A stretch of DNA of 44,989 nucleotides from Lachnospiraceae bacterium (GTDB lineage: Bacteria > Bacillota > Clostridia > Lachnospirales > Lachnospiraceae): assembly GCA_017520155.1 (NCBI GenBank), contig JAFXGR010000080.1, positions 1 to 44,989 of the forward strand, written 5' to 3'. Position 1 is the first letter of the stretch, and each line of letters begins with the position of its first letter. The position numbers and the translations under genes were made by a program. This document shows positions 1 through 44,989 of the stretch, piece after piece. The notes below the pieces were generated by a model. It searched no databases. It saw nothing but the letters and a program-made list of their open reading frames with translations, and had not been told where the DNA came from.

Positions 1-77
1 AAAATCAATCTTATTTTAATAAATTATTTAAAGCTTATTTCGGTATGACTCCCAAGCAATATCGGGAGGGGTTATAG
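1..77 (+). CDS. AraC-type response regulator, C-terminal fragment (YesN-like)
   Basis: Reading from base 3 gives a 24-residue tail, NQSYFNKLFKAYFGMTPKQY followed by REGL, ending at the TAG of 75-77. The pattern SYFxKLFKxxFGxTPxxYR is the end of the second helix-turn-helix of AraC/XylS DNA-binding domains. The gene begins before the window. Its stop lies 3 bases before the ATG of a YesM-type histidine kinase, the arrangement of YesM/YesN two-component pairs that control sugar ABC transporters, so I infer it is the response regulator partner. The receiver domain cannot be seen here, so a plain AraC regulator is not excluded. Confidence 0.85.
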   Translation, partial: NQSYFNKLFKAYFGMTPKQYREGL

Positions 78-80
78 GCT

Positions 81-1835
81 ATGATGCGGTTTGTCAGATG
101 GTATTACGGTTCTGCTAATTTAAGAAAAAAATTAATTATCAGCTATGGGCTTCTTGCGTTATTACCGGTATTACTTCTAGGGTTGTACTCCTATTACTTT
201 TTTGGGGAAAGCTTTTTGGAGCAGGCACAGTTTAGTATGGAGGATGCAGCTTCCAGTATGAAAATTGGTTTGGAAAATTCTATTGGAAGAGAAAATGATA
301 ACCTTCGTTACTTAACCTATAATGCGCAGTTTCGTACTGATTTGGAAAATTTAAAGAAAAATTTAAATGCCTTTACTAAAACTTTATCTTCAGATGTAGA
401 GCCGGTGTTCTGGTATTTTATTACTTCAGATGAAAATTTGGAGTGGATTCGTATTTACAGCCCCTACCTTCATCGAAGTATTGGTGACTTTTGTCATCTT
501 CCTATAGAGGTGGAAGATAAAGACTGGTATGAAGAAAGCAAAACTAATTTTAAAACAATTTGGAGAATAGAAGACAAAAAAATTTATGCCAGCAGAACAT
601 TATTAGACGGAGAGTCTTCTTCCAGAGCTATTGGTGTAATTGAAATGGAATTGGATTTGGAAAAAATGACAGAGCCCATTCGTCATATTGATGGAAAGGA
701 AGGGGGGACCCTTCTTTTGGATGAAAAGGGAAAAATTATTTTTAAAACCATTTATCCCAATAAAGCACTGGGAGAAGAGGTAGAGGAATTTATCCTCAGT
801 AAAAAGCCTGACAGCTTTATGGAAACGGATAATTTTTTGGTGGCAGCAGGTCAGGAATTGAGTAATGGCTGGAAGCTGTATTATTTCAGGGATCGAAGTG
901 TAGTAGATATGCAGCTTGCGGATTTAAAAAGAACTACCTTTTTGTTAATGGCCATAAGCTTTGGTTTTTTGATGATTCTTGCCACCTTGGTATCTACCCT
1001 GTTAAGTGAGCGTATTCTTCGTCTGAAAGAGGCAGCGGAGGAGGTCAGCAGAGGAAATTTCCACGTTACCATGGATCTGCGCTATGATGATGAAATTGGT
1101 GTGGTAAATCGAAGCTTTGCCAGAATGCAAAAAAAGATGAATGATATGATGGAAGAGACCTATAAGCTGGGAATGGAAAAAAGGAAAATGGAATTAACTG
1201 CTCTTCAGGCCAAAATCAATCCCCACTTTCTTTATAACTGCCTTTCTTCTATTAAGTGGAAGGCGATTCGAAAGGGCGATGATGAGATAGCAGATATTAC
1301 CGGCTTACTGGCAAAATTTTACCGAAGCACCTTAAATGGCGGAAAGGCGATTACCAACGTGGGTAATGAGCTGGAAACCATTATTTCCTACCTGGAGTTA
1401 CAGAAAAATACTCATGATAATAATTTTGATGTAGTATTGGAACTGGAAGAAGAAGGAAGAGAGCTTCTTATGCCCAACTTTCTTCTGCAGCCTTTAGTGG
1501 AAAATGCAATAGTTCATGGTATAGACAGTCTGGATGATGAAGCAAGAGGGAAGATTGTTGTTACTTATGGACTGGAAGAGGATGCCATAGTATTTAAAAT
1601 AAAAAATAATGGTATTTTGCTGGACAAGGATGAGTTATTAAGAAGTCTGAGAAAACCCGGAGGAGGATATGGAATGTATAATATTCGGGAGAGAATCCGA
1701 CTTTATTATAATGATCCCAAATACGGAATTACAGCAAATGTGGAAGAAGACGGTATGGTTTGTTTTACCGTAAAACTGGGAAGACAACTGAAATCAGTAG
1801 ATTTGGAGCAGGATTCATTATTAATAAATCGATAA
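81..1835 (+). CDS. Sensor histidine kinase, YesM family
   Basis: A membrane sensor kinase of 584 residues. A first membrane segment (about 18-41) is followed by an extracytoplasmic sensor region, a second segment at about 285-308, a HAMP linker, and the His_kinase domain with the signature AKINPHFLYN, which places the phosphoacceptor at His382. The ATP-binding domain carries the N-box LLQPLVENAIVHG and the G-box GGGYGMYNIRER. This single-motif kinase type is the LytS/YesM group, whose usual partners are AraC-type regulators such as the gene ending at 77. The locus downstream (sugar-binding lipoprotein, two permeases, GH65 enzyme) suggests that it senses an oligosaccharide or its binding protein. 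The start at 81 follows a GGGAGGGG box; ATG at 84 is also possible. A hairpin terminator follows the stop. Confidence 0.93.
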   Translation: MMRFVRWYYGSANLRKKLIISYGLLALLPVLLLGLYSYYFFGESFLEQAQFSMEDAASSMKIGLENSIGRENDNLRYLTYNAQFRTDLENLKKNLNAFTKTLSSDVEPVFWYFITSDENLEWIRIYSPYLHRSIGDFCHLPIEVEDKDWYEESKTNFKTIWRIEDKKIYASRTLLDGESSSRAIGVIEMELDLEKMTEPIRHIDGKEGGTLLLDEKGKIIFKTIYPNKALGEEVEEFILSKKPDSFMETDNFLVAAGQELSNGWKLYYFRDRSVVDMQLADLKRTTFLLMAISFGFLMILATLVSTLLSERILRLKEAAEEVSRGNFHVTMDLRYDDEIGVVNRSFARMQKKMNDMMEETYKLGMEKRKMELTALQAKINPHFLYNCLSSIKWKAIRKGDDEIADITGLLAKFYRSTLNGGKAITNVGNELETIISYLELQKNTHDNNFDVVLELEEEGRELLMPNFLLQPLVENAIVHGIDSLDDEARGKIVVTYGLEEDAIVFKIKNNGILLDKDELLRSLRKPGGGYGMYNIRERIRLYYNDPKYGITANVEEDGMVCFTVKLGRQLKSVDLEQDSLLINR

Positions 1836-1840
1836 AATAG

Positions 1841-1890
1841 AGGTAATTGACCGGGGAAGAGAAGAACTCTCATCGGACAATTACCTTTTT
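1841..1890 (+). terminator. Rho-independent terminator after the histidine kinase
   Basis: AGGTAATTG at 1841-1849 pairs with CAATTACCT at 1878-1886, followed by a run of T. It lies 5 bases after the kinase stop and separates the two-component genes from the transporter operon. Confidence 0.85.
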
Positions 1891-2004
1891 TTTTCGAAAA
1901 ATACACATCAGAATAAGTGCTTATCTATGGTGTTAAAGCTGACCAGAACCTTGTATTAAGACAAAGAACAGGACTGATCGGTAACATAATAATTGATAAA
2001 AAAA

Positions 2005-2019
2005 GTGTTACGTTTCCAA
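2005..2019. promoter_or_regulatory. Possible cre/LacI-type operator upstream of the sugar-binding protein
   Basis: On the minus strand the bases read TTGGAAACGTAACAC, which agrees with the catabolite-responsive element pattern WTGNAANCGNWNNCW except for the C near the 3' end. It sits about 100 bases before the binding-protein start, in the only substantial gap of the transporter locus. I could not fix an unambiguous -35/-10 pair around it. Carbon catabolite control is an inference. Confidence 0.35.
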
Positions 2020-2119
2020 AAAATGTTTTATAGGAAAATGGATTGTCAGGCAGTAAAATAAGATCATCAAGAAGACAACAGTCTTCTACATAAATCTTAT
2101 TAATCCATAGGAGGAACAT

Positions 2120-3427
2120 ATGAAAAAAAGATTATTAGCACTTTTGATGTGCGGAGTTATGACTGCCGGTATGTTAACCGGATGCGGAGCAAAAGAAGAA
2201 GCACCTGCTAGTGATGCAGCAACAACAGAGGAAGCACCTGCAGCTGAAGCATTTACAGAAGAAGCAGGAAGCGACAAAGTTACCTTAAGAATGTCTTACT
2301 GGAACTCAGAAGATACTGTAGCAGCATTATTAGACTACTTGGCGGAAGCAGTACCTGAGGTAGAAATTGAATATCAGTTTATTGACAATGATAACTACAA
2401 CACTGTAGTAGATACACAGTTAAGTGCAGGAGAAGGTCCTGACATCATTTGTGAATCTCCCGCATCTGCATTAAAGCATGCAAAACTTGGCTACTTACAG
2501 CCTATCAATGATTTAGGAGCAAAATACTCCACAGCAGGAACAAGCGTATATTCTTACGACGGAAATGTATATGCACTTCCCGGAATTTCCTGGTTTGAAG
2601 GAATCTACTTCAACAAAGATCTTTTCGAAGAAAACAGCATTGCACTTCCTACAACCTTTGATGAGTACATCGCAGTATGCAAACAGTTCCAGGAGTTAGG
2701 AATCAAACCCCTTGCAGCAGGTCTCATGAGCTGGGAACCTATGTTAAAGAACTCTTTAGCATTTACTTCTGCTGAGTACTTCTCTACAGAAGAAGGAAAG
2801 AACTTCAATGCAGATTACCGTGAAGGTAAAGTAACCATGAACGGAACATTAAATCCTTACATTGAAAAATGGTCTGAAATGATTACAGAAGGTATCTACA
2901 CAACAGATATGCTTGGTATTGACCATACACAGGCTCTTGATGAATTTGCAACAGGTACAGCAGCAATGTTCTGTTCCGGTCCTTGGGACTATGAAGCAAT
3001 TATGGCAAAGAATCCTGACTTAAATATCGACATGATGCCTTTCCAGGGAACAACAGCTTCTGACGGATGGTTAATCGGAGGTCCCGGTTGTGGATTTGCA
3101 GCAAATGCAGCATCTGAACATGTTGATTTAGCAGTAAAAGTTTTAGAAGCATTATCTACAGTAGAAGGTCAGGCAGCTCTTTGGGAAAACAACCAGGGTG
3201 GATCTTCTTACTTAACAGGTGCTGAGTTTGAACTTCCTGCAGCATATAGCTCTGCATCTTCTGCATTAAATGCAGGTAACGTATATTGCCCTTGGAATGA
3301 ATGGGGTGATGCAGCTGCTGCACACGAAAATTATGGTCTTGAATTCCAGTCTTACCTTGACGGACAGGATCTTGAAACAACATTAAGCAATGTTGATGCG
3401 GCTGTTGAAGAACTTTTGTCTAAATAA
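2120..3427 (+). CDS. Sugar ABC transporter substrate-binding lipoprotein (family 1)
   Basis: A 435-residue extracellular solute-binding protein, first gene of the transporter operon, with an AGGAGG box 8 bases before the ATG. The signal peptide ends in the lipobox LTGC with lipidated Cys22, followed by an acidic Ala/Pro/Glu linker containing two EEAPA units. The mature part has family 1 (MalE/UgpB-like) features: LRMSYWNSE near the start, a hinge-type region with YALPGISWFEGIYFNKDLFEEN, and GTAAMFCSGPWDYEAI. It should bind an oligosaccharide outside the membrane and hand it to the permeases at 3531 and 4424. The ligand cannot be read from sequence; the GH65 enzyme downstream points to an alpha-linked disaccharide or derivative. 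Confidence 0.93.
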   Translation: MKKRLLALLMCGVMTAGMLTGCGAKEEAPASDAATTEEAPAAEAFTEEAGSDKVTLRMSYWNSEDTVAALLDYLAEAVPEVEIEYQFIDNDNYNTVVDTQLSAGEGPDIICESPASALKHAKLGYLQPINDLGAKYSTAGTSVYSYDGNVYALPGISWFEGIYFNKDLFEENSIALPTTFDEYIAVCKQFQELGIKPLAAGLMSWEPMLKNSLAFTSAEYFSTEEGKNFNADYREGKVTMNGTLNPYIEKWSEMITEGIYTTDMLGIDHTQALDEFATGTAAMFCSGPWDYEAIMAKNPDLNIDMMPFQGTTASDGWLIGGPGCGFAANAASEHVDLAVKVLEALSTVEGQAALWENNQGGSSYLTGAEFELPAAYSSASSALNAGNVYCPWNEWGDAAAAHENYGLEFQSYLDGQDLETTLSNVDAAVEELLSK

Positions 3428-3443
3428 GATTTGACGCATGTGT

Positions 3444-3477
3444 CCCGTATCACCACATAGCGTGATACGGGATTTTT
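3444..3477 (+). terminator. Intercistronic hairpin between binding protein and permease
   Basis: CCCGTATCAC (3444-3453) and GTGATACGGG (3462-3471) form a perfect 10-bp stem with an 8-base loop followed by ATTTTT. It lies inside the transporter operon. Such hairpins commonly cause partial termination or protect the upstream message, so that binding protein is made in excess over permease. Attenuation is inferred. Confidence 0.75.
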
Positions 3478-3530
3478 GTGCTCAAAAAAAGCATAAGTTT
3501 ATCTAGATTATGGATTGAGAGGACAACAAG

Positions 3531-4427
3531 ATGCTGAAGAGGAAAAATATGCCGGGGTCCTTGGGAAAATATTTTGCGATTTTTATTGTACCGGCACTTA
3601 TTATTTATGCAATTTTTTGTATTTTACCTTTTGGTTTTACCATTTATTACAGCTTTACCAATTATACAGATATGAATCCCACCAACCTGGATTGGGTTTG
3701 GTTTGAAAATTATAAAAAGGTGTTTCAGACACCCCTTATGATGACCGGAATGAAAAATTCCGTAATATATGCAATACTGCTTACCGGCTTTCAGGTAATT
3801 CTTGGTTTACCTTTAGCAGCAGTATTGAACCAAAAATTGAAAACTAAGAATCTGCTGCGTTCTATCTTTTTCTTTCCTGCAGTATTCAGCTCTTTGATTA
3901 TCGGATACTTATGGAAATACATATTATCCTCAGCAGATTCCGGATTGATAAATAGCATACTTATTGGACTGGGAATGGACAGTGTGAACTTCTTCACCTC
4001 CAAAGCAGCCCTATACTCTATTATTGCAACTCAGGTTTGGCAGTGGACCGGCTGGGCTATGGTAATTTTTTTGGCAAACCTGCAAAGTGTGGCAGAGGAA
4101 CTTTATGAAGCAGCCAGAATTGACGGTGCTTCTACAGGAAGAATTTTCTTCAATATTACCCTTCCTCTGATGTGTCCTTCCGTAAAAATCGTTGTAGTAA
4201 CCGGTTTGATCGGAGGAATGAAAGTATTTGATTCCATCTATTCCATGACCGGAGGCGGACCGGGAAATGCAACCCAGACGGTAATGACAGTAATGATGGA
4301 TAAGGGAATTTCCGATGGATTTTATGCCACGGGAGCAGCTCTCGGTGTTTGCTTCTTTGTGGTAGTACTTTTGATCAGTGCCCTTGTAAATAATCTTATG
4401 TCGAAATGGAGTAAAGCAATATCATGA
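3531..4427 (+). CDS. ABC sugar permease, MalF/UgpA type
   Basis: A 298-residue inner-membrane protein with six hydrophobic segments and the cytoplasmic EAA loop (EAARIDGASTGRIFFNITLP, starting about residue 193) that docks the ATPase. The N-terminal pattern PALIIYAIFCILPFGFTIYYSFTNYTDMNPTN is broken here only by ordinary substitutions and is typical of the MalF-like subunit of CUT1 sugar importers. Its last four bases (ATGA) overlap the start of the MalG-type partner, implying translational coupling. No ATPase gene occurs in the cluster, as is usual for CUT1 systems that share an MsmK/MsmX ATPase. Confidence 0.93.
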   Translation: MLKRKNMPGSLGKYFAIFIVPALIIYAIFCILPFGFTIYYSFTNYTDMNPTNLDWVWFENYKKVFQTPLMMTGMKNSVIYAILLTGFQVILGLPLAAVLNQKLKTKNLLRSIFFFPAVFSSLIIGYLWKYILSSADSGLINSILIGLGMDSVNFFTSKAALYSIIATQVWQWTGWAMVIFLANLQSVAEELYEAARIDGASTGRIFFNITLPLMCPSVKIVVVTGLIGGMKVFDSIYSMTGGGPGNATQTVMTVMMDKGISDGFYATGAALGVCFFVVVLLISALVNNLMSKWSKAIS

Positions 4428-5254
4428 GAAAAACAAAACAGAAGCTGATAGCAACAGAGATTGGAATGATTCTTCTTGCGCTAATCTGGTTTATTCCGAT
4501 TTACTATTTAATTGTAACTACCTTAAAAACACAGCAGGATGCCACCCTAAATCCCTTAGGACTTCCCAAAACCTGGGAATTTGGAAATTATATAAATGCC
4601 TGGGTAAAAATGGAATTCCCCAAGGCCTTTGCCAATACCTTGATCATTACCGTATCAGCAGTATTTTTACTGGTATTGGTAGGAACACTGGCAGGATATG
4701 CTTTAGCCAGAACAAAAACAAAGATGTCAGGAATTGTATTTATAATCTTTCTGGCAGGGTTGATTGTTCCCTTTCAAATGAATATTATTTCCCAGTATCG
4801 TATTGTAAAAACTCTGGGATTGATGAATACCTTATTTGCCGTAATTTTAGTAGATGTAGCGATCAATATGCCTCAGACTATTTTTCTGTTCAAGGAATTT
4901 ATTGAAAACTCTGTACCCTGGGAGCTGGAAGAGGCAGCACTGGTAGACGGATGTAGTGTACCGCAAAGAGTATTCCATGTAGTAATCCCTTTATTAAAAC
5001 CGGTAGTATCTACTACAGTAATCATTGTTACCTTAAATGTTTGGAATGAATTTATGACTCCCCTGTTATTTTTACAGAGTAGAAAGAATAGTGTTATTTT
5101 GCAGGAGGTAAGCCGTAATATCGGACAGTTTTCTACAGACTGGGCAACCATGTTCCCCATGTTAATGCTTGGGGTTATGCCCTTGATGATTTTCTATCTT
5201 TTCATGCAAAAATACATTATTGCCGGTGTAGCAGCAGGAGCAGTAAAAGGATAA
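4424..5254 (+). CDS. ABC sugar permease, MalG/AraQ type
   Basis: A 276-residue inner-membrane protein and second permease subunit of the importer. It has six predicted membrane segments and the EAA motif EEAALVDGCSVPQRVFHVV (Glu170 onwards), with the conserved Asp-Gly pair. The family phrase GLIVPFQMNIISQYRIVKTLGLMNT marks the MalG/AraQ/YcjP group. It begins inside the stop of the preceding permease. A PIG-L family deacetylase follows after 27 bases with its own GGAGG box, so the whole set is probably one operon. Confidence 0.93.
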   Translation: MRKTKQKLIATEIGMILLALIWFIPIYYLIVTTLKTQQDATLNPLGLPKTWEFGNYINAWVKMEFPKAFANTLIITVSAVFLLVLVGTLAGYALARTKTKMSGIVFIIFLAGLIVPFQMNIISQYRIVKTLGLMNTLFAVILVDVAINMPQTIFLFKEFIENSVPWELEEAALVDGCSVPQRVFHVVIPLLKPVVSTTVIIVTLNVWNEFMTPLLFLQSRKNSVILQEVSRNIGQFSTDWATMFPMLMLGVMPLMIFYLFMQKYIIAGVAAGAVKG

Positions 5255-5281
5255 AAGGCTGCTGGCCTTAGGAGGCAGTTT

Positions 5282-6133
5282 ATGGCAAAGTTGATGAATC
5301 TAACAAAATATAATCACTTATTAGTGATAGTCCCCCATCAGGATGATGAAGTGCTTATGGCAGCAGGAATGATTTATGAGATGGGGCAATTGGGAAAAAA
5401 AGTCACAGTTTGTATTGTAACAAACGGAGATTATGAATGTGCAGATTATTCCAAAGGTCGAGGCAGGCTACGCGAAACGCTGGCAGGTCTTGCTACCTTG
5501 GGATTATCCCAGGAAAATGTTATCTTTTTAGGGTATGCCGATACCGGTATGCCCAAAAAAGACAGCTTTTTGATGAAGCTTTATGAAGCGAAGGACGAAG
5601 AAGAAGTATTTGCCTCCAGTGTAGGGAATACAACTTATGGACTGGAGGAAAAACAGGATTTTCATTATCAATGCTTTGGAGAGCACGGCAACTATTGCAG
5701 AAATACCCTGACTGGGGATTTACGGGAGCTGCTTTGGAGGATAAATCCGGATGTAGTGCTTACTACCCACGGCTCTGATTGTCACGGGGATCATGAAGCA
5801 TTATTTTATTTTATTCAGGATATTCTTAAGGAGATTGACCAGGGGCAGAGGCCTGAGCTTTTGGTGGGACTTGTCCATTCAAAAGAAGGGGATGAAACCT
5901 GGCCCTTGAGAGAAGGAAAGCTTTTTACCTGCCCTAAAGGTTTGGAGGAAAGCGGACTGATTTGGGAGGAGCGTATGGTCTTACCCTTAGGAGAGCAGTT
6001 TCACGGAGGACTAAAAAAAGGAAATCTAAAATACGATGCACTATGCTGTTATGAGATTGCCTTAGAGCCGGATGCCGTGGATTATCTCTTTTCATTTATC
6101 AAAGAAGAAGAACTTTTCTGGAAAATAGGATAG
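5282..6133 (+). CDS. PIG-L/LmbE family N-acetylglucosaminyl deacetylase-like hydrolase
   Basis: A 283-residue cytoplasmic enzyme of the PIG-L (LmbE/MshB) superfamily. The first metal-binding motif is PHQDDE (His19, Asp21 as probable base, Asp22), and the second is HGDH (His168, Asp170, His171) within THGSDCHGDHEALF, matching the HPDH motif of characterised zinc deacetylases. These enzymes remove acetyl groups from amino sugars such as GlcNAc-PI, GlcNAc-inositol or chitobiose. It lies between the sugar permeases and the GH65 phosphorylase with tight spacing (8 bases before the next start), suggesting that it acts on the imported sugar. The substrate is unknown, and an N-acetylated or otherwise acylated sugar is an inference from family and context. 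Confidence 0.88.
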   Translation: MAKLMNLTKYNHLLVIVPHQDDEVLMAAGMIYEMGQLGKKVTVCIVTNGDYECADYSKGRGRLRETLAGLATLGLSQENVIFLGYADTGMPKKDSFLMKLYEAKDEEEVFASSVGNTTYGLEEKQDFHYQCFGEHGNYCRNTLTGDLRELLWRINPDVVLTTHGSDCHGDHEALFYFIQDILKEIDQGQRPELLVGLVHSKEGDETWPLREGKLFTCPKGLEESGLIWEERMVLPLGEQFHGGLKKGNLKYDALCCYEIALEPDAVDYLFSFIKEEELFWKIG

Positions 6134-6141
6134 GAGAGAGT

Positions 6142-8502
6142 ATGAGAAAAGATAAAGCAGCAATTTATCCCTTAGATGCCTGGAAGGTATGTGAGGAAGC
6201 TTTTACTATAGAAAATAATTATAGAAATGAGACAACCTTTTCTCTTTCCAATGGTTATATCGGTACCAGAGGAACCATGGAAGAGGCCTATGATTTTGAT
6301 GTAGATACGGGAATGGAGGGCAACTTTATTAACGGCTTTTACGAAAGCACGGATATTCGTTATGGAGAGGCAAACTTTGGCTCACCCCTTCACAGTCAGA
6401 CCTTGTTAAATCTTCCCAATATGAAGGAAACGAGAATTTCTGTAGAGGGAGAAACCTTCTCTCTTTTGGAAAGCAAGGTTTCCCAATATTCTCGTACCCT
6501 ATATATGAAGGAAGGTGTAGTAAGAAGAAGTCTGATTTGGACTACGGAAGGGGGCAAACAGATAAAGGTAGAATCCCTTCGTTTAGTTTCCTTTGAGCAT
6601 AAGCATGTATTGGCCCAAAGAATGGTACTTACGGCCCTGAATTTTAATGGGGAGGCTGTGGTAAACAGTACGCTTAATGCCCAGGTAGAAAATCAGACAA
6701 GAAAGACTAATCCCATTGTGGATTATGGTCCTTTTGGTCCCAGATTAGAAACTGAATTTTTAAAAGCAGAAGAGGATATGCTTCTTTATTCAGGCACCAC
6801 CATAGGCAGCAAGCTGACTATGGCCTGTGGAAGCAAGATTGTGGTAACACCGGAGTGTGCACAAAATGAATTAGAGGCAGTAAAGGAAGGACTTAAGGCG
6901 GTTATCGGACTGAAAGTGGAATTAAAGGAAAATCAGCCTGTAGTTCTTGATAAATTTATGGTGTACGTTTCCTGCCTTGATGAAGTAGAGGATCTGGAAA
7001 CGTTTGTCACAAAAGAACTGGAAACAGTAAGTGCAAAAGGAATCGATGAACTGGCGAAAAAGCAGAAGGAATACGTGGAAGATTTTTGGCATCGTGCCTC
7101 CATTGAAATTGATGGTGAGGACGCACTGGCCACAATTCAAGGACTTAATTTTAATATTTTCCATATTTTCCAGGGAGCCGGAAGAGACGGACGCTGCGGA
7201 ATGCCTGCTAAGGCCTTAACGGGAGAAGGATATGAAGGGCATTATTTCTGGGATACGGAAATGTATATGATTCCTTTATTCATTTATACTCAGCCTGAGG
7301 TGGCAAAAGCCCTCCTTAGCTGGAGATTTAAAACCTTAGAACAGGCAAGACAGAGAGCCAGAGTTATGGGACATCTTCAGGGAGCATTATTCCCATGGAG
7401 AACTATTAATGGAGAAGAGGCATCCACCTACTATCCCTTGGGAAGTGCCCAATATCACATTAATGCAGATATAAGCTATGCAGTAAATCTTTATTATCAG
7501 GTAACCGGTGATGAAGAGTTTATGATAGAACAGGGAGCGGAAATTCTCATTGAAACAGCAAGAGTATGGGCTGATGTGGGAAGCTTTGCAGAAGGAAAAG
7601 AGGGAAAATACTGTATCTGTTCCGTAACCGGTCCCGATGAATATAATGTATTGGTAGATAATAATTTCTATACCAATTTAATGGCAAGAGAAAATTTAAG
7701 AGACGCCTTAGAAGCAGTAAAGCTTTTAGAAGTAAAAGCACCCCAAAAGTTAGAGGAATTAAAGGAACGTCTTGGATTTACCAGAGAAGAAACTCCTCTT
7801 TGGGAGGAAATCATTGAAAAAATGTATTTCCCTTATGATGAGAAGAGACAAATTTATCCCATGGACGATGGATTTATGATGAGAAAGCCTTGGGATGAAG
7901 AAAGAATACCGGAGGAAAAAAGATCCTGGCTGTATGAAAATTATCATCCTTTATTCATTATGCGTCACAGAATGAGTAAGCAGGCAGATGCAATTTTAGG
8001 ATTCTACCTTCATAATGACTGCTTTACAGAAGAAGAAATCAGAAGAAATTATGATTTTTATCAGGAAGTAACCCTGCATCATTCTTCTCTTTCTACTTGT
8101 ATCTTTGGTATTGTAGCCAGTGATATTGGTTATCATGATGAGGCTTATGAATATTTTTCCGATTCAGCCCGTATGGATTTGGATGACTACCATAATAACT
8201 TTTACGCCGGTGTACACGGAGCAAATATGGCAGGAACCTGGCAGGCTCTGGTTAACGGCTTTGCGGGAATGAGAATGCATCATGGAAAATTATCCTTTAA
8301 ACCTCATTTACCAAAGAAATGGAATCGATTAACCTTCCGCGTACAGTATAAAAAGGCGGTTATTGAAGTAAGTATGGAAAAAGAGGAGGTAAGCTTTAAA
8401 TTACTCCATGGAGAACCTATTTGTATTTACTTAAAGAAAAAAGAAGCAGAGGAAAAAATGCTGCGTTTGGAAGAAGGAGAAACAATTCATGAAAAAGTAT
8501 AG
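6142..8502 (+). CDS. Glycoside hydrolase family 65 disaccharide phosphorylase
   Basis: A 786-residue enzyme of full GH65 length. The N-terminal beta-sandwich is followed by the alpha-barrel with GHYFWDTEMYMIPL and the active-site segment TGPDEYN, placing the general acid at Glu500. The phosphate-site segment KQADAIL, which in maltose phosphorylase contacts inorganic phosphate, is intact. The enzyme is therefore expected to phosphorolyse an alpha-linked disaccharide, giving beta-glucose 1-phosphate (or a related sugar phosphate) and the free aglycone in the cytoplasm. GH65 includes maltose, trehalose, kojibiose, nigerose and glucosylglycerol phosphorylases; I cannot choose among them. The last 14 bases overlap the following HAD gene. 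Confidence 0.93.
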   Translation: MRKDKAAIYPLDAWKVCEEAFTIENNYRNETTFSLSNGYIGTRGTMEEAYDFDVDTGMEGNFINGFYESTDIRYGEANFGSPLHSQTLLNLPNMKETRISVEGETFSLLESKVSQYSRTLYMKEGVVRRSLIWTTEGGKQIKVESLRLVSFEHKHVLAQRMVLTALNFNGEAVVNSTLNAQVENQTRKTNPIVDYGPFGPRLETEFLKAEEDMLLYSGTTIGSKLTMACGSKIVVTPECAQNELEAVKEGLKAVIGLKVELKENQPVVLDKFMVYVSCLDEVEDLETFVTKELETVSAKGIDELAKKQKEYVEDFWHRASIEIDGEDALATIQGLNFNIFHIFQGAGRDGRCGMPAKALTGEGYEGHYFWDTEMYMIPLFIYTQPEVAKALLSWRFKTLEQARQRARVMGHLQGALFPWRTINGEEASTYYPLGSAQYHINADISYAVNLYYQVTGDEEFMIEQGAEILIETARVWADVGSFAEGKEGKYCICSVTGPDEYNVLVDNNFYTNLMARENLRDALEAVKLLEVKAPQKLEELKERLGFTREETPLWEEIIEKMYFPYDEKRQIYPMDDGFMMRKPWDEERIPEEKRSWLYENYHPLFIMRHRMSKQADAILGFYLHNDCFTEEEIRRNYDFYQEVTLHHSSLSTCIFGIVASDIGYHDEAYEYFSDSARMDLDDYHNNFYAGVHGANMAGTWQALVNGFAGMRMHHGKLSFKPHLPKKWNRLTFRVQYKKAVIEVSMEKEEVSFKLLHGEPICIYLKKKEAEEKMLRLEEGETIHEKV

Positions 8503-9358
8503 TGCAATTCTTTTTGATTGGGATGGGACAGCCGTAACCTCAAGAAAGGCCCCTGCAGATGAAGCCTGTGCAGCAATGAAGCCTTTATTAGCAAAGGGAA
8601 TCCCTTTGGTGATTATTTCCGGGACTACCTATGAGAATATTGCCGGTGGTAAACTGGAAAGTTTCTTTACCGTAGAAGAATTACAGAATTTATATCTGGG
8701 GTTGGGAAGAGGGGCTTATCAGTATGCCTATACAAAAGAGGGACGGCCTTATATATTCCGGGATTTGCTTCCGGACAGAGAAGGAACTCTCTTAATCCAT
8801 GAGATTTGCTTTAATATTCACCAGACTCTGTTAAGAGATTATGGTTTTGCCACAGATATTGTCTTTACCAGACCAAATTACTGTAAGATAGATTTGATGC
8901 CGGAGCATGACCGAGGAGATCAACTGTTTATGCAGTCCGATGAATTAGGGGCCCTAAAGGATAAGCTGATAAATCATGGAATTCAGGGAGGACTTCAACA
9001 CTTGCTGGATTTGGCAGAAGAGCTGGGAGAAGAAAAAGGAATGAAAGTTCTTTCTACCTGTGATGCCAAATATTTAGAAGTAGGGATTTCTTCTAAATCA
9101 GACAACGCTGATTTAATTATGGAGAAATTGAGAGAAAGAGGAATAAAGCCTGAGAATTGCGCCTTTTTCGGAGATGAATATGTAGGAATTGAAAAGGGGA
9201 TTTATGGTTCAGATTCTTTTATGAGAACAGAAATCACAAAGGTGGGAGACTTCTTCGATGTATCGGAAGTAGAAGGAGATCGACCGGAAGGTGTACAAAG
9301 ATTAGGAGGCGGAGTAACTACCTTCTTAAATTTCTTAAAAGAACAGGCTAAGGAATAA
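8489..9358 (+). CDS. HAD superfamily (Cof/IIB type) phosphatase
   Basis: A 289-residue HAD hydrolase starting inside the GH65 gene, behind an AAGGAGA box in that gene's 3' end. Motif I is DWDGT (Asp10 nucleophile, Asp12 acid/base), motif II is the SGT of VIISGTTYENI, the motif III lysine lies in LEVGISSKSDN, and motif IV is FFGDE (Asp229, Glu230). The long insert between motifs II and III is a C2 cap, so this is the Cof-like class IIB and not the class I beta-phosphoglucomutase that usually accompanies GH65 genes. It may dephosphorylate a sugar phosphate from this pathway. The substrate is unknown. No clear terminator directly follows the stop. Confidence 0.88.
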   Translation: MKKYSAILFDWDGTAVTSRKAPADEACAAMKPLLAKGIPLVIISGTTYENIAGGKLESFFTVEELQNLYLGLGRGAYQYAYTKEGRPYIFRDLLPDREGTLLIHEICFNIHQTLLRDYGFATDIVFTRPNYCKIDLMPEHDRGDQLFMQSDELGALKDKLINHGIQGGLQHLLDLAEELGEEKGMKVLSTCDAKYLEVGISSKSDNADLIMEKLRERGIKPENCAFFGDEYVGIEKGIYGSDSFMRTEITKVGDFFDVSEVEGDRPEGVQRLGGGVTTFLNFLKEQAKE

Positions 9359-9406
9359 AACAGAGCTTTTAAACGAGAAAAACCGCTTAAGATAGATAAA
9401 AAATAA

Positions 9407-9550
9407 GTAACCATTCAGAGCCATACTAGAGAATCCTTAGGATTTTCTCATTTTGGTTTCTCGTCAAATGAATTTATCAGAAAAACTGTTCTCAAATGCA
9501 AGTATTCATCACAGTTTTTCTGATATATTCGCTTGGCTCTGAATAGTTAC
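9407..9550. repeat. Inverted-repeat element, copy A (three-hairpin, 144 bp)
   Basis: The ends are GTAACCATTCAGAGCCA (9407-9423) and TGGCTCTGAATAGTTAC (9534-9550), complementary over 17 bp with one mismatch. Inside are a short hairpin (GAGAATCC with GGATTTTCTC, 9429-9450) and a perfect 15-bp stem TATCAGAAAAACTGT / ACAGTTTTTCTGATA (9475-9489 and 9511-9525). No reading frame is present. Two related copies lie at 19855 and 34105. It fits a MITE or other small structured intergenic repeat; function is unknown. Confidence 0.8.
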
Positions 9551-9572
9551 AAAAATAATAGAATTGGTAAAA

Positions 9573-9604
9573 TTAAGGAGCAGATCTTTTGATTTGCTCC
9601 TTAA
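9573..9604. other. Hairpin downstream of repeat copy A
   Basis: TTAAGGAGCA (9573-9582) pairs perfectly with TGCTCCTTAA (9595-9604) around a 12-base loop, followed by AAATTTT. It may act as the terminator for the sugar operon, but the T run is weak and it lies 214 bases after the last gene. The rest of 9359-9895, apart from the listed repeat, promoter and leader, shows nothing that I recognise. Confidence 0.5.
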
Positions 9605-9695
9605 AAATTTTGGGGGAAGCTTCTTAAAAATAAGTAAAATAATAAGGGGAAATAAAATAAATAGTAGAAAAAATATAAAAAAATAAAACAATTAT

Positions 9696-9724
9696 TTGAC
9701 TACTCCACTGTGAAGTCATATAAT
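9696..9724 (+). promoter_or_regulatory. Consensus sigma-A promoter of the chemoreceptor gene
   Basis: TTGACT (9696-9701), a 17-base spacer and TATAAT (9719-9724) match the vegetative consensus in 11 of 12 positions. The start of transcription would be near 9731, leaving a leader of about 165 bases before the GTG at 9896. There is no sigma-D type motif here, although chemoreceptor genes are often read by that factor. Confidence 0.85.
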
Positions 9725-9762
9725 ATAAATTGTAAAAGCAAATGGGATGTGAGATAAATCTG

Positions 9763-9827
9763 ATTATACGAACCAAAATGTGGTTCGTATAATACAGTTT
9801 TATGAAAAGTGATGAAAATGACTTTTC
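9763..9827 (+). promoter_or_regulatory. Structured 5' leader of the chemoreceptor mRNA
   Basis: Two consecutive hairpins lie between the promoter and the start. ATTATACGAACCA (9763-9775) pairs perfectly with TGGTTCGTATAAT (9781-9793), and GAAAAGT (9804-9810) pairs with ACTTTTC (9821-9827). The first stem is followed by ACAGTTTT, a weak T run. I do not recognise a known riboswitch; the conserved core of the GEMM cyclic-di-GMP class is not visible. Confidence 0.55.
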
Positions 9828-9895
9828 GTAACTAGGCACATATGCATTTGTAAAGGAAGCAGGGGGAGCACAAGAGAGAAACGGAGGGCGATAAA

Positions 9896-11593
9896 GTGGG
9901 AAAGGAAAATAGGAAGGAACATCATGTAAAAAGTCAGGCAGAGGAGCTGAAATTAATTACCAAAACCACATATTCTATTGTGATTGTTGCAGTAATTGTT
10001 TTAGCAATATTTGTATTTTTAACAATTTTTAGTCAGAGGAAAAGCCAAATTCAGCTGGAAAATACCATGTATTTAACACAGTTTTGTACCGGTTCTGAGA
10101 ATTTAACCAGTGCGGTACAGGCTTTTGCGGTTACTGCAGACGAAAAATACTACCAGGAATATATGGATGAGCTGGAAGTAGTAAAGAATCGTGATATTGC
10201 GTTAGAAGGTCTTAAAAAAAATGGATTAAAAGACAGTGAATGGGATATGATTAACAATATCTCTAATTTGTCTAATGAACTTGTGCCATTGGAAACATCT
10301 GCCATGGACAGTGCCAGAGCGGGAGATACCAAGACTGCCATGGATTATGTTTTTGGAGATGAATATGAAGATACGGTACATATTATTAACAATGATACAG
10401 ACGTGTTAATTAATACCGTACAGGAAAGAATGGCAAAAGAACAAAAAACAGTTAATTTTATTATGTACACCTGTGAAGTAATCTTTATTATTATCTGTGT
10501 GGTCATGGTTCGCATGATTATTAAAACCATTCATTTTTCCAAGAGAGAGCTGCTGGATTCTATTGTTGGAGTATCCTCAGCATTGGGAGAGTTGTCTCAG
10601 GGTCATTTAGATGCAGATCTTACCAGAATGCATGTGGATGAAAGTGAAGTAGGACGAATGGTAGGAGCCCTGCAGTATATGGAAAATAATTTTAATGAGA
10701 TGATTTCTGAAATTTCTAATGTACTGGAATCTATGGCTCACGGAAACTATCGTGTAGATGTGAATAAGGAATACGTAGGGGATTTCTTTAAGATTAAAGA
10801 ATCCTTATTGGATATTGTGGATGAAACAAAGAAGGTATTAGCTACCATTCAGATTACCGCACAGGAAATTGATAGTGGATCTGAGCAGATGGCAAAGGCA
10901 GCTATGGATTTGGCTGAGGGAAGTACAGTTCAATCTCAGATGGTTCAGGAAGTTGCGGAAATGGTAAATAAGATGGCAGTTTCCCTGGAGAATAAGGCAA
11001 AAGAAGCAGAAGAAACCGTGAAAATGGCAGAAGGTGCTGCAGCAGTAATGATGGATGGAAATGCCAAGATGCAGGAATTAAAAGAAGCTATTGGTGAGAT
11101 TGAAAAATGCTCCAATGAGATTCATAATATTATCGGAACCATTGAAGATATTGCAAATCAAACTAATCTCTTATCCTTAAATGCATCTATTGAAGCAGCC
11201 AGAGCAGGAGATGCGGGAAGAGGCTTTGCAGTAGTTGCAGAACAGGTAAAAAATCTTGCGGAGGAATCTGCAAATGCAGCAGGAGAAACAAAGAAATTAA
11301 TTGAGACTACAGTAGCTGCGGTACGAAAGGGAATCAGCTTTGCAGATGTTACGGCAGAAAGTATGAACAGTGTTATTTCCAAAGCTCAGGAATCTATCGG
11401 AATGATGAATAAGATATCCATAGAACTAAGAGAAGAAGTTACCAATATGTATCAAATTGATTCCGATGTGGCAAGAGTAGCGGAAATTGTAGATAACAAC
11501 TCTGCAACCAGTGAAGAAACTGCAGCAGTCAGCCAGCAGCAGACAGCCCAGGTAGCAACCATGGTACAGATGCTTGAACAGTTTAAGATTTAA
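9896..11593 (+). CDS. Methyl-accepting chemotaxis protein
   Basis: A 565-residue membrane chemoreceptor. Segments at about 26-47 and 185-208 bracket an extracytoplasmic helical sensor region of about 137 residues (four-helix-bundle type). A HAMP domain and the cytoplasmic signalling coiled coil follow, with the conserved hairpin tip [19 protein letters not shown] at about 421-439 that contacts CheA and CheW. It ends without a CheR-binding pentapeptide. The start is GTG, chosen because GGAGGG lies 7 bases upstream and no ATG fits. It stands alone between non-coding stretches, with its own consensus promoter, a structured leader and a terminator. Its ligand cannot be predicted. It agrees with the flagellar genes at the far end of the window. 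Confidence 0.95.
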
Positions 11594-11611
11594 AAACACA
11601 CAGAAAATGAG

Positions 11612-11640
11612 GACCGGATTTGAAATCCGGTCTTTCTTTG
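11612..11640 (+). terminator. Terminator after the chemoreceptor gene
   Basis: GACCGGATT (11612-11620) and AATCCGGTC (11624-11632) form a perfect 9-bp stem with a three-base loop, followed by TTTCTTTG. It is 18 bases after the stop. Confidence 0.85.
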
Positions 11641-11734
11641 TTCGGTTTTACTCTTACTTTTTCTTGCAGGAAATATATCACGATGTTACAATATCAATAC
11701 ATTAGTTATATACATTTACAATGGAGAGAAGATT

Positions 11735-12541
11735 ATGCCTACTACATATGCTCATTATAAGTTAGGCCTTGAAGTACGAAAGAAAGCGACACCTCAGGTT
11801 GCTGATATTATAGAAGAATATCCGCAGCTGTTTCAGATTGGACTTCATGGTCCTGATTTATTATTTTATTATAAAGCTTTAAGTAAAAATAAAGTAAATA
11901 AGATTGGATATCATTTACATGAGTTGCCGGGAAGAGTTTATTTTGAGCAGGCAGCCAAGGTAATAAAGAAAAAAGATTATCATAAAGCGTATCTTGCTTA
12001 TACCCTAGGTTTTTTATGTCACTATATTTTGGATGTTACCTGTCATGGATGGGTAAATGAAAATGTGAAGAAGCAGGTTGCTGACCATTTGGAAATTGAA
12101 GCAGAGTTGGATAGAGAGCTTTTGCTTCGGGAGGGAAAGGATCCCCAAAAGGCCATACTTACGGGACATTTACAGCCGGGAAGAAAAAATGCAGAGGTAA
12201 TTTGTGACTTTTTTCCTGAATTAACAGTGGAAGAAATAGAAAAATCTATAGAAGATATGATTTTTTATCTTAATTTGATTGTGGCTAAGAATCCCTTAAA
12301 ACGATGGATTTTAACCACTGCCTTAAAATTAGCAGGAAAATATGAGGCTTTTCATGGATTAATTATTAATAAGCATAAGAATGAAAACTGCAGTGACTGT
12401 ACCAATCGCTTGCTGGAGCTTTTTGAAGAGGGAAAGGAAAAAGCTCTTCGCCTCACAGATGAATATGTGGATTACGTATATGGAATCAAGGAATTGGATC
12501 CCCTTTATCATTACAATTTTGATTCCCTTTTGGTGCCGTAG
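11735..12541 (+). CDS. Zinc-dependent phospholipase C domain protein
   Basis: A 268-residue protein opening with PTTYAHYKLGLEV, the usual start of small clostridial proteins with the zinc-dependent phospholipase C fold (PF00882 type). Potential metal ligands are spread as in that fold: His7, the HGPD motif near residue 35, the histidine of YHLHELPGR, the HYILDVTCHGWVN segment and Asp/Glu residues further on. There is no signal peptide, so unlike secreted alpha-toxin it should be cytoplasmic, and lipase activity is not established for this subgroup. It appears to be a single gene with an ATGGAGAGAAG-type ribosome site. The physiological substrate is unknown. Confidence 0.85.
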   Translation: MPTTYAHYKLGLEVRKKATPQVADIIEEYPQLFQIGLHGPDLLFYYKALSKNKVNKIGYHLHELPGRVYFEQAAKVIKKKDYHKAYLAYTLGFLCHYILDVTCHGWVNENVKKQVADHLEIEAELDRELLLREGKDPQKAILTGHLQPGRKNAEVICDFFPELTVEEIEKSIEDMIFYLNLIVAKNPLKRWILTTALKLAGKYEAFHGLIINKHKNENCSDCTNRLLELFEEGKEKALRLTDEYVDYVYGIKELDPLYHYNFDSLLVP

Positions 12542-12574
12542 TACAGAAAAATTGTCAGCCATTTAAGAAGCCAT

Positions 12575-12610
12575 AAGACTGAATTGTTAAAGTTTAGGGA
12601 TAGCTATACC
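12575..12610. repeat. Possible relic of the 14137 fold-back element end
   Basis: Two blocks are identical to the left end region of the fold-back element: AAGACTGAATTGTTA (12575-12589; also 14116-14130) and ATAGCTATACC (12600-12610; also 14156-14166). They are 10 bases apart here and 25 apart there. The stretch lies in the gap before the MFS gene. It could be the decayed or excised end of a second copy. Confidence 0.5.
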
Positions 12611-12653
12611 GATGAAGAATGAAAAACACAGGAAGGAAAGAAAGGACAAAAAT

Positions 12654-13892
12654 ATGAAATTTTCCAAGGAAGAAAAAAGCTGGATTCTGTATGATGTGGG
12701 GAATTCTGCCTTCACCTTATTGATGGCAACTATTATGCCCATTTATTTTAATTATCTGGCAGAAAGCGGAGGACTTACGGAGGTAGAGTATTTGGCCTAC
12801 TGGGGGTATGCAGCCTCCATTACCACGTTGATTGTGGCTTTGCTGGGGCCTGTTTGCGGTTCTATTGCAGATACCAAAGGATTAAAAAAGCCTATATTTC
12901 TTGCCGCGTTGTTCATAGGAGTTGTAGGTTGCATTTCCTTGGGATTAGCTAAACAATGGCTGATTTTTCTTATTATATTTGTTATTGCTAAGGTGGGATA
13001 TTCCAGCAGCCTTATTTTTTATGATGCTATGTTGACAGACGTAACCACAGAAGAGAAAATGGATCAGGTATCTTCCTTAGGATATGCTTTGGGCTATATT
13101 GGAAGCTGTATTCCCTTCTTCCTTTGTCTTGTACTGGTACTTGGAGGAAGTGGCTTTGGTCTTTCTATGGAAGTGGCTATGATGTTCTCCTTTATTATTA
13201 CTGCAGCCTGGTGGGTAATCATGACCCTTCCTTTATTAAAGAATTATAAGCAGATTTACTATGTGGAAAGAAAGCCCCATGTAGTGGCAGAAGGCTTTAA
13301 ACGCTTGGGAAGAACCTTTAAAAATGTAAAAAAGGAAAAAAAGATTTTTATTTTCCTACTGGCCTTTTTCTTCTATATTGATGGTGTATATACCATTATT
13401 GATATGGCAACAGCCTACGGCTCTGCTTTAGGACTGGATACCACCGGACTTTTGATTGCTCTTTTGGTAACCCAGATTGTGGCTTTTCCCTTTGCCATTT
13501 TATTTGGAAGACTTGCAAAAAAATATAGTGCAGAATCTTTAATTACGGTATGTATTACCGCTTATTTTGGTATTGCGGTATATGCTTACTTTTTACAAAA
13601 TCAGGTACAGTTTTTCACCTTGGCAGTTTGGGTGGGAATGTTTCAGGGAGGAATTCAAGCCTTATCCCGTTCTTATTTTACCAAGATTATTCCTGCTGAA
13701 AGAGCGGGAGAATATTTTGGTTTAATGGACATTTGCGGAAAAGGAGCAGCCTTTATCGGTACTGCTGTAGTCAGTGGAGTATCCCAGCTTACGGGAGATA
13801 TTAACAAAGGAGTAGGTGCCATTGCTGTCTTTTTTGTTATCGGTATGATTCTATTTCGGATGTCAGTAAAGGCGGAAAACGAAGGAGTATAG
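12654..13892 (+). CDS. MFS transporter, UMF1/Atg22-like family
   Basis: A 412-residue membrane protein with about twelve hydrophobic segments. The start MKFSKEEKSWILYDVGNSAFTLL is diagnostic of the Atg22-like UMF1 family, where the W-x-L-Y-D-x-x-N-S-A-F phrase precedes the first helix. Other family features are GPVCGSIADTKGLKKP (the loop 2-3 motif) and QGGIQALSRSYFTKIIP. The family exports or takes up small solutes, and bacterial substrates are mostly undefined. ATG 12654 is preferred over in-frame ATG 12612 because AAAGGA precedes it by 8 bases and the extra 14 residues are highly charged. It ends in a strong terminator, and the flanking gaps carry repeat-like sequence on both sides. Confidence 0.9.
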   Translation: MKFSKEEKSWILYDVGNSAFTLLMATIMPIYFNYLAESGGLTEVEYLAYWGYAASITTLIVALLGPVCGSIADTKGLKKPIFLAALFIGVVGCISLGLAKQWLIFLIIFVIAKVGYSSSLIFYDAMLTDVTTEEKMDQVSSLGYALGYIGSCIPFFLCLVLVLGGSGFGLSMEVAMMFSFIITAAWWVIMTLPLLKNYKQIYYVERKPHVVAEGFKRLGRTFKNVKKEKKIFIFLLAFFFYIDGVYTIIDMATAYGSALGLDTTGLLIALLVTQIVAFPFAILFGRLAKKYSAESLITVCITAYFGIAVYAYFLQNQVQFFTLAVWVGMFQGGIQALSRSYFTKIIPAERAGEYFGLMDICGKGAAFIGTAVVSGVSQLTGDINKGVGAIAVFFVIGMILFRMSVKAENEGV

Positions 13893-13902
13893 AGAAAAAA
13901 TG

Positions 13903-13946
13903 AAAACGAGAGATATCTAAAGAGCATCAGAGTCTCTCGTTTTTTA
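13903..13946 (+). terminator. Terminator after the MFS transporter
   Basis: AAAACGAGAGA (13903-13913) pairs with TCTCTCGTTTT (13933-13943) and the right arm continues into a T run. It starts 10 bases after the stop codon. Confidence 0.85.
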
Positions 13947-14136
13947 TGTATGCTTTTGGCAGCTTCCGGTTATTTGAAAATTTTCTTCTGTGACAGACAG
14001 AAAAAATCACAGTTTTAAAAGAACTTATATATGAGCTTACCTTGATAAAGGAAGAGATGATCATATTACCATGGAGCAAAAGAAAGAAGAGAGCTGTGTC
14101 TGCAGCTGGAAGTCAAAGACTGAATTGTTATAAAGT

Positions 14137-14302
14137 CTAGTGTAACGTTTTCTAAATAGCTATACCATTCACATAGTATATTTTTCTGAGAGTGAAGTTC
14201 AAAAAACGTAGGCGTAGCGGGCTACGCTGAGGATTTTTGAATCTTTGCTATCAGGAAAATAGGCATGTGATATGGTATAGTTAATTTAAAAACGTTGCAC
14301 TA
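14137..14302. repeat. 166-bp fold-back (long-palindrome) element
   Basis: The stretch is an imperfect palindrome about a centre at 14219/14220 (CGTAGC GG GCTACG). The outer ends are CTAGTGTAACGTTTT on the left and, read from the other strand, CTAGTGCAACGTTTTT on the right. Further in, CTATACCATTCACAT on the left faces CTATACCATATCACAT on the right. The two ends are each 82.5 bases from the centre. No coding frame is evident. This is the organisation of a fold-back MITE. It occupies the 13893-14386 gap; between the MFS terminator and the element I see no other feature beyond a 15-base repeat block at 14116-14130. Confidence 0.85.
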
Positions 14303-14324
14303 GTTTTACAAACGATTTCTTAGG

Positions 14325-14353
14325 TCGACGAAAATTCCCTTCTATGTTATACT
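14325..14353 (+). promoter_or_regulatory. Promoter of the Tet(M)-like GTPase gene
   Basis: TCGACG (14325-14330), a 17-base spacer and TATACT (14348-14353) give 4/6 and 5/6 matches to the sigma-A hexamers. Transcription would start near 14360, only about 27 bases before the ATG. Confidence 0.6.
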
Positions 14354-14375
14354 ATCTGCATAATACATAGAAGGG
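14337..14375. promoter_or_regulatory. Palindrome spanning the -10 region and ribosome binding site
   Basis: CCCTTCTATGT (14337-14347) and ACATAGAAGGG (14365-14375) are perfect 11-bp inverted repeats separated by 17 bases. The right arm contains the AGAAGGGAG ribosome binding site of the GTPase gene and the left arm runs up to the -10 box. It could be a repressor operator at the transcription start. If transcription begins further upstream, the same arms would form an RNA hairpin that hides the ribosome binding site. Confidence 0.6.
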
Positions 14376-14386
14376 AGTCATTTTTC

Positions 14387-17020
14387 ATGGAAAAGCAAAA
14401 AAGAAAAAAGAATATCTGTATTGGTCTGCTGGCCCATGTGGATGCGGGAAAAACTACCCTTTCAGAACAGCTTTTATTTAAAACAGGAGCCATTAAAAAG
14501 GCAGGACGAGTTGACCATAAGGATACTTTTTTAGATACCCATAGCCTGGAAAGAGAAAGAGGAATTACCATCTTTTCCAAACAGGCTATTTTTTCTGTGG
14601 AAAACTTTAAGGTTACCTTACTGGACACTCCGGGTCATGTAGACTTTTCAGGGGAGGCAGAACGTACTCTTCAAGTCCTGGATTACGGAATTTTAATTAT
14701 TAACGGAACTGACGGTGTTCAAAGTCATACAAGAACCTTATGGAGATTATTAAAAAAATATCAGATTCCTGTGTTCCTTTTTATCAACAAGATGGATCAG
14801 ACAGAAAAGGAAAAGGAAGAACTTTTAAGGGAAATAAAAGAAAAACTTAGTGACGATTGTGCTGATTTTACTTTAGAGGATGATTCCTTTTACGAAGAAA
14901 TTTCCCTGAGAGAGGAACATCTGTTAGAGGAATTTTTAGAGGGAACTTATGCTACTACAGACCAGATTGCAGACTTAATTAAGGAAAGAAAAGTATTTCC
15001 CTGCTATTTTGGTTCAGCCCTTAAGGATCAGGGAATTGACCTGTTGCTGAAGGGAATCAATGGTTTTATGAAAGAGGCTGAGTATAAAGAAGACTTTGCT
15101 GCCAGAGTATATAAGATTGGAAGAGATCCTCAGGGACAGAGACTGACTTATCTTAAGGTGACGGGAGGAAGTCTTAAGGTGAAGCAGATCATAAGACAGG
15201 CAGGAAGGAAAGAAGGAGAAGAGGTACAAGAGAAGGTAAATCAGCTTCGGTTCTACAATGGAATAAGCTATGAAACAAGAGAAGAGGCCTATCCCGGAGA
15301 AATTGTAGCAGTGACGGGGGTGGAGAATACCTATCCGGGACAGGGGCTGGGATCTGAGGAAAAAAGCAGGGAAACCTTATTGGAGCCGGTGTTAACCTAT
15401 TCCATTTTACTTCCGGAGGGGGTAAATGTATTTCAGGCCTTTGAAAAACTGAAACTGCTGGAGGAAGAGGAGCCTAATTTACAGATTACCGGAAAGGAAG
15501 ACGGAACCCATATCCAATGTAAGGTGATGGGAGAAATTCAGCTTCAGGTAATCAAAGAATTGGCAAAGCAACGTCTGGGACTGGAAATCAGCTTTGGATC
15601 AGGGCAGATTGTCTATAAAGAAACCATAGAAGAAATGGTAGAGGGAGTGGGACATTTTGAACCTCTTCGCCATTATGCCGAGGTTCATCTTCTGTTAAAA
15701 CCTCTTCCCAGAGGAAGAGGAATTGAGATCAGCAGACAGTGTAGTGAGGACTTGTTAGATCGAAACTGGCAAAGACTGATTTTAACCCATATGGCAGAGA
15801 GAGAACATCGTGGTGTGTTAACCGGTTCTTCCATCACGGATATGGAACTGGTATTGGTATCTGGAAAAGCACATAAGAAACATACTGAAGGAGGAGATTT
15901 CAGACAGGCTACTTACCGGGCCATTCGTCAGGGCCTTTGTAAGGCAAAAAGCCGCCTTTTAGAGCCTGTTTATGATTTTGTTTTGGAAGTTCCCACGGCA
16001 ACTCTGGGACGGGCAATGTCTGACTTACAGCGTATGTCTGCAGATTTTCAACTGGAAGGGCAGGAAGTACGTCAGGGGGAAGAGTGTTCCCTGATAAAGG
16101 GACGATGTCCTGTAGTCACCATGCAGGAATATCAAAAGGAAGTATTGTCTTATACCAAAGGAAAAGGTCGCCTGGAGTGCTTTATGGCAGGCTATGATTT
16201 TTGTCATAATGAGGAAGAAATCATAGAAACAGTGGGATACAATCCGGAAGCTGATTTGAAGAATCCTTGCGGCAGTATTTTTTGCAGTCACGGCGCCGGT
16301 GTTTATGTGGAATGGAATAAAGTGGAGGAGGAGATGCATCTTCCCTTATATCAGGAAGAAAAAACTATAGAACAAGTGACCTTTACCCAGCGAAAAAGGG
16401 AAAAAAAGGAAGAATTTGTGGGAACAGAGGAAATTGATGCCATTTTAGAAAAAACCTTTTATTCCAACCGTAAAAAAGCGGGAAATTATGGAAAGCCCGG
16501 ATGGAAGGAAAGAGCAAAAAGTACAGGAATCAGTGCCCGGGAATATCAATACAAGGGAGAAGCCAAAAAGGAAGAATACCTTTTGGTAGACGGCTATAAT
16601 ATTATTTTTGCCTGGCAGGAGCTAAAGGAGCTGGCAGCAGTAAATCTGGATGGTGCCAGAGGAAGGTTACAGGATATTTTATCTGATTATGCGGGGATGA
16701 GAGGCATCCGTCTGATGGTGGTATTTGATGCCTATCGTCTTCAGGGACATCCTGTAGAAGTACTGGATTACCATAATATTAAGGTGGTATTTACGAAAGA
16801 AGCAGAGACGGCAGACCAATTTATCGAAAAGTTTACGGCAAAACACGCCAAGGAGTTTCGGATTACTGTTGCAACTTCTGATGGACTGGAGCAGATTATT
16901 ATTCGGGACAGGGCTGTCACCTGCTATCAGCCAGAGAATTGGGAGAAGAAATTAAGAGGAAAAAAGCTGAATTTACTGCTTATTATGAAGAAAAATCAGG
17001 AAATAAAAAGGTGTATTTAA
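14387..17020 (+). CDS. Tet(M)-like ribosomal GTPase fused to a YacP/NYN domain (3' frameshifted)
   Basis: An 877-residue product as read. The N-terminal part is an EF-G/Tet(M)-type GTPase: P-loop AHVDAGKTT (about 16-24), ERERGIT switch I, DTPGHVDF, and NKMD. Domains II to V follow, with the LVSGKAHKKHTEGGDFRQAT segment of domain IV. A cysteine-containing linker leads to a YacP/NYN RNase-like domain from about 731 (YLLVDGYN with Asp735, VVFDAYR, TADQFIEK, VATSDG). This fused protein is a general clostridial family, and tetracycline protection should not be assumed from the name. The last 30 or so residues are out of phase with the family: a shift of reading frame near 16919-16930 restores SARELGEEIKR, a typical YacP ending (see the next entry). 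Confidence 0.9.
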   Translation: MEKQKRKKNICIGLLAHVDAGKTTLSEQLLFKTGAIKKAGRVDHKDTFLDTHSLERERGITIFSKQAIFSVENFKVTLLDTPGHVDFSGEAERTLQVLDYGILIINGTDGVQSHTRTLWRLLKKYQIPVFLFINKMDQTEKEKEELLREIKEKLSDDCADFTLEDDSFYEEISLREEHLLEEFLEGTYATTDQIADLIKERKVFPCYFGSALKDQGIDLLLKGINGFMKEAEYKEDFAARVYKIGRDPQGQRLTYLKVTGGSLKVKQIIRQAGRKEGEEVQEKVNQLRFYNGISYETREEAYPGEIVAVTGVENTYPGQGLGSEEKSRETLLEPVLTYSILLPEGVNVFQAFEKLKLLEEEEPNLQITGKEDGTHIQCKVMGEIQLQVIKELAKQRLGLEISFGSGQIVYKETIEEMVEGVGHFEPLRHYAEVHLLLKPLPRGRGIEISRQCSEDLLDRNWQRLILTHMAEREHRGVLTGSSITDMELVLVSGKAHKKHTEGGDFRQATYRAIRQGLCKAKSRLLEPVYDFVLEVPTATLGRAMSDLQRMSADFQLEGQEVRQGEECSLIKGRCPVVTMQEYQKEVLSYTKGKGRLECFMAGYDFCHNEEEIIETVGYNPEADLKNPCGSIFCSHGAGVYVEWNKVEEEMHLPLYQEEKTIEQVTFTQRKREKKEEFVGTEEIDAILEKTFYSNRKKAGNYGKPGWKERAKSTGISAREYQYKGEAKKEEYLLVDGYNIIFAWQELKELAAVNLDGARGRLQDILSDYAGMRGIRLMVVFDAYRLQGHPVEVLDYHNIKVVFTKEAETADQFIEKFTAKHAKEFRITVATSDGLEQIIIRDRAVTCYQPENWEKKLRGKKLNLLLIMKKNQEIKRCI

Positions 17021-17061
17021 AGGAGCTTTTACCACAGGATTTTCTGCCTCTTGATGAGTAA
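16927..17061 (+). pseudogene. Out-of-frame true 3' end of the Tet(M)-like/NYN gene
   Basis: Read in the frame starting TCA at 16927, 44 codons run to TAA at 17059-17061. They begin SARELGEEIKRKKAEF and end LLPQDFLPLDE. SAREL-x-EEIKR is the expected continuation of the YacP/NYN domain after the VATSDG strand. The upstream frame gives instead a short basic tail ending at 17020. One missing base at about 16919-16930 explains both; for example, an extra T making TAT TCA would join VTCY to SAREL. It could be a real mutation with little effect, or a sequence error. Confidence 0.75.
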
Positions 17062-17172
17062 AGCAGTCAGAAAAGATCGGACAATGTCAGGAGGAAAAGA
17101 CCATAGAAGGTATTTTAAATATTCGTAAGAAGAAGGGAAGATTACAACAAAGAAGAAAAAGGAGGAAGTAGA

Positions 17173-18540
17173 ATGCTGCCCATTGAGTTTGAAAAAAGAA
17201 TGAGGGAAATGCTTAAGGAAGAGTATGAAGATTTTTTACAAAGCTATGAGAAACCCAGATTTTATGGGCTTCGAAGAAATGCCTTAAAGATTTCACAGGA
17301 GGATTTCCTAAAGATGATGCCTTTTTTCTTAAAAAAGATTCCCTGGTATGATACAGGGTATTACTATGAAGAAGAGGAACAGCCGGGAAAACATCCCTTT
17401 CATGAAATGGGACTTTACTATATTCAAGAGCCCAGTGCCATGGCTGTGGTATCCTCCTTTCCGGTAAAGCCGGGAGAGAGGGTATTGGATTTATGTGGGG
17501 CACCGGGAGGAAAATCTACAGCTCTTGCAGCAGCCCTGCAAGGAAAAGGAATTTTAGTCTGTAATGAAATTCATCCTGTCAGAGCCAAAATATTATCGGA
17601 GAATATAGAACGGATGGGAGTAACAAATGCCCTGGTTGTAAGTGAAACTCCGGGAACGCTGGGAAATCATTTTGCAGGCTATTTTGATAAGATTTTAGTG
17701 GATGCACCTTGTTCCGGGGAAGGAATGTTTCGAAAAAATCAGGAGGCCGTAAATGAGTGGAGCACGGAAAATGTAATGATGTGTGCCAATCGTCAGGATG
17801 AAATTTTAGAAGAGGTAGTAAAAATGCTTCGCCCCGGAGGCCGGATTTGTTATTCTACCTGTACCTTTGCGCCTTTGGAAAATGAACAATGTACAGAGCG
17901 ATTTTTAGAAAAATATCCTGATTTTACCCTTCTTCCCATCGAAAAAAAAGGAGGGATGGAAGCAGGAAATCCTCTTTGGACAAAGAAAAAGAATCCCGAG
18001 ATAGCAAAAACCATTCGTCTGTGGCCCCATAAAGTAGATGGAGAAGGTCATTATCTTGCTCTTTATGAAAGGGCCGGAGGTGAGCCAGAAGATGGAAAAA
18101 GAATGCCCCCAAAAGGTTTGGAAGGAGTAAAAAGAAAAAAAGAGATCCCTTCTTTGGAGGAGTTTATGAAATCCAATATAAATACGAAGATAGAAGATCG
18201 CCTTCTTTTCTTTGGGGATCAGCTTTATTTGGTACCTGAAGAAATGCCGGTATTAAAGGGGCTTAAGGTCTTACGTCCCGGACTTCATTTGGGAACGGTA
18301 AAGAAAAATCGTTTTGAACCTTCCCATGCCTGGGCTCTTGCGCTTACAAAAGATCAGGTGTTGAGAAGCTATGAACTGACAGATGACCAGATTGGGAAAT
18401 ATTTGTCAGGAGAAACGATTATAGCAGAGGGAGAAAAGGGATGGTATCTGATGACCGTGAAAGGCTACAGTATTGGCTGGGCAAAAATGGCCGGTGGTAT
18501 GTTAAAAAATCATTATCCCAAAGGATTAAGAAAAAAATAG
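17173..18540 (+). CDS. rsmF: RsmF-type rRNA (cytosine-C5) methyltransferase
   Basis: A 455-residue S-adenosylmethionine-dependent RNA m5C methyltransferase of the NOL1/NOP2/Sun family. The SAM site shows LDLCGAPGGKSTALAAAL, motif IV is DAPCSGEGMFRK (Cys180, release cysteine) and motif VI is CYSTCTF (Cys230, nucleophile). The C-terminal part (about 330-455) has the RsmF-specific extension with LRPGLHLGTVKKNRFEPSHAWALAL and a terminal PUA-like segment including GYSIGWAK and NHYPKGLR. It is expected to modify 16S rRNA; the exact cytosine differs between species. An AAAGGAGGAAG box precedes the ATG. It follows the Tet(M)-like gene, and the 110-base gap between the restored end of that gene (17061) and this start holds nothing that I can identify. 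Confidence 0.92.
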   Translation: MLPIEFEKRMREMLKEEYEDFLQSYEKPRFYGLRRNALKISQEDFLKMMPFFLKKIPWYDTGYYYEEEEQPGKHPFHEMGLYYIQEPSAMAVVSSFPVKPGERVLDLCGAPGGKSTALAAALQGKGILVCNEIHPVRAKILSENIERMGVTNALVVSETPGTLGNHFAGYFDKILVDAPCSGEGMFRKNQEAVNEWSTENVMMCANRQDEILEEVVKMLRPGGRICYSTCTFAPLENEQCTERFLEKYPDFTLLPIEKKGGMEAGNPLWTKKKNPEIAKTIRLWPHKVDGEGHYLALYERAGGEPEDGKRMPPKGLEGVKRKKEIPSLEEFMKSNINTKIEDRLLFFGDQLYLVPEEMPVLKGLKVLRPGLHLGTVKKNRFEPSHAWALALTKDQVLRSYELTDDQIGKYLSGETIIAEGEKGWYLMTVKGYSIGWAKMAGGMLKNHYPKGLRKK

Positions 18541-18580
18541 CCATAAAAAAACTGCCTTTTCTCAGGCAGTTTTTTTATGG
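18541..18580. terminator. Bidirectional terminator between rsmF and the FKBP gene
   Basis: CCATAAAAAAACTGCC (18541-18556) pairs perfectly with GGCAGTTTTTTTATGG (18565-18580) around an 8-base loop. The arms contain A and T runs, so it serves the converging genes on both strands. Confidence 0.9.
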
Positions 18581-18612
18581 TAAATTTTTCATTAACAGTA
18601 AAAACTTACTTT

Positions 18613-19791
18613 TTAATCAATCGTTACATTTTCTGCAAGATAAGCTAATACCTTATCCTTTAAAATCATCTGCATTACATAAGCTTTTCCGTAGTTTCCG
18701 GAGGTTTCAGGACCCAAAACCTCTACCTTTTTCTGATAATCTTCATCAGAAATGGAAAGACCGGCATCAGTAAAGATATACTGGTAAGTAAGGTCTAAAG
18801 CTGAACGTTTAGATGCCTCATCCTTCAAGTAAGCTTCAAAATCTTTGTTGCTCATTCCGGTAAACTGAGAAAAACTGGTAAAGGCAGGACTTCCGGTCAT
18901 CATAACATAAGTTTCATTATAGGAATTATAATAAATTTCCTGTTCATGCTTTCCAATGGCTTTTAAATACTTTATATGACCTTCATGTTCAGCAGTAGCT
19001 TTGCTGTTCGTTTGAAGATAGTTGGAAAGATAAGTGTCTAATTTTGCTGCTTCATTACTTTCCTTTAAATAAGTACGATATTCTTCTGTAGTTAAAGCTA
19101 CATCAGAATAATTAGCAGCTACAAATTCATCAGTAAATTCAGGAATTTCATAGATTCCGTTTACTGTAACAGCAAACTGGGCTTCTTTACCCTGAAGGTC
19201 AGCAGCAGAGTAATCCTCAGGGAAGGTTACGGTAACTGTTACCTGATCTCCCGGATGACTTCCGATTAACTGGTCTTCAAAATCATCTACGTAACTTCCG
19301 GAGCCAATAGTAAGATCTGCACCGGCACCCCCGGTACTTCCACCGTCAAATTCTACACCGTCAATAGTACCTACATAATCAATATTTAAAGTGTCACCAT
19401 CAGCAGCAGTTAATGCAGCATCAGAATTTAGCTCCTTATGAGAAGAAAGAGCAGAATCAATGGCAGCTTCCATCTCTTCTTCTGTGTAAGTAACATCGGC
19501 TGCAGGAACTACAATATTTTTGTAATCTAAGGCTTCTACATAATCTGTAGGATTGATGTCCTTAACTGTTCCATCCTCGTTTAAGAAAGCGCCGTAATCA
19601 CTGCTTGCGGTAGTAGTGGTAATCTTGGTATAGGCAAAGACACCAATAGCCACAATAAAAATTGCAGCAATAACAAAAACAGTAAGGTTGGCAATCAATT
19701 TTCCTTTTTGAGCTTCTCTTTTTGCTTTTTTACTTTCTTCCAGTCTGGCTTTTCGTTTAGCCTGGCTTTTAGTCATTGTGTTTTCACTCAT
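18613..19791 (-). CDS. Membrane-anchored FKBP-type prolyl isomerase, trigger factor-like
   Basis: A 392-residue protein with a very basic N-terminus (KSQAKRKARLEESKKAKREAQKGK), one membrane segment at about 31-54, and an FKBP domain at about 108-200 carrying DGDTLNIDYVGTIDGVEFDGG, GSYVDDFEDQLIGSHPGD and VTVTFPEDY. This is the FKBP version found in trigger factor; a helical C-terminal part follows, like its chaperone arm, but the ribosome-binding N-domain is replaced by the membrane anchor. With the N-terminus inside, the folding domain would lie outside the membrane, suggesting a role in folding exported proteins. Such anchored proteins are common in Clostridia. It is transcribed away from the ABC exporter, with repeat copy B in the gap between them. 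Confidence 0.9.
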   Translation of the reverse strand: MSENTMTKSQAKRKARLEESKKAKREAQKGKLIANLTVFVIAAIFIVAIGVFAYTKITTTTASSDYGAFLNEDGTVKDINPTDYVEALDYKNIVVPAADVTYTEEEMEAAIDSALSSHKELNSDAALTAADGDTLNIDYVGTIDGVEFDGGSTGGAGADLTIGSGSYVDDFEDQLIGSHPGDQVTVTVTFPEDYSAADLQGKEAQFAVTVNGIYEIPEFTDEFVAANYSDVALTTEEYRTYLKESNEAAKLDTYLSNYLQTNSKATAEHEGHIKYLKAIGKHEQEIYYNSYNETYVMMTGSPAFTSFSQFTGMSNKDFEAYLKDEASKRSALDLTYQYIFTDAGLSISDEDYQKKVEVLGPETSGNYGKAYVMQMILKDKVLAYLAENVTID

Positions 19792-19854
19792 GTTTTCATT
19801 TCTCCTATAACACTGTATTTCTTTTGGGGAAGGGGAGATTCCCTAAATCCCGGT

Positions 19855-19928
19855 GTAACTGTTCAAAGTCAAAGTAAAAAATCTCATGAATTTACCTATT
19901 TTAAGTTTCCTTGTCTATGAATAGTTAC
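19855..19928. repeat. Inverted-repeat element, copy B (short, 74 bp)
   Basis: The left end GTAACTGTTCAAAGTCAAAG (19855 onwards) matches the complement of the right end, GTAACTATTCATAGACAAGG, at 16 of 20 positions. The right end TGAATAGTTAC (19918-19928) is identical to that of copy A at 9540-9550. The interior is shorter than in copies A and C and lacks their strong internal hairpins, so it may be a deletion derivative. It lies between two divergent genes. Confidence 0.65.
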
Positions 19929-19990
19929 AAATCACGATAGACACAAGTATAACATATCTTTGTAAGAAAAGAATGAAAAAATTGTGAAAC

Positions 19991-20018
19991 TTGAAAAATT
20001 TTCATTTACTGGTAAGAT
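19991..20018 (+). promoter_or_regulatory. Probable promoter of the ABC exporter
   Basis: TTGAAA (19991-19996), a 16-base spacer and TAAGAT (20013-20018) lie just upstream of the AAGGAGG box of the ABC gene. They match the consensus at 5/6 and 4/6 positions. Confidence 0.5.
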
Positions 20019-20041
20019 AGTAGTATAGAAAAGGAGGCAAA

Positions 20042-21808
20042 ATGAAAGAGAAAGAACGAAATTATGAAACAGGGGAATTAATGAAACGCTTTATTCCCTA
20101 TTTTAAACCTTATAAAAATATTTTATTTTTAGATTTGTTTTGTGCAGCGTTAACCACTCTTTGTGAGTTGGTTCTGCCATTGATTATGCGTTATATCACC
20201 AATGAAGGAATTTCCAATTTAGCAGCTTTGTCTGTGGGAACCATTGCAAAACTGGGTTTTTTATACCTAATTCTTAGGATTATTGACTGTATAGCCGGCT
20301 ATTATATGGCTAATATGGGACATGTAATGGGAGCCTTTATTGAAACGGATATGAGAAGAAATGCTTATGCCCACTTACAAAACCTGTCCAATACCTATTA
20401 CAACAATACAAAAGTGGGGCAGATTATGGGACGAATTACCAATGACTTATTTGACGTAACGGAATTTGCCCATCACTGTCCGGAGGAATTTTTTATTGCA
20501 GGAATCAAGATTCTTGTGGCATTCATTATTTTAATGAGAGTACATGTGGGATTAACTTTATTAATCTTTGTGGTGGTACCTGTTATGCTTTTAGTTTGTA
20601 TAAAATTAAATCAGCAGATGAAAAAAGTTTTTCGTAAGCAAAGGGGACAGGTAGGAGAACTTAATGCCAGAATTGAAGATAGTCTTTTAGGACATAAGGT
20701 GGTAAAAGCCTTTGCAAATGAAGAGGTAGAAAAGGAAAAATTTGAACAGGATAACGGCAAATTTTTAGAGATTAAAAAAGAATCCTACCGTTATATGGCA
20801 AGATTTCAAACCAGCGTAAAAATCTTTGACGGCTTAATGTATTTGATTGTTCTGGTAGCCGGAGGAATCTTTATGATTAAGGGATGGATTTTACCAGGAG
20901 ATTTGGTAGCTTATCTTTTATATGTAAGTACCTTGATTGCAACCATAAGAAGAATTATTGAATTTTTTGAACAGTTCCAGAGAGGGATGACGGGAATTGA
21001 GAGATTTTTGGAAATTATGGACGCAGATATTGAAATTTTTGATGAGCCGGGAGCAAAGCCCTTGGAAAATCCAAAGGGGGAGATTATTTTTGATGAGGTG
21101 GAATTTGAGTACCCCGATGATCATAATCAGGTGTTCCAGAATTTGAATTTAAAAATATCACCGGGAGAAAAGGTAGCCATTGTAGGTCCCTCTGGAGGGG
21201 GAAAAACTACACTTTGCAACTTGATTCCCAGATTTTATGATGTAACTAAGGGAAGGATTTATCTTGATGGAAAAGAAATTAAATCCTTGACCTTAAAAAG
21301 TTTGAGAGAAAACATCGGAATGGTACAGCAGGAGGTTTATCTTTTTTCCGGAACGGTATTTGAGAATATTGCGTATGGAAAGAAAAATGCTTCCATGGAA
21401 GAGGTAGTGGCAGCAGCAAAGGCGGCAGGAGCCCATGAATTTATTGAAAAGCTTAAGGATGGTTATCACACCTATGTGGGAGAAAGAGGGGTGAAGCTTT
21501 CAGGGGGACAAAAACAAAGAATCAGCATTGCCAGAGTTTTTTTAAAGAATCCTCCCATTATTATCTTGGATGAAGCTACATCTGCCTTAGATAATGAGAG
21601 TGAATTTGAAGTGGCAAAGTCTTTGGAAAGATTATCCAGGGGAAGAACTACTCTTACCATTGCACACAGACTAAGCAGTATTCAAAATTCTGACCGTATT
21701 TTAGTACTTACAGAGGAGGGAATCGTGGAGGAAGGAAATCATCACAGCCTGCTGGAGAAAAAAGGTATATATTATCAGTTTTTTACTACAGCAAATTCTT
21801 TAAAATAG
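20042..21808 (+). CDS. ABC exporter half-transporter (MsbA/LmrA type)
   Basis: A 588-residue fusion of a six-helix exporter membrane domain (about 20-325) and an ATPase domain. The ATPase has Walker A GPSGGGKTT (from Gly382), the Q-loop QQEVYLF, signature LSGGQ (486-490), Walker B IIILDEATSALD and the switch histidine in IAHRLSS. Half-transporters of this class dimerise and export lipids, peptides or drugs; the substrate here is unknown. The membrane domain phrase YYNNTKVGQIMGRITNDLFDV is the typical coupling region. No second half-transporter gene lies next to it, so a homodimer is likely. The AAGGAGG box lies 5 bases from the ATG. Confidence 0.94.
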   Translation: MKEKERNYETGELMKRFIPYFKPYKNILFLDLFCAALTTLCELVLPLIMRYITNEGISNLAALSVGTIAKLGFLYLILRIIDCIAGYYMANMGHVMGAFIETDMRRNAYAHLQNLSNTYYNNTKVGQIMGRITNDLFDVTEFAHHCPEEFFIAGIKILVAFIILMRVHVGLTLLIFVVVPVMLLVCIKLNQQMKKVFRKQRGQVGELNARIEDSLLGHKVVKAFANEEVEKEKFEQDNGKFLEIKKESYRYMARFQTSVKIFDGLMYLIVLVAGGIFMIKGWILPGDLVAYLLYVSTLIATIRRIIEFFEQFQRGMTGIERFLEIMDADIEIFDEPGAKPLENPKGEIIFDEVEFEYPDDHNQVFQNLNLKISPGEKVAIVGPSGGGKTTLCNLIPRFYDVTKGRIYLDGKEIKSLTLKSLRENIGMVQQEVYLFSGTVFENIAYGKKNASMEEVVAAAKAAGAHEFIEKLKDGYHTYVGERGVKLSGGQKQRISIARVFLKNPPIIILDEATSALDNESEFEVAKSLERLSRGRTTLTIAHRLSSIQNSDRILVLTEEGIVEEGNHHSLLEKKGIYYQFFTTANSLK

Positions 21809-21891
21809 TGGTATAATAAAGATAGGAACAAGGAAATAGAAAACTCCTAAAGGGGACAGAAGTGGATTCATAGCAAGCGGGAGGTGTTTGT

Positions 21892-23496
21892 ATGGAACTA
21901 ATGTTTATTGGAGCTGCTCATGAGGTTACGGGAAGTTGTCACTATTTAAGGGTGCAAGATACACACCTGTTAGTAGATTATGGAATGGAGCAGGGGATTA
22001 ACTACTTTGAAAATGTAGATCTTCCGGTGGAGCCGGCAAAAATTGATTATGTTTTGCTGACTCATGCTCATATTGATCATTCCGGTTTGCTTCCATTATT
22101 ATTTGCCAAAGGTTTTCGGGGGCAGGTATGGATGACAGAGGCCAGTGCTGATTTATGCAGTATTATGTTACGTGACTGTGCTCATATCCAGATGCAGGAA
22201 GCGGAATGGAAAAACAGAAAGGCACAAAGAAGTGCAAAAATGGAGGTGACAGAACCCCTTTATACCATGGAGGATGCAGATGGTATTATTCGCAGAATTG
22301 TACCTTGTGCCTATGAACAGACAGTAGAGGTCTGTGATAATATTAAAATTCGCTTTACGGATATTGGTCATCTTTTGGGCTCTGCCAGTATTGAGGTATG
22401 GGCTACAGAGGGGGATGTGACCAAGAAAATTGTTTTTTCCGGTGATATTGGAAATATAGACCAGCCCTTGATTAAGGATCCTACCTTTACTAAGGAGGCA
22501 GATTATGTAGTAATGGAGTCTACCTATGGAGACCGTTATCACAGTGAAGAAAAGCCGGATTATGTGAAAGAACTGGCAGCCATTATTCAGGAAACCTTTG
22601 ATCGGGGAGGCAACGTGGTCATTCCTTCCTTTGCAGTCGGAAGAACACAGGAAATGCTGTACTTTATCCGTCAGATTAAGCAATCCCGTCTGATTCAAGG
22701 TCATGATGGATTTGAAGTATATGTGGATAGTCCTTTGGCAGTAGAGGCTACAGGTATTTTCCATCATAATATTTATACATGCTTTGATGAGGAAGCTATG
22801 GATTTGGTAAAACAGGGAATCAACCCTATTGCATTTCCGGGACTTCGTCTTTCCATTACCAGTGATGAATCCAAGGCAATTAACTTTGATCAAAAGCCAA
22901 AGGTAATTATTTCTGCTTCCGGTATGTGTGAAGCAGGAAGAATTCGTCACCATTTAAAGCATAATCTGTGGCGGCCCGAGTGCACCGTATTGTTTGTAGG
23001 GTATCAGGCCATCGGAACCTTGGGAAGAAGCTTGGTAGAGGGTGCCGATGAGGTGAAGCTTTTTGGGGAGCATATTGAGGTAAGAGCAGATATTCGTAAA
23101 ATGACAGGAATGAGCGGTCATGCAGATAAGGCTGGATTACTACGCTGGATTCAGGGCTTTGAGAAAAAACCCCAAAAGGTGTTTGTGGTTCATGGAGAAG
23201 ACAGTGTATGTAATGCCTTTGTAACTTGTTTATCTGAAGAGTATGGATTGACGGCTTATGCGCCTTACAGCGGAACAAGATTTGACGTAATCCAAAATGT
23301 ATTTATTGAAGAGGCAGTACCTCATGCTCTGGAAAAGAAAGCTGCAGTTAAAGTATCCACCGGTGTATTTGCAAGATTACTTGCAGCAGGCCAGCGATTG
23401 CTTGTGGTTATTCGTAAAAATGAAGGAGGAGCAAATAAAGATCTGGCTAAATTTGCAGATCAGATTAATTCCCTTTGTGATAAATGGGAACGATAG
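21892..23496 (+). CDS. Metallo-beta-lactamase/beta-CASP RNA-processing hydrolase
   Basis: A 534-residue enzyme. The metallo-beta-lactamase domain has THAHIDHSG (His58, His60, Asp62, His63) and the further ligand segment GHLLGSASIEV, and FSGDIGN supplies the bridging aspartate. The beta-CASP insertion follows with VVIPSFAVGRTQEML, SASGMCEAGRIRHHL and GMSGHADKAGLLRW. This is the CPSF/YSH1-like group of Zn-dependent ribonucleases. Bacterial members are proposed to be RNases, but the role of this subgroup is not settled. A GGGAGG box precedes the ATG. The following thyA begins 70 bases downstream with no terminator between, so they may be co-transcribed. Confidence 0.9.
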   Translation: MELMFIGAAHEVTGSCHYLRVQDTHLLVDYGMEQGINYFENVDLPVEPAKIDYVLLTHAHIDHSGLLPLLFAKGFRGQVWMTEASADLCSIMLRDCAHIQMQEAEWKNRKAQRSAKMEVTEPLYTMEDADGIIRRIVPCAYEQTVEVCDNIKIRFTDIGHLLGSASIEVWATEGDVTKKIVFSGDIGNIDQPLIKDPTFTKEADYVVMESTYGDRYHSEEKPDYVKELAAIIQETFDRGGNVVIPSFAVGRTQEMLYFIRQIKQSRLIQGHDGFEVYVDSPLAVEATGIFHHNIYTCFDEEAMDLVKQGINPIAFPGLRLSITSDESKAINFDQKPKVIISASGMCEAGRIRHHLKHNLWRPECTVLFVGYQAIGTLGRSLVEGADEVKLFGEHIEVRADIRKMTGMSGHADKAGLLRWIQGFEKKPQKVFVVHGEDSVCNAFVTCLSEEYGLTAYAPYSGTRFDVIQNVFIEEAVPHALEKKAAVKVSTGVFARLLAAGQRLLVVIRKNEGGANKDLAKFADQINSLCDKWER

Positions 23497-23566
23497 AAAG
23501 AAGGATAAGGTAAGCTGTTACAAGATCCATGAAAGAAGCAGATAACGGAGAGGAAGAAAAGAAAGA

Positions 23567-24415
23567 ATGAGTTTAGCAGACCAGATTTTTATTGATATGT
23601 GTAAGGATATTTTAAATAATGGTACCAGTACCCAGGGAGAAAAGGTAAGACCTAAATGGCCTGACGGAACCAGTGCCTATACCATTAAAAAATTTGGTGT
23701 GGTAAACCGTTATGATTTATCAAAAGAGTTTCCCTTACTTACCCTAAGAAGAACTGCCCTTAAATCAGCTACTGATGAAATGCTTTGGATTTGGCAGCAA
23801 AAGTCTAATAATATCAAGGATCTTCACAGCCACATTTGGGATGAATGGGCAGATGAAAACGGCTCCATCGGAAAGGCCTATGGTTATCAGCTGGGAGTAA
23901 AACATCAGTATAAGGAAGGGATGATGGATCAGGTAGATCGTGTGATCTACGATTTAAAAAATAATCCCTTCAGCAGAAGAATTATGACCAATATATATGT
24001 GCATCAGGATCTTCATGAGATGAATCTTTATCCTTGTGCTTACAGCATGACTTTTAATGTAACCCAAAGAGAGGGAGAAGACAAATTGACGTTAAATGCG
24101 GTGCTTAATCAGCGTTCTCAAGATGTTTTGGCTGCAAATAACTGGAATGTGGTTCAATATTCCGTTCTTCTTCACATGTTGGCACAAGTATGTGATATGC
24201 AGGTGGGTGAGCTGGTACATGTAATTGCAGATGCTCATATTTATGACAGGCATATTCCTATTATTGAAGAACTGATTACAAGAACTCCTTATGATGCACC
24301 GAAATTTACCTTAAATCCGGAGATTAAGGATTTCTATCACTTTACCAGACATGATGTATCAGTAGAAAATTATATAACAGGAGAACAAATCAAAGATATT
24401 CCTATTGCAATTTAG
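23567..24415 (+). CDS. thyA: Thymidylate synthase
   Basis: A 282-residue enzyme that methylates dUMP to dTMP using methylene-tetrahydrofolate. The catalytic cysteine is Cys157 in LYPCAYSMTF. Other conserved parts are WIWQQKSNNIKDL, IGKAYGYQLG, FSRRIMT and the dUMP-binding end region DAHIYDRHIP. The stretch after the conserved NQRSQD reads VLAANNWNVVQY in place of the common LGLPFN motif; the asparagine and tyrosine are retained. I recall this variant from a clostridial subgroup of ThyA. The dihydrofolate reductase gene follows after 62 bases, the usual pairing because ThyA converts methylene-tetrahydrofolate to dihydrofolate. Confidence 0.96.
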   Translation: MSLADQIFIDMCKDILNNGTSTQGEKVRPKWPDGTSAYTIKKFGVVNRYDLSKEFPLLTLRRTALKSATDEMLWIWQQKSNNIKDLHSHIWDEWADENGSIGKAYGYQLGVKHQYKEGMMDQVDRVIYDLKNNPFSRRIMTNIYVHQDLHEMNLYPCAYSMTFNVTQREGEDKLTLNAVLNQRSQDVLAANNWNVVQYSVLLHMLAQVCDMQVGELVHVIADAHIYDRHIPIIEELITRTPYDAPKFTLNPEIKDFYHFTRHDVSVENYITGEQIKDIPIAI

Positions 24416-24477
24416 TGGTAGTAGGAAGTGGGGCTTGAAGTGTTACATTTAGTAGGATGAAAGTGAGGAAATAAACC

Positions 24478-24969
24478 ATGAATATGATAGTGGCAGTGGA
24501 TGAACACTGGGGAATAGGGAATAAAAATGAGCTGTTAATTCGCATTCCCGCAGATATGAAGCTGTTTCGGGAGGAAACCACAGGAAAGGTAGTGGTACTG
24601 GGAAGAAAAACTTTGGAAACCTTTCCCGGTGGATTGCCCTTAAAAAACAGAAAGAATATTATCCTTTCTTCCAAAAAAGATTTTCAGGTAAAGGATGCAC
24701 AGGTGGTTCATTCTCTGGAAGAACTTTTGGAGGAACTGAAAAATTATGAAGAAGAAGAAATCTATATTATCGGTGGTGAAAGTGTTTACAGAATGATGCT
24801 TGATTACTGCAAAAAGATTCATGTGACGAAAATAGACCGTACTTATGAGGCAGATGCCTTTTTCCCTAATCTGGATGAAAAAAAGGAATGGAAGGTAACG
24901 GTAGAGTCTGAGGAGCAAAGTTATTTTGATACCACCTATCGATTTGTACAGTATGAAAGAACTATATAG
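24478..24969 (+). CDS. folA: Dihydrofolate reductase
   Basis: A 163-residue cytosolic enzyme that regenerates tetrahydrofolate with NADPH. It opens with MIVAVDEHWGIGNKNELLIRIP, has the catalytic acidic residue in PADMKLFREET, the cofactor-site motif VVLGRKTLETFPGGLPLKNRKN, and IYIIGGESVYRMMLDYCKKIHVTKI. Length and motif order fit chromosomal DHFR. It directly follows thyA, preceded by a GTGAGGA-type ribosome site, and ends in a bidirectional terminator shared with yerC on the other strand. Nothing indicates a trimethoprim-resistance variant, and sequence alone would not settle that. Confidence 0.95.
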   Translation: MNMIVAVDEHWGIGNKNELLIRIPADMKLFREETTGKVVVLGRKTLETFPGGLPLKNRKNIILSSKKDFQVKDAQVVHSLEELLEELKNYEEEEIYIIGGESVYRMMLDYCKKIHVTKIDRTYEADAFFPNLDEKKEWKVTVESEEQSYFDTTYRFVQYERTI

Positions 24970-24981
24970 TAGCAGATAAAG

Positions 24982-25012
24982 AAAAAGGACATCTAAATAA
25001 GGTGTCCTTTTT
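24982..25012. terminator. Bidirectional terminator between folA and yerC
   Basis: AAAAAGGACA (24982-24991) pairs perfectly with TGTCCTTTTT (25003-25012) around an 11-base loop. It is 12 bases after the folA stop and 7 bases beyond the yerC stop on the other strand. Confidence 0.88.
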
Positions 25013-25019
25013 TATCTAT

Positions 25020-25316
25020 TTACTCTTCTTTTTTGCAGATACGGGAAAATACCAAATCATAGCCATCATTACCGTAATTTAAGGAACGGTTTACACGGCT
25101 GATGGTAGCAGTGGAAGCACCGGTTCTTTCTGCGATTTCCAAGTAAGTTTTATGATCTTTCAACATATAGGCAACTTCAAAACGCTGAGATAAGGATAAG
25201 AGCTCGTTTACAGTACATAAATCCTCAAAAAAATCATAGCATTCTGTTTTATCTTTAAGTTGTAATATTGCTTCAAATAAAAAATCAACAGCTTCTGTTT
25301 TAATCTTCTTGTTCAC
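25020..25316 (-). CDS. yerC: YerC/YecD family TrpR-like regulator
   Basis: A 98-residue helical DNA-binding protein. The stretch EDLCTVNELLSLSQRFEVAYML followed by KTYLEIAERTGASTATISRVNRSL is the YerC/YecD version of the TrpR fold, with the helix-turn-helix at about 58-80. The target and effector are not known for most members, and no trp genes occur here. The start is GTG at 25316, chosen because AGGAGG lies 8 bases upstream and no in-frame ATG is better placed. It converges on folA with a shared terminator. Confidence 0.93.
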   Translation of the reverse strand: MNKKIKTEAVDFLFEAILQLKDKTECYDFFEDLCTVNELLSLSQRFEVAYMLKDHKTYLEIAERTGASTATISRVNRSLNYGNDGYDLVFSRICKKEE

Positions 25317-25464
25317 CTTTAATCCTCCTCGAAATATAATATCATCTTTTAAGAGTTTAACATACTAAAGTTTTAAAGTAAAGAAGAATTTTTCTCGGAT
25401 GAGCCAACTATTAAGATTTTTTACAATTTAAGTAAGCAGTTTTTATCAAGGTATAAGTAAGGGA

Positions 25465-25493
25465 TTGATATGTAGTATTCAATACTATATAAT
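25465..25493 (+). promoter_or_regulatory. Consensus promoter with palindromic spacer (DUF1836 gene)
   Basis: TTGATA (25465-25470), a 17-base spacer and TATAAT (25488-25493). The spacer contains the perfect palindrome TAGTATT C AATACTA (25473-25487), which abuts the -10 box. Such placement is typical of an operator that a dimeric regulator could use to control this promoter. Confidence 0.8.
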
Positions 25494-25526
25494 GTAATAT
25501 AAAAGCAGTAATATGGAGGAAGCAGA

Positions 25527-26126
25527 ATGAAAAAAAGCATGGATCAGTTATTAGCTGAAATCATGGAAAAAGTAGATCAATTGACTTATGTAAGGCCGGA
25601 GGAAATTCCTTCTGTTGATTTATATATGGATCAGGTTTTGACCTTTATTAATGAAAGAATGGTACATTTAATTCGCTCCCCAAAAGAGGATAAGATATTA
25701 ACAAAAACTATGGTTAATAACTATACTAAGTCAGAACTTTTGCCTGCTCCCAATAAAAAAAAGTATTCCAAAGATCATATTCTGTTTCTATTGCTCATTT
25801 ATTATTTTAAGGGTGTACTGTCCATTTCGGATACAGGAACTATTTTAGAAAAAATTTCCAGTGACTATTTTAATGCGAAACCGGATTTTGATTTAGAAGA
25901 TATTTATAAAGAAGTATTTTCGTTGGAAGAAAGGCAAATAGAAATTTTAAGAAAGGATATACTTGATAAATTTCAGATTGCAGAAGAAACCTTTCAGGAT
26001 GCTCCTGAGGAAGGGCAGGAATACTTAAAGACATTTTCTTTCATTTGTCTTTTGTGCTTTGATGTTTATGTAAAAAAAATGCTGATTGAAAAATTAGTAG
26101 ATGGAATTTCAGATACAGAAAAATAG
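25527..26126 (+). CDS. DUF1836 family putative regulator
   Basis: A 199-residue protein with the DUF1836 pattern: LTKTMVNNYTKSELLPAPNKKKYSKDHI in the N-terminal third, then LLLIYYFKGVLSISDTGTIL, and a helical, acidic remainder. The first region resembles a winged helix-turn-helix of the MerR kind, in which VNNYTK aligns with the recognition helix and KKYSKDHI with the wing, so DNA binding is likely but not shown for this family in what I can see. A GGAGG box precedes the ATG. Its promoter contains a perfect 7-1-7 palindrome between the -35 and -10 boxes, suggesting self-regulation. A 39-codon membrane ORF without a normal start follows in the same frame. Confidence 0.87.
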   Translation: MKKSMDQLLAEIMEKVDQLTYVRPEEIPSVDLYMDQVLTFINERMVHLIRSPKEDKILTKTMVNNYTKSELLPAPNKKKYSKDHILFLLLIYYFKGVLSISDTGTILEKISSDYFNAKPDFDLEDIYKEVFSLEERQIEILRKDILDKFQIAEETFQDAPEEGQEYLKTFSFICLLCFDVYVKKMLIEKLVDGISDTEK

Positions 26127-26162
26127 AAAAAAAGTAGAAGCTGTTGCCAAAAAGGAAATAAC

Positions 26163-26282
26163 ATAAAAACAGGTAAAATAAAAGAAAATCATTATCTGTG
26201 GTATATATTAGCAGGAATTATCCTTGGAAGCGGTATTATGGCAGTAATACTTTATAAGAATAAAACAAAAGAAGAAGCATAA
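26163..26282 (+). pseudogene. Small single-span membrane ORF lacking a standard start codon
   Basis: From ATA at 26163 a 39-codon frame ends at TAA 26280-26282. It encodes a charged start (KTGKIKENHY), one hydrophobic segment (LWYILAGIILGSGIMAVILY) and the basic/acidic tail KNKTKEEA, a normal layout for a small membrane protein. AAAGGA stands 6 bases before the ATA, where a start codon would be expected. No ATG, GTG or TTG is in frame between the DUF1836 stop (26126) and the membrane segment. Either ATG has mutated to ATA and the gene is dead, or a rare ATA start is used. Confidence 0.5.
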
Positions 26283-26331
26283 AAGACATAAACAGCAGAA
26301 AAATTTTATATGCTTTATAATTAAAACAAGA

Positions 26332-26380
26332 AAGAGTGTATTTACAGGATGTTCATCTTCTGTAGATACACTCTTTTTTT
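26332..26380. terminator. Strong terminator between the small ORF and the PepSY gene
   Basis: AAGAGTGTATTTACAG (26332-26347) pairs with CTGTAGATACACTCTT (26360-26375) with one G-U type position, followed by a T run on the plus strand. On the minus strand the sequence past the stem is only moderately T-rich, so it may also stop the PepSY transcript. Confidence 0.88.
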
Positions 26381-26413
26381 AGAAGGATTTGGGTTTGTTA
26401 GAGATAGAGTAAG

Positions 26414-27208
26414 TTAATCGTAAATAGATTCCTGGTCCCAGTCAGTAATATTACCGGAGGCAGCATCAATTTCAAATTCGTACTCCATCTGATTGTAAAT
26501 AATTTTTCCTTCGTAAGTTAATCTTCCGTCGTCATAATCTTCTTTAATGCGAATATGGTCAGCGGTAGCTCCGGGAACCTTGGAAAGAGCAATCTGTTTT
26601 GCAGCCTCAAGAGAGGTTACTCCAACAGTGCCTGAAGGTTGATGGGAAGGAGCTTGCTCTTTTATAGGCTGTTGCTGTACAGACTGCTCCTGAAGGGGCT
26701 GCTGTTCCGCTTTCGGCTGAGGTTTTTCTTCCTGCTGTTTCTCCTGGGAAACAGGAGTTTTGGAGGTGTCAGAGTTATTCTGAAAAGCAGGAGGAATAAA
26801 CTCATATTCCATATCGGTATCAAAGCCTAAAATATTTCCGCTTACCGCATCAATTTCATAATCATATTCCTTATCAACGGCATAAAATTCTACATCATAG
26901 ACTACTCTGCCATCATCCCGGTCTAAATGACTTTTGGAAAAAAGTAAATTAGCGGAAGATACTTTGGCGTGCTCCAGAGCAATTTCAAGAGCTCTTGTTT
27001 CCCCAATATAATTTTCTGTTTGGATTTCAGTTGTTTGGCCGGACTGCTCCATGGAGGGAAGGCTGTCAGGATTTACTAAAGTTTGGTTTACATTCTTTGG
27101 AGGCTGCTTTTGAGAAACTCCTTCCTTACCGTGAGAAAGAAGGTTGCAGGCCTCCAAAACTACAGTAAGACCAATAAGCGCCAGTAAAATGATAGTACGT
27201 TTTTTCAT
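26414..27208 (-). CDS. PepSY-domain lipoprotein
   Basis: A 264-residue probable lipoprotein. A hydrophobic signal ends in LEAC with Cys21; glutamate at -2 is unusual for a lipobox. Two PepSY domains flank a Gln/Pro/Lys-rich linker (about 135-185). Both domains have the family ending: one reads VVYDVEFYAVDKEYDYEIDA plus SGNILGFD, the other KIIYNQMEYEFEIDA plus SGNITDWD. PepSY domains are thought to inhibit or modulate extracellular proteases or sense envelope state. The start at 27208 is preferred over 27217 because GGAG lies 9 bases before it. It lies downstream of an OmpR-type two-component pair, and tandem 11-bp repeats upstream suggest control by that regulator. Confidence 0.87.
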   Translation of the reverse strand: MKKRTIILLALIGLTVVLEACNLLSHGKEGVSQKQPPKNVNQTLVNPDSLPSMEQSGQTTEIQTENYIGETRALEIALEHAKVSSANLLFSKSHLDRDDGRVVYDVEFYAVDKEYDYEIDAVSGNILGFDTDMEYEFIPPAFQNNSDTSKTPVSQEKQQEEKPQPKAEQQPLQEQSVQQQPIKEQAPSHQPSGTVGVTSLEAAKQIALSKVPGATADHIRIKEDYDDGRLTYEGKIIYNQMEYEFEIDAASGNITDWDQESIYD

Positions 27209-27277
27209 GATAAACATCTCCTTTATTTTCTGTGTTAAATATTAGTGTTTTCTTGTTGATAGACTGATCATAAGTCA

Positions 27278-27299
27278 GAAAGATTAAAGAAAGATTAAA
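27278..27299. promoter_or_regulatory. Tandem 11-bp direct repeat upstream of the PepSY gene
   Basis: GAAAGATTAAA occurs twice head-to-tail with no gap (27278-27288 and 27289-27299), 70 to 91 bases before the PepSY start. Direct repeats with an 11-base period are the usual binding pattern of OmpR/PhoB-type regulators, and one is encoded at 28663-29334. Nearby, GACT and AGTC arms (27262-27276) form a short inverted repeat. Binding is inferred. Confidence 0.5.
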
Positions 27300-27301
27300 A
27301 A

Positions 27302-28660
27302 TTAATTTTTTTTCGGAAGAGTTATTTTAAACTGGCTTCCTTCATGAAGTATGCTTTTTACCTCTATGGTTCCACCATGCAGCTGTACAATTTGTTTACA
27401 AAAAGAAAGCCCCAGACCGCTTCCACCGTGGTGGGATTTGTTACGGGAAGAATCTGCCTGATAAAAACGATCCCATATTCGGGGTAAATCTTCCTGAGAA
27501 ATTCCCCTACCATCATCCTTTATTATTACCTCCAGATAATCCTTATATGAAAAAAGAGAAATCCAGATATTTCCATTCTCCTTTCCGTAGGTAATCGCAT
27601 TTTGGATTAGGTTGGTAAATAGACGTATCAGCATATGTTCATCTCCGGAATAGGAAGAAGAGGAAGGTAATTCTTTATGAATCACAATCTTTTTTTCCAA
27701 GGAAGTCTGCTCTAATGAATCTGCAACAAAAGAAAGAAGCTGTGAGAGACAAAGAGTCTGTGGATGGAGAGTTTCCTGTCCTTGTTCCATACGGGAAAGA
27801 GATAATAACTGAGAAGTAAGAGAGGACATAATAGAGGCTTGGCGTAAAATAACCTCTAGGGAATCTGTTTTTTCTAAAGAGCTTGTGTCTTCTCTTAGTC
27901 CATATTCACATTCTGCCCGTATTACACTGATAGGAGTACGCAGCTCATGGGAAACATCGGAGGTAAAGGCTTTTTCTCGCTGAAAGGACTGCTCAAGCCG
28001 TTCCATCATGTGATCGAAGGTTTGGGCCAATTGGTGTACCTCATCCTTTTTGGAAGGAAGATTAATTCGTTTGGAAAGATCATTTCCACAGCTGATTTGA
28101 GAAGAAAGTCTATTCAAATGTTCCAAAGGAAGCAAATTTCTTTTTATGATATGATACCCGCTGAGAGAAACTACAAGAACAAAAAAGGGGAGAAAAATAA
28201 CACAGGCCTTAAGAATAGTCACCATCCATCCCTCTTTTCCGGTTTGTGAGGTAATACCCCGAATCCAGATAGGACCGTAACCGTTTAAAACAAACTGATT
28301 ATCATAAATTTTCCAGTTAGTATAAAAGTCATATTCCTCCTGAAGATAATCCATGGCCAGATAGGCGGAGCCATTGTAATAGGAAGGAAGATCTCCATAG
28401 AGGAAATTTCCCTTTTCATCATAAACTGATAAATATACACCCTTTTCTAGTCCCAAAAGATGAAAATCAGGATCAAAGGTAAGTTCTCCGGAAACAAGAG
28501 AAACTTCTTTAAAGCTTCGATTAACGGTATTCTTCAACTGTTGGTCAACACCGGAGAAAATTTTTGAAGCAGAAAAATATAATAGTAAGCTAAAGGATAT
28601 CCCTACCAGTAAAACCATAAAAAGAGAATACCACAGAGTAATTTTTAATTTAACAGACAT
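27302..28660 (-). CDS. Sensor histidine kinase (OmpR-partner type)
   Basis: A 452-residue membrane kinase. Membrane segments at about 9-29 and 150-172 enclose an extracytoplasmic region, followed by a HAMP linker, the dimerisation domain with FTSDVSHELRTPISVIRAE (phosphoacceptor His238), and an ATPase domain with NLIQNAITYG, DDGRGIS, RFYQADSSRN and GGSGLGLSFCKQIV. It is the classical HisKA type and differs from the YesM-type kinase at the window start. The start lies 2 bases after the stop of the response regulator, so the two are translated together. The signal is unknown; the PepSY lipoprotein downstream may take part in sensing at the membrane. Confidence 0.95.
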   Translation of the reverse strand: MSVKLKITLWYSLFMVLLVGISFSLLLYFSASKIFSGVDQQLKNTVNRSFKEVSLVSGELTFDPDFHLLGLEKGVYLSVYDEKGNFLYGDLPSYYNGSAYLAMDYLQEEYDFYTNWKIYDNQFVLNGYGPIWIRGITSQTGKEGWMVTILKACVIFLPFFVLVVSLSGYHIIKRNLLPLEHLNRLSSQISCGNDLSKRINLPSKKDEVHQLAQTFDHMMERLEQSFQREKAFTSDVSHELRTPISVIRAECEYGLREDTSSLEKTDSLEVILRQASIMSSLTSQLLSLSRMEQGQETLHPQTLCLSQLLSFVADSLEQTSLEKKIVIHKELPSSSSYSGDEHMLIRLFTNLIQNAITYGKENGNIWISLFSYKDYLEVIIKDDGRGISQEDLPRIWDRFYQADSSRNKSHHGGSGLGLSFCKQIVQLHGGTIEVKSILHEGSQFKITLPKKN

Positions 28661-28662
28661 AC

Positions 28663-29334
28663 TTACTCCTCCTTTAAGACATAGCCCACACCCCGGACAG
28701 TATGAATCAGTTTGGGAGTAAAGGTATCATCAATCTTTTTTCGTAAATAACGAATATACACATCAATAACATTGGAACCCCCTTCATAATCGTAATTCCA
28801 AATATGCTGCTCTATTTTATCACGACTTAACACAATTCCGGGATTTCGGATCATATATTCCAAAATAGAAAACTCTTTGGAAGAGAGTATAATTTCAACA
28901 TCATTGCGAAAAACCCGATGGGCACCAATATCTACCTTTAAGTTGGATAAGGTAAAACAGGTATCTGTATTTTGTGCGGGAGTTCGAAGTAAAACCCGGA
29001 GACGGGCAAGTAATTCTTTAAAAGCAAAGGGTTTTACCAGATAATCATTGGCACCGCTGTCAAGTCCCATAACCCGATCATCTACAGAATCTCTGGCAGT
29101 GAGAAATAAAACAGGTACCGTTAATCCTTTTTTTCTTATCCGGGAAAGTACCTCCAGGCCGGATAGACCGGGCATCATAATATCCAGTATGGCAGCATCA
29201 TACTCTGTACTGGTTAAAAAATATAAAGCATCGTCACCGCAAAAGCAGGAGTCAACACTGTATCCTTCCTTCTTCAAGGTTTTGGTAAGAATGGAATTTA
29301 AATCTTTTTCATCTTCCGCAATAAGAATTCGCAT
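28663..29334 (-). CDS. OmpR/PhoB family response regulator
   Basis: A 223-residue two-domain regulator. The receiver domain has acidic residues at 7-8, the phosphorylation site Asp51 in AILDIMMPG, and Lys in LVKPFAFKELLARL. The C-terminal winged helix has SSKEFSILEYMIRNPGIVLSRDKI and the ending VIDVYIRYLRKKI with the TVRGVGYVL wing. It is first gene of a three-gene minus-strand group (regulator, kinase, PepSY lipoprotein). A GGAGG box precedes the ATG, and an extended -10 promoter lies about 50 bases upstream. The tandem 11-bp repeats before the PepSY gene are a candidate target. Confidence 0.95.
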   Translation of the reverse strand: MRILIAEDEKDLNSILTKTLKKEGYSVDSCFCGDDALYFLTSTEYDAAILDIMMPGLSGLEVLSRIRKKGLTVPVLFLTARDSVDDRVMGLDSGANDYLVKPFAFKELLARLRVLLRTPAQNTDTCFTLSNLKVDIGAHRVFRNDVEIILSSKEFSILEYMIRNPGIVLSRDKIEQHIWNYDYEGGSNVIDVYIRYLRKKIDDTFTPKLIHTVRGVGYVLKEE

Positions 29335-29383
29335 AAGAGCAGCACCTCCTATTATTGTTCTATAGAGAAATTCTGTTTACCCT

Positions 29384-29392
29384 ATTGTACCA
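29384..29392 (-). promoter_or_regulatory. Extended -10 promoter of the two-component operon
   Basis: On the minus strand TGGTACAAT (TGn plus TACAAT) lies about 50 bases before the response regulator start. No convincing -35 box is present at 17 bases, consistent with an extended -10 or activated promoter. Confidence 0.45.
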
Positions 29393-29591
29393 CTGTGTAA
29401 ATAAATAAGATACCGTAAAGTAAAAGATGTAGAAATGTGCCATAAGTATAAATCGCTCCTGTACACACTGTTCAAATTTCATGATAGACTGTTTCTCTTG
29501 TCTTATCATTTACCGGTCAAAAAAGAAGGGCATACACATTTTGAGAAAGCAGGCGTATTATATAGCATCAGATTTTTTAGGAGGATATACA

Positions 29592-30572
29592 ATGAAGAAA
29601 AAGTGGATAGGATTTTTGTGTGTTTTTTCTGCACTGCTGATGCTTAGTGGCTGTAAGGAGACAAAAACAGCAACAGAAAAAATTGTGTTAAATGAAGTGG
29701 CTCATTCTGTTTTTTATGCTCCTTTATACACAGCGATAGAGCAGGGGTATTTTAAAGAACAGGGGTTGGAGATTACGTTAGTTACGGGATTTGGAGCGGA
29801 TAAAACTATGACTGCCCTGTTGTCGGATGAAGCAGATATTGGCTTTATGGGGCCGGAATCTACTATATACACCTATCAGGGAGGAATGGAAGATTACGCA
29901 GTTAATTTTGCACAGTTAACCCAAAGAGCCGGAAATTTTGTGGTAGGAAGACAAAAGGAGGATAGTTTTTCCTTTAAAAATCTTAAAGGAAAGACTGTGC
30001 TGGCAGGAAGAGCAGGGGGAATGCCTCAGATGATTTTTGAATATGTATTAAAGAAGCATGGTCTAAATCCTAAAACAGATTTAATTATGGATCAGAGTAT
30101 TGATTTTGGTTCTACGGCAGCAGCATTTTCGGGGGGACAGGGAGAATATACTATAGAGTTTGAACCCCATGCCACGGCCTTGGAAGAAAAAGGAGACGGT
30201 TATGTTCTGGCTTCTTTGGGAGAAGAGTCAGGGTATGTTCCCTACACCGCATTTTGTGCAAAAAAAAGCTATTTGGAGGAAAATCCTGAAAAGATAGAAA
30301 AATTTGTTGCAGGATTAAAAAAAGGGGTAGACTATGTAGTAAATCATACAGCGAAAGAAGTAGCGGAGGTGATAAAACCTCAGTTTGAAGAAATGGAAGA
30401 AATAGCTTTGGAAAAAATAATTGAACGCTATCAAGGTCAGGATACCTGGAAAGAGGATTTAATCTTTTCGGAAGAAGGATTTGATTTATTGCAGGCTATT
30501 TTAATGGATGCGGGAGTTGTGGAAGAGAAAGCTTCTTATGAGGATTTAGTAAACACAGCCTTTACTCCTTAG
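29592..30572 (+). CDS. NMT1/SsuA-type ABC substrate-binding lipoprotein
   Basis: A 326-residue solute-binding lipoprotein with lipobox LSGC (Cys21). The mature part begins with IVLNEVAHSVFYAPLYTAIEQGYFKEQGLEITL, the pattern of the SsuA/TauA/ThiY group that binds sulfonates, nitrate or thiamine precursors, followed by GADKTMTALLSDEADIGFMGPESTIYTYQ. The start at 29592 is used because TAGGAGG lies just before it and the signal peptide begins there; upstream in-frame codons to 29481 have no ribosome site. Its permease and ATPase are not in the window: the next gene encodes an SPFH protein with its own promoter. The ligand cannot be inferred with confidence. Confidence 0.9.
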   Translation: MKKKWIGFLCVFSALLMLSGCKETKTATEKIVLNEVAHSVFYAPLYTAIEQGYFKEQGLEITLVTGFGADKTMTALLSDEADIGFMGPESTIYTYQGGMEDYAVNFAQLTQRAGNFVVGRQKEDSFSFKNLKGKTVLAGRAGGMPQMIFEYVLKKHGLNPKTDLIMDQSIDFGSTAAAFSGGQGEYTIEFEPHATALEEKGDGYVLASLGEESGYVPYTAFCAKKSYLEENPEKIEKFVAGLKKGVDYVVNHTAKEVAEVIKPQFEEMEEIALEKIIERYQGQDTWKEDLIFSEEGFDLLQAILMDAGVVEEKASYEDLVNTAFTP

Positions 30573-30600
30573 AAAAGAAAAAGAAAAATAAGAAGAAGCC

Positions 30601-30629
30601 TTTTTTCTTAAAATAATTCATGTTATAAT
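30601..30629 (+). promoter_or_regulatory. Extended -10 promoter of the SPFH gene
   Basis: TGTTATAAT (TGn plus a perfect TATAAT at 30624-30629) with a T-rich stretch at the -35 position (30601-30606) lies about 75 bases before the SPFH start. A second TATAAT at 30657-30662 lacks a -35 box. Confidence 0.55.
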
Positions 30630-30702
30630 AAACCAAATCTCTTATTTTAGGTACAGTATAATAAGAAAGTGAAAAAATAGGATAAAATACAGGAGGATAG
30701 TT

Positions 30703-31686
30703 ATGGGATTTTTTTCAAAACAATTTGCCAGTGTAATTGAATGGAATGAAAATAACGAGAAAATGTTATTTTGGAAATTCCAAAGTGATGAAATTAAAAA
30801 GGATTCAAGATTAATTGTTCGCCCCGGGCAGGATGCAATTTTCCTGTATAACGGAGCGGTAGAAGGGATTTTTGAAAAAGAAGGTAATTACGAAATTGAA
30901 TCCCAGATTATTCCTTTTTTAACTACTTTAAAGAGCTTTAAATTTGGATTCAGCACACCCTTAAGAGCAGAGGTATTATTTGTTAATACTAAGGAGGTAC
31001 TGGTAAAGTGGGGAACCAAAAATGCCATTAATCTTCAGGCGCCGGGACTTCCCGGAGGAATGCCCATTCGTGCCTTTGGAACCTTTAGCTGTAAAGTGGG
31101 AGATTATAACGTATTAATTGAAAAATTGGCGGGAATCAAGCAAAGCTACAGTGTAGATGATGTAAAAGAGCGTATTGTTACGGATGTAAACCCTTTGCTG
31201 ATGCGCTGGATTGGCAAAGCAGGAAGAGATATGTTTAATCTGCAGATGGATGCTGCAGACATAGGAGATGGGATTTGTAAAGAACTTAATGAAGAGCTTA
31301 ATGGACTGGGAATTAAAATCACCAATTTTACCATTGAAAGCTTCTCCTATCCGGAAGAAATTAAGAAGATTCAGGAAAAAGCAGCAGCCCAGGCTATGGT
31401 GGGAGATGTGAACAAATACCAGCAGCTGGCAATGGCAGATGCCTTAGGAAAAGGCGGAAGCGGCGGAGGAATGGCTGCAGATATGGTGGGACTTCAGATG
31501 GGAATGGCCATGGGACAGCAGATGGTAAATCAGATGCAGATGGGAGCAAATTCCATGAATATACAGCAGTCTGTACCTATGGGACAATCAGCAGGAAACG
31601 GTGCTGCTCCTAAGTTTTGTCCTAACTGCGGAACACCAACTAATGGTGCTAATTTCTGCTCTAACTGCGGAAATAAATTAGTGTAA
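30703..31686 (+). CDS. SPFH-domain protein with C-terminal zinc ribbon (YdjI-like)
   Basis: A 327-residue protein of the COG4260/YdjI type, sometimes labelled virion core protein. The SPFH (band 7) core spans about 20-230 with LIVRPGQDAIFLYNGAVEG, FGFSTPLRAEVLFVNTKEV and the helical ITNFTIESFSYPEEIKKIQEKAAAQ broken by a hinge. A Gly/Met-rich linker leads to a zinc ribbon CPNCG...CSNCG at the end. It lacks a membrane segment, so it is probably a peripheral scaffold. Relatives often accompany membrane-stress or phage-shock-like genes, but none is adjacent here. An AGGAGG box precedes the ATG, and a perfect 12-bp hairpin terminator follows. Confidence 0.88.
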   Translation: MGFFSKQFASVIEWNENNEKMLFWKFQSDEIKKDSRLIVRPGQDAIFLYNGAVEGIFEKEGNYEIESQIIPFLTTLKSFKFGFSTPLRAEVLFVNTKEVLVKWGTKNAINLQAPGLPGGMPIRAFGTFSCKVGDYNVLIEKLAGIKQSYSVDDVKERIVTDVNPLLMRWIGKAGRDMFNLQMDAADIGDGICKELNEELNGLGIKITNFTIESFSYPEEIKKIQEKAAAQAMVGDVNKYQQLAMADALGKGGSGGGMAADMVGLQMGMAMGQQMVNQMQMGANSMNIQQSVPMGQSAGNGAAPKFCPNCGTPTNGANFCSNCGNKLV

Positions 31687-31707
31687 TAATTAAAGGTAAC
31701 AGATAAC

Positions 31708-31741
31708 AGGATGCTGCAGCAGTCTGCAGCATCCTCTTTTT
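31708..31741 (+). terminator. Terminator after the SPFH gene
   Basis: AGGATGCTGCAG (31708-31719) and CTGCAGCATCCT (31724-31735) form a perfect 12-bp stem with a 4-base loop, followed by CTTTTT. The end of the T run touches the GGGAG ribosome site of pcrA. Confidence 0.9.
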
Positions 31742-31751
31742 GGGAGAAGAA

Positions 31752-34109
31752 ATGAGTAGATATGATACATTGAATAAAGAACAAAAAGAGGCTGTTCTCC
31801 ACACAGAAGGTCCTCTTTTGATTCTGGCAGGGGCAGGATCAGGTAAGACCAGGGTGATTACTCATAGGATTGCTTATTTAATAGAAGAAATGGGAGTAAA
31901 ACCTTGGAATATATTAGCCATTACCTTTACCAATAAGGCAGCAGGAGAGATGAAGGAAAGAGTAAGGGATATTGTGGGCTTTGGTTCTGACCAGATTTGG
32001 GTTTCCACCTTTCATTCCACCTGTGTAAGAATTCTCAGAAGGCATATTGATCTTTTGGGATATAATACTAACTTTACCATTTATGATTCGGATGATCAGA
32101 AAACGGTAATGAAAGAGGTGTTAAAGAGACTGGAGATTGATCCTAAACAGGTTAAGGAAAGAACGGTCCTTGGGATGATATCCAAGGCAAAGGATTCTTT
32201 AGTCAGCCCCCGGGAATTTCGCTTAAATGCTATGGGAACTTTTGGGATGGAGAGAATTGCCAATGCCTATGAGGAATATCAAAATACCCTGAAAAAAAGC
32301 AATGCACTGGATTTTGATGATTTGATTTGTCTTACGGTGGAACTGTTTAAAAACTGTCCTCAGGTTTTGGAGCAATATCAGGAACGTTTTCGCTATATCT
32401 GCGTAGATGAGTATCAGGATACCAATACGGCTCAGTTTGAACTAATCAGATTGTTATCTTCCAAGTACAGAAATCTTTGTGTAGTAGGTGATGATGACCA
32501 GTCTATTTATAAGTTCAGAGGAGCTAACATTAATAATATTTTAGATTTTGAACAATATTTTTCAGATGCAAAAGTAATTAAGCTGGAACAAAATTACCGT
32601 TCCACTAAATATATTTTAGATGCGGCAAATGAAGTAATCCGAAATAATGTAGAGCGAAAGGAAAAATCCCTTTGGACAGGAATGGAAGAAGGAAAAAGAC
32701 TGCATTTTCGCCACTTTGATACTGCCTATGAAGAAGCAGAATACATTGCCTTTGATATACTGCAAAAACAAAGAAAACAGGAGGCTGATTATGGTCAGTG
32801 TGCAGTATTATACAGAACAAATGCTCAGTCCCGTATTTTGGAGGAGCGTTTTGTACGTGAAGGAATTCCTTATGATTTAGTGGGAGGAACAAACTTTTAT
32901 TCCAGAAAAGAGATTAAGGATATGCTGGCCTATTTAAAGACTATTGATAATGGTAAGGATGATTTGGCGATAAAGCGTATTATTAATGTTCCCAAACGAG
33001 GAATTGGTGCAGCTACGTTACAGAAGGTGCAAAATTATGCCTTAGAAGAAAATATCAGCTTTTTCGAAGCCTTAGCCAAAGCAGACCAAATTCCCGGTCT
33101 GGGGAAAAGCAGCAGCAAGCTATTGGCCTTTGTTAATATGATTTATGTTTTTCGGAGTAAAGCAAAAATTGGCGGACTGAAACATCTTCTGGAAGAAATT
33201 ATCTCAGTAACAGAGTATCAGGATTATTTGCAGGAGTATGAAGAAGAGGATGCAGAGGATCGTATGGAAAATGTAAACGAGTTAATTACAAAAATTACCG
33301 TTTATGAAAATGACCATGAAGAACCCTCCTTAAGTGAATTTTTAGAAGAAGTTGCTTTGGTGGCAGAGATAGATTCTCTGGATGAGGACAGTAATCGTGT
33401 GTTGCTGATGACTCTGCACAGTGCAAAAGGTCTGGAATTTCCGGTGGTTTATCTGGCAGGAATGGAAGACGGGATTTTTCCCAGCTATATGACCATTATG
33501 GATGAAGATCCCACAGCCATAGAAGAGGAAAGACGTTTGGCTTATGTGGGAATTACCAGAGCCATGACAGACTTAACCTTAACTGCAGCAAAATCCAGAA
33601 TGCTTAGAGGAGAAACACAGTATAATCCGGTTAGTCGTTTTCTCAGAGAGATTCCCCATCATTTGATGGATAATCATCCTCCTGCAGGACGAAAAAAAGA
33701 AGTTACCTATGAAGCTGACTCCCGAGAGGCAGAAGTATTTAAGAGTAAACCCTTTGGAATGGCAAATAAAACATCAGAGGCCTCTTTTTTAGTGAAGGGA
33801 ATGGGAGATACAGGAAAAAGTGCACGGGTAGATCTTAGACCTAAGGCACAGCTGAAACCTAAAGTAACTGCCCTGGAAAATAAGCCCTTTATTGCCAAGG
33901 GACAAACGTTGAGCGGATTAGCAAAAGGAGCTCCCTCCTTAGGGAAATTAGAGTATGGAGTAGGAGACAGAGTAAAACATATTAAATTTGGAGAAGGGCT
34001 GGTAAAAGATATAGTTCCGGGACCAAGAGATTATCAGGTAACCATTGAATTTGATCTTGTGGGGCAAAAAATTATGTATGCCGCCTTTGCAAAGTTAAAA
34101 AAAATATAA
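31752..34109 (+). CDS. pcrA: ATP-dependent DNA helicase PcrA (UvrD family)
   Basis: A 785-residue superfamily 1A 3'-5' helicase for DNA repair and rolling-circle replication. Motif I is LILAGAGSGKTRVI (Lys32), Ia is ITFTNKAAGEMKERV, II is CVDEYQDTN, III is VVGDDDQSIYKFRGA, IV is LEQNYRS, V is LMTLHSAKGLEFPVVYLAGMEDGIFPS and VI is EERRLAYVGITRA. The poorly conserved C-terminal tail ends in a Tudor-like segment (VGDRVKHIKFGEGLVKDI) that contacts RNA polymerase in homologues. The start ATG 31752 follows GGGAG by 5 bases; TTG at 31740 is in frame but overlaps the preceding terminator. Repeat copy C begins in the last codons of this gene. Confidence 0.96.
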   Translation: MSRYDTLNKEQKEAVLHTEGPLLILAGAGSGKTRVITHRIAYLIEEMGVKPWNILAITFTNKAAGEMKERVRDIVGFGSDQIWVSTFHSTCVRILRRHIDLLGYNTNFTIYDSDDQKTVMKEVLKRLEIDPKQVKERTVLGMISKAKDSLVSPREFRLNAMGTFGMERIANAYEEYQNTLKKSNALDFDDLICLTVELFKNCPQVLEQYQERFRYICVDEYQDTNTAQFELIRLLSSKYRNLCVVGDDDQSIYKFRGANINNILDFEQYFSDAKVIKLEQNYRSTKYILDAANEVIRNNVERKEKSLWTGMEEGKRLHFRHFDTAYEEAEYIAFDILQKQRKQEADYGQCAVLYRTNAQSRILEERFVREGIPYDLVGGTNFYSRKEIKDMLAYLKTIDNGKDDLAIKRIINVPKRGIGAATLQKVQNYALEENISFFEALAKADQIPGLGKSSSKLLAFVNMIYVFRSKAKIGGLKHLLEEIISVTEYQDYLQEYEEEDAEDRMENVNELITKITVYENDHEEPSLSEFLEEVALVAEIDSLDEDSNRVLLMTLHSAKGLEFPVVYLAGMEDGIFPSYMTIMDEDPTAIEEERRLAYVGITRAMTDLTLTAAKSRMLRGETQYNPVSRFLREIPHHLMDNHPPAGRKKEVTYEADSREAEVFKSKPFGMANKTSEASFLVKGMGDTGKSARVDLRPKAQLKPKVTALENKPFIAKGQTLSGLAKGAPSLGKLEYGVGDRVKHIKFGEGLVKDIVPGPRDYQVTIEFDLVGQKIMYAAFAKLKKI

Positions 34110-34246
34110 CAATTCAGGCACACTCCAAAATACTTCGTATTTTCTTGCTTTGGACATTAGTCCAATAGAAATAGACAATAACAGTCTTTTGAAAACCTAC
34201 TTTCAATTGCCTGTTTTTTCTATTTCTGCTGTCCTGAATAGTTATA
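34105..34246. repeat. Inverted-repeat element, copy C (142 bp) overlapping the pcrA stop
   Basis: The ends are TATAACAATTCAGG (34105-34118) and CCTGAATAGTTATA (34233-34246), complementary at 13 of 14 positions. The interior contains several hairpins: AAAATAC/GTATTTT with a TTC loop, TTGGAC/GTCCAA, and AGAAATAG/CTATTTCT enclosing TTGAAA/TTTCAA. Length and end sequence match copy A. The left end contains the pcrA TAA stop. Confidence 0.75.
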
Positions 34247-34327
34247 AAAAAATATAAGTATTTACAGTAGTAAAATAAGAAAAAAAGTGGTATGATATAA
34301 GTAATCATAAGAAAGAAAGAGGGTTTA

Positions 34328-34630
34328 ATGATGAGCAAAGTTGATGAAATTTTAGATATTTTAAAATCAAATGTATCCAAAAAAGAAGAGAAAAAGTCAT
34401 GCCCTATTATGTGGATTTTGGCAGTTATTGGGGGAATAGTTGCAGTAGCCGGTATTTGCTATGCGTTATATCGTTATTTTAGTCCTCAGGAAGAAGAGGA
34501 TTTAGATGATGATTTCGACGATGATTTTGATGATGACTTTTTCGAGGATGAAGAAGCTGATCAGATTATTATTCCAAAACAGGATACAGAATCAGCTGCA
34601 GATGCAGATTTAAAGGTAGAAGAAAATTAA
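34328..34630 (+). CDS. Small membrane protein with acidic tail
   Basis: A 100-residue protein that I do not recognise by name. It has a short N-terminal amphipathic stretch (SKVDEILDILKSN), a Lys/Glu-rich spacer, one membrane segment at about 27-48 (IMWILAVIGGIVAVAGICYALY), and a very acidic tail with repeated DDDFD units followed by Lys-poor polar sequence. Related small proteins occur next to pcrA-like genes in Lachnospiraceae, as far as I remember. AAGAGGG precedes the start; ATG 34331 is equally possible. It has its own terminator. A role in membrane or metal binding would be speculation. Confidence 0.8.
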   Translation: MMSKVDEILDILKSNVSKKEEKKSCPIMWILAVIGGIVAVAGICYALYRYFSPQEEEDLDDDFDDDFDDDFFEDEEADQIIIPKQDTESAADADLKVEEN

Positions 34631-34643
34631 GTGTAAGGACAGA

Positions 34644-34676
34644 AAAAAGGCTGTTGAGTGATTCAACAGCCTTTTT
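34644..34676 (+). terminator. Terminator after the small acidic membrane protein
   Basis: AAAAAGGCTGTTGA (34644-34657) pairs perfectly with TCAACAGCCTTTTT (34663-34676) around a 5-base loop. The symmetric A and T runs would allow function on both strands. Confidence 0.9.
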
Positions 34677-34700
34677 CACTGTGAAAGAGAAGGAGGACGT

Positions 34701-36143
34701 ATGAAAAAAGGCCAGTGCTATACAGGAAAAGTAGAAAGGATAGATTTTCCCAATAAAGGAATAGTGACAGTATCCTTCCCAGAGGAGGAAAACAGGAAAG
34801 AAGAAAAATGTGTGGTGAAAAATGCCCTTCCCGGTCAGACAGTTACCTTTCAGGTAAATAAATTTAAAAAGAATAAAGCGGAGGGAAGATTGCTGAAAAT
34901 AGAAGAAAGATCCCCCAAGGAACAGGAGGGTATTTGTCCCCATTTTGGAATTTGCGGCGGCTGTACTTATATATCTCTTCCTTATGAAGAACAGCTGAAA
35001 ATAAAAGAACAGCAGATTAAGAGGCTTTTAGATAGCTGCATATTAAAACATCAGGGAGAATATCTTTTTGAAGGAATTAAAGGAAGTCCGGCAGTTTATG
35101 AATATCGTAATAAGATGGAATTTTCCTTTGGAGATGAGATAAAAGATGGTCCCCTGGCTTTGGGAATGCATAAGAGGGGAAGTTTTTATGATATTGTAAC
35201 AGTGAAGGACTGTAAGATTATGGATGAAGATTACAGAACAATCCTGCAGGCTGTATTGTCCTTTTTTTCCGAAAAAGAAGTTACCTTTTTTCATCGTCTG
35301 CGTCATGAGGGGTATTTACGCCATCTGTTGGTAAGAAAAGCGGTTAAAACAGGAGAAATCTTAGTGGCCTTAGTAACCACTACGCAAATAGAGGAAAATA
35401 CACAAGCAACGCTTCTTCATGGGTTTAGGGAGGTGCTTTCTCGCTTACCGCTACAGGGAAAGATCATTGGCATTCTTCATATGAAAAATGATTCCGTGGC
35501 AGATGTGGTAAAAAGTGATGAAACGGTAATTTTACAGGGGCAGGATTATTTTTATGAAGAACTTTTGGGCCTTCGTTTTAAAATTTCTCCCTTCTCTTTC
35601 TTTCAAACAAATTCTTTGGGAGCAGAGGTGCTGTATCAGACAGCAAGAGACTATATTGGGGAGCTGAAATCAGAAGAGGGTACAGGAAAAGCGGATAAAA
35701 TTGTCTATGATCTTTACAGCGGTACAGGAACAATTGCCCAATTAATGGCACCGGTATGCAAAAAGGTAATTGGGGTAGAAATTGTAGAAGAAGCGGTAGA
35801 AGCTGCGATAAAGAATGCCAAAGATAATGGATTGGACAATTGCAGGTTTATTGCCGGAGATGTACTGAAGATGTTGGATGAGATTGAGGAAAAACCGGAC
35901 TTTATTATTCTGGATCCTCCCAGAGACGGAGTACATCCCAAAGCTTTGGAAAAGATTATCTCTTATAATGTGGAACGAATGATTTACATTAGCTGTAAGC
36001 CTACCAGCCTGACAAGAGATTTAGAGATACTTTTGGAAAGAGGCTACAAAGTAGAGAAAACAGTAGCCATTGATCAGTTCCCCTGGACCGCCAATTGTGA
36101 AACCATTTGTCTCTTAAGAAAAGAAGCATCCGGTGAAGGATGA
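34701..36143 (+). CDS. rlmD: 23S rRNA (uracil-C5) methyltransferase, RlmD/RumA family
   Basis: A 480-residue tRNA/rRNA m5U methyltransferase. An N-terminal TRAM domain (KGQCYTGKVERIDFPNKG...) is followed by an iron-sulfur cluster motif CPHFGICGGC (Cys79, 85, 88) and a fourth candidate at Cys171 (VKDCKIM). The catalytic part has SPFSFFQTNSLGAEVLY, the SAM-binding DLYSGTGTIAQLM, DPPRDGVHPKAL and ISCKPTSL with nucleophile Cys432, then the base near the end in FPWTANCETICLL. It should methylate one or two uridines of 23S rRNA; in Firmicutes one enzyme (RlmCD) often covers two sites. A GGAGG box precedes the ATG, and topA follows after a 161-base gap. Confidence 0.93.
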   Translation: MKKGQCYTGKVERIDFPNKGIVTVSFPEEENRKEEKCVVKNALPGQTVTFQVNKFKKNKAEGRLLKIEERSPKEQEGICPHFGICGGCTYISLPYEEQLKIKEQQIKRLLDSCILKHQGEYLFEGIKGSPAVYEYRNKMEFSFGDEIKDGPLALGMHKRGSFYDIVTVKDCKIMDEDYRTILQAVLSFFSEKEVTFFHRLRHEGYLRHLLVRKAVKTGEILVALVTTTQIEENTQATLLHGFREVLSRLPLQGKIIGILHMKNDSVADVVKSDETVILQGQDYFYEELLGLRFKISPFSFFQTNSLGAEVLYQTARDYIGELKSEEGTGKADKIVYDLYSGTGTIAQLMAPVCKKVIGVEIVEEAVEAAIKNAKDNGLDNCRFIAGDVLKMLDEIEEKPDFIILDPPRDGVHPKALEKIISYNVERMIYISCKPTSLTRDLEILLERGYKVEKTVAIDQFPWTANCETICLLRKEASGEG

Positions 36144-36223
36144 ATTTCCTTTTCAGAGTAGGATGGCCGGAAGATTTTCTTACTGAAAAATAATAAAGAA
36201 AGAAGGATTACGAATATTTATGC

Positions 36224-36252
36224 TTGCATCCAGATAAAATTTAGTGTATAAG
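36224..36252 (+). promoter_or_regulatory. Possible topA promoter
   Basis: TTGCAT (36224-36229), a 17-base spacer and TATAAG (36247-36252) lie about 52 bases before the topA start. The -10 box is good and the -35 box is weak. Confidence 0.4.
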
Positions 36253-36304
36253 TGAAGATAGTTTGCAGACGGAAGAAAGATCTGTGATGATAAGGGGATG
36301 TAAA

Positions 36305-38374
36305 ATGGCGAAATATTTAGTGATCGTGGAATCACCAGCCAAGGTGAAAACCATTAAAAAGTTTTTAGGAGCAAATTATGAAGTAATGGCAAGTAACGGA
36401 CATGTTAGGGACTTGCCCAAAAGTCGTTTGGGAATTGATGTGGAAAATGACTTTGAACCTAAATATATAACCATTCGAGGAAAAGGGGATATTTTGGCAT
36501 CCCTGCGTAAGGAAGTAAAAAAAGCAGAAAAGATATATCTGGCAACTGACCCGGACCGGGAAGGAGAAGCAATTTCCTGGCATCTATATGAAGCATTAAA
36601 GCTGGGAGAAAAGAAGGTATACCGTATTACCTTTAACGAGATTACCAAGACGGCAGTTAAAGAATCTTTGAAAAGGGCAAAAGAGATCAATATGAATCTG
36701 GTTGATGCCCAGCAGGCCAGAAGAAGCTTGGATCGAATTGTAGGATATCGTATTTCTCCCCTCCTTTGGGCAAAAGTAAAGCGAGGTTTGAGTGCAGGAA
36801 GAGTACAGTCTGTGGCCCTTAGAATTATTTGTGACAGAGAAGAGGAAATTAATGAGTTTATTCCTGAGGAATATTGGACTTTGGAAGCAGGGCTGAAGGC
36901 AAAAGGGGAAAAAAGAAAAATAGTAGCTAAATACTATGGTACAAACGAGAAAAAACAAAGTATTTCTTCTAAAGAAGAAGTGGAAAAAATTCAGGAAGAT
37001 GTAAAGAATACACCATTTATAGTAGAAGAGATAAAAAAAGGAGAACGAATCAAAAAGGCACCTCTTGCCTTTACCACCTCTACCTTACAGCAGGAGGCCA
37101 GCAAGGTGCTTAATTTTTCCACTCAAAAGACTATGCGCTTGGCACAGCAGCTGTATGAAGGAGTTGACGTAAAGGGAAACGGTACAGTGGGAATTATTAC
37201 TTATCTGCGTACGGATTCCACCAGAATTTCAGAAGAAGCAACCAAACTGGCGGCAGAATTTATTGAAAAAAATTACGGTGAGAAATATTCGGCAGCAAAG
37301 GAACGGAAGGTAAAAGAGGAGAAGAAAATTCAGGATGCTCATGAAGGAATTCGTCCTACCGATATTGCCAGAACTCCTCAGTTAATGAAGGAATCTTTAA
37401 CAAGAGATCAGTTTCGTTTATATCAGCTGATCTGGAAGCGTTTTGTGGCAAGTCAGATGGCAGATGCAGTGTATGAAACTGTTTCTGTGAAAATAGGGGC
37501 AGGGAATCATCGTTTTACCATGGCAGCACATAAGGTGGTATTTGAAGGATTTCGCAGCGTCTATATCTTAGAAGAAGAGGAAAAGGAAAGCGGCAATGTT
37601 TTGCTCAATCAATGGGAAAAAGGACAGACGCTGTTTTTGGAAGATTTACAGGCAAAGCAGCACTTTACACAGCCTCAGCCACATTATACAGAAGCCTCTT
37701 TAGTGAAGGCTTTAGAGGAATTGGGTATCGGACGTCCCAGTACCTATGCACCTACGATTACCACTATTTTAGCAAGAAGATATATTGTAAAAGAAAATAA
37801 AAATCTTTATGTAACCGAGATTGGAGAAGTGGTAAATCAAATGATGAAGGAGGCCTTTCCTTCCATTGTAGATGTTAATTTTACGGCAACCATGGAGACT
37901 TTGCTGGATGGGGTGGAAGAAGGAGTTGTAAATTGGAAAACGGTAATTTCCAATTTTTACCCAGATCTGGAAGAAGCGGTACAAAAAGCGGAAAAGGAAT
38001 TGGAACAGGTAACCATTAAGGAAGAAGTTTCCGGAGAGGATTGTCAATTATGTGGACGTCCCATGTATATCAAATACGGACCTCACGGAAGGTTTCAGGC
38101 CTGCTCCGGATTCCCGGAATGCAGAAATACAAAGCCTTTTTTTGAAAAAGTTGGTATTCCTTGTCCTAAATGCGGGAAAGATATTGTATTGAAGAAAACA
38201 AAAAAAGGCAGAAAATATTATGGGTGTATTGATAATCCGGAATGTGATTTTATGGTATGGCAGAAGCCCTCAGAGGTAAAATGTGAAAAATGTGGTGGAC
38301 TGATGGTGGAAAAGGGAACGAAATTGTTATGTTCTCAGCCGGATTGCGGTCACCTTGTTGAAAAAAAGAAGTAA
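36305..38374 (+). CDS. topA: DNA topoisomerase I
   Basis: A 689-residue type IA topoisomerase that relaxes negative supercoils. The Toprim domain starts with MAKYLVIVESPAKVKTIKKFLG and has the acidic motif LATDPDREGEAISWHL. The active-site tyrosine is Tyr300 in TYLRTDSTRIS, with GRPSTYAPTI further on. Three C-terminal zinc fingers of four cysteines each (CQLCG...C, CPKCG...C, CEKCG...C) complete the bacterial form. ATG 36305 is chosen because MAKYLVIVESPAK is the family start and AAGGGG lies 7 bases upstream; an in-frame ATG at 36263 would add 14 unrelated residues. codY follows 144 bases downstream with its own promoter. Confidence 0.96.
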   Translation: MAKYLVIVESPAKVKTIKKFLGANYEVMASNGHVRDLPKSRLGIDVENDFEPKYITIRGKGDILASLRKEVKKAEKIYLATDPDREGEAISWHLYEALKLGEKKVYRITFNEITKTAVKESLKRAKEINMNLVDAQQARRSLDRIVGYRISPLLWAKVKRGLSAGRVQSVALRIICDREEEINEFIPEEYWTLEAGLKAKGEKRKIVAKYYGTNEKKQSISSKEEVEKIQEDVKNTPFIVEEIKKGERIKKAPLAFTTSTLQQEASKVLNFSTQKTMRLAQQLYEGVDVKGNGTVGIITYLRTDSTRISEEATKLAAEFIEKNYGEKYSAAKERKVKEEKKIQDAHEGIRPTDIARTPQLMKESLTRDQFRLYQLIWKRFVASQMADAVYETVSVKIGAGNHRFTMAAHKVVFEGFRSVYILEEEEKESGNVLLNQWEKGQTLFLEDLQAKQHFTQPQPHYTEASLVKALEELGIGRPSTYAPTITTILARRYIVKENKNLYVTEIGEVVNQMMKEAFPSIVDVNFTATMETLLDGVEEGVVNWKTVISNFYPDLEEAVQKAEKELEQVTIKEEVSGEDCQLCGRPMYIKYGPHGRFQACSGFPECRNTKPFFEKVGIPCPKCGKDIVLKKTKKGRKYYGCIDNPECDFMVWQKPSEVKCEKCGGLMVEKGTKLLCSQPDCGHLVEKKK

Positions 38375-38420
38375 AGGCTGAATAACTATAATAAATTGTC
38401 CATGGAAGAAGTTTACAATA

Positions 38421-38435
38421 AATTTACAGAAAATT
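38421..38435. promoter_or_regulatory. CodY-binding box upstream of codY
   Basis: AATTTACAGAAAATT matches the CodY consensus AATTTTCWGAAAATT at 14 of 15 positions. It lies 10 bases before the -35 hexamer of the codY promoter, so the protein may control its own gene. Confidence 0.75.
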
Positions 38436-38445
38436 CGGAAAAAAG

Positions 38446-38474
38446 TTGTGGTTGTACAAAAAATGTGCTACAAT
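38446..38474 (+). promoter_or_regulatory. codY promoter (extended -10)
   Basis: TTGTGG (38446-38451), a 17-base spacer and TACAAT (38469-38474), with TG at 38466-38467 giving an extended -10. The distance to the codY start is about 45 bases. Confidence 0.7.
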
Positions 38475-38518
38475 ACACTTTATAGATAAGGTTTCAGTGT
38501 GAAAGTGGAGGTAAACTG

Positions 38519-39307
38519 ATGAGTAGCATACAACTTTTAGACAAAACGAGAAAAATAGGGGAATTATTACACAACAATAATTCCAGCAAGGTAGTATTCA
38601 ATGATATTTGCAAGGTAATGAAGGAAATTTTATCTTCCAATGTTGTAGTAATCAGTAAAAAAGGGAAGGTTTTGGGATTACATTATGCTTCCCAGGAGGA
38701 TCCCATCAGAGATAAGCTTTGCAACAGTGTGGGAGATTTTATTGATTCCAGCTTAAATGAAAGAATGCTGGCTGTTCTGTCTACAAAAGAGAACGTAAAT
38801 CTTGCCACATTGGGAATTGAGAATATTGGTTTTGGACAATATGCGGCGATTATTGCTCCTATTGAAATTGCAGGAGAACGTTTAGGGACATTATTCCTAT
38901 ATAAGTCCGGGCAGTATTACGATATTGATGATATTATCCTGTGTGAATACGGTACCACAGTAGTAGGACTTGAGATGTTAAGGGCAGTGAATGAGGAAAC
39001 GGCAGAAGAAAGCAGGAAGGTTTCCGTTATTAATTCTGCTATCGGTACGTTATCCTATTCAGAGATGGAAGCTATTGTTCATATTTTTGAAGAACTTGAT
39101 GGAATGGAAGGTATTCTGGTGGCAAGTAAGATTGCTGACCGTGTGGGAATTACCCGTTCCGTTATTGTAAATGCCTTAAGAAAGTTTGAAAGTGCAGGAG
39201 TAATTGAATCTCGTTCTTCCGGAATGAAAGGAACTTATATTAAGGTATTAAATGATTCCGTATATGAAGAAATTGAAAAATTAAAAGAAAAAATTAAAAA
39301 GAATTAA
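38519..39307 (+). CDS. codY: GTP-sensing transcriptional regulator CodY
   Basis: A 262-residue global repressor that responds to branched-chain amino acids and, in many species, GTP. The N-terminal GAF domain carries SSIQLLDKTRKIGELLH and the ligand region with FGQYAAIIAPIEIAGERLGTLFLYK. The C-terminal winged helix has EGILVASKIADRVGITRSVIVNALRKFESAGVIESRSSGMKGTYIKVLN, essentially the family signature in segments. A GGAGG box lies 7 bases before the ATG. A near-perfect CodY box in front of the promoter predicts autoregulation. The gene sits between topA and the fla operon, which is a plausible regulatory link to motility, a known CodY target in other Firmicutes. Confidence 0.96.
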   Translation: MSSIQLLDKTRKIGELLHNNNSSKVVFNDICKVMKEILSSNVVVISKKGKVLGLHYASQEDPIRDKLCNSVGDFIDSSLNERMLAVLSTKENVNLATLGIENIGFGQYAAIIAPIEIAGERLGTLFLYKSGQYYDIDDIILCEYGTTVVGLEMLRAVNEETAEESRKVSVINSAIGTLSYSEMEAIVHIFEELDGMEGILVASKIADRVGITRSVIVNALRKFESAGVIESRSSGMKGTYIKVLNDSVYEEIEKLKEKIKKN

Positions 39308-39333
39308 AGTATATAATTATTAAATACGGAAGG

Positions 39334-39366
39334 AAATCCCCATAAGCATTGATTTATGGGGATTTT
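39334..39366 (+). terminator. Terminator between codY and flgB
   Basis: AAATCCCCATAA (39334-39345) pairs perfectly with TTATGGGGATTT (39354-39365) and runs into T residues. It is 26 bases after the codY stop, so the flagellar operon needs its own promoter. Confidence 0.9.
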
Positions 39367-39455
39367 TTATAAGGATAATGATGTCAAGCTTTTTTTTGAT
39401 GATAAAATGAGAAAAAAAACAGGTAATATTCGTCAATTTTTTTTCGGTAAAGACC

Positions 39456-39483
39456 TTGTTATTTTGTGGAAAAGTTATATAAT
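39456..39483 (+). promoter_or_regulatory. Probable sigma-A promoter of the fla operon
   Basis: TTGTTA (39456-39461), a 16-base spacer and a perfect TATAAT (39478-39483) precede flgB. A second TATAAT occurs at 39493-39498 without a good -35 box. No sigma-D (TAAA...GCCGATAA) motif is visible. Confidence 0.6.
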
Positions 39484-39549
39484 TATATGGTATATAATTT
39501 TGTTTAGTATAAGGATAAGTGTATATATATTCAAAAAGGGGAGGAAGTT

Positions 39550-39939
39550 ATGATTAATTCCAGTGCGTTCGATTATATTAATGTATTAGATAAAGCGGCA
39601 GATGCTGCCTGGCTTCGTAATGATGCTATTGCTAATAATATCGCTAATGTAGATACACCCGGTTATAAGAGACAGGATGTAAATTTTGAAGAGCAGCTGC
39701 GTAAGGCGCTAAAGCACAATCGATATGAAAGCATAGATGAGAAGGTGGGAAGAATTAATTTGAAAAGATTAAATCCTATGACTTATCGGGATCATGCAGG
39801 TTTCTCCTATCGTTTAGACCGAAACAATGTGGATATTGATACAGAAAATGTAGAACTTGCATCCAATCAGATTCGCTATCAGGGACTGACTGACAGTATT
39901 GGACAGGAATTTACTAATCTTACATCAGTAATGAAGTAA
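39550..39939 (+). CDS. flgB: Flagellar basal-body rod protein FlgB
   Basis: A 129-residue proximal rod protein and first gene of the fla operon, with GGGGAGGAAG before the ATG. The rod signature NNIANVDTPGYKRQDVNFEEQL lies at about 29-50, preceded by DAAWLRNDAIA. The C-terminal part has NVDIDTENVELASNQIRYQGLTDSI, typical of FlgB. It assembles just outside the membrane ring after export through the flagellar type III system. flgC follows 17 bases later. Confidence 0.96.
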   Translation: MINSSAFDYINVLDKAADAAWLRNDAIANNIANVDTPGYKRQDVNFEEQLRKALKHNRYESIDEKVGRINLKRLNPMTYRDHAGFSYRLDRNNVDIDTENVELASNQIRYQGLTDSIGQEFTNLTSVMK

Positions 39940-39956
39940 AATAGGAGGGGACAATT

Positions 39957-40400
39957 ATGGGAATGTTTGATGCTTTTGATATTAATGCAACAGGAATGAC
40001 TGCTCAGCGGTTTCGTATGGATATTATTTCACAGAATGTGGCTAATGCCAATACCACCAGAACAAGTGACGGAACACCCTATGTGAGAAAAGTGGTTACC
40101 TTTACGGAAAAGGATTCTCAGACACCTTTTCACCATGTGTTGAATAAAGCTACCGATCGATACTCAGGAAAAGGAGTAAAGATTAACGGTGTCTACGAGG
40201 ATAAGGAAAGCCAGATGAACATGGTTTATGATCCCTCTCATCCGGATGCAGATGAAAATGGGTATGTTACTTATCCTAATGTAAATATTATTACGGAAAT
40301 GACTAACCTGATTGATGCCAGCAGAAGCTATGAGGCTAATGCTACGGCATTTACGGCAAGTAAGAATATTGCCACTAAAGGCTTGAATATAGGGAAATAA
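39957..40400 (+). CDS. flgC: Flagellar basal-body rod protein FlgC
   Basis: A 147-residue proximal rod protein. It begins GMFDAFDINATGMTAQRFRMDIISQNVANANTTRTSDG in pieces typical of FlgC, with YVRKVVTF after it, and ends with the conserved VNIITEMTNLIDASRSYEANATAFTASKNI and GLNIGK. AGGAGGGG precedes the ATG. It is the second gene of the operon and packs with FlgB and FliE in the rod base. Confidence 0.96.
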   Translation: MGMFDAFDINATGMTAQRFRMDIISQNVANANTTRTSDGTPYVRKVVTFTEKDSQTPFHHVLNKATDRYSGKGVKINGVYEDKESQMNMVYDPSHPDADENGYVTYPNVNIITEMTNLIDASRSYEANATAFTASKNIATKGLNIGK

Positions 40401-40432
40401 GAAAATAAGGGAAGATAAAGGAGTATAGAAAG

Positions 40433-40762
40433 ATGGATATTACGGCATTGTATGGACTGAGCTCCGGAGTGATTGAAGAAACCCTGAAATCGGGTCAGGC
40501 AGCAGGGAAAACCAGTACTACTTTACAAGGTACACAAGAGTTTTCGGGTATACTGGAAACTGCCATGGAGAATATAAGAACAACCAATTCTTATTTGTCG
40601 GATATGGAGAATGAGGAGTTGAAGTTTGCTTTGGGGCAGACAGAAAATACCCATGATTTGGTGATTGCACAAATGAAGGCATCTACGGCGTTGCAATATA
40701 CGGTTGCATTAAGAGATAAGTTTCTGGAAAGCTACAAAGAACTTATGAATATGCAGATTTAA
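40433..40762 (+). CDS. fliE: Flagellar hook-basal body protein FliE
   Basis: A 109-residue adapter between the MS ring and the rod. The C-terminal half has the family pattern NEELKFALGQTENTHDLVIAQMKASTALQYTVALRDKFLESYKELMNMQI in consecutive blocks, and the N-terminal half is variable, as usual. AAAGGAG precedes the ATG by 9 bases. It lies between flgC and fliF in the standard order. Confidence 0.95.
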   Translation: MDITALYGLSSGVIEETLKSGQAAGKTSTTLQGTQEFSGILETAMENIRTTNSYLSDMENEELKFALGQTENTHDLVIAQMKASTALQYTVALRDKFLESYKELMNMQI

Positions 40763-40833
40763 AAGCGGTAGACCGGCGGGGCAAAGAAAGGCTGAATATA
40801 GCCAAAAGAATACTTAAGAATGGGTAAGGTACA

Positions 40834-42444
40834 ATGGTAGATAAGATAAAAGAGCTTCCGGGCAAATTTATGGAATGGTGGAATAAGTATTCCTCCAAAC
40901 AAAAAACAATTATAATTTCAGTTTTAGCAGGGGTAATTCTTGCTTTGGCAATTCTGATTACGGTGTTAACCAGACCGCAGTATGAATTGTTGGTGACTTG
41001 TGAATCTACAAAAGAGTCATCGGCAATCATTGAATTGTTAGAGGGGGCTTCGCCTGCTATTGATTATGTCTATTCAGAAGATGGATATCAGATCAAAGTA
41101 GAAAAAAGTCAGATTGGACAGGCTAATGTATTGCTTGGAGCAAATAATATTCCTACCACTAGAATGACTATCGATGATGTTACCAGTGGAGGGTTTAGTA
41201 CTACGGAATCTGACAAATTGAAGAGAAATAAGGCTTATTTGGAAGATTTGTTAGAAGAAGATCTGGAAAATCTTGAAAATGTAATTTCTGCTACAGTGGT
41301 ATTGAATATTCCAGAAGATGACGGAACTATGATTGCACAACAACAGGATTCTTCTGCCAGTGTAAGATTAGAACTGGCAGATCCTATTTCCAATGATCAA
41401 GCGGCAAATATTGCACAGTACTTAAAAACAGCTTTAGGTAATGAAGAGATTAAAACGATTACTATTATAGATAGTGAAGCAAATCTTCTGTTTTCCGGAG
41501 ATGATACCAGTTCCATTATTGGGAATGCAAACAGTCAGTTTACGGTAAAGCAGCAAACAGAAGCTGTTTTACAAAATAATATTAAAAAAGTATTGCTAGC
41601 AACAAATGAGTTCAATTTGGTAGAGGCTTCTCCTAATTTAGATCTTGATTTTTCCAGTGCGGAAAAAACAGAGCATCTTTTCTGGGCTCCTGACGGAAGA
41701 GTGGAAGGAATGCTTAGTCATGAAGATAATTATGAAGCGGAAACCAGCGGCGGTGTAGGCGGTGTGCCGGGTACAGACTCTAATAATGAGGATAATACCG
41801 ATTATGTGATGAATGATTATGAGTCTGCCAGCTCCTCTACCTCTGAAATTTCCAGAGATTATCTGCCCAATGAAAGTGTGGAATTAATTAACATTCCTCC
41901 CGGATTAATTAAATATGAATCTTCTTCTATTTCTGTAGCAGCGATTAAATATCGTGTGCTTAAAGAAGAAGATGCTAAGAGACAGGGACTTTTGGATGGA
42001 ATTACCTGGGAAGAATATAAGGTTCAAAATCAAGAGCGAACAAAGTTGGAAGTAGATGAAGATTTAGTAGATATGGTAGCTAAGGCTTCCGGGATCAGTG
42101 CAGAAAACATTTCCTTTGTTGCTTACGAAGAGCCTATGTACATAGATGCAGAAGGTATGGCTATGAAGGCTACGGATATTCTGCAGATTGTACTGATTGT
42201 ATTAATTTTAGGACTTCTTCTCTTTGTAATCTTTAGAAGCTTAAGAAGTGAAAAGCAAGTGGAAGAAGAGGAAGAGGTTTCTGTGGAAAGCTTACTTCAG
42301 TCTACACCGGAATCTGCTTTGGAGGATTTGGAAGCTGAAACTAAATCTGAAACAAGAAAGCTGATTGAGAAGTTTGTAGATGAAAATCCTGAGGCAGTTG
42401 CCAATTTACTGCGTAACTGGCTGAATGAAGATTGGGATATGTAA
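40834..42444 (+). CDS. fliF: Flagellar MS-ring protein FliF
   Basis: A 536-residue membrane-ring protein. Membrane segments are at about 25-46 and 449-468. Between them are the ring-building motifs with DYVYSEDGYQIKVEKSQIGQANVLL and ENVISATVVLNIPEDDG (YscJ/FliF domain), then a Ser/Asn/Gly-rich variable loop (about 300-345). The cytoplasmic C-terminus ends with EKFVDENPEAVANLLRNWLNEDW, the FliG-binding tail. Length is normal. AAGG lies a few bases before the ATG. A short stem (GAAACAG/CTGTTTC, 42446-42475) lies in the gap to fliG. Confidence 0.96.
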   Translation: MVDKIKELPGKFMEWWNKYSSKQKTIIISVLAGVILALAILITVLTRPQYELLVTCESTKESSAIIELLEGASPAIDYVYSEDGYQIKVEKSQIGQANVLLGANNIPTTRMTIDDVTSGGFSTTESDKLKRNKAYLEDLLEEDLENLENVISATVVLNIPEDDGTMIAQQQDSSASVRLELADPISNDQAANIAQYLKTALGNEEIKTITIIDSEANLLFSGDDTSSIIGNANSQFTVKQQTEAVLQNNIKKVLLATNEFNLVEASPNLDLDFSSAEKTEHLFWAPDGRVEGMLSHEDNYEAETSGGVGGVPGTDSNNEDNTDYVMNDYESASSSTSEISRDYLPNESVELINIPPGLIKYESSSISVAAIKYRVLKEEDAKRQGLLDGITWEEYKVQNQERTKLEVDEDLVDMVAKASGISAENISFVAYEEPMYIDAEGMAMKATDILQIVLIVLILGLLLFVIFRSLRSEKQVEEEEEVSVESLLQSTPESALEDLEAETKSETRKLIEKFVDENPEAVANLLRNWLNEDWDM

Positions 42445-42511
42445 GGAAACAGATAAACACGGTTTAAACTGTTTCGGAACATAAATCTGACAGGGATGAG
42501 GAGGAAAGGGT

Positions 42512-43528
42512 ATGGCCCGTAGTGGAGATGATAAATTAACAGGCTTACAAAAGTCCGCGATCCTATTGATTACCTTAGGACCGGAAAAGTCTGCAAGTAT
42601 ATTTAGACATTTAAAAGAAGAAGAAATAGAAGAATTAACTTTAGAAATTGCGAATACAAGAAGTATTACTACACAAATGAAAGAGGCAGTAATAGAAGAG
42701 TTTTATCAGGTTTGTCTGGCTCAGCAGTACATTGCGGAGGGTGGTATCGGTTACGCAAAGGAACTTTTGGAAAAAGCTTTAGGAACAGAGAAGGCCATGA
42801 GTGTAATAGGAAAGCTGACAGCTTCTCTTCAGGTAAAGCCTTTCGAATTTGTAAGAAAGACAGATGCTTCTCAGTTACTTAACTTTATTCAGGATGAACA
42901 TCCTCAAACCATTGCCTTGATTTTATCTTATTTATCACCAATGCAATCTTCTTTAATTATTTCAGCACTGCCCCCGGAAAGACAGGCAGATGTTGCAAAA
43001 CGTATTGCTATGATGGATAGAACAAGTCCTGATATTATAAAGGAAGTGGAAAAGATTTTGGAATCCAAGCTAGCAAGTCTTGTAAATCAGGATTACACCA
43101 TTATTGGCGGAGTAGATGCAGTAGTAGACATCTTAAACTCTGTAGATCGTGGAACAGAAAAACATATTATGGAAACATTGGAAATTGAAGAACCTGAATT
43201 GGCAGATGAAATTCGTAAGAAGATGTTTGTATTTGAAGATATTCTGCTTCTGGATGATAGGTCCATTCAGAGAGTTCTTAGAGATGTGGATAATAATGAT
43301 TTGGCTGTGGCTCTTAAGAGTGCTAATGAGCAGGTGCAGACAACAATCTTTAATAACCTGTCTAAACGTTTGGCGGCCATGATTCGTGAAGATATGGAAT
43401 TCATGGGACCTGTTCGTATGAAAGACGTAGAAGAAGCTCAGCAAAAGATTGTTAATATTATCAGAAAGTTGGAAGATTCAGCAGAAATTGTAATTTCCAG
43501 AGGTGGAGGAGACGAAATTGTTGTCTAA
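42512..43528 (+). CDS. fliG: Flagellar motor switch protein FliG
   Basis: A 338-residue rotor protein. The N-terminal domain LTGLQKSAILLITLGPEKSASIFRHL binds FliF, the middle domain has the EHPQTIALILSYL motif, and the C-terminal torque domain has FEDILLLDDRSIQRVLRDVDNNDLAVALK with the charged residues that face MotA, then RMKDVEEAQQKIVNIIRKLE. GAGGAGG precedes the ATG. The last 11 bases overlap fliH if that gene starts at TTG 43518. Confidence 0.97.
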   Translation: MARSGDDKLTGLQKSAILLITLGPEKSASIFRHLKEEEIEELTLEIANTRSITTQMKEAVIEEFYQVCLAQQYIAEGGIGYAKELLEKALGTEKAMSVIGKLTASLQVKPFEFVRKTDASQLLNFIQDEHPQTIALILSYLSPMQSSLIISALPPERQADVAKRIAMMDRTSPDIIKEVEKILESKLASLVNQDYTIIGGVDAVVDILNSVDRGTEKHIMETLEIEEPELADEIRKKMFVFEDILLLDDRSIQRVLRDVDNNDLAVALKSANEQVQTTIFNNLSKRLAAMIREDMEFMGPVRMKDVEEAQQKIVNIIRKLEDSAEIVISRGGGDEIVV

Positions 43529-44345
43529 AAATCTGATTAAGGCAAATCAATTTGTACTTAAAGAAAAAGATCCGGTTGTTTTGGATTCCAATGAATTATT
43601 TTCAAAAAAGGTTGAATTATACCAAAAAGATGAATTTTCTGAAGGTTTTTCCCAGGGGTTAGGGGCACCGGAAGTGGATGCTGTTTATTTGGGAGAAAAT
43701 GAGGAAGAGTTTTCCCAGGGAATAGAAGCTGTTTCCCCTCAGCCGGTTTATGAAGGACCTTCACCGGAAGAAATGATTGCCAAGGCGCAGGAAGAAATTG
43801 AACAGCTTCATGCGGAGGCAGATAAGGCCATAAGCTTTTTGAAGAAAAGATCAATGGAAGAGGGCCGGGAAGAAGGTTATCAAAGCGGCAGAATTGAAGC
43901 CATGCGAGAACTGGAAGAAGAGAAGATAAAATGGAAAGAAAAGGAAGCGCTTTTGGAGCAGGAGTTTCAAAAAAGAGTAGATGCTTTGGAGGTTCAGTTT
44001 GTAGAAACCATTACCGGAATCTACGAGGAAATCTTCAAGGTGGAATTGTCTTCCTATAAACCGGTACTTTTTAATGCAATCAGTAATACCATTCGTAGTA
44101 TAGAGGGAGTAAAAGATTTTATCATTCATGTGAGTAAAGAAGATTATCGTGAAGTTATTGCCGCTAAGGGTGAATTACTGGATAATATGATTTCCAAAAC
44201 GGTTACCGTGGAAATTGTGGAAGATATTACATTGAAAGAAAATGAATGTGTAATAGAAACTGATAATGGTATATTTGATTGCAGTATTGGAGCGCAAGTA
44301 GAAGAATTGAAACGCAGACTGCGTTTACTATCATATGAAAATTAA
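43518..44345 (+). CDS. fliH: Flagellar assembly protein FliH
   Basis: About 275 residues; a regulator of the export ATPase FliI. The middle is a long charged coiled coil with EEMIAKAQEEIEQLHAEADKAISFLKKRSMEEGREEGYQSGRIEAMRE in blocks, containing the GxxxG-like EEGREEGYQSG spacing of FliH. The C-terminal domain (VETITGIYEEIFKVELSSYKP and LKENECVIETDNGIFDCSIGAQVEELKRRL) resembles the V-ATPase E subunit family. The start is not ATG: TTG 43518, 7 bases after GGAGGA inside the fliG 3' end, fits best; TTG 43521 and GTG 43503 are alternatives, the last lacking room for a ribosome site. Confidence 0.93.
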   Translation: MLSKNLIKANQFVLKEKDPVVLDSNELFSKKVELYQKDEFSEGFSQGLGAPEVDAVYLGENEEEFSQGIEAVSPQPVYEGPSPEEMIAKAQEEIEQLHAEADKAISFLKKRSMEEGREEGYQSGRIEAMRELEEEKIKWKEKEALLEQEFQKRVDALEVQFVETITGIYEEIFKVELSSYKPVLFNAISNTIRSIEGVKDFIIHVSKEDYREVIAAKGELLDNMISKTVTVEIVEDITLKENECVIETDNGIFDCSIGAQVEELKRRLRLLSYEN

Positions 44346-44362
44346 GATAGAGGAATGGTAAA

Positions 44363-44989
44363 GTGGATAAAGCCATTGATTTTGCAAAATACCAAAAGGT
44401 ATTAGAGCAGTCATTATGTAAAAAAAAGGGAAAAATAGTAAATATAGTAGGATTGACTTTGGAATCTGCAGGGCCTGATGCAAAGCTTGGGGATATTTGT
44501 TATATTTATCCCTCGGACCCACAACTTAAGCCCATTATGGCTGAGGTGGTAGGATTTAAAGATGGAAAAACACAGCTTATGCCTTTTGATCTTACGGAAG
44601 GAATTGGTTTAGGTAATATTGTAGAAAATACAGGTGATGTATTAAAAATTTGGGTAGGTCCGGAGGTTCTCGGGAAATGTTTGGATGGATTGGGAAGACC
44701 CATAGACGGAAGTGCCATTACCACAGGACAGGCCTGTGTAGTGGAGGCTCAGCCGCCGGATCCTATGGAGAGAGAAATTATTACGGAAATCCTGCCCTTG
44801 GGAGTGAAAGCAGTAGATGGTTTAATTGCCATTGGTAAGGGACAAAGAATTGGTATTTTTGCCGGCTCCGGGGTGGGAAAGTCTACCTTACTGGGGATGT
44901 TTGCTAGAAATACAAAGGCAGATATTAATGTAATCGGTTTAATTGGAGAGCGTGGACGTGAAGTAAGAGAATTTATCGAACGGGATTTA
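44363..44989 (+). CDS. fliI: Flagellum-specific ATP synthase FliI (5' part)
   Basis: The first 209 codons of the flagellar type III export ATPase, cut by the window end. It starts at GTG with AGAGGA 8 bases upstream; the ATG at 44355 is in another frame. The beta-barrel region reads GKIVNIVGLTLESAGPDAKLGDI, then VLGKCLDGLGRPIDG, EAQPPDPMERE and EILPLGVKAVDGLIAIGKGQR. The Walker A motif GSGVGKST starts at Gly168, and VIGLIGERGREVREFIERDL closes the visible part. This order distinguishes FliI from F1-ATPase beta. It lies 17 bases after fliH, as in the usual fla operon. Confidence 0.96.
   Translation, partial: MDKAIDFAKYQKVLEQSLCKKKGKIVNIVGLTLESAGPDAKLGDICYIYPSDPQLKPIMAEVVGFKDGKTQLMPFDLTEGIGLGNIVENTGDVLKIWVGPEVLGKCLDGLGRPIDGSAITTGQACVVEAQPPDPMEREIITEILPLGVKAVDGLIAIGKGQRIGIFAGSGVGKSTLLGMFARNTKADINVIGLIGERGREVREFIERDL

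What the first reader, a model, noticed from the sequence alone, without database searches (positions are those of the whole stretch)
9407..34246. Three dispersed copies of a structured element with GTAACTATTCAG-type ends
Copies at 9407-9550, 19855-19928 and 34105-34246 share outward ends TGAATAGTTAC / GTAACNATTCA (TGAATAGTTATA in copy C). All are intergenic. A and C are nearly the same length (144 and 142 bp) but their interiors differ, keeping internal hairpins in place of sequence identity. That suggests that structure is conserved, as in a small mobile element folded as single-stranded DNA, or in a structured RNA family. Three copies in 45 kb imply many in the genome.
Basis: partly seen in the sequence, partly recalled or inferred. 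Interest (0 to 1): 0.75.

Follow-up and report, generated by a model that had tools for sequence, protein, structure and literature searches.

The report
Jumping DNA with an RNA-like fold
The three repeats are copies of a small jumping DNA element found in many gut bacteria of one family; it carries no genes, but one of its strands keeps an RNA-like clover-leaf fold related to an orphan RNA family that itself turns out to sit in a jumping element.

Summary
Copies A (144 bp) and C (140 bp) have perfect 8-bp target-site duplications (TSDs); B (74 bp) is a decayed internal-deletion form. The host genome, from the Lachnospiraceae, holds at least 32 places. Of 397 genomes of the family, 65 match the two-ended pattern, up to 70 copies each; outside the family it is at background (2 of 375). 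Of 104 distinct elements, 49 have exact 8-bp TSDs (shuffled 0.7). Copy C is missing from five sister species. No gene-bearing copy was found, so these are MITEs moved in trans. Ends in GTAA plus an 8-bp TSD resemble local IS66 elements; the partner is unidentified.

The interior is a clover-leaf with strong covariation and a strand preference: G.T mismatches exceed A.C, one strand folds better, and a G(CUUG)C loop recurs on it; the terminal repeats show no such bias. On that strand 4 of 18 elements tested (not the window's) match Rfam RF01699 (Clostridiales-1 RNA) below threshold, and the reverse search agrees. RF01699 copies also have inverted ends and 7- or 8-bp TSDs, so that orphan 'sRNA' is itself MITE interior. 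My searches found no paper saying so. Transcription and function are untested.

The parts
9407..9550 (-). Copy A, full-length class-I element; the strand whose fold is kept (O1) is minus
   Evidence: R1 match 135.2 bits, E=8e-29, full length on minus (A is one of the 17 sequences R1 was built from); exact 8-bp TSD
9399..9406 (.). Left target-site duplication of copy A, AAAAATAA
   Evidence: identical to 9551-9558
9551..9558 (.). Right target-site duplication of copy A, AAAAATAA
19855..19928 (.). Copy B, internally deleted and decayed element with both ends
   Evidence: both ends match the 11-mer with at most 1 mismatch; R1 26.5 bits, E=4e-4 on minus and 25.7 bits on plus; no TSD
34106..34245 (-). 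Copy C, full-length element of a diverged subfamily; O1 strand is minus; supplies the TAA stop of the helicase ORF 31740-34109
   Evidence: R1 93.8 bits, E=2e-19 on minus (C is in the R1 training set); exact 8-bp TSD; absent from five sister species
34098..34105 (.). Left target-site duplication of copy C, AAAAAAAT
   Evidence: identical to 34246-34253
34246..34253 (.). Right target-site duplication of copy C, AAAAAAAT

Best explanation
The copies are non-autonomous DNA transposons (MITEs) of one family spread through the Lachnospiraceae. A DDE-type transposase supplied in trans, probably IS66-like, recognises the terminal repeats GTAACNRTTCAG/CTGAAYNGTTAC, cuts A+T-rich target DNA with an 8-bp stagger and inserts the element, leaving an 8-bp duplication. 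The terminal repeats are the transposase sites. The interior (roughly 110 nt) is a separate cargo: on one strand (O1) it folds into a three-armed clover-leaf (a long arm tipped by G(CUUG)C, a short arm, a third arm with a tandem G.A internal loop). That fold is kept by compensatory change and is a distant relative of Clostridiales-1 RNA (RF01699), which here proves to be the interior of a second MITE family with other ends. Shown: ends, TSD, copy number, absence of copy C from sister species, covariation, strand preference, two-way model matches to RF01699. Inferred: the IS66-like partner; that the kept strand works as an RNA; that the RNA helps the element persist (by stabilising or insulating transcripts it lands in, or by a role in mobilisation).
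For: TSD: 49 of 104 distinct elements exact at 8 bp, shuffled mean 0.7, other lengths 0-2. Copies: 32 vs 1 control in the own genome, 65 of 397 family genomes with 1 control genome. Sister species G001-G005 lack copy C. No gene-bearing form: 92 end pairs with TSD of at least 7/8, none above 303 bp. Covariation: 33 of 56 pairs changed on both sides, shuffled 18.6, 0 of 500. Strand: interior G.T 32 vs A.C 6 (23 vs 6 distinct contexts, p=0.002), terminal repeats 1 vs 4; more stable on O1 in 59 of 61 with RNA and 56 of 61 with DNA energies. RF01699: L085 44.1 bits E=1e-6, L041, L045, L108; reverse R1 matches in 13 of 30 RF01699 loci, best E=8e-7. RF01699 TSDs: 7 bp in 8 of 22, 8 bp in 3 of 22. IS66 style: IS66 of G132, delimited by three copies, begins GTAAACG with an 8-bp TSD.
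Against: RF01699 matches are below its 48-bit threshold and occur in 4 of 18 class-I elements tested, not in the window copies; in the two reverse alignments shown, the similarity is secure in the long arm only. O1 shows no preference for co-transcription with neighbours (15 antisense to both, 9 sense to both, 13 mixed, 5 one-sided), and promoter-like sites near A and C are no more than in shuffles. IS66 (PF03050) is absent from 7 of 16 high-copy genomes and no IS66 with these ends was seen. Compensatory change in hairpins can also arise by template switching.
Confidence: 0.6

Rival explanations
1. Plain DNA MITE. The interior hairpins matter only as DNA (palindromes, cruciforms); the compensatory changes come from template switching in hairpins, not from selection on an RNA.
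For: Ends and TSD need no RNA; no co-transcription bias; a G+C-rich class with the same ends has other hairpins; short 40-50 bp forms also have TSDs.
Against: Mismatch bias and stability favour one strand, conserved CUUG and GNA loops and the G.A internal loop lie on that strand, and RF01699 copies show the same bias (22 vs 3). Strand-blind DNA processes predict symmetry.
Confidence: 0.25
2. The kept strand works as single-stranded DNA (for example during replication or transfer), not as RNA, inside a MITE.
For: DNA energies also favour O1 (56 of 61); GNA triloops and tandem G.A are stable in DNA too (recalled); no promoter signal.
Against: Inverted ends with 8-bp TSD give no role for a single strand in insertion; relatedness to a family classed as RNA, though that classing is itself predicted.
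Confidence: 0.12
3. The mobilising enzyme is not IS66-like but another, unseen transposase with an 8-bp stagger.
For: PF03050 absent from 7 of 16 high-copy genomes; IS66 ends seen differ after GTAA; weak co-occurrence (33 of 65 element-positive vs 104 of 332 negative genomes, p=0.004, my tally, tested).
Against: GTAA start with 8-bp TSD fits the IS66 elements of the same family; one (G174) begins GTAACCGTCA. The scans only looked for ends that begin GTA, so this fit is partly imposed; G132 was delimited independently by comparing copies.
Confidence: 0.45
4. An immobile structured RNA gene family, or an IS200/IS605- or REP-type palindrome moved as single-stranded DNA.
For: Strong fold and covariation; short hairpin forms exist.
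Against: Exact 8-bp TSDs, inverted ends, insertion into other copies and absence from sister loci.
Confidence: 0.02

Closest known systems
Clostridiales-1 RNA (Rfam RF01699; Weinberg et al. 2010, PMC2864571, passages seen)
   Same: Long arm with G(CUUG)C tip, short arm, third arm, dispersed in the same bacterial family; full-length model matches on the same strand; both sit in elements with inverted ends and TSDs.
   Different: Scores below the gathering threshold; other ends (GATRCCAGGGTC...GACCCCAACATC) and TSDs of 7 or 8 bp; about 192-204 bp long when delimited.
IS66 family insertion sequences
   Same: Ends begin GTAA and make 8-bp TSDs in the same genomes.
   Different: The sequence after GTAA differs; no transposase gene inside our elements; partner not found.
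Bacterial MITEs with internal structure (Correia/NEMIS, RUP, bcr1; recalled)
   Same: Short, non-autonomous, inverted ends, intergenic, many copies, folded.
   Different: Other ends and TSDs (recalled); here the fold is strand-specific and shared with an Rfam RNA family.
REP/REPIN and IS200/IS605-derived palindromic elements (recalled)
   Same: Dispersed palindromes, short hairpin forms.
   Different: Those make no target duplications (recalled); ours makes exact 8-bp ones.

Membership tests
MITE (non-autonomous DNA transposon) | Terminal inverted repeats | tested here: met
   GTAACNRTTCAG / CTGAAYNGTTAC
MITE (non-autonomous DNA transposon) | Target-site duplication of fixed length | tested here: met
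   49 of 104 exact at 8 bp, shuffled 0.7
MITE (non-autonomous DNA transposon) | Short, no coding capacity, many copies | tested here: met
   end pairs with TSD are 30-303 bp; 65 of 397 genomes, up to 70 copies
MITE (non-autonomous DNA transposon) | Autonomous partner with the same ends | tested here: not met
   none in the loci held nor in the listed ends of G132 (100 of 120), G140 (100 of 235) and G031 (50 of 77); the search is not exhaustive, and lack of a partner is not disqualifying for a MITE
IS66-derived MITE | Ends begin GTAA and TSD is 8 bp | tested here: met
   IS66 comparison
IS66-derived MITE | Terminal sequence shared with an IS66 element | tested here: not met
   5 IS66 elements delimited (2 of 12 regions, 3 of 29 loci); none has GTAACNRTTCAG
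Clostridiales-1 RNA (RF01699) | Score at or above the gathering threshold of 48 bits | tested here: not met
   best 44.1 bits; none in the window
Clostridiales-1 RNA (RF01699) | Same arm layout and long-arm G(CUUG)C motif on the same strand | tested here: met
   secure for the long arm, less so for the other arms
IS200/IS605-type or REP-type element | No target-site duplication | tested here: not met
   exact 8-bp TSD
Expressed structured RNA | Covariation and strand-specific fold | tested here: met
Expressed structured RNA | Transcript detected | not testable with these tools
   no expression data held

The most novel reading that the evidence does not exclude
A functional structured RNA domain travels as cargo of bacterial miniature transposons: one clover-leaf RNA core has been adopted by at least two MITE families with unrelated ends, and an orphan Rfam family (Clostridiales-1) is in truth a transposon-borne RNA whose job is to help its carrier persist or move.
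Probability: 0.4. Interest if true: 0.85.

Novelty: new variant of a known kind. Interest (0 to 1): 0.65.

Why it matters
It explains an orphan structured-RNA family as transposon interior and makes it directly testable whether bacterial MITEs carry functional RNAs. RF01699 alone is in 215 of 397 genomes of a major gut family, so the result bears on annotation, on mRNA ends and on genome plasticity of human and ruminant gut bacteria.

Tried and rejected
IS66 elements were examined as the source of the ends; their terminal sequences differ. Candidate long composites in G140 and G031 had no TSD and look like separate copies. A transposase gene recurring next to copies was sought by clustering flanking ORFs; of the ten recurrent families I scanned, nine matched Pfam families of other kinds and one matched none. 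UNCG tetraloops in the G+C-rich class were suspected and not found. Plasmid records held no match to copy A; phage records held 2 matches to the related element L110. Literature: the end sequence occurs in one paper, on silkworm genome editing (listing only); MITE with Lachnospiraceae, IS66 or cloverleaf, and structured non-autonomous elements, and Clostridiales-1/RF01699 gave nothing in the listings that links them. Of PMC2864571 I saw passages of the main text, not its additional files, which may say more. ISfinder is not held.

Rows left out: alignment A1 uses 17 of the 52 elements (window copies A and C among them); the G+C-rich class, the most divergent class-I members and several further own-genome copies were left out. 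The strand test uses 61 of 104 elements (those with a CUUG loop on one strand only). An earlier strand test on 42 elements, the best matches, gave interior 21 vs 4 and terminal repeats 7 vs 6, and 13 vs 4 by distinct context, p=0.049. RF01699 duplications were scored in 22 of 30 copies; 8 had no recognised right end, and the boundary taken for L276 is doubtful. The counts 33 of 65 and 104 of 332 were tallied by hand. One search scored 150 of 1563 first-look candidates, so 32 places is a lower bound.

Full report
Observation. The three copies exist as described. Copy A is 9407-9550, copy C proper is 34106-34245, copy B is 19855-19928. A and C are flanked by perfect 8-bp duplications, AAAAATAA and AAAAAAAT; B is not. 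The covariance model R1, built later from 17 elements including A and C, finds A (E=8e-29) and C (2e-19), and B weakly (4e-4), as an internally deleted form.

Copy number and range. In the own genome (2.57 Mb, 189 contigs, 81% complete) the end CTGAATAGTTA occurs 32 times against 1 for the reversed control. R1 gives 40 matches at 32 distinct places once opposite-strand repeats are merged, a lower bound because 150 of 1563 candidates were scored. A two-ended pattern hits 65 of 397 genomes of the same family (60 of 334 genera), up to 70 copies per genome, with 1 control genome. In a class-wide draw of 391 genomes 4 match: the own genome, G033 of the same family, and one place each in 2 of the 375 genomes outside the family, where 2 genomes also have control hits. 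Equal contig lengths suggest that sister genomes G001, G004 and G005 are Lachnospiraceae MAGs from goat, sheep and water buffalo hindgut (inference).

It is a transposable element. Among 104 distinct elements of 100-160 bp with exact end cores, 49 have identical 8-bp flanks (shuffled mean 0.7) and 62 match in at least 7 of 8; lengths 5, 6, 7, 9, 10 and 11 give 2, 1, 1, 1, 0 and 0. The duplicated target is A+T-rich. One copy has its duplication inside what looks like the end of another copy (L005), and a 303-bp element in the own genome with its own duplication contains two R1 matches. The 3' end of the helicase gene in sister species G001-G005 lacks copy C; the sixth, G006, was uninformative. 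So in this genome the insertion supplies the stop codon. Divergence prevents a base-exact empty site. Size variants of about 41-51, 142 and 233 bp occur together in G132.

No autonomous copy seen. In all 401 loci then held, 92 pairs of ends with flanks matching in at least 7 of 8 span at most 303 bp, although pairs up to 7.5 kb were looked for; many loci are only about 3 kb long, which limits this. The listed ends of G132 (100 of 120), G140 (100 of 235) and G031 (50 of 77) gave no gene-bearing element. IS66 elements delimited here begin GTAAACGTCAAAC (G132), GTAAACGCAAAAT (G321), GTAACCGTCAAAT (G174), GTAAGCGTCAAAT (G021) and GTAAGTAGGAAAT (G292), with 8-bp duplications. These scans required ends beginning GTA, so the likeness is partly imposed; G132 was delimited independently from three copies. 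The MITE end GTAACNRTTCAG is of that style but not the same. PF03050 occurs in 137 of 397 genomes: 33 of 65 element-positive and 104 of 332 negative ones (p=0.004). It is absent from 7 of 16 high-copy genomes. I hold IS66-type mobilisation as likely, not shown.

Fold. The interior of class-I elements is a clover-leaf: terminal-repeat stem, long arm, short arm, third arm. On 17 sequences from 11 genera, 56 pairs give 91.4% paired cells and 33 pairs with changes on both sides against 18.6 in shuffles; none of 500 shuffles reached any of the five measures, and sliding the partners destroys it. A G+C-rich class with the same ends has other hairpins and was not tested for covariation. Template switching in hairpins could by itself yield some compensatory change.

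Strand. I oriented elements solely by a CUUG tetraloop (61 of 104). On that strand (O1), with G-T pairing forbidden during folding, interior 1x1 mismatches are 32 G.T and 6 A.C (23 and 6 distinct contexts, p=0.002), while terminal-repeat mismatches are 1 and 4. The fold is more stable on O1 in 59 of 61 with RNA and 56 of 61 with DNA energies. RF01699 copies show the same (22 vs 3; 30 of 30 more stable), though they were chosen by an RNA model. In the window O1 is the minus strand for A and C. Over 42 elements O1 is antisense to both neighbours in 15, sense to both in 9, mixed in 13, and has one neighbour only in 5: no preference for co-transcription. Promoter-like sites near A and C do not clearly exceed shuffles. 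So the fold of one strand appears to be under selection; RNA is the likelier carrier, single-strand DNA is not excluded.

Link to a known RNA. At gathering thresholds Rfam finds nothing in the window. In E-value mode full-length RF01699 (Clostridiales-1 RNA) matches 4 of 18 distinct class-I elements, L085 (44.1 bits, E=1e-6), L041, L045 and L108 (37.9, 35.9, 33.6 bits), each on O1 and below the 48-bit threshold; the window copies gave none. In reverse, R1 gives matches up to E=0.1 in 13 of 30 RF01699 loci, best 8e-7; several cover only the long arm, and in the two alignments shown the other arms fit poorly. Its copies have ends GATRCCAGGGTC...GACCCCAACATC, with exact 7-bp duplications in 8 of 22 and 8-bp in 3 of 22 delimited copies (shuffled 0.6 and 0.1). 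So this orphan family is the interior of another MITE. Weinberg et al. 2010 list it as probably an RNA and probably not cis-regulatory, taxa 'Clostridiales, human gut'; the passages I saw do not mention mobility.

Judgement. MITE status is close to certain. The strand-specific fold is probable. The kinship with RF01699 is probable for the long arm and possible for the whole. RNA function and the IS66 partner are open; the proposed functions (transcript stabilisation, insulation, or a role in mobilisation) are inference only.

Noticed in passing
L257-L286 (RF01699 copies in other genomes of the family): Clostridiales-1 RNA copies lie in elements with inverted ends GATRCCAGGGTC...GACCCCAACATC and 7- or 8-bp target duplications (8 and 3 of 22 delimited).
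   Followed up: partly
L096, L102, L103, L105, L137 (examples): A G+C-rich class shares the GTAACNRTTCAG ends but has other hairpins, often with an inner complement of the left end (such as CAGTTACG) about 20-30 bp in, so that the left end could pair with it instead of with the right end.
   Followed up: no
L005:1280-1422 and L004:1210-1512 (own genome): One copy is duplicated within CTGAACTG, the end of what looks like another copy; a 303-bp element with its own TSD holds two model matches, so copies insert into copies.
   Followed up: partly
L247, about 2465-2515 (G001, downstream of the helicase gene): The sister species lacks copy C but has a different short (about 45 bp) hairpin form with the same kind of ends in the same intergenic stretch.
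   Followed up: no
L084:1407-1809 (minus): A sub-threshold T-box leader match (55.3 bits, threshold 93) spans the place where an element (1500-1641) sits, as if it had inserted into the leader.
   Followed up: no
phage record MT837934.1:3285-3429: A full-length relative (78.6% identity to the L110 element) lies in an unannotated faecal phage record.
   Followed up: no
L031, L032 (G000:C187) and L033 (G000:C50): The own genome has only broken or partial IS66 transposase genes.
   Followed up: no
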